This document shows positions 1 through 22,667 of a stretch of DNA of 22,667 nt, piece after piece (the first letter of the stretch is position 1; each line of letters begins with the position of its first letter). The DNA comes from a virus: the IMG/VR virus record IMGVR_UViG_3300034418_002352, positions 1 through 22,667 of that record; one strand, 5' to 3'. The notes under the pieces were generated by a model, which worked only from the letters and a program-made list of their open reading frames with translations, was not told where the DNA came from and ran no database searches. The translations under genes were made by a program, and so were the position numbers.

Positions 1-15
1 AACTGAACTATAACT

Positions 16-435
16 ATGGCACTAGAAGTAAAAAACAACGAAGAAAAGAAGTACGATGTATTCCGCTTTTCTATGGAGGATTTAGAAGAACAGAATCCTT
101 TCAATGACCTACCCGTAATTAAGAACGAGACGGCAGGTACATTCCACACACAGATGACTACCTCAGAGTTCTCATCTTACTGCCCATGGACGGGACACCC
201 CGACTATGCGACATTGACCATCTCATATCCTATCCCACCACAAGGGGTTGCCGTTGAACAAAAGGCACTAAGAGATTGGCTAAACAAGTTCCGAACTATT
301 GACCTTTACCAAGAAGAAATCACCTTCGGAGTTAAGTGGATGATTCATAAGGTTTGTGGATTACCGTTAGCGGAAATCTACGTCGAGGTTGATTGGAAAG
401 GCAGAGGGGGTATCAGCAACCTAGTAAAAGTATGA
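16..435 (+). CDS. queF: QueF-like 7-cyano-7-deazaguanine reductase (preQ0 to preQ1), T-fold family
   Basis: The 139-residue protein matches the short (type I, unimodular) QueF family. QueF reduces the nitrile of preQ0 to the aminomethyl group of preQ1 with NADPH. The segment SSYCPWTGHPDYATL holds the predicted catalytic Cys56 and Asp63, aligned with Cys55 and Asp62 of the Bacillus enzyme. EQKALRDWL (81-89) corresponds to the NADPH/substrate signature, and Glu100 to the base-recognising Glu. Two deviations are visible: the usual FHE is YQE (Gln99 in place of His), and the signature is weakened (Gln82, Arg86, Asp87). The next gene, a DpdA-like transglycosylase, starts inside its stop codon (ATGA), so the product is probably inserted into DNA rather than tRNA. 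The ATG at 16 is chosen because it follows a probable upstream stop (TAA, 10-12). Family assignment is firm; the exact reaction is inferred. Confidence 0.88.
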   Translation: MALEVKNNEEKKYDVFRFSMEDLEEQNPFNDLPVIKNETAGTFHTQMTTSEFSSYCPWTGHPDYATLTISYPIPPQGVAVEQKALRDWLNKFRTIDLYQEEITFGVKWMIHKVCGLPLAEIYVEVDWKGRGGISNLVKV

Positions 436-1226
436 TAAAACCCTTTACCCATTTCTTTAGTGGTTCAGCCCATACGGTGATTGAGCAGATGGTCAAGGAT
501 GGTATTGTGCATTCAATTATGCCGTCCTTTTACTATCCCGATGGGTTGGACTACTTAACGGGTAAGGAGAATGTAATCTGCGACTCGGGTGCCCACACAT
601 TGCAGGAGGATGGTACAGTACCCGACTTCGATGGTTACCACAATCGGTACAAGAACTTCATTGCTGACTACAAGCATAAAGACAAGATAATATGGGTAGA
701 ATTAGATGTCGACCAAGACACAGACATAACGATTCAACAAGTCGATGACTCAACCCGTGACCTAGAAAGATTAGGAATTAAAGTTATGCGAGTATGGCAC
801 AAAAATCGTGGTATTAAAGAATGGCAAAAATACTGCGATGAATACGACTATCTCGGACTATCAGCATTAGACGGATTGACCACTCAGCAATTAAACTACT
901 TGGTGGGTTACGCATACAAGAAGAAAGTGAAGGTTCACGGATTCGGATGTGGTCGTTGGCAGTTATGGACAAAGGTTCCTTTTTACTCAGTCGATAGTAC
1001 GTCACCATTGAAGGCAACCGCCTATGGTCAAGTATTGAATCCTACGGGTAACCGTACTCATGTCGAAAAGGTAAACTACCGTGACCAAATAGGTGGATTC
1101 TATAAGATGTTGAAACGTGAAAAAGGGTACAATAATGAGGTGGTCGCTCAGAATATCTACAAGATGTTAGAAATGGAAGCAAACGTTAGAAAATTATGGC
1201 ACAGAAGAAAGATAAACCAATGGTAA
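432..1226 (+). CDS. dpdA: DpdA-like DNA guanine transglycosylase (TGT fold) for 7-deazaguanine insertion
   Basis: The 264-residue protein resembles the DpdA branch of the tRNA-guanine transglycosylase superfamily, which exchanges guanine in DNA for a 7-deazaguanine base. Visible motifs, numbered from the ATG at 432, are CDSGA (50-54, probable general acid/base Asp51), ELDVD (90-94), GLSALDG (142-148), HGFG (169-172), and PFYSVDSTS, whose Asp188 sits where TGT has its nucleophile. The C-terminal cysteine zinc site of tRNA enzymes is absent, and the protein is shorter than a typical tRNA TGT, which argues against a tRNA role. An in-frame TTG at 393 would add 13 residues, but the ATG overlapping the queF stop is preferred. 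Pairing with queF suggests preQ1 or a derivative as substrate. The DpdA subtype cannot be settled by eye. Confidence 0.85.
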   Translation: MIKPFTHFFSGSAHTVIEQMVKDGIVHSIMPSFYYPDGLDYLTGKENVICDSGAHTLQEDGTVPDFDGYHNRYKNFIADYKHKDKIIWVELDVDQDTDITIQQVDDSTRDLERLGIKVMRVWHKNRGIKEWQKYCDEYDYLGLSALDGLTTQQLNYLVGYAYKKKVKVHGFGCGRWQLWTKVPFYSVDSTSPLKATAYGQVLNPTGNRTHVEKVNYRDQIGGFYKMLKREKGYNNEVVAQNIYKMLEMEANVRKLWHRRKINQW

Positions 1227-1858
1227 ATTTCAAAGAAATCGCTTTAGATAAGATGGTCAAAGCGGATTGGAACTATAAGAATGAACACGCTGAACTATCT
1301 GAGAAGTTAGTATCGAATATCAAGCGGAACGGACAAATTGAAAACCTCCTAGTGAGGGAACTAGATACGGGTTTCTACGAAGTGGTAAATGGTAACCACA
1401 GATACGATGCTTTGAAGACCCTTGGATGGGAAAAAGCAATCGTGTACGACCTAGGCAAGATATCCTTAGCACAAGCACAAAGAATTGCGATTGAAACGAA
1501 CGAAACTAAATTCTCGACTGATGTGATGGCATTGAGTGAGATAATGGGAGAGATTGCAAATTCTTTTGACCGAGAAGATTTACTACAAACCATGCCGTAC
1601 TCGGGTAAGGAATTAGACAACATGCTCGACTTGGTAAACTACGATTTCGAGGCTGATTCAGATTCCGCAGGACTCGGTGAGGAAATGGAACAGAAAGAAG
1701 ATAACGTCACACTCACGTTAGAGGTACCACCTATGGTATTCGAGATGTGGCAAACTTGGAAGGATAAAGTAACACTAAAGATTGGTTATGAAAGTGCCTC
1801 ACGAGCGTTTGAGTTCGCTATGGCTGAAGCATTAGATACTCAAGATGATGGCGTATAG
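1196..1858 (+). CDS. ParB/sulfiredoxin-fold phage protein
   Basis: The 220-residue protein has an N-terminal ParB-like domain (about 12-110). It carries the family box VVNGNHRYDAL (63-73), with Gly66-Asn67-His68-Arg69 at the nucleotide-binding position. The helical C-terminal part runs to an acidic linker (DSDSAGLGEEMEQKED) and a final helical domain. ParB-fold proteins are common beside phage terminases, where they act as nucleases, DNA binders or CTP/ATP-dependent switches. The gene overlaps dpdA by 31 nt; an alternative ATG at 1220 would leave a 7-nt overlap and keep the whole domain. It also overlaps the small terminase gene. Bacterial 7-deazaguanine islands contain DpdB, a ParB/sulfiredoxin-like partner of DpdA, so a helper role in base exchange is possible, but a packaging role fits the position equally well. 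Confidence 0.75.
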   Translation: MAQKKDKPMVNFKEIALDKMVKADWNYKNEHAELSEKLVSNIKRNGQIENLLVRELDTGFYEVVNGNHRYDALKTLGWEKAIVYDLGKISLAQAQRIAIETNETKFSTDVMALSEIMGEIANSFDREDLLQTMPYSGKELDNMLDLVNYDFEADSDSAGLGEEMEQKEDNVTLTLEVPPMVFEMWQTWKDKVTLKIGYESASRAFEFAMAEALDTQDDGV

Positions 1859-2210
1859 TAAGGATTTCATGCAGAAGGTACTTCAAGCAATAGGTACGGG
1901 ACTCACAGTCAAGGATGCTTGTGCCGTTGCAGGAATCAGTCGCCAAACCCTTTACAACCACATTGAAAAAGATGAGGAGTTCGCTCATGAATTTGAGAAG
2001 GCACAAGTCGCCTTTAAACTGACTCATCTAAGAAACGTAGCAAGTGCGTCCCAACAAGATTGGAAAGCATCGGCATGGATTCTTGAAAGGAAGTTCAAAG
2101 ATGAGTTCTCCCTACGCCAAGAGATGGTAGGTAAGGATGGCGAGGATTTGAATTTTCAAGTCAAGATAGTTGATGGAAGTAAGGACGAACAAGATATACC
2201 GACACCTTGA
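1845..2210 (+). CDS. terS: Terminase small subunit
   Basis: The 120-121-residue protein has an N-terminal helix-turn-helix (about 18-45; TVKDACAVAGISRQTLYNHI) followed by helices that probably form the oligomerisation stem. This is the usual plan of small terminase subunits, which recognise the packaging site and present DNA to the motor. ATG codons at 1845 and 1848 are both possible. The gene begins 14 nt before the end of the ParB-like gene, and its last 38 nt overlap the large-subunit gene, so translation is probably coupled. The assignment rests on the HTH, the size and the position directly before an unmistakable large subunit. Confidence 0.8.
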   Translation: MMAYSKDFMQKVLQAIGTGLTVKDACAVAGISRQTLYNHIEKDEEFAHEFEKAQVAFKLTHLRNVASASQQDWKASAWILERKFKDEFSLRQEMVGKDGEDLNFQVKIVDGSKDEQDIPTP

Positions 2211-3330
2211 AACGAGGCAAGGAAAGATAATCGTTGAACAAGGAGGTACCCGTTCGGGTAAGACCTACAATATACTCCTATGGTTAATCCTATCTTATTG
2301 TGCTAAGAACAAGGGTAAGATTATAACTATCTGCCGTAAAACATTCCCTGCCGTTAGAGCAACGGTTATGAGGGACTTTCTTGACATACTCGGCAACCTT
2401 AATTTATACCAAGACAAAAACCACAATCGTTCTAACTCAGAATACCGACTCAATGGTAACCTTGTTGAGTTTATAGCACTCGACCAACCACAGAAAGTCA
2501 GAGGTCGGAAACGGGATGTGCTATTCTGTAATGAGGCAAACGAATTGCACGTAGAAGATTTCCGTCAGTTAATACTCCGTACTGCTGAATTTACCATACT
2601 CGACTACAACCCCTCAGATGAGTTCCATTGGATATATGAACAAGTCATCCCAAGGGAGGATTGCGAATTTCACCAAACCACCTACTTGGATAATCCATTC
2701 TTGGAGCAGACAATCGTGGATGAGATTGAACGACTCAAGACGGTTAATCCCGACTATTGGAGAGTGTACGGATTGGGAGAACGAGCCGTCAGCAGGAGTA
2801 CCGTATTCAGATTCCAAACCGTGGTAGACATTCCACCCGAAGCAAAACACTTGGCATGGGGACTCGACTTCGGTTATACGAATGACCCTACTGCATTGGT
2901 GCAGATATACCGTGACCAAGATAATTTGTATCTAAACGAGGTTCTCTATGAAACGGGTATGACTAACCAAGATATTGGAAAGCGTTTAAGAGACATCGGT
3001 TTAACGAGGTCAGATGTGATTTATGCCGATTCCTCAGAACCCAAGTCAATAGAGGAACTATATAGAATGGGATTCAACGTCAAACCTGCGACCAAAGGTA
3101 GGGACTCAGTCAACTATGGTATAGACCTTATGCGTAGGCACTTACTATATTGGACAGAAGATAGCATCAATGGAATCCGTGAGATGAGGTCTTATAAATA
3201 TATAGAGGACAAGAACGGGTTACTAACCAATACCCCCGAGGATGCTAATAACCACTTAATTGATGCGGCAAGGTACGGAATACAATCTACGCTTAGTCGT
3301 CCTAACTACGGAAAGTACGCTATCCGCTAA
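2173..3330 (+). CDS. terL: Terminase large subunit (ATPase and nuclease)
   Basis: The 385-residue motor protein drives DNA into the prohead and cuts the concatemer. The ATPase domain has Walker A GGTRSGKT (24-31) and a Walker B-type strand DVLFCNEA (115-122), with Glu121 as catalytic carboxylate. The RNase H-like nuclease domain starts at LAWGLDFGYTNDPTA, with acidic residues Asp232, Asp286 (YADSSE) and Asp364 (HLIDAARYG). It resembles the PBSX/Terminase_3 group and is compact but complete. An in-frame TTG lies at 2170, but the ATG at 2173 is the natural start. It is the last gene of the modification/packaging run; the next gene follows a 117-nt gap. Confidence 0.95.
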   Translation: MEVRTNKIYRHLETRQGKIIVEQGGTRSGKTYNILLWLILSYCAKNKGKIITICRKTFPAVRATVMRDFLDILGNLNLYQDKNHNRSNSEYRLNGNLVEFIALDQPQKVRGRKRDVLFCNEANELHVEDFRQLILRTAEFTILDYNPSDEFHWIYEQVIPREDCEFHQTTYLDNPFLEQTIVDEIERLKTVNPDYWRVYGLGERAVSRSTVFRFQTVVDIPPEAKHLAWGLDFGYTNDPTALVQIYRDQDNLYLNEVLYETGMTNQDIGKRLRDIGLTRSDVIYADSSEPKSIEELYRMGFNVKPATKGRDSVNYGIDLMRRHLLYWTEDSINGIREMRSYKYIEDKNGLLTNTPEDANNHLIDAARYGIQSTLSRPNYGKYAIR

Positions 3331-3349
3331 TGTCAGACGCTTGTCACAC

Positions 3350-3367
3350 TTTTGCACTTTTGCAAAA
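3350..3367. repeat. Inverted repeat TTTTGCA-CTTT-TGCAAAA
   Basis: Two perfect 7-base arms (3350-3356 and 3361-3367) are separated by 4 bases, 20 nt after the terL stop and upstream of the promoter-like sequence at 3385. The arms are A/T-rich and lack a proper T-run, so this is a weak terminator candidate. It is better placed as a protein-binding operator, perhaps for the winged-helix protein encoded just downstream. The rest of the 117-nt gap (3331-3447) shows no ORF I believe in. Confidence 0.4.
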
Positions 3368-3384
3368 ATATACTACTCATCTTA

Positions 3385-3414
3385 TTGACATTCTGCTACT
3401 TACCATTAGTTTCG
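3385..3414 (+). promoter_or_regulatory. Bacteroidota-type promoter candidate before the winged-helix gene
   Basis: TTGACA at 3385-3390 and TAGTTTCG at 3407-3414 fit the flavobacterial housekeeping pattern TTG, 17-23 nt, TAnnTTTG. The spacing from TTG is 19 nt and there is one mismatch in the -7 box (TTCG for TTTG). It sits in the only sizeable gap before the 3448 gene, leaving a leader of roughly 25 nt. This is a sequence match only. Confidence 0.4.
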
Positions 3415-3447
3415 TATCACATTAAACAACAAACAAATTTAGATATT

Positions 3448-4299
3448 ATGAAAAAAGAAGTATTAGAAACCAAGAAGTTCAAGACAGTTAAGACACTTAG
3501 AGACATCGAGAATGACCCACGAGTAGCAGACATCCACAAAGAGGAAGGTCAATGGTGGGGTCTTTTGGTAGATGGGTATGAGTGGTGCCCCGAAGCACAG
3601 ATTTTTAGAGAGAAGACAATTAAGGAGATGTGCTACGTCTTGAATGAGTTAGTGTACGAGAAGGACACCGAGGAGATGAGAACGGTATCAAGTTTTCAAG
3701 AGTTCGAAGATTTCAAGCGTACCGACTTGAAGGATTCTTGGTCATGGGATTTCAAGTACAATGGTCACACGGTTTACCTTTATGCCGAGAAAGGCGACCA
3801 TGGTTGTGAGATTGAGAAGAATGGTGAGATGGTAACCAAGATTGAATGGTGTACTAATTTCGTCTACTGCGGTATGACGTTGCAAAGTTACTACTCAACT
3901 AGAAAGTGGGAATCATGGGAAGAAAGATTCGACCACTTGAGAAGGTGTCTAGATGATGAGCAGGTGCCTAAGGAAGACACCGCTCAGCAGAAAGCGAAGA
4001 AGAAAGTCAAGAAGGTGAAGGACAAGATTAGCGGTTTGAACGAGTCAGAAAGAAAGGTACTTAAGTGCCTAGCAGATGTAGCGGCAGACGTTGCAGGTGG
4101 CGACTTCGGGTACACAGATGACGTAGTTAAGATGGTAGATGTCTTAGATATGAGTAGGTCACAAATTAAGGGGTACATTAGTAGCATACTTAAGAAGGAG
4201 ATTATCGCAATCGACGAGGAAAGAGACGGGCAGTATATCTTCACGGATAAAGGATGGAAGGTACTTACCGAACTTGGTAAGGACTACTTGATGTTCTAA
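3448..4299 (+). CDS. Winged-helix protein with N-terminal small domain; possible phage regulator
   Basis: I do not recognise a named family. The 283-residue protein has a compact N-terminal domain (about 10-60; DPRVADIHKEEGQWWGLLVDGY), followed by a W/Y/C-rich central part, a lysine-rich linker (KAKKKVKKVKDK) and a C-terminal winged-helix-like domain. The latter runs from LNESERKVLKCL through SRSQIKGYISSILKKE to a YIFTDKG wing. The ATG at 3448 is preferred; an in-frame TTG at 3352 would add an N-terminus resembling a signal peptide, across the probable promoter, which does not suit a DNA-binding protein. It is a single-gene unit between a promoter-like sequence and a strong terminator, standing apart from the tightly overlapping structural genes, which suggests regulation of late transcription. 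Function is inferred. Confidence 0.7.
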   Translation: MKKEVLETKKFKTVKTLRDIENDPRVADIHKEEGQWWGLLVDGYEWCPEAQIFREKTIKEMCYVLNELVYEKDTEEMRTVSSFQEFEDFKRTDLKDSWSWDFKYNGHTVYLYAEKGDHGCEIEKNGEMVTKIEWCTNFVYCGMTLQSYYSTRKWESWEERFDHLRRCLDDEQVPKEDTAQQKAKKKVKKVKDKISGLNESERKVLKCLADVAADVAGGDFGYTDDVVKMVDVLDMSRSQIKGYISSILKKEIIAIDEERDGQYIFTDKGWKVLTELGKDYLMF

Positions 4300-4317
4300 G
4301 ATTAGCAACTCCCTTAT

Positions 4318-4351
4318 CTAACAAACCACCTTCGGGTGGTTTTTTTAGTAT
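4318..4351 (+). promoter_or_regulatory. Variant of the two-box pre-start element
   Basis: CTAACAAA (4318-4325) and TTTTAGTA (4343-4350) precede the ATG at 4352. They match the boxes found before the genes at 12958, 15192 and 19221, but the spacer is 17 nt rather than 14, and the sequence between the boxes is the terminator hairpin. The first box overlaps the hairpin's left side, so it may be coincidental. If active, it would restart transcription of the tail operon straight after the terminator. Confidence 0.35.
4323..4346 (+). terminator. Rho-independent terminator
   Basis: AACCACC (4324-4330), loop TTCG, GGTGGTT (4335-4341) form a perfect 7-bp stem (8 with A4323-T4342) capped by a stable UUCG tetraloop and followed by an unbroken T-run to 4346. 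It lies 23 nt after the stop of the winged-helix gene and 5 nt before the next start codon, so the tail genes need their own promoter or read-through. Confidence 0.9.
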
Positions 4352-5086
4352 ATGGAGGTCTCATTCATTTTGCCTACTGAGTTGGCAGATATTAAACTAC
4401 ACCAAGTACTCGAGTACGAGAAAATCAACAAGGAGGAACTGCCCGACATCGACTTGGTAGTTCAGATGGTATCTATCTTCTGCGAGATAACGACGAAAGA
4501 CGCAAGATTGGTACCATACGAGAAGTTAATATACTGTGCCGATAAGATAACGCAAGCACTCGCACAGAAACCATCCTTTCACCAAACGTTTGAATTGGAA
4601 GGGATTGAATACGGATTTGTACCGAACCTTAACGACATCACAACGGGCGAGTTTATCGACATAGAAGAATACCAATCTAACCACGATGACTTGTGGAAGG
4701 TTCTCAGCGTCTTATACCGACCTATCAAGTATCGGAATGGCGACAACTATCTAATCCAAGAATACGATGGCAACCTAGTAGGTGCATTCAAGACTATTAG
4801 TGCAGACATTGCTTATGGTGCGTTGCTTTTTTTTTGGACTTTAGGAAACGACTTACTGAACTATACGCTGAAGTATTTGGAGTCGGAGAAAGTACAGAAG
4901 AACATCCACTCAGTGCAAACCACCTCGGGAAAAAGTGGAAATGGTTTCCATTCGTTTATCGCCTTGCTAAAGGAGATGTCCTCCGAACTGAATCAATCAC
5001 AAGAACACGGTTTCATACTTGCCTACAATGGACTGCCTACGAGATGGATGTCTCGGAAGTCGAAAAGAAAGAATACGAAAAACTAA
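4352..5086 (+). CDS. Tail assembly chaperone-like protein, zero-frame product
   Basis: This is the 244-residue zero-frame product upstream of the tail genes. The first 160 residues are acidic and mainly helical (e.g. LPDIDLVVQMVSIFCEI) and resemble the conserved N-terminal part of Bacteroidota phage proteins found before tail genes. At codons for LLFFW the frame crosses a run of nine T. The zero-frame tail after that point becomes rich in N, S, T and Q, while the -1 frame encodes a charged, family-like tail. The gene could therefore work like lambda G/GT, making a short form and a frameshifted long form that bind the tape measure. The start follows a terminator by 5 nt. The chaperone role is inferred from position and frameshift architecture. 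Confidence 0.6.
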   Translation: MEVSFILPTELADIKLHQVLEYEKINKEELPDIDLVVQMVSIFCEITTKDARLVPYEKLIYCADKITQALAQKPSFHQTFELEGIEYGFVPNLNDITTGEFIDIEEYQSNHDDLWKVLSVLYRPIKYRNGDNYLIQEYDGNLVGAFKTISADIAYGALLFFWTLGNDLLNYTLKYLESEKVQKNIHSVQTTSGKSGNGFHSFIALLKEMSSELNQSQEHGFILAYNGLPTRWMSRKSKRKNTKN

Positions 5087-5109
5087 CTAGAAAATATGGA
5101 CGCAAATAA
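4352..5109 (+). CDS. Probable -1 frameshift fusion (long form of tail chaperone-like protein)
   Basis: A -1 slip on the T-run at 4827-4835 joins the first 160 residues to an open -1 frame that continues TTG GAC TTT AGG and stops at 5109. The extension includes KKWKWFPFVYRLAKGDV, then a helical stretch and a K/E-rich end (SEVEKKEYEKLTRKYGRK). A pattern of W, YxLAxGD and a late hydrophobic-YE helix is what I recall from Bacteroidota phage tail genes. The -1 frame ends 14 nt inside the next gene, in keeping with the overlaps elsewhere. A single-base homopolymer error giving one true continuous frame is an alternative. Only proteomics or family alignment can decide. Confidence 0.55.
4827..4835 (+). 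other. Slippery T9 run, probable -1 frameshift site
   Basis: Nine consecutive T are read in the zero frame as CTT TTT TTT TGG. The heptamer T TTT TTT fits X XXY YYZ, so both tRNAs can re-pair after a -1 slip. The -1 frame is open from here to 5109. No clear downstream pseudoknot was found by eye. Confidence 0.5.
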
Positions 5110-5590
5110 GAACCACATAGGAACTGCCTTTTACTTCGTTCAACAGATAGCGAGCAATCTTGACTATCGGTATACACATGGAAACCTATCAGAATTCGAT
5201 TTTAAGACATTTTCTGTGTTTCCCCTATGCCATTTAACCTTAGACACCGTTAGCGTTCAAGAGACGACAAGCGAAATAGGTTTAACGATAACACTCGCAG
5301 ATAGGGTGACGTTCCTTAAAACGACAAACCAAGGCGAAGACCTATCTACGCTATACTCGGCATACGGATATACTGAGAATAGCAACTACGCTTTTATACT
5401 CCAACAACTATACGTCGATTGGGTAACCGAAGTTAAGAAGCAAGAAATGTCCATGTACAATAATCTTACCTTTGGAAAACCCATGACCATGGTGCCTTTT
5501 GTTGAAACGTTAGATACCGTCTTGGCGGGGTACACCATAACGTTGAATCTTACCATAACCAACCCACTAGTTACCGATGGATTCTGCTAA
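5096..5590 (+). CDS. Tail terminator-like protein
   Basis: The 164-residue protein has a helical N-terminus (HIGTAFYFVQQIA), an FPLCHLTLDTVSV strand region, a central IGLTITLADRV strand, a long helix around LQQLYVDWVTEVKK, and a final strand region ending in AGYTITLNLTITNP. This order is what I recognise from Bacteroidota phage tail-terminator/neck proteins, which cap the tail tube and join it to the head. It overlaps the frameshifted reading frame upstream and, by 14 nt, the gp10-like gene downstream. Exact role is inferred from fold-like pattern and neighbours. Confidence 0.6.
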   Translation: MDANKNHIGTAFYFVQQIASNLDYRYTHGNLSEFDFKTFSVFPLCHLTLDTVSVQETTSEIGLTITLADRVTFLKTTNQGEDLSTLYSAYGYTENSNYAFILQQLYVDWVTEVKKQEMSMYNNLTFGKPMTMVPFVETLDTVLAGYTITLNLTITNPLVTDGFC

Positions 5591-6170
5591 GGAGTTAATG
5601 CCAAGAACCAATAACGTCTTTGGCGAGATGGTTGAATGGTGGGAGAACCAAATGAAACTCAATCTCAAAGCCAAGCGTAAGAGAGTAAGCATAAGGAGTA
5701 CATGGAAAAAGATAGGTAAAGGTTGGCAACCAAAAAAAGTAACCAAGAAAACCTTTCGTGGGAACTACGTTGCATCGGGTACACTTCTCAACAGTATCAA
5801 AACAACGGGAGAAGGATTCACAAGAAACGTAGAAATGGAACGGTATGGTGAGGCAATAATCAAAGGGCGAAAACCATGGCGTAAAGCAAAAGGAAAAGGT
5901 AACAAAGGAATACCTATTAAAGACATGAATCGTTGGATAAAGCAGAACAAGATGAAACCACGAGATATGGCAACGGGGCAGTTTATTCCTAAAACTGCGT
6001 CTAACATGAAAGCAATGTCTTTTATGATGAACCGCAAGATAAAGCACTTCGGAATTGAACCATTCGATTTCGTGGGTATCTCGGCTGATTTTACTACCGA
6101 GAAATACAGAAGCCAACTGAGAACGGCAATGAAGTTAGACATAGAAAACCTATTCAAGAATGAACTTTGA
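5577..6170 (+). CDS. HK97 gp10-like neck/tail-completion protein
   Basis: The 197-residue, very basic protein (many K/R) has the gp10-family pattern. A helical N-terminus (MVEWWENQMKLNLKAK) leads to a central ASGTLLNSIK segment, then YGEAIIKGRKPWRK, then GIPIKDMNRWIKQNKMKPRDM and the hydrophobic end (FDFVGIS). Proteins of this type sit at the head-tail joint. It overlaps both neighbours by 11-14 nt. The long antisense open frames across this gene are shadows of its A/K-rich sequence. Confidence 0.65.
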   Translation: MDSAKELMPRTNNVFGEMVEWWENQMKLNLKAKRKRVSIRSTWKKIGKGWQPKKVTKKTFRGNYVASGTLLNSIKTTGEGFTRNVEMERYGEAIIKGRKPWRKAKGKGNKGIPIKDMNRWIKQNKMKPRDMATGQFIPKTASNMKAMSFMMNRKIKHFGIEPFDFVGISADFTTEKYRSQLRTAMKLDIENLFKNEL

Positions 6171-7266
6171 AGAACAACCAAGTAGCATAAAAGGGGCATT
6201 GAGTAGTATGCTATACCAAGTGTACGATTCCAACTATGCTCAACCCGACTTCCAATATGAGTTCAATATCTACATTTGGAACGGAGTAACAAGACCTGCA
6301 TCACCGCAGGTAACAATACAAAAGAAAGCAGACCAATTTGCATCCTACCGAGCCTTCATAGATATTAGTCGGTTGGTAACTCAGTATATAGATGATGCCT
6401 TCCTTAATTTCACATCTGCAACCGCACCAATAGATGTGGGGGCTTGTTGGGTGCAAATTCGAGCGTTAGCATTTTGGGATGGAGGTAGTTCGTCTACAAT
6501 CGAATCTAACAAGGTTTTAGCGACAAAAGGGTATGAATACACCTCAGAAGGATTTAATGCAAGCACAACGCAAGTGCTATTGTCTGACCGCACAACTATA
6601 CGCCTCACAGAAGACACGATTCAAGATTGGTTGTTCTACGATGCAGGTCGAGTGAATCAGATAGACATTTCTACGTCAACTATAACTCCTTTACCTACGG
6701 GTAGCAATAGTGGGTTAGAAATCCAAGGATTCGACATTCGGGATGCTATGGAATCTGCAGGGGTGTGGGGTACTGATACGAATATGGTTATTACCTATGA
6801 CGGGGCAAGTACATTGACTATCCCAATCACGTTCGACTGCACTAATAAGTATGGCGCAGTATCATTGGTGTATCTCAACAAGTATGGTGTCTACGATTCC
6901 TACACATTCAATGCCTTGAGTAATGACTCGTTAACCAAGAACCAAGAAACCTTTCAGAAGGCTATTTTTGATAGGGCAGACATGACTCACTACTTTGACT
7001 ATGGCGTACCTCAAGATACTTTCTACAATATCCAAGCACACCAAACCAAGACGGTTAACACGAATTGGATTCCCGAAGACGAGGTAGGCATAATTCAACA
7101 GATATTCTTATCCAAGAGAGTGTACATAATTGAAGACGGAAAGTACACTGCTTGTTCTGTTGCAAATACTGACTTCCAAGAACAAAAAGCAGACAACGAA
7201 AAGTTAATAAACTACACTCTGCAACTTGCAGTATCTCACCCACTAATTAATCAGATAGTTCGATGA
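6160..7266 (+). CDS. Distal tail/baseplate structural protein
   Basis: The 368-residue, largely beta protein belongs to a group I recognise in Bacteroidota phages between the neck genes and the large baseplate gene. It has an N-terminal YEFNIYIW strand region, a central segment with YGAVSLVYLNKYGVYDSYTF, and a C-terminal TVNTNWIPEDEVGIIQQIFLS part ending in INYTLQLAVSHPLINQIVR. The position before the large baseplate gene and the tape measure suggests a distal tail or tail-tip ring. It starts 11 nt inside the gp10-like gene, and the next gene starts in its stop codon (ATGA). No enzymatic motif is visible. Confidence 0.6.
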   Translation: MNFEEQPSSIKGALSSMLYQVYDSNYAQPDFQYEFNIYIWNGVTRPASPQVTIQKKADQFASYRAFIDISRLVTQYIDDAFLNFTSATAPIDVGACWVQIRALAFWDGGSSSTIESNKVLATKGYEYTSEGFNASTTQVLLSDRTTIRLTEDTIQDWLFYDAGRVNQIDISTSTITPLPTGSNSGLEIQGFDIRDAMESAGVWGTDTNMVITYDGASTLTIPITFDCTNKYGAVSLVYLNKYGVYDSYTFNALSNDSLTKNQETFQKAIFDRADMTHYFDYGVPQDTFYNIQAHQTKTVNTNWIPEDEVGIIQQIFLSKRVYIIEDGKYTACSVANTDFQEQKADNEKLINYTLQLAVSHPLINQIVR

Positions 7267-9929
7267 GGTTTTCTTTGATAGTTGACGGCACACCAATCGA
7301 CCTATTCCAAGACGAGACAATCGAATTGAATAGGCAGTATAAAGACCTCACAGACCTTGGTAAAGTCATGACGGATTTTACCAAGTCATTTACCATACCT
7401 GCTACCGATGTGAACAACTCGGTATTTTCAAATTGGTTTGAGGAGAATGTGTTACTGACATCTTGGAATCAAAACATAGCATTAGATGCAGAGATTCACC
7501 TTCACGGTTTACCCGTGTTCTACGGCAAGGTTGAACTGCAAGAAGTGAACTTCATAGATGGGTTACCTAGGGACTATGCGATTACCTTCTACGGACAAGG
7601 AAAGTCACTATTAACTACGTGGGGTGAAGACACCATGGTGCAAATTGATTGGTCGGAATATGACCACACCGTAGACGATGGAGTAGTCGAAGCATCATGG
7701 ACGGGAGGATTAAATAGCGGTGAGTTAGTATGGGATATTAAAGATTATGGAATCGGGTATGTCTATTCATCGGATAACGTTCAACGAAACCTAAGGAAGG
7801 AAAATGTCCTAACCTATAAGAATCTAAGACCTAGCATACTGTTGAAAAAGGTAGTAGAAAAGATATTTACTGACTATGACTTAACCATTGGAGGTACACT
7901 ACTTGACCGCCCCGAGTTTACCAATCTTTTTGTGACTCCTATGAATACCCAAGGACCATACGAAGACCCGTACCAAGGCAGGTTGTACAATTTTGAAGCA
8001 ACCAATACTGCGGCAATCACGTTGAGTCCTAATACTGCATGGTCGGGAAACACTAGGTTGGCTATTGGTGATACTTCTGTTTATGACCCTTCTAGTTTAT
8101 GGGACACGGGAGCGTATGAATACACGGTTCCAAAGACGGGTAAGTACACCTTCGAAATAACCTTTACTACAATTAGTGGAGGCAATCCATTTACTGATGG
8201 TATTTCAATATGGGTTTCTAAGAATGGGGCAAAAACCAAGTTTGTGTGGTTTGATGACTTTAACCAATTCTACGTCAAGTTTGAGAACAAACCATGGAGG
8301 GTGTACTTACCATGTGATGAAGGGGATAAGATTTCTTGGGATATAACTTACGTCACTCAGAATCCTATTGACTTGAATGCCACCGTAAAGTGTGTAGGTT
8401 CACCATACTTTTCGAATCCCGTTGTGTCTATGAAGTACACCTTCCCGAACACCAAGATAACAGAATTTCTTTCTTCGTTTCTTAAAACGTTCAACGGCAT
8501 AGTTGTACCGATAAGCGAAACCTCCTACGAATTGCATAACCTAGAGGATTGGTACAATAGTGGGACTATCAAAGAATACACCGAGTATATTGACTTCAAA
8601 AGCATCAACCACAAGAAGGTTGAGATACCAAAGAAAGTCATGTTTAAACACGATGACGGACAGACAACTCAATCGCAAGAATACTTCCGTCAAACTCACA
8701 ACCGCTTATTTGGTGATGTTGAATTTTCACCCGAGGTAGATTTCAGCACGGGAGAATTAGAAATTAAATCTATGTTTAGCGTACTCCCATTGACCTTTAC
8801 TAATGCCGTTACCAAGACGGGGTATGTGGTAGGTGCGACGCAATTACAGATACCATGGGTTTTTGATGCAGAGATTAAAGGAACTAAACACGACTATATA
8901 CTATTCTATTTTCAAGAGCCAACCGCAATAAACGAAATTGTCTATTTAGGTTCAAATCAGATGTCTTCACTACCAATTTCAAGCCCATTTAGTGGGATAG
9001 GTCAAGATGCTTATTCTGTGGCGTTTGGATTAGAATCGAACGTAAGTGGTGACCTGCCTAAGAACACCTTGTATTTTGGTTTTTGGAATGAGTATATTTC
9101 TCGTCTATATAGCAGTCGTAGTAGGATAGTAACCATGACTGCACACATTCCCGTAGGTGAGTGGTTAGACATGAACCTTAACGATGTGATTGCTATCTCG
9201 GGCAACTACTACATCTTGCAGAAGGTTACGTATGACCTTACCACCGAGAAAGGTAAGATTGAATTAATGACTTATCCTAATGTAGATGTCTTAGAGATAA
9301 CTTCTACATCGGGTAGTGGTATCACATGGGGAGACCCCGTGTCTGCGGATGCAGGATTAACCTTTGTCCGTGGTGACTTTGTTAAGACGGGATTCAACGC
9401 ATTAAGTGATGGTACTAATTGGGTAGGTGACCCCGATACCGATGGCGACAAACAAGCAACACCTCTTGGGTTCTCAACGGTATCTTTGACTGATGCTTTG
9501 GCAAACGTCCTTGCATTGAATAAAGGCACCATGTGGTGGGACACCCCTCAGACGGTTCTTGTAGACCCTGCAGGTGCAACTATCCTATATGACCAATACC
9601 AAGTTTTAGGTGATGAATCGTACTACACTTTTGACCCTATGTCGGGTACTATTACCATTGAAGAATCGGGTAACTATTCACTACACTTTGCAGGGACGGT
9701 AGACGTTCAAGGTAGTGTACGAGTTAAAACCGCTATCATGACTGATGGAAGTGAGTTACCTAACGTATCAATAACAGAAGGCAACCATCACCACTCGATT
9801 AATGTCATGGTGACTAATGTCTTTTATGCAGGTAACACCATCACCGTGAACGTATCAAGTGACGATGGTAGTTCCTCACCCGAAGATTTCACCCGAGTAT
9901 ACCTCACTATTCAACGATTAACGCAGTAA
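7263..9929 (+). CDS. Large baseplate/tail-tip protein
   Basis: This is the largest protein of the window (888 residues). The N-terminal domain (about 1-130; DGTPIDLFQDETIELNRQ, then DLGKVMTDFTKSFTIPAT, then HGLPVFYGKVELQEV) is a signature I recognise from Bacteroidota phage tail-hub/baseplate proteins. The middle is beta-rich, with hub-like segments (KITEFLSSFLKTFNGIVVP; GEWLDMNLNDVIAISGNYY). The C-terminus, roughly 765-888, looks like a jelly-roll (GNYSLHFAGTVDVQGSVRV and HHHSINVMV strands), as in C1q-like tail tips. Translation is probably coupled to both neighbours by start/stop overlaps. It likely forms the adsorption apparatus with the preceding protein; carbohydrate binding by the last domain is inference. 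Confidence 0.7.
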   Translation: MRFSLIVDGTPIDLFQDETIELNRQYKDLTDLGKVMTDFTKSFTIPATDVNNSVFSNWFEENVLLTSWNQNIALDAEIHLHGLPVFYGKVELQEVNFIDGLPRDYAITFYGQGKSLLTTWGEDTMVQIDWSEYDHTVDDGVVEASWTGGLNSGELVWDIKDYGIGYVYSSDNVQRNLRKENVLTYKNLRPSILLKKVVEKIFTDYDLTIGGTLLDRPEFTNLFVTPMNTQGPYEDPYQGRLYNFEATNTAAITLSPNTAWSGNTRLAIGDTSVYDPSSLWDTGAYEYTVPKTGKYTFEITFTTISGGNPFTDGISIWVSKNGAKTKFVWFDDFNQFYVKFENKPWRVYLPCDEGDKISWDITYVTQNPIDLNATVKCVGSPYFSNPVVSMKYTFPNTKITEFLSSFLKTFNGIVVPISETSYELHNLEDWYNSGTIKEYTEYIDFKSINHKKVEIPKKVMFKHDDGQTTQSQEYFRQTHNRLFGDVEFSPEVDFSTGELEIKSMFSVLPLTFTNAVTKTGYVVGATQLQIPWVFDAEIKGTKHDYILFYFQEPTAINEIVYLGSNQMSSLPISSPFSGIGQDAYSVAFGLESNVSGDLPKNTLYFGFWNEYISRLYSSRSRIVTMTAHIPVGEWLDMNLNDVIAISGNYYILQKVTYDLTTEKGKIELMTYPNVDVLEITSTSGSGITWGDPVSADAGLTFVRGDFVKTGFNALSDGTNWVGDPDTDGDKQATPLGFSTVSLTDALANVLALNKGTMWWDTPQTVLVDPAGATILYDQYQVLGDESYYTFDPMSGTITIEESGNYSLHFAGTVDVQGSVRVKTAIMTDGSELPNVSITEGNHHHSINVMVTNVFYAGNTITVNVSSDDGSSSPEDFTRVYLTIQRLTQ

Positions 9930-10078
9930 TGAAGATAACAAACCTCATCAAACTTTTGCAGACATACGGTTTTTACGACATCTCTGACACGATTGAGATT
10001 GCAAAGGGTAAATACCAAGCAAGTACAGATTTAACGTCGCTAACTCGAAAATTCAAAAGAAAATGGCTGAAGAAATAA
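9929..10078 (+). CDS. Small basic protein (49 aa) before the tape measure
   Basis: A 49-residue open frame begins at an ATG overlapping the baseplate-gene stop (TAATG) and ends 16 nt inside the tape-measure gene. It reads MKITNLIKLLQTYGFYDISD at the start and ends in a basic tail (RKFKRKWLKK). Without it there would be a 133-nt gap in an otherwise gapless operon, and the double overlap is the style of the rest of the window. No function can be assigned. Confidence 0.6.
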   Translation: MKITNLIKLLQTYGFYDISDTIEIAKGKYQASTDLTSLTRKFKRKWLKK

Positions 10079-11928
10079 AGTTTAAAGCATCACTCGATGC
10101 AACGGCAGTACAGAAAGCATTTACTGCTATAGCAAAAACGACCAAGCAACTCACCAAAGGATTGCAGACGGTTGGTAGTAAAGGGTTGAACGCAATTACC
10201 AAAGCGAGTAAGAAGGCACTTAGTGGGTTAAAAAAGATTGCCCAAGTAGCAGGTAAGGGTTTAGGACTACTCGGATTGGGTGGTGCCTTAGCATCTGTGA
10301 AAGGCGGTATGGAAACCAACCAAAAGGTGGCTGACCTTTTTGCAAAAGCAATGCTATTAGTTACGGGAACGGTGAACGGATTAGTAGAAGCCTTACAACC
10401 TTTGTTTTCTTGGCTAATGAAGGCGTTTTCTGACCCAAAGAAAGCATGGGATGACTTGGTAGATTCTTTTACCTCGGGAGCCGATTGGATATGGAATAAT
10501 ATCATTAAGGGAGTATTTGATTGGTTTAAGGAAGGATTCCTTAAATTGAATAAAAGCCTAGTTGAGGCACGAATCAAGTGGAACGAGTTCACGGGCGACA
10601 CCGAAGAAGCGAACGAACTAAAAAAGAAAATCAAGGAGATAGACGAGGAGTTAGGAGCATTAGAAAAACGTCAATCGAAAAGGGGTAAAGAACGTGACCG
10701 AGTTTGGAACGAAACAACGAAAGCAGTTAGCAGTTTCGGGGAAACAATGAGGAAGAACATTGAGCCTCTAATGAAGAATAGCGACGAACTGATTAAGTTG
10801 GAAAAGAACCTCCGTAGAATGGAGATTCAGCAACAGTCACTAATTGAGCAGTACGACCTACAAGCGGAAGCACAGAGACAGATTCGAGATGACGAGTTCA
10901 AAACAATCGAAGAACGAGAACAAGCAAACATCCGTCTAGGTGAGATTCTTGAAGAACAAGCAACCAAGGAAAAAGAGAACCTTCAAGACAGAATTAACAA
11001 CCTCCAAAAGCAACAGAGTATGCTTGGTTACAATTTTGAACGTGAGTTGGAAATTCTCGACCTCAAAAAAGAGCAAGAAGCAGTTGACGCTAAAGTGCTA
11101 GGATTCAAGTCAGAAATGCTCACCAATGAGATGGCGTTGAATAGGGAGAAAATCGAATTGCAGACAACGGCAATGCAAGGCGAAATAGACCTCCTTAATC
11201 AGCAGATGGAAACCAACATTCTGAAAGCCACAAGTGAGGAGGAGAAAACCCGTATCGTTGAAGAAACACTACAAAAGGAGTACGACCTTAAGATGAAGAT
11301 GTTTGACCTTGAATTGTCTCAGTACAAAGAGGGTACTCAAGCATACCAAGATGCCTTACTTGAGAAAGAGCAATATCTCGCAGAATACAATACCAAACAA
11401 GCCGAGATTGATGCCGATGAATTAGAGAGGAAGAAAACGATTGATAAAGCAAAGGAGGATAGCGATAAAGCAGTTGCTGAGAATAAATATGCTACCTATA
11501 TGAGTGCGGCAAACGCCATCAAGCAATTAGTGGGTGAAGATTCAAAGATTGGTATGGGTATTTCAATCGCACAAGCAATAGCAGATACTTATGTGGGTGC
11601 TACCAAGGCATTTGCCCAAGGTGGTGTACTCGGTTACGTTGGTGCGGCAGGTGTGATTGCATCGGGTATGGCAAACGTCAAGAACATAATAGAACAAGCC
11701 AACCAAGTCGAATCACTTACGGGTGCTAGTATACCTAAAGGAGGTGCGGCATCTGTGGGACCAAGTATGTCCCTTATAGGTGGTGCGGTCAACAACCAAG
11801 CACAACTCATGGCTGACCTTAACCAAACGTTGAAAAAACCTGCCCGAGCATTCGTAGTTCAGACAGACGTTAAGTCAGCAGATAGCCTAGATAGGCGTAC
11901 TCAAGAAAATGCAACACTAACCGAGTAA
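10063..11928 (+). CDS. Tape measure protein
   Basis: The 621-residue protein has the usual tape-measure plan. A basic, Ala/Gly-rich N-terminus contains an amphipathic or membrane-like stretch (KGLGLLGLGGALASVKGG, about 65-82) and a second hydrophobic patch (GLVEALQPLFSWLMKAF). A very long E/K/Q-rich coiled coil spans about 172-480. The Gly/Ala-rich C-terminus (AIADTYVGATKAFAQGG through GVIASGMANVKN) is a repeat-like motif seen in Bacteroidota tape measures. By the common rule of about 1.5 angstrom per residue the tail would be near 90 nm, a rough estimate. It lies after the chaperone-like and baseplate genes. Confidence 0.8.
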   Translation: MAEEIKFKASLDATAVQKAFTAIAKTTKQLTKGLQTVGSKGLNAITKASKKALSGLKKIAQVAGKGLGLLGLGGALASVKGGMETNQKVADLFAKAMLLVTGTVNGLVEALQPLFSWLMKAFSDPKKAWDDLVDSFTSGADWIWNNIIKGVFDWFKEGFLKLNKSLVEARIKWNEFTGDTEEANELKKKIKEIDEELGALEKRQSKRGKERDRVWNETTKAVSSFGETMRKNIEPLMKNSDELIKLEKNLRRMEIQQQSLIEQYDLQAEAQRQIRDDEFKTIEEREQANIRLGEILEEQATKEKENLQDRINNLQKQQSMLGYNFERELEILDLKKEQEAVDAKVLGFKSEMLTNEMALNREKIELQTTAMQGEIDLLNQQMETNILKATSEEEKTRIVEETLQKEYDLKMKMFDLELSQYKEGTQAYQDALLEKEQYLAEYNTKQAEIDADELERKKTIDKAKEDSDKAVAENKYATYMSAANAIKQLVGEDSKIGMGISIAQAIADTYVGATKAFAQGGVLGYVGAAGVIASGMANVKNIIEQANQVESLTGASIPKGGAASVGPSMSLIGGAVNNQAQLMADLNQTLKKPARAFVVQTDVKSADSLDRRTQENATLTE

Positions 11929-11931
11929 GTA

Positions 11932-11943
11932 GTTTTATTAGAA
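11932..11943 (+). promoter_or_regulatory. GTTTTATTA box before the start at 11944
   Basis: GTTTTATTA (11932-11940) is followed by GAA and then the ATG. It is identical to the second box of the elements before 15192 and 19221, and nearly so to that before 12958. The first box (CTAACAAA) is not present at the matching distance; CTAACCGA occurs at 11917, with a shorter spacer inside the end of the tape-measure gene. Confidence 0.35.
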
Positions 11944-12309
11944 ATGGCACAGAAAAAATTGGTACAAGTTGAGTTTAACGCCATGGATGATATTAAGCAA
12001 AACCTTAAAGACATTCAGATGTTTGTTAACCAACAAAAAGCACTAGCAAACAAAGCAAAAGCATCTGCGAAAGAAATCAACAGACACTTTTCCGAGATTC
12101 GCATTAGGAGAGACACTATTGACAGTAGGTACAACCAAGCATACAGTGCTTTTATAAAGATTGAAAAAGGCACTAGAGAACTAGGAATCAAATTGCCCGA
12201 TGAGTTGGATAAAATACTCAAAGATATAGTGAATACCATGGATGCAGGAGGTAAAGATATTTCCTCAGACATGGCTATGATTAAGAAATCTATTAACGAA
12301 GATTACTAA
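11944..12309 (+). CDS. Small alpha-helical protein of unknown function
   Basis: The 121-residue protein is almost entirely helical, with heptad-like stretches (MDDIKQNLKDIQMFVNQQKA; HFSEIRIRRDTIDSRYNQAY) and no cysteines. It sits between the tape measure and the prohead protease, with 15 nt and 3 nt gaps. The position could suit a tail-tape chaperone or a head accessory factor, but nothing in the sequence proves either. The start is preceded by the GTTTTATTA box. Confidence 0.65.
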   Translation: MAQKKLVQVEFNAMDDIKQNLKDIQMFVNQQKALANKAKASAKEINRHFSEIRIRRDTIDSRYNQAYSAFIKIEKGTRELGIKLPDELDKILKDIVNTMDAGGKDISSDMAMIKKSINEDY

Positions 12310-12312
12310 GGC

Positions 12313-12936
12313 ATGAAGATAGTTGAACTAGTATTAGATGAGGCACAATTAGCGAGTGGCATTGATGCTATTAGCGTAGTATCAGCACCCGCCATTGAAT
12401 CGAATTTTGTTGCCTTAAAAGACCACCGAGTAAAGTTTGCTACTATCGACCAAGATAAGCGTATCTTAATGGGTCCTGCTTTGATTCCTAGCAAACCAAT
12501 ATATCGCAATCAAGATGGTGAGGAGTTTTACGTTTACTTCTCACAGAATACAGTACGCAGAGCGTCTGAGTTATACCTCCAACGAGGTAACCAAAACAAA
12601 GCCACCTTAGAACACGCTATGCAGGTTCAAGGTCTTGGGCTTGTTGAATCATGGATAAAGGAAGACATGGAAAAAGACAAGTCAGCAATTTACGACATGA
12701 GCGACCCCGTAGGTACTTGGATGGTTACCATGAAAGTTGAGAACGATGAGATATGGAATGAGTATGTAAAGACGGGATTAGTCAAAGGATTTTCGATTGA
12801 AGGGTTCTTTGCAGACAAGTCACAAGTCAAAGCATCCTCAGATAAACCGCATTTAAACGATGTCTCTGCGAATATCTTACTCGATAAGGTAGTAAGTATC
12901 ATCCAAGAAGAATATCTTCAAAAATCTAACAAATAA
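12313..12936 (+). CDS. XkdF-like prohead serine protease (S78_2 type)
   Basis: The 207-residue protein resembles the XkdF/Peptidase_S78_2 family, which matures the prohead. It opens with ISVVSAPAIESNFVAL, typical of these proteases. It has GPALIPSKPIYR (54-65), a probable catalytic His101 in ATLEHAMQVQGLGLVESWI, DPVGTWMVTMKV, and a probable nucleophile Ser161 in KGFSIEGFF. It comes directly before scaffold and capsid genes, the expected site for a head protease. Catalytic residues are assigned by pattern only. Confidence 0.8.
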   Translation: MKIVELVLDEAQLASGIDAISVVSAPAIESNFVALKDHRVKFATIDQDKRILMGPALIPSKPIYRNQDGEEFYVYFSQNTVRRASELYLQRGNQNKATLEHAMQVQGLGLVESWIKEDMEKDKSAIYDMSDPVGTWMVTMKVENDEIWNEYVKTGLVKGFSIEGFFADKSQVKASSDKPHLNDVSANILLDKVVSIIQEEYLQKSNK

Positions 12937-12957
12937 TAACAATTAAGTTTTAGTAGT
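12926..12957 (+). promoter_or_regulatory. Two-box element (copy 1) before the scaffold gene
   Basis: CTAACAAA (12926-12933), a 14-nt A/T-rich spacer, TTTTAGTA (12948-12955) with a G before it, then 2 nt and the ATG at 12958. Spacing is identical to the copies at 15160 and 19189: the start codon lies 32 nt after the first base of box one. The first box overlaps the end of the protease gene. This may be a phage promoter giving a nearly leaderless message for the abundant head proteins, or a translation signal. Confidence 0.5.
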
Positions 12958-13578
12958 ATGAGTGCAGAAAAAACTCTAGAAAAGGTTCTCAATGTACTTG
13001 GATTAGGTTCTGAGTCAAAAGAGCAACCTGCTAATGAACCCGTTGAGGTTGAATTAGCACAGAAAAAAACCCAAGATGGTCAAGCCACTTTCGATAGTGA
13101 AAACTTCGGAGTTGGTGAGGCGGTAAATATCGTAACCGCAGATGGTATGGTTCCCGTTCCCGAAGGAACTTACTTACTTGAAGACGGCAGTCAAATCGTG
13201 GTGGATAGCAACTCAGTTATTCAGCAAGTTATGACCGAGCAAGAACAAGAAGAACAGAAGGAACAAGAAATGGAAAAACCTATGGAAGAAGAAGAAATGG
13301 GTTATGACAAGAAAAAAGAAATGGGACAACCTAAGAAAACGATTCAAAGCACAGTAGTAGAAACTCAGTATTCTGAGCAATTAAAAGAATTGGAAACTAA
13401 GTTATCTGCTATTGAAAAGGAGAACCAAGAATTAAAAGAAAGAATGAAGTTCGAAGAAAGCCCACGAACTAAGCATTCTCCCGAAGCAGGAGCCGAGCGT
13501 TCTAAACTTCAATTTAAGATAGGGGCTAAAAGACAAGAAACAATTAAAGACAGAGTATTCAACCAATTATTCTCATAA
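12958..13578 (+). CDS. Capsid scaffold-like protein
   Basis: The 206-residue, highly charged protein lies between protease and major capsid protein, the classical place for a scaffold. A small folded segment around 60-85 (PVPEGTYLLEDGSQIVVDS) is followed by a very acidic E/Q/M-rich stretch (about 93-116), a coiled coil (about 138-165; EQLKELETKLSAIEKENQEL) and a basic C-terminus (KLQFKIGAKRQETIKDR) suited to binding the capsid shell. No catalytic motif is visible. It is preceded by a two-box element and followed by the capsid gene after 4 nt. Confidence 0.7.
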   Translation: MSAEKTLEKVLNVLGLGSESKEQPANEPVEVELAQKKTQDGQATFDSENFGVGEAVNIVTADGMVPVPEGTYLLEDGSQIVVDSNSVIQQVMTEQEQEEQKEQEMEKPMEEEEMGYDKKKEMGQPKKTIQSTVVETQYSEQLKELETKLSAIEKENQELKERMKFEESPRTKHSPEAGAERSKLQFKIGAKRQETIKDRVFNQLFS

Positions 13579-13582
13579 GACA

Positions 13583-14512
13583 ATGGCAAACTTAAAAGAC
13601 ATAAAACTTAGCGGACCCACTTTGAGTTCTAACACTTACGCAGGTGAGTTTACGGGCAAATATATTGCCGCCGCTTTATTGAGTGGTGACACCTTAGCAA
13701 AGGAGTTAATCACTATCCACCCAAATGTGAAGTACAAGGAGGTTATTCGTAACTACGATTCTAGCGTAAGTATTGATGCCGCAACTTGTGACTTTACTGA
13801 CAACTCAAGCGTAACCTTAGATGAGTACGTTTTAACTACAACTGAGAAGCAAGTGAACTTGACTCTTTGTAAGAAAAACCTTCATCAAACATGGGAAGCA
13901 ATGGACATGGGATTCTCTGCTTTTGACAACCTACCTTCAACGTTTGAGGAGTTTGTATTAGCACAGACTGCCGCACAAGTTGCTGACCAAGTAGAAAAAG
14001 GTATATGGAAAACGACTTTATGGTACAACGGTACTGCAGATGAGGGGTTAGTAGGATACCTACTTGACAACTCAGCAATCACCGAAACTGCAAGTGGTGC
14101 TACTACTGCATCGAATGTAGTGACTCGTCTTCAAGGAATGCTTGATGCATCTCCTGCCGAGTTATATGGTAAAGAAGGATTCCAATTCTATGTAGGACCT
14201 AGCACAATGAAGGCGTATCAAGCCGCTTTATCTGCAGGTAACTACAACTTCCAATTCTACGTTGGGGAGAAGCCAATGAACTTCCAAGGAATTCCCGTTA
14301 CAATGTGTGGTGGTTTGACTGACTACGATTGCGTTCTTGGTTTGAAATCTGACTTACACTTCGGTACGGGTCTTACTTCTGACTTCAATGAAGTTAAGAT
14401 GATAGACATGGCTGATATTGATGGTTCTCAGAACGTGAGAATAATCATGAGATTCACGGGTGGTCTTTTAGCAACCAACCCAACTCAGCAAGTTGTATTG
14501 AACGTATCCTAA
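13583..14512 (+). CDS. Major capsid protein
   Basis: The 309-residue protein is of the Bacteroidota-phage major capsid type. It has the N-terminal pattern LSSNTYAGEFTGKYIAAALLSGDTLA, then HPNVKYKEVI, a cysteine segment ATCDFTDNSS, VNLTLCKKNLHQTWEAMDMG, and a compact C-terminal half with GIPVTMCGGL. An HK97-like fold is probable, and length and order (protease, scaffold, capsid) fit. Head stability by disulfides is possible given several cysteines but not shown. It is followed by a 33-nt gap with a TTTTAGTA box. Confidence 0.85.
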   Translation: MANLKDIKLSGPTLSSNTYAGEFTGKYIAAALLSGDTLAKELITIHPNVKYKEVIRNYDSSVSIDAATCDFTDNSSVTLDEYVLTTTEKQVNLTLCKKNLHQTWEAMDMGFSAFDNLPSTFEEFVLAQTAAQVADQVEKGIWKTTLWYNGTADEGLVGYLLDNSAITETASGATTASNVVTRLQGMLDASPAELYGKEGFQFYVGPSTMKAYQAALSAGNYNFQFYVGEKPMNFQGIPVTMCGGLTDYDCVLGLKSDLHFGTGLTSDFNEVKMIDMADIDGSQNVRIIMRFTGGLLATNPTQQVVLNVS

Positions 14513-14520
14513 TTTTAGTA
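14512..14520 (+). promoter_or_regulatory. TTTTAGTA box downstream of the capsid gene
   Basis: TTTTAGTA lies at 14513-14520, directly after the capsid stop and 25 nt before the tail-tube ATG. It matches the second box of the repeated element, but no CTAACAAA is found 14 nt upstream. It may be a partial or degenerate copy, or chance. Confidence 0.25.
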
Positions 14521-14545
14521 TAACCCCTTTAAAGTAAAATAAGAA

Positions 14546-15103
14546 ATGGCTTGTAATACTATAGACGCAAGATTAGAACCCTGCAAGGAGTACCTTGGAG
14601 GTATTCAAGGGGTGTTCCTTATCCCATTCGTTTGGAGTGATGTGATTACCGTAGATGCCGATGGTTTAGTTACCTCAATCGCAGATAGCGGTGCAACTGC
14701 AGTAACGGGTCACTTTTGGGAATTGAAAGGTAGCAGTTCATTTGAAGATGCTATTACTTCATCTCGAGAAAACGGAACCACGTTTCATGAGTCAACTTTG
14801 ACCATGGTGTGGAAGCCAAAAGCACAAGCAAGTCCCGAGGTTGACTTTACCGACATCAATACCTTAGTACAAGGTCGTTGGAGAGTCGTAGTTTGGGACA
14901 GAAACGACAACTTTTGGTTACTAGGTGAGGAGTATGGTGCCGATGCTAATGCAGGTGCTGAATCTTGGGGTACTGCACAAGGAGACCCTAGAACCTATAC
15001 CGTTACTTTTTCAGCAATGGAAAAGATGGGACCTCGTCCTTTAGACGCTACTTCTTACGCAGATTTGTCTTCCATCTTCACGGTGGATGCCACTCCTGCT
15101 TAA
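14546..15103 (+). CDS. Major tail tube protein
   Basis: The 185-residue protein has features of Bacteroidota phage tail-tube subunits: the N-terminal CKEYLGGIQGVFLIPF motif, a central HFWELKGSSSFEDAITSSRENGTTF segment (written here in parts: WELKGSSSFED, then SSRENGTTF), a beta strand VVVWDRNDNFWLLGEEYGAD, and a final YTVTFSAMEKMGP strand. Its position next to the capsid gene and before a terminator suits a highly expressed structural gene. It is separated from the other tail genes by the whole capsid module. Confidence 0.8.
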   Translation: MACNTIDARLEPCKEYLGGIQGVFLIPFVWSDVITVDADGLVTSIADSGATAVTGHFWELKGSSSFEDAITSSRENGTTFHESTLTMVWKPKAQASPEVDFTDINTLVQGRWRVVVWDRNDNFWLLGEEYGADANAGAESWGTAQGDPRTYTVTFSAMEKMGPRPLDATSYADLSSIFTVDATPA

Positions 15104-15128
15104 GTTGATTGTTTAACATACACTAAAG

Positions 15129-15155
15129 AAGGTAGGGTAACCCCCTGCCTTTTTT
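15129..15155 (+). terminator. Rho-independent terminator after the tail tube gene
   Basis: AGGTAGGG (15130-15137) pairs with CCCTGCCT (15143-15150) through one T-G wobble around a TAACC loop, extended by A15129-T15151 and followed by a T-run to 15155. It ends the capsid/tube unit 26 nt after the stop codon. A two-box element begins 5 nt further on. Confidence 0.8.
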
Positions 15156-15159
15156 ATTT

Positions 15160-15191
15160 CTAACAAACTTGACTATCTTGGTTTTATTAGT
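15160..15191 (+). promoter_or_regulatory. Two-box element (copy 2) before the portal operon
   Basis: CTAACAAA (15160-15167), 14-nt spacer, TTTTATTA (15182-15189) preceded by G, then 2 nt and the ATG at 15192. It begins 5 nt after a terminator, the natural place for a new promoter, which is the strongest argument that the element is transcriptional. If the second box acts like a -10/-7 element, transcription would start at or next to the ATG. Confidence 0.55.
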
Positions 15192-15542
15192 ATGGTCATC
15201 AACTCAGATACCTCAAGTATCACCATAGCACCTTTTGTGACGTTACCCATACCTGCTACGTCGATGCAGTTGGTAGTAATTCACAAAGCAACGAAGAAAA
15301 CCGATACGCTTACGATTACACCCACAATAGATGCGAGCAGAGCAACGTTCTCTATTGCGTCCCTACCTAATGTCAGTTCCGTGGCACAAAACAAAGACGA
15401 ATTGATTATCCGAGTTCTTGCATCAGATGTGCTATACTACGAGTCGAGTGCCTATTGGATAGTTGGTACGACTGACATCAATACAACATGGAAAGATTTT
15501 ACGACTACCGACAACCAAAGTAAAGATTGGATAACTATATGA
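15192..15542 (+). CDS. Small beta-rich protein before the portal
   Basis: The 116-residue protein is Ser/Thr-rich and mostly beta (SITIAPFVTLPIPATSMQLVV; DTLTITPTIDASRATFSIA), without cysteine. I do not recognise a family with certainty; a small structural or tail-accessory role is plausible from its place between tail tube and portal. Its stop overlaps the portal start (ATGA), so the two are probably translated together. Confidence 0.6.
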   Translation: MVINSDTSSITIAPFVTLPIPATSMQLVVIHKATKKTDTLTITPTIDASRATFSIASLPNVSSVAQNKDELIIRVLASDVLYYESSAYWIVGTTDINTTWKDFTTTDNQSKDWITI

Positions 15543-17809
15543 AGAACATTGGAGTAGTACAACTTGCGAGTTATTCCTCACCTGCAATAGTACAACAGAA
15601 AAACAAAGATTGGGTTAAGTATGGGGAGGATGATAACTACTATCAGTACCTTATAGACTTATACCATACTTCGCCTACTAATAACGCTTGTGTGAGGGGT
15701 ACCGCAGACCTTATCTACGGACAAGGATTAGAGGTTATTAAAGCGGATAGACACCTCAAAGGTTATCTTGAATACAAGATGCTATTTGAAGATGACTGCA
15801 TCCGTAAACTTACCCTTGACCTCAAGATGCTTGGTCAATGTGCCATCCAACTTGTTAAGAGCAAGGACAAATCAAGATACGCAAAAGCATACCACTTTCC
15901 CGTTCAAACGCTAAGGGCAGAAAAAGCCAATGAAGATGGTGAAATTGAGGGGTACTATTACCACCACGATTGGAATAAAAAGAAACGTGGAGAAAAGCCA
16001 AAAAGATTTGCTGCTTTTGGATTCGATTCAACGGAAAAAGAGTGCATCTTATTTATAAAGCCATATAGTACGGGAAGCGAGTATTACGCCCCCGTAGATT
16101 ACCAAGGTGGTACTCAATGGTCAGAACTCGAAGGTGAGATTAGTAACTACCATCTAAACAATATCAAGAATGGATTAGCCCCTTCCATGCTCATCAACTT
16201 TAACAACGGTGAGCCACCCGAAGAAACTAAGGACATTATTGAAGGACAGATTGCTGATAAATTTAGCGGTTCATCTAATGCAGGTAGGTTTATTATTGCC
16301 TTCAACGATAACGCAGATAGCAAAGCAGATATTACTCCTATTCAACTGAGTGATGCCCACAACCAATACCAATTCTTGAGTGATGAGTGCATGAGAAAAA
16401 TCATGGTCAGTCATCGAATCACATCTCCTATGCTTCTTGGGATAAAAGATACATCGGGATTGGGTAACAATGCGGACGAGATTAAGACGGCATCTACTTT
16501 GTTTGATAACACGGTAATCCGACCTTTCCAAAATCTGATTATCTCAGCAGTAAAGAAGGTATTGATTGCAAACAAAACTCCCGTAGATTTATACTTTAAG
16601 ACACTTCAACCTCTTGAGTTCACCGATTTAAGTGGAAAGAATGTGGATAGTACAACCCAAGAAAAGGAGTACGGATTTAGCGTACAAATGAGTGCGGTAA
16701 GTTCAGTAGATGGGATGCCGTTGTATTCAACACCCGAGGAAGCAATAGCAAAAGCAAGTAGTATGGGATGCAAAGGTTACCACGCTCACAATACTGCAGA
16801 AGGTAAGACCCTCTATATGCCTTGCGAAGACCACAACCAAACAGTTAACCTTGCCGATTCATATACCGACTATCCACAAGGTGCATCTAGTAACGCTAAA
16901 AGGGCATTAGAATGGGTAGAAAAACATGGGTGGGGTTCTTGCGGTGAAGCAACGGGAAAACGTCGTGCTTCGCAATTAGCAAACAAAGAACCGATTTCGA
17001 GGGATACTATCGCTAGAATGGCATCGTTCAAGAGACATCAGCAACACAAGGATGTGCCGTATTCTGAAGGGTGTGGTGGATTGATGTGGGACGCATGGGG
17101 AGGAGATGCAGGTATAAATTGGGCAATTAGAAAACTCGAAGAAATAGATTCTCAAAAGCAGTCACAACAACTTTCATGTGACCATGTTGAATTGACCGAC
17201 GAGGTTGAGGCTGAATGGTTAGAATTCTTGGAAGATAAAGGTGAAATTATAAACGAAGACGAGTGGGAGTTAATCGAAGAAGTAGAGGCTGACCCCGATG
17301 AACCAATGCCTACCGAGTTGACCGCCCGTTATTCATCACCCGACAAGAAGTCAAAAGACGATAAAGGTATCTACAAGATTAGGTACAGATATGGTCCTAA
17401 TAAACTCAAAGAAAACAGTAGGCACTTCTGTAAGCAGATGATTGCATCAAGGAACAAAGGAGTTGTGTACAGAAGGGAGGATATCGACATCATGTCTAGG
17501 AACGGAGTAAACTCAGATTTTGCACCTAAAGGCAAAGCGAGTTACTCAATATGGAAATTCAAAGGAGGAGTGTATTGCCACCATGCTTGGTATCGTTTGA
17601 CGTATAGACGTAAGAACGAAGCAGGTCGAGGTAGTATGGTTAAACCTTTGACACCTTCAGAAAAGTCAAGTGGGCGTAGAGATATGGACAATTACAATCC
17701 CGTACCAAACTCCGAAGCAAACAGAGATGGAGTACCATTTAACCCACCAAGTTGGGACACGGCAAAAACCCGTCCCATAGATATGCCAAGTAAAGGAAAA
17801 TTACAATGA
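15539..17809 (+). CDS. Portal protein with extra C-terminal modules
   Basis: The 756-residue protein begins with a portal domain (about 1-390). Visible segments are DWVKYGEDDNYYQYLIDLY, SPTNNACVRGTADLIYGQG, LAPSMLINFNNGEPP, and SHRITSPMLLGIKDTSGLG, a classic portal stretch. Three further modules follow. A short Cys/His segment (about 390-432) has MPLYSTPEEA, GCKGYHAH and YMPCEDH. A helical module (about 447-537) has AKRALEWVEKHGWGSCGEAT, ISRDTIARMASFKRHQ and WDAWGGDAGINWA, known from phage head proteins including XkdF relatives. An acidic linker and a Cys/His-containing C-terminal domain (about 597-756; DFCK-like HFCKQM, VYRREDIDIMS, YSIWKFKGG) complete it. The ATG at 15539 is preferred to an upstream TTG at 15527. 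It is much longer than a bare portal. Confidence 0.88.
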   Translation: MKNIGVVQLASYSSPAIVQQKNKDWVKYGEDDNYYQYLIDLYHTSPTNNACVRGTADLIYGQGLEVIKADRHLKGYLEYKMLFEDDCIRKLTLDLKMLGQCAIQLVKSKDKSRYAKAYHFPVQTLRAEKANEDGEIEGYYYHHDWNKKKRGEKPKRFAAFGFDSTEKECILFIKPYSTGSEYYAPVDYQGGTQWSELEGEISNYHLNNIKNGLAPSMLINFNNGEPPEETKDIIEGQIADKFSGSSNAGRFIIAFNDNADSKADITPIQLSDAHNQYQFLSDECMRKIMVSHRITSPMLLGIKDTSGLGNNADEIKTASTLFDNTVIRPFQNLIISAVKKVLIANKTPVDLYFKTLQPLEFTDLSGKNVDSTTQEKEYGFSVQMSAVSSVDGMPLYSTPEEAIAKASSMGCKGYHAHNTAEGKTLYMPCEDHNQTVNLADSYTDYPQGASSNAKRALEWVEKHGWGSCGEATGKRRASQLANKEPISRDTIARMASFKRHQQHKDVPYSEGCGGLMWDAWGGDAGINWAIRKLEEIDSQKQSQQLSCDHVELTDEVEAEWLEFLEDKGEIINEDEWELIEEVEADPDEPMPTELTARYSSPDKKSKDDKGIYKIRYRYGPNKLKENSRHFCKQMIASRNKGVVYRREDIDIMSRNGVNSDFAPKGKASYSIWKFKGGVYCHHAWYRLTYRRKNEAGRGSMVKPLTPSEKSSGRRDMDNYNPVPNSEANRDGVPFNPPSWDTAKTRPIDMPSKGKLQ

Positions 17810-18318
17810 TAGCAAACGACTCAGTATTACTCGTCACCAAAGACGACATCTACAAGTATACCTCTGTTAGCGGAAACGTGGATGTAGACAAGATTAGCCC
17901 CTTTATCAAAGTGGCACAAGATATCGAGATACAGACGGTTTTAGGTACTGCACTATACCAAAGGATATTAACCGACGTTAGAAACGATTCTCTGACGGGA
18001 GATTACGAAACTTTATTACTGCAATACGTTCAACCTATGCTCATTCATTATGCGGTTGCTGACTTGATGCAATTTCATGGTTATGAGATTAGCAACGCAG
18101 GTATAGTTAGAAACAGTCCCGAGAACACTATCTTGCCCGATAAGAACGAAATAGATACTATTGTTAGTAGGCAAAGGAAAATAGCCGAGACGTATCGTTT
18201 AAGGTTGGTAGATTACCTAACCTACTATCCTCAGTTGTTCCCCGAGTATACTGCGAATCAAAACAACGGACAGTATCCTTCAACAGACCCATCTAATTAT
18301 GTTAGTTTTAACCTATGA
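17806..18318 (+). CDS. Head-tail connector protein
   Basis: The 170-residue helical protein follows the portal with an ATGA overlap. Its pattern (LVTKDDIYKYTSVSGNVD, IQTVLGTALYQRI, YVQPMLIHYAVADLM, and a C-terminal IVSRQRKIAETYRLRLVDYL followed by YPQLFPEY) is that of Bacteroidota phage head-completion/connector proteins that dock under the portal ring. No catalytic motif is seen. It overlaps the following small gene by 4 nt. Confidence 0.75.
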   Translation: MIANDSVLLVTKDDIYKYTSVSGNVDVDKISPFIKVAQDIEIQTVLGTALYQRILTDVRNDSLTGDYETLLLQYVQPMLIHYAVADLMQFHGYEISNAGIVRNSPENTILPDKNEIDTIVSRQRKIAETYRLRLVDYLTYYPQLFPEYTANQNNGQYPSTDPSNYVSFNL

Positions 18319-18449
18319 AGAAAGCATACCAACCAAAAGAAAAATATGTGGTTAAACTCACAAAGTATTATACTAAAATAGTTACCAATGAAAGCAAGGA
18401 AAATCGAAGCGGTTCAGTTCCTACGAATCGACAAAAGAAGAAACCGTAA
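18315..18449 (+). CDS. Small basic protein (44 aa)
   Basis: A 44-residue frame starts in the connector stop codon (ATGA) and overlaps the next gene by 62 nt. It begins MKKAYQPKEKYVVKLTKYYT and ends QKKKP, with about a third Lys/Arg. The coupling overlap supports it; the long overlap with the next frame speaks against both being equally important. Function unknown. Confidence 0.4.
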   Translation: MKKAYQPKEKYVVKLTKYYTKIVTNESKENRSGSVPTNRQKKKP

Positions 18450-18672
18450 GAATCTCAACTACCATATCTTAGTCGATGAGTCAAAGCATAGCCTTGGCGT
18501 AGATATATTATTCAACATAAAGGATATGCCTAAAAACTCCCTAGTGGTAGCGTATCGTTCTACTGTGAGCAAGGAGATGCTAAAAAACGTAGTCACCACG
18601 TACCTTGAGAAATTGAAATTACACTTAGATTATGAGATACCTGCTGACCTTGTTGATTCTGAGTCTGACTAG
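18388..18672 (+). CDS. Small protein of unknown function (94 aa)
   Basis: The N-terminus is very basic (MKARKIEAVQFLRIDKRRNR). A beta-alpha pattern follows (YHILVDESKHSLGVDILFNI, then SLVVAYRS), and the end is acidic (DLVDSESD). I recognise no family. It sits between the connector and the spanin candidate, which starts 41 nt before its end. The upstream A/T-rich stretch contains no clear two-box element. Confidence 0.55.
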   Translation: MKARKIEAVQFLRIDKRRNRKNLNYHILVDESKHSLGVDILFNIKDMPKNSLVVAYRSTVSKEMLKNVVTTYLEKLKLHLDYEIPADLVDSESD

Positions 18673-19045
18673 TTGCTCGGCAAGGTGGCACTTAAACCAA
18701 GCGATTAAGAAAGACCCTACCATAGTAGATACGGGTATCGTCTACAAATTTGATACTACCATAGTTAGCGATAGCATAGTTATCCAAGATACGTTAGTGA
18801 CCAAAGAAATAGACACCCTAACTATCCACGACATTGAAAATAAGGTCACTACTCAGATAATTCGCATTAGCGACACGCTTTTGGTTACAACCATAGTTGC
18901 ACCCGATACGATTGAGATAATCAAGCAGATGCGAAGCAAACCACGGATAATCAAAAATGAACGCATTCCTTGGTATAAAAATCTGTTCTTTTGGATTTCA
19001 GCCGTTCTATTAGTATTACTATCATGGGTAATTGGAAGAAAATAA
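18632..19045 (+). CDS. Lipoprotein with C-terminal membrane helix; probable u-spanin
   Basis: The 137-residue protein begins with a lipoprotein signal (MRYLLTLLILSLTSC) whose lipobox LTSC places the lipidated residue at Cys15. It ends with a membrane helix (about 117-134; NLFFWISAVLLVLLSWVIG). Between them lies a periplasmic stretch of beta-prone, repeated DT-containing segments. A lipid anchor at one end and an inner-membrane helix at the other is the topology of unimolecular spanins, which fuse the inner and outer membranes in the last step of lysis of Gram-negative hosts. It is not next to the holin and amidase, which lie about 3 kb downstream. It overlaps both neighbours. Confidence 0.65.
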   Translation: MRYLLTLLILSLTSCSARWHLNQAIKKDPTIVDTGIVYKFDTTIVSDSIVIQDTLVTKEIDTLTIHDIENKVTTQIIRISDTLLVTTIVAPDTIEIIKQMRSKPRIIKNERIPWYKNLFFWISAVLLVLLSWVIGRK

Positions 19046-19188
19046 TACCATCGAGGTCAGCACCAAAGAAGAAAGACCGTGCTTGTTTGTGCAAAGATAG
19101 AAACACCTATTCTAAGAAGTGTTGTGATGGGTCACTTTGGGCACAAGGTATAGGTCGCATAACCCAAGACCCTAGCAATCCCAAATAA
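19024..19188 (+). CDS. Small cysteine-rich protein (54 aa)
   Basis: The frame starts at the ATG at 19024, overlapping the spanin gene by 22 nt. A basic N-terminus leads to the cluster CLCKDRNTYSKKCCDGSLWA with four cysteines, then QGIG. I recognise the CxC...YSxxCCDG...QGIG pattern as recurrent in small proteins near the adhesin genes of Bacteroidota phages. The cysteines could bind a metal or form disulfides at the tail tip. Function unknown. Confidence 0.6.
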   Translation: MGNWKKIIPSRSAPKKKDRACLCKDRNTYSKKCCDGSLWAQGIGRITQDPSNPK

Positions 19189-19220
19189 CCAACAAATCAA
19201 ATATCAAAAGTTTTATTATT
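19189..19220 (+). promoter_or_regulatory. Two-box element (copy 3) before the tail-tip cluster
   Basis: CCAACAAA (19189-19196; one change from CTAACAAA), 14-nt spacer, TTTTATTA (19211-19218) preceded by G, then 2 nt and the ATG at 19221. It has the same 32-nt geometry as copies 1 and 2 and lies in a true intergenic gap in front of the adhesin operon. Confidence 0.5.
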
Positions 19221-19493
19221 ATGAGTATATCAGCACAAAGTTTTTCAGCAGGTTACACGGGTTGCAAAGTAATAAGCAACACAAGCGCAAACACGGGCGA
19301 ATTTCGTGGGTTCGTAGTAAATGACGATGCGGTGGTTTCCGCTATATTAGATAAGGATGGTTCAAGCATATTAAGCGATTTGGGACTAAGTGGGGTTACA
19401 CTTCGTAGCGGTATTTTTATAGCCGTTGAAAGTGGCGATTTCATTAGTTCTATTACCTTAACTAGCGGTTCCATTGTAGCGTACACAAGATGA
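19221..19493 (+). CDS. Small tail-tip protein (90 aa)
   Basis: The 90-residue protein is Ser/Gly-rich and beta-type, with FVVNDDAVVSAILDKDGSSI, DLGLSGVTLRSGIFIAVESG and ISSITLTSGSIVAY. I recognise this short family as recurring ahead of adhesins in Bacteroidota phages. It may be a trimeric spike or collar piece. The next small gene starts in its stop codon (ATGA). Confidence 0.6.
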   Translation: MSISAQSFSAGYTGCKVISNTSANTGEFRGFVVNDDAVVSAILDKDGSSILSDLGLSGVTLRSGIFIAVESGDFISSITLTSGSIVAYTR

Positions 19494-19627
19494 TTGGTGT
19501 TCGTGTTTGGTCAACCCGATACAAGGGTGAGGCTTTTAGTTTATTTAATGCCTATCGCTCCCGTGTTGAATCGGATGGAGGAGTAGTAGAGGCGTTTAGT
19601 TGTACCATTGCAGGATTAAGATTATGA
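19490..19627 (+). CDS. Small conserved-motif protein (45 aa) between tail-tip genes
   Basis: This 45-residue frame has ATGA overlaps at both ends and fills an otherwise empty 130-nt gap. It ends with AYRSRVESDGGVVEAFSCTI, a VxxDGGxVEAxxC motif I know from small proteins or segments beside Bacteroidota phage tail fibres. The motif and perfect coupling make it a real gene despite its size. Function unknown. Confidence 0.65.
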   Translation: MIGVRVWSTRYKGEAFSLFNAYRSRVESDGGVVEAFSCTIAGLRL

Positions 19628-21351
19628 GTTTATTGAATGATGCAAGTTTGGTAATGATACCAAGCGGCTATAAGGATGGAAAACTCTATAGTCAAAAACC
19701 TACAGACGGAGATGGAGATTTTACCTTTAGTCGTGGTTCTAACTTAGCGGCTACAAGAGTTAATAGTGAGGGGTTAATAGAGAAGGGAAGAGAGAATCTG
19801 TTGTTGCAGAGTAATGGGTTTAATCAAGCAGGTTGGGGTATATCGAGTGCAACTCTTACGAGTGGACAATCGGGTTATGATGGTAGTTCAAATGCGTGGT
19901 TATTAGATAGTAGTTCGGAAGGATATTTATTTCAATATCCAACATCTTCAAATGTTGGTACTTTAAGTATTTATGCTAAAGCAAACTCTGTTAATAATTT
20001 ACGATTAAGAACTTTTGGTGCATCAATCAACGCAGAAGGTTTCTTTGATTTAGCAAATGGAGTTGTAGGTTCATCAACTAATTTAATTGATTTATCTATT
20101 GAATCTATAGGTGGTGGATGGTATAGATGTTCTGTAGTATATGATAATGCACCTTCATTGATACGGATATACCCTTCAGTAAGTTCAAGCACAAGTTCTG
20201 GAACTATTGGCTCAGTCTATATCCAAGACGCTCAGCTGGAAGTCGGTTTAGTTAGTACAGACGTAATCACTACAACCACCACAACTGCACAAGCGGGTAT
20301 TCTTGAAGATATGCCACGCCTTGACTATTCGGGTGGGGCGAGTTGTCCGTCGTTGTTGTTAGAGCCTCAGAGGAGTAATCTGTTTGATTTTAGTGAATAC
20401 TTTGAGGGTTCATATTGGGGTAAAACTCAACAAGGGAGTGCAAGTGTTCCAGTAGTTACGGGTAATTATGCAATAAGCCCAGAAGGTGTACAAAACGCAA
20501 CAAGGGTTCAATTTGATGCGGTAGGTTCTACGAGTTCAGATAGAAGCGGATTAGTTAGGGATTTTGCATTTACAAGCGGTACGACGTATTCTATTTCTTG
20601 TTGGGTAAAAGCGACAAGTGGGAATAATGAGTTGGTTCAATTTAGAGTTGCTGGTGCTCAAGTTGGAGGCGAACAAACGGCAACCGACGAATGGCAATTA
20701 TTTACGGCAACGCACACGGCAACGGTATCTACTACGGATAATTTTGGAATGCAAGTTCGTGGTAATAATACCACAAATGAAAGCGATATTTTAATTTATG
20801 GGATGCAGTTAGAACAAGCATCTTACCCCACATCCTACATACCTACCTATGGTGGTTCAAGTGTAACGAGGTCGGAAGATGCTTGTAGTAAGACGGGTAT
20901 TAGTTCGTTGATTGGGCAGACGGAGGGGGTTGTATTTGTAGAATTTGACCAAAATTTAATTGGGCAATCAGCAACCCGTAGAATTTTTGCTTTGAATGAC
21001 GGCACTACAAGTAACCGAATAACTGCCTATATCAGCAGTACAAATAAGATTGATTTTTATGTGCGTAATTCGGGAGGAGATTTATTTTTTGGAAATTCAA
21101 CTCTACCTATTGGAAATGAAAAAGGCGTTCACAAAATCGCTTGTGCTTATAAGGATGAAGATTATGCCGTATACATGGACGGAGATTTAATTATTAGCGG
21201 AACTGGTACGGCTGGAACAATCCCAGCGTGTAGCCGTTTTGACTTGGGGCAACAAATTGGGGCAAATGATTTATACGAACCAATCAATCAAGCCCTACTA
21301 TTCAAAACCCGACTAACAAACGACGAATTAGCCGAACTAACAACCTTATAA
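19624..21351 (+). CDS. Adhesin/tail fibre with two CBM-like modules and a lectin-like end
   Basis: The 575-residue protein probably contacts the host surface. The N-terminus (SLLNDASLVMIPSGYKDGKL, then FTFSRGSNLAATRVNSEGLI) is the conserved anchor of Bacteroidota phage adhesins. Two related beta-sandwich modules follow, about 55-210 and 258-410. Each opens with RENLLLQS or RSNLFDFS and closes with AQLEVG or MQLEQA, and they are joined by a Thr-rich linker and MPRLDYSGGASCPSLLLEPQ. The C-terminal part (about 412-575; SSLIGQTEGVVFVEFDQNL, then HKIACAYKDEDYAVYMDGDL) looks like a concanavalin/LamG-type domain. The ATG at 19624 (ATGA with the upstream gene) replaces an upstream in-frame ATG at 19600. 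From about 20198 to 21226 it contains words missing everywhere else, suggesting recent import. Confidence 0.8.
   Translation: MSLLNDASLVMIPSGYKDGKLYSQKPTDGDGDFTFSRGSNLAATRVNSEGLIEKGRENLLLQSNGFNQAGWGISSATLTSGQSGYDGSSNAWLLDSSSEGYLFQYPTSSNVGTLSIYAKANSVNNLRLRTFGASINAEGFFDLANGVVGSSTNLIDLSIESIGGGWYRCSVVYDNAPSLIRIYPSVSSSTSSGTIGSVYIQDAQLEVGLVSTDVITTTTTTAQAGILEDMPRLDYSGGASCPSLLLEPQRSNLFDFSEYFEGSYWGKTQQGSASVPVVTGNYAISPEGVQNATRVQFDAVGSTSSDRSGLVRDFAFTSGTTYSISCWVKATSGNNELVQFRVAGAQVGGEQTATDEWQLFTATHTATVSTTDNFGMQVRGNNTTNESDILIYGMQLEQASYPTSYIPTYGGSSVTRSEDACSKTGISSLIGQTEGVVFVEFDQNLIGQSATRRIFALNDGTTSNRITAYISSTNKIDFYVRNSGGDLFFGNSTLPIGNEKGVHKIACAYKDEDYAVYMDGDLIISGTGTAGTIPACSRFDLGQQIGANDLYEPINQALLFKTRLTNDELAELTTL
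20198..21226 (+). other. Island with CTGG/CCAG/AGCT words inside the adhesin gene
   Basis: CTGG occurs at 20198, 20236, 20651, 21203 and 21212. CCAG occurs at 20449, 20479 and 21223. AGCT occurs at 20234. I found none of these words anywhere else in the window. The segment covers the end of module one, module two and the start of the lectin-like domain, and fits a recombined cassette not yet adapted to the genome's word avoidance. Confidence 0.7.
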
Positions 21352-21353
21352 AA

Positions 21354-21716
21354 ATGTTCAGAAAATACGAATTTAAATCAGAAACAGAAGCCAACACCTA
21401 CATCGAGAATTTAGGAGTTGACGAAGATGGTAACCCAAGCCATCCTCATAGCATCGTGCGATTGGGTAATATAGTTCTAACCGAAGGCGAATACGATAGC
21501 GAAGGTGAGGTCATAACCGAACCCGTTCTATCTACCAACTACCACGTTGATGTATTGTGGCAAGGTAATGCCTTAAGTTCTTGGGATTCAAAAATGGTGT
21601 GGTGTCAACCTATGGGCGTTCATACGTTTGGAAGTTCAAGGGCAATCGCTGAATGGACTGAGAAATGTAAAGAGTTGCACCCCGAGTATTTCCCCGAACC
21701 AATAGAAGAAATATGA
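21354..21716 (+). CDS. Adhesin-associated protein of unknown function
   Basis: The 120-residue protein begins 2 nt after the adhesin. It starts YEFKSETEANTYIENLG, has an acidic middle (EGEYDSEGEVITEP), then YHVDVLWQGNALSSWDSKM, and an acidic end (HPEYFPEPIEEI). Proteins of this size and pattern directly after Bacteroidota adhesins are common and may be adhesin chaperones or accessory tip proteins; this is inferred from position. The holin-like gene starts in its stop codon. Confidence 0.6.
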   Translation: MFRKYEFKSETEANTYIENLGVDEDGNPSHPHSIVRLGNIVLTEGEYDSEGEVITEPVLSTNYHVDVLWQGNALSSWDSKMVWCQPMGVHTFGSSRAIAEWTEKCKELHPEYFPEPIEEI

Positions 21717-22024
21717 AGACATTTTTTGACGAAATAGGAATCAACATAATGCAGTCAGTAGCAGGGCTATTTGGCTCACTTTTGTTTCTTGGCAAGGAGG
21801 GAGCAAAAAACATTAAGCAATCCTTGTTTGCAATAATCACGGGAACGGCATCGGCTAACTATCTGACTCCCGTTGTGATTGAATTTACCAAGATAGAAAA
21901 TACCAAGTACGAGAATGGTATCGCCTTTATTCTTGGGTTTTTAGGACTCAAAGGAGTAGAAGCAATCAGTAAGAAATTCTTTAAAGAAAAAGTACAAGAT
22001 GGAACTACTACAAGCAATAAATGA
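21713..22024 (+). CDS. Holin-like membrane protein
   Basis: The 103-residue protein has two to three hydrophobic segments: IMQSVAGLFGSLLFLG, a central SLFAIITGTASANYLTPVVI, and GIAFILGFLGLKGVEAI. A charged end follows (KKFFKEKVQDG). Size, topology and the place just before an endolysin support a holin of the Bacteroidota phage type, which would release the amidase to the cell wall. It overlaps the next membrane protein by 26 nt. Confidence 0.7.
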   Translation: MKTFFDEIGINIMQSVAGLFGSLLFLGKEGAKNIKQSLFAIITGTASANYLTPVVIEFTKIENTKYENGIAFILGFLGLKGVEAISKKFFKEKVQDGTTTSNK

Positions 22025-22286
22025 AATCGCTAACCTATTGGTATGCGGAAACGCTACGCTATTCTACATTTTTGTCTTTGGTAGGCAGGTGTCAAGGATT
22101 GACAAACTTCCATTAGCAGAGAAGATATTGCTAAGGGTAGGACTTGCTTTACCTGCAGTTATGGGGCTATGGAATGTCTTATACATGAGTTACCCACCTC
22201 CTGCTGAGATTTTGATGAACGTTGGTTATGCTTGTCTATTTACTTGGGCATCTATCTTCCACTATAAGCAATTTGTAAGAAAATAA
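21999..22286 (+). CDS. Small membrane protein, second holin or antiholin candidate
   Basis: The 95-residue protein has three hydrophobic stretches (LVCGNATLFYIFVFG; LLRVGLALPAVMGLWNVLYM; LMNVGYACLFTWASIFHY) and a short basic end. It lies between the holin-like gene and the amidase, ending one base before the amidase start. Paired membrane proteins before an endolysin often act as holin and antiholin, but which is which cannot be told here. Confidence 0.55.
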   Translation: MELLQAINEIANLLVCGNATLFYIFVFGRQVSRIDKLPLAEKILLRVGLALPAVMGLWNVLYMSYPPPAEILMNVGYACLFTWASIFHYKQFVRK

Positions 22287-22287
22287 G

Positions 22288-22667
22288 ATGGGACTAAATA
22301 AGCATACCTTCTACAAGTTTGAGAATTATATCCACCAAGTAACCGAGAAAAAGCAGATTTACTTACACCACACCGCAGGTGGTGGTGAAGGGGAGTCAAC
22401 TTTCCGATATTGGGATTCTGATTCAACGCCCGTAGCAACCTGCGTCTGCATATCTCGAGATGGCACAATCGTACAAGGGTTCTCATCTCAGAATTGGGCA
22501 TACCATCTTGGGCTTAAAACAAGGCACTTTTCTGAGTACGGAGTAGGGTATCAAAACCTTGACAAGATTAGCATAGGAGTTGAGATTTGTAATTGGGGTT
22601 TCCTTACCGAGAAGAACGGCAAGTTCTATTCTTGGGCAAAGAAGGAGATACCCAAGGAGAAAGTGTA
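22288..22667 (+). CDS. N-acetylmuramoyl-L-alanine amidase endolysin (partial, cut by window end)
   Basis: The first 126 residues of an Amidase_2-type enzyme are visible. QIYLHHTAGGGEG holds the first probable zinc ligand (His27 or His28). CVCISRDGTIVQGF and WAYHLGLK follow in family order, as does SIGVEICNWG. The enzyme cuts the bond between MurNAc and the L-Ala of the stem peptide. The remaining zinc ligands and the stop lie beyond the window. It has no signal peptide, in keeping with release by the upstream holin-like proteins. Confidence 0.88.
   Translation, partial: MGLNKHTFYKFENYIHQVTEKKQIYLHHTAGGGEGESTFRYWDSDSTPVATCVCISRDGTIVQGFSSQNWAYHLGLKTRHFSEYGVGYQNLDKISIGVEICNWGFLTEKNGKFYSWAKKEIPKEKV

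Follow-up and report, generated by a model that had tools for sequence, protein, structure and literature searches.

Avoidance of restriction sites is a known phage strategy. In dsDNA phage genomes, about 7% of the pairs formed by a Type II site and a genome show elimination (observed/expected below 0.1), which is rare for other R-M types; in coliphages whose DNA is modified there is little avoidance (2.4% vs 55.8%; Rusinov et al. 2018, PMC6286503). Deazaguanine phages (CAjan, 9g, Dp-1/MS1, NP1 and the halovirus HVTV-1) encode FolE, QueD, QueE and QueC together with DpdA, and Dp-1 and HVTV-1 also have a QueF-type protein and dPreQ1 in their DNA (Hutinet et al. 2019, PMC6884629). The phage genome fragment analysed here (the window: the entire IMG/VR record IMGVR_UViG_3300034418_002352, 1..22667, 22,667 nucleotides, 41.4% GC) resembles both groups. 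Like the phages of Rusinov et al., it has eliminated Type II words, but here seven 4-bp and several 5-bp words have gone together, and one of the 4-bp words is non-palindromic. Like the deazaguanine phages, its lineage carries the FolE, QueD, QueE, QueC and DpdA genes, and it shares a QueF-type protein with Dp-1 and HVTV-1 (PMC6884629). Predicted modification alongside extensive avoidance is the opposite of the pattern in the modified coliphages (PMC6286503). CAjan, 9g, MS1 and NP1, with other hosts and DpdA pathways, have eliminated no 4-bp word, as against seven in the window lineage, whose DNA modification is predicted from its genes. We found no report of deazaguanine phages with extensive site elimination in the open-licence papers searched. 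Nonlabens phage P12024S (Inhavirus), the nearest annotated relative by portal protein (15539..17809, + strand), has lost GGCC (0/35) and nearly all CCGG (2/34); its portal is only 37.5% identical, however, it keeps GATC, AGCT and CCAG, and no DpdA is annotated. The window displays this known strategy in an extreme, doubled form.

Exact counts established that at least seven short restriction-type words have been erased from this phage. Against an order-2 Markov model of the whole window, GATC (0 vs 89 expected), GGCC (0 vs 24), CCGG (0 vs 41) and CGCG (0 vs 17.5) are absent, AGCT occurs once (51 expected; sole copy at 20234), GCGC twice (16 expected; 6854..6857 and 19285..19288), and CCAG+CTGG eight times (96 expected), all copies lying within 20198-21223. 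A sequence-only reading made before any count had reported these absences, the single AGCT, the two GCGC positions and the clustering of CCAG/CTGG within one 1-kb stretch, and all of this was reproduced. Its description of CTAG as common did not hold, this word being half-depleted (39 observed vs 80 expected). It had also called neighbouring words common: one-letter neighbours of the lost words are indeed plentiful, but CCTG/CAGG is depleted (52 vs 87).

Chance was rejected as well by a protein-preserving null in which synonymous codons were shuffled 500 times, keeping every protein, composition and codon usage. These shuffles lead one to expect 13 to 113 copies per word, where 0-8 are observed, and for each word the minimum over the 500 shuffles far exceeds the observed count (z: CCAG -12.3, GATC -10.1, AGCT -9.0, CCGG -6.0, GGCC -5.4, CGCG -5.4, GCGC -4.7). 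Depletion therefore persists with composition controlled. The words were erased largely through silent codon changes, the choice of codon switching with the neighbouring base. Before C, Asp is encoded 0 times by GAT and 54 times by GAC, whereas elsewhere GAT is used 264 times and GAC 160 times (p=2e-21). Similarly, ATC is never used for Ile after G (0/116; p=1e-19), GCT never for Ala after A (0/138; p=4e-17) and CAG never for Gln after C (0/70; p=1e-11), and no Trp codon is preceded by C (0/123). Loss has thus proceeded by synonymous choice where such choice was possible.

We collected relatives by their terminase large subunit (2170..3330, + strand, in the window); when the window was compared with annotated phage records, no near-identical one was found. 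The relatives draw their lost words from a shared repertoire, for the most part palindromes that Type II enzymes are known to target: GGCC is eliminated in 29 loci, CATG in 27, CCGG in 26, GATC in 24, CTAG in 24, AGCT in 23 and CCAG in 12. Eliminated sets change quickly among these related flavophages, the Jaccard index of the sets being 0.59 for terminases 95-100% identical and only 0.22 for those 85-95% identical. A sister locus, L004 (78% identical in terminase), has lost CATG (0/53), TCGA (0/28) and CAGG (0/52); by contrast, the window holds 64 CATG, 72 TCGA and 52 GCAGG. Where the protein is unchanged between the two, CATG and TCGA are conserved at 0/26 aligned sites and GTAC at 13/31. 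The word sets are thus lineage-specific, and the equal depletion across all related phages that the earlier reading had named as evidence against itself was contradicted. Two further observations concern other conceivable targets. An LpnPI-like Type IV system recognizing CCDG, suggested by the joint absence of CCAG and CCGG, was ruled out by L012 and L013, which have lost CCAG and kept CCGG; avoidance of CRISPR PAMs was ruled out since numerous words with no relation to each other, the majority palindromes, have been lost, whereas single words such as GG are still common.

The surviving copies of CCAG/CTGG and AGCT probably have a separate origin. From 1..20190 the window contains neither CCAG/CTGG nor AGCT, whereas a 1-kb stretch at 20190..21230 (+ strand), part of a mosaic tail module within the tail protein gene (phrog_5939; 19627..21351, + strand), holds all eight CCAG/CTGG and the only AGCT. 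CCAG stands there at 8 vs 5.2 expected; outside 20100-21351, it stands at 0/91 and AGCT at 0/48 (observed/expected). Homologues of the module are free of GATC and CCGG and carry CCAG near its expected frequency. This segment appears to be imported DNA, acquired by recombination with other phages and still bearing CCAG and AGCT. One relative, L167, also looked recombinant; it was given no weight since a chimeric assembly is possible.

Taken together, the context-switched codons, the turnover among relatives and the words kept in imported DNA make it very likely that the words disappeared because Type II restriction systems in the hosts recognize them, in line with the long exposure to several restriction systems originally proposed. 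The hosts are probably Flavobacteriaceae, and probably marine. The lineage would have encountered there mainly systems with 4- and 5-bp targets; selection would strip each site to zero, often by synonymous substitution, and then maintain zero, the eliminated set shifting as new systems are met. Recombination with other phages would reintroduce sites, as it may have done here in the tail gene. Among 150 genomes of the family of one probable host, we detected enzymes of the HpaII type in 11, of the HaeIII type in 4, of the DpnII type in 3 and of the MutH/Sau3AI type in 4. The searched families are thus patchy and each rare (2-7% of genomes), and no single host carrying all these systems was found among the genomes searched. 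A search for NgoPII-type GGCC enzymes gave no match anywhere and is uninformative.

The first genes of the window, unnoticed in the sequence-only reading, make such avoidance surprising. A queF-like preQ0 reductase gene (16..435, + strand; PF14489) has the CPxTGxPD active-site motif, which aligns with that of solved nitrile-reductase QueF structures; its best match is TIGR03139 preQ1 synthase, with a score below the cut-off, and sequence alone cannot decide between nitrile-reductase QueF and the amidotransferase QueF-L (PMC6884629). It is followed by a dpdA-like DNA transglycosylase gene (432..1226, + strand; phrog_887) with DSGA and DSxS aspartate motifs. Both motifs (D50-S51-x-A53 and D187-S188-x-S190) are invariant with the DpdA of CAjan, 9g, MS1 and NP1 at an overall identity of 21-22%, and a PDB search with DpdA gave no relative by sequence. 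Genes for a ParB-N domain protein (1196..1858, + strand) and the terminase small subunit (1848..2210, + strand) precede the large subunit. The window ends before FolE, QueD, QueE and QueC, which adjoin queF-dpdA in the near-identical relatives L165/L164. The lineage therefore appears to encode a complete predicted 7-deazaguanine pathway (FolE, QueD, QueE, QueC, QueF and DpdA), the putative function of which is insertion of a preQ1-type 7-deazaguanine into phage DNA.

Such a pathway could be a recent acquisition and the avoidance a relic of an earlier time. In keeping with this, only one small clade of the collected loci has dpdA and queF, and no DpdA relative outside that clade emerged when viral contigs were searched more widely. 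However, the pathway gene block is itself purged (GATC 0/15 and CCAG 0/15, observed/expected), unlike the recently imported tail segment, and L004, with the same QueF-DpdA-ParB-TerS-TerL order, has gone on to lose CATG, TCGA and CAGG as well, its own queF-dpdA being no exception. The donor may already have been devoid of all these words, and we consider recent acquisition unlikely but the likeliest of the alternatives. Because the pathway genes are purged and the pathway-bearing sister purged more words after divergence, modification has not replaced avoidance and appears not to relieve restriction pressure at the purged sites. This suggests that the predicted chemical disguise is insufficient by itself.

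Less probable still is that the modification itself drives loss, 7-deazaguanine within the words attracting a nuclease (Type IV or Dpd-type) that acts on modified DNA. The DpdA-bearing loci (the window lineage and L004) are among those with most eliminated words (7-9 vs a median of 2), but L026 and L030, in which dpdA was not found, eliminate overlapping sets of 7 words, and no word is eliminated in the DpdA phages CAjan, 9g, MS1 and NP1. Mutational decay of methylated words, for instance by 5mC deamination after host or phage methylation and in the absence of restriction, would fit the many lost words that are known methylation targets. We rejected it as very improbable because deamination of CCGG yields CTGG/CCAG, which is also gone. 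Moreover, GGTC/GACC and GTGC/GCAC show no enrichment, adenine methylation at GATC is not mutagenic in such a manner, exact zeros are not expected from decay, and whole word sets differ between relatives of high identity. Finally, a bias of composition or codon usage with no link to defence is barely conceivable: ordinary phages are also mildly short of 6-bp palindromes (about 0.7), but the synonymous shuffle, the abundant one-letter neighbours, the word-by-word differences between relatives of similar GC content and the codon switching all contradict it.

With restriction as the very likely agent, the eliminated words form a readable record of the enzymes that a lineage has survived, even where host and enzyme are uncultured. 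For this clade the record is exceptionally clear, with exact zeros, many relatives with differing sets and a dated-looking import that retains words, so that unknown specificities (CCAG, HCAGG, CCCG, GAGC) and their turnover can be inferred solely from phage DNA in metagenomes. That avoidance coexists with a full predicted modification pathway runs counter to the simple idea that a phage with chemically altered DNA has no need to shed sites, and opens this question to testing. A joint reading, which we hold tentatively and rate somewhat below an even chance, is that a complete predicted pathway has long been present and yet nearly all short restriction targets had to be purged, modification being partial, context-limited or otherwise purposed, and that asymmetric or one-letter-excluded words (CCAG, HCAGG not GCAGG, RCAGC not TCAGC) mark undescribed flavobacterial restriction systems.

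The non-palindromic CCAG/CTGG had been singled out as the least ordinary target, but it has precedent: CCAG is a genuine methyltransferase recognition motif in Helicobacter pylori A45 (hp944) and occurs as a motif in T. phaeum, both outside Flavobacteriaceae and with phage restriction at CCAG not shown there (PMC10689673). Additional targets, missing from the original list, were found in the window. All 52 copies of CCTG/CAGG are CCTGC/GCAGG, so that HCAGG is absent (0 vs 66 expected) and GCAGG in excess (52 vs 21 expected). RCAGC (1 vs 27) is depleted and TCAGC spared, and AGWCT (5 vs 48), CASTG (3 vs 22) and GGWCC (7 vs 29) are likewise scarce; by analogy, GCWGC, AGWCT and HCAGG may also be attributed to restriction. 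In aggregate, 6-bp palindromes stand at 0.45 of expectation in the window, compared with 0.62-0.78 in six comparison phages.

No GATC, GGCC, CCGG or CGCG was found in the window, where AGCT occurs once, GCGC twice and CCAG plus CTGG eight times; these were exactly the counts of the sequence-only reading. An order-2 Markov model predicted 89 GATC, 24 GGCC, 41 CCGG, 17 CGCG, 51 AGCT, 16 GCGC and 96 CCAG plus CTGG. We then shuffled synonymous codons among same-amino-acid positions 500 times, keeping all proteins, and obtained expectations of 68 GATC, 59 AGCT, 113 CCAG/CTGG, 24 CCGG, 22 GGCC, 22 CGCG and 23 GCGC. Since z ranged from -4.7 to -12.3 across the seven words in this shuffle, chance and composition are excluded as the cause. 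The view that CCTG is common proved wrong: all 52 copies of CAGG/CCTG are GCAGG, and ACAGG, CCAGG and TCAGG (together HCAGG) number 0 against 66 expected. CAGC is mainly TCAGC (47 copies), with ACAGC and GCAGC at 0/13 and 1/14 (observed/expected). Further rare words were AGWCT (5/48), CASTG (3/22) and GGWCC (7/29), and 6-bp palindromes that contain none of the eliminated 4-mers stood at 0.45 of expectation, compared with 0.62-0.78 in six comparison phages.

Codon choice in the window changes with the next or previous base precisely where an eliminated word would arise. Before a codon starting with C, Asp is encoded 54 times by GAC and never by GAT, whereas GAT is preferred in other contexts (264 vs 160). 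Similarly, ATC is used at 0/116 Ile positions after G, GCT at 0/138 Ala positions after A and CAG at 0/70 Gln positions after C, and C precedes none of the 123 Trp codons. Such context-dependent switching is a mark of selection.

We surveyed elimination in loci of at least 10 kb from the window's own and neighbouring clades. One common vocabulary supplies the eliminated 4-mers: GGCC (29 loci), CATG (27), CCGG (26), GATC (24), CTAG (24), AGCT (23), CCAG (12), GCGC (11), ACGT (8), CGCG (7), CCCG (7), CAGG (4) and TCGA (4), these numbers being approximate as overlapping loci from one contig were tallied separately; GTAC was eliminated in none of the surveyed loci. Mean Jaccard similarity of eliminated sets was 0.59 at 95-100% terminase identity and 0.22 at 85-95%, over a background of 0.13-0.14. 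Close relatives thus have their sets in common, and this is largely gone by 85-95% identity. The sister lineage L004, whose terminase is 78% identical to that of the window, also lacks GATC, GGCC, CCGG, GCGC, AGCT and CCAG. It additionally lacks CATG (0/53), TCGA (0/28) and all CAGG (0/52), and retains CGCG (7/13). At aligned places with unchanged protein, it keeps 0/26 of the window's CATG/TCGA sites, compared with 13/31 GTAC and 61/79 CCAT sites. Such turnover is what shifting restriction systems would be expected to produce, and base composition would not. Together with codon switching, it bears out the earlier proposal that several such systems were responsible. The missing words are real, and we infer restriction-site elimination as their cause.

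A second clade (L024, L026, L030, L034, L035) shows this loss of HCAGG with GCAGG spared as well, so the pattern probably reflects one specificity and did not arise by accident. CCCG/CGGG, eliminated in all contexts (0-1 vs 10-24) in loci L007, L011, L046, L058, L061, L064 and L123, is a candidate further asymmetric target. Another asymmetric 4-bp word, GAGC/GCTC, is absent from the whole of locus L152 (0/53), as is GATC (0/52).

Judged by its portal, the window is nearest, among annotated phages, to Nonlabens phage P12024S, from a marine flavobacterium, and terminase relatives occur in one Flavobacteriaceae MAG, one Winogradskyella MAG and one 'Epsilonproteobacteria' MAG, the last label possibly a binning error. 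These relatives point to Flavobacteriaceae as the likely hosts. We found HpaII-type (CCGG) enzymes in 11 of 150 genomes from a probable host's family, HaeIII-type (GGCC) in 4 and GATC enzymes of DpnII type in 3 and of MutH/Sau3AI type in 4, a patchy distribution as for a pool in turnover. CCAG had been singled out as the least ordinary target; its elimination stands, and its unusualness is tempered by its being a known methylation motif in H. pylori A45 (hp944) and T. phaeum (PMC10689673).

All eight CCAG/CTGG and the sole AGCT lie within 20198-21223, in the 3' half of a tail gene (19627-21351, + strand). CCAG is about as frequent there as expected (8 vs 5); the rest of the window has 0/91. 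In other phages, the gene's homologues have no GATC or CCGG but roughly as many CCAG as expected, and its likeness to them is patchy and mosaic-like. On the simplest reading, the segment would have been imported from a phage under different restriction pressures, too recently for purging. Contig L167 joins a different phage to the tail segment at 99.6% identity (10748-15674; left part another phage, right part 99.6-99.96% identical to the window lineage) and may be a recombinant or an assembly chimera.

The window, an entire IMG/VR record, is a tailed-phage fragment that encodes a terminase, a portal, a capsid protease, tail proteins and an amidase. Near-identical relatives L002, L162 and L165/L164 match it at ≥98% identity across overlaps. 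L165 reaches ~8.7 kb past it, and in the 10 kb after the tail gene has no GATC, GGCC, CCGG, AGCT or CCAG. Beside the terminase, the window (16-1226) encodes QueF-like and DpdA-like proteins. The DpdA shares invariant DSGA and DSxS motifs with those of phages CAjan, 9g, MS1 and NP1, and the QueF aligns over the CPxTGxPD motif with solved nitrile reductases. Upstream, L165 (12397-14384) and L164 (7030-10390) carry QueD, QueE, an N-terminally extended FolE, QueC and a SET-domain protein. The lineage thus holds a complete predicted gene set for 7-deazaguanine DNA modification (per Hutinet et al., PMC6884629). In L164, the SET-domain gene (9220-9621) lies between queC and queF, and the extra N-terminal domain (~100 aa) of FolE (GTP cyclohydrolase I; 7743-8576) appears phosphoribosyltransferase-like by eye.

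Such modification shielded phage DNA against many enzymes; QueF-type phages Dp-1 and HVTV-1 carried dPreQ1, which in Dp-1 was only about 1.7% of G (PMC6884629). Rusinov et al. (PMC6286503) found little site avoidance in coliphages whose DNA is hydroxymethylated. The first 50 kb of CAjan, 9g, MS1 and NP1 show no eliminated 4-bp word, in contrast to seven in the window lineage, a comparison that is only suggestive because these DpdA phages have other hosts. The 3.9-kb pathway block is itself purged (GATC 0/15, CCAG 0/15 expected). L004, with the same QueF-DpdA-ParB-TerS-TerL order, has also purged its three further words from queF-dpdA. These losses indicate that the predicted pathway has not relieved pressure at the eliminated words; the modification would be either sparse or context-limited, or serve another purpose. 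Restriction-site elimination is already known as a kind; the novelty lies in how far it goes, in target words that are asymmetric or exclude one letter, in a turnover that is resolved here, and in its occurrence alongside a complete predicted modification pathway.

The portal gene (15527-17809) includes a long fused C-terminal part, at about residues 444-546, that is common to other phages and haloarchaeal tailed viruses, at up to 88% identity, and the fusion contains a DUF3721 domain (Pfam PF12518, above cut-off; residues 400-436). Strong elimination also occurs in a haloarchaeal virus, HGTV-1 (Halogranum virus, L183), whose first 50 kb hold GATC 0/213, AGCT 0/152, CTAG 0/69 and CATG 8/142.
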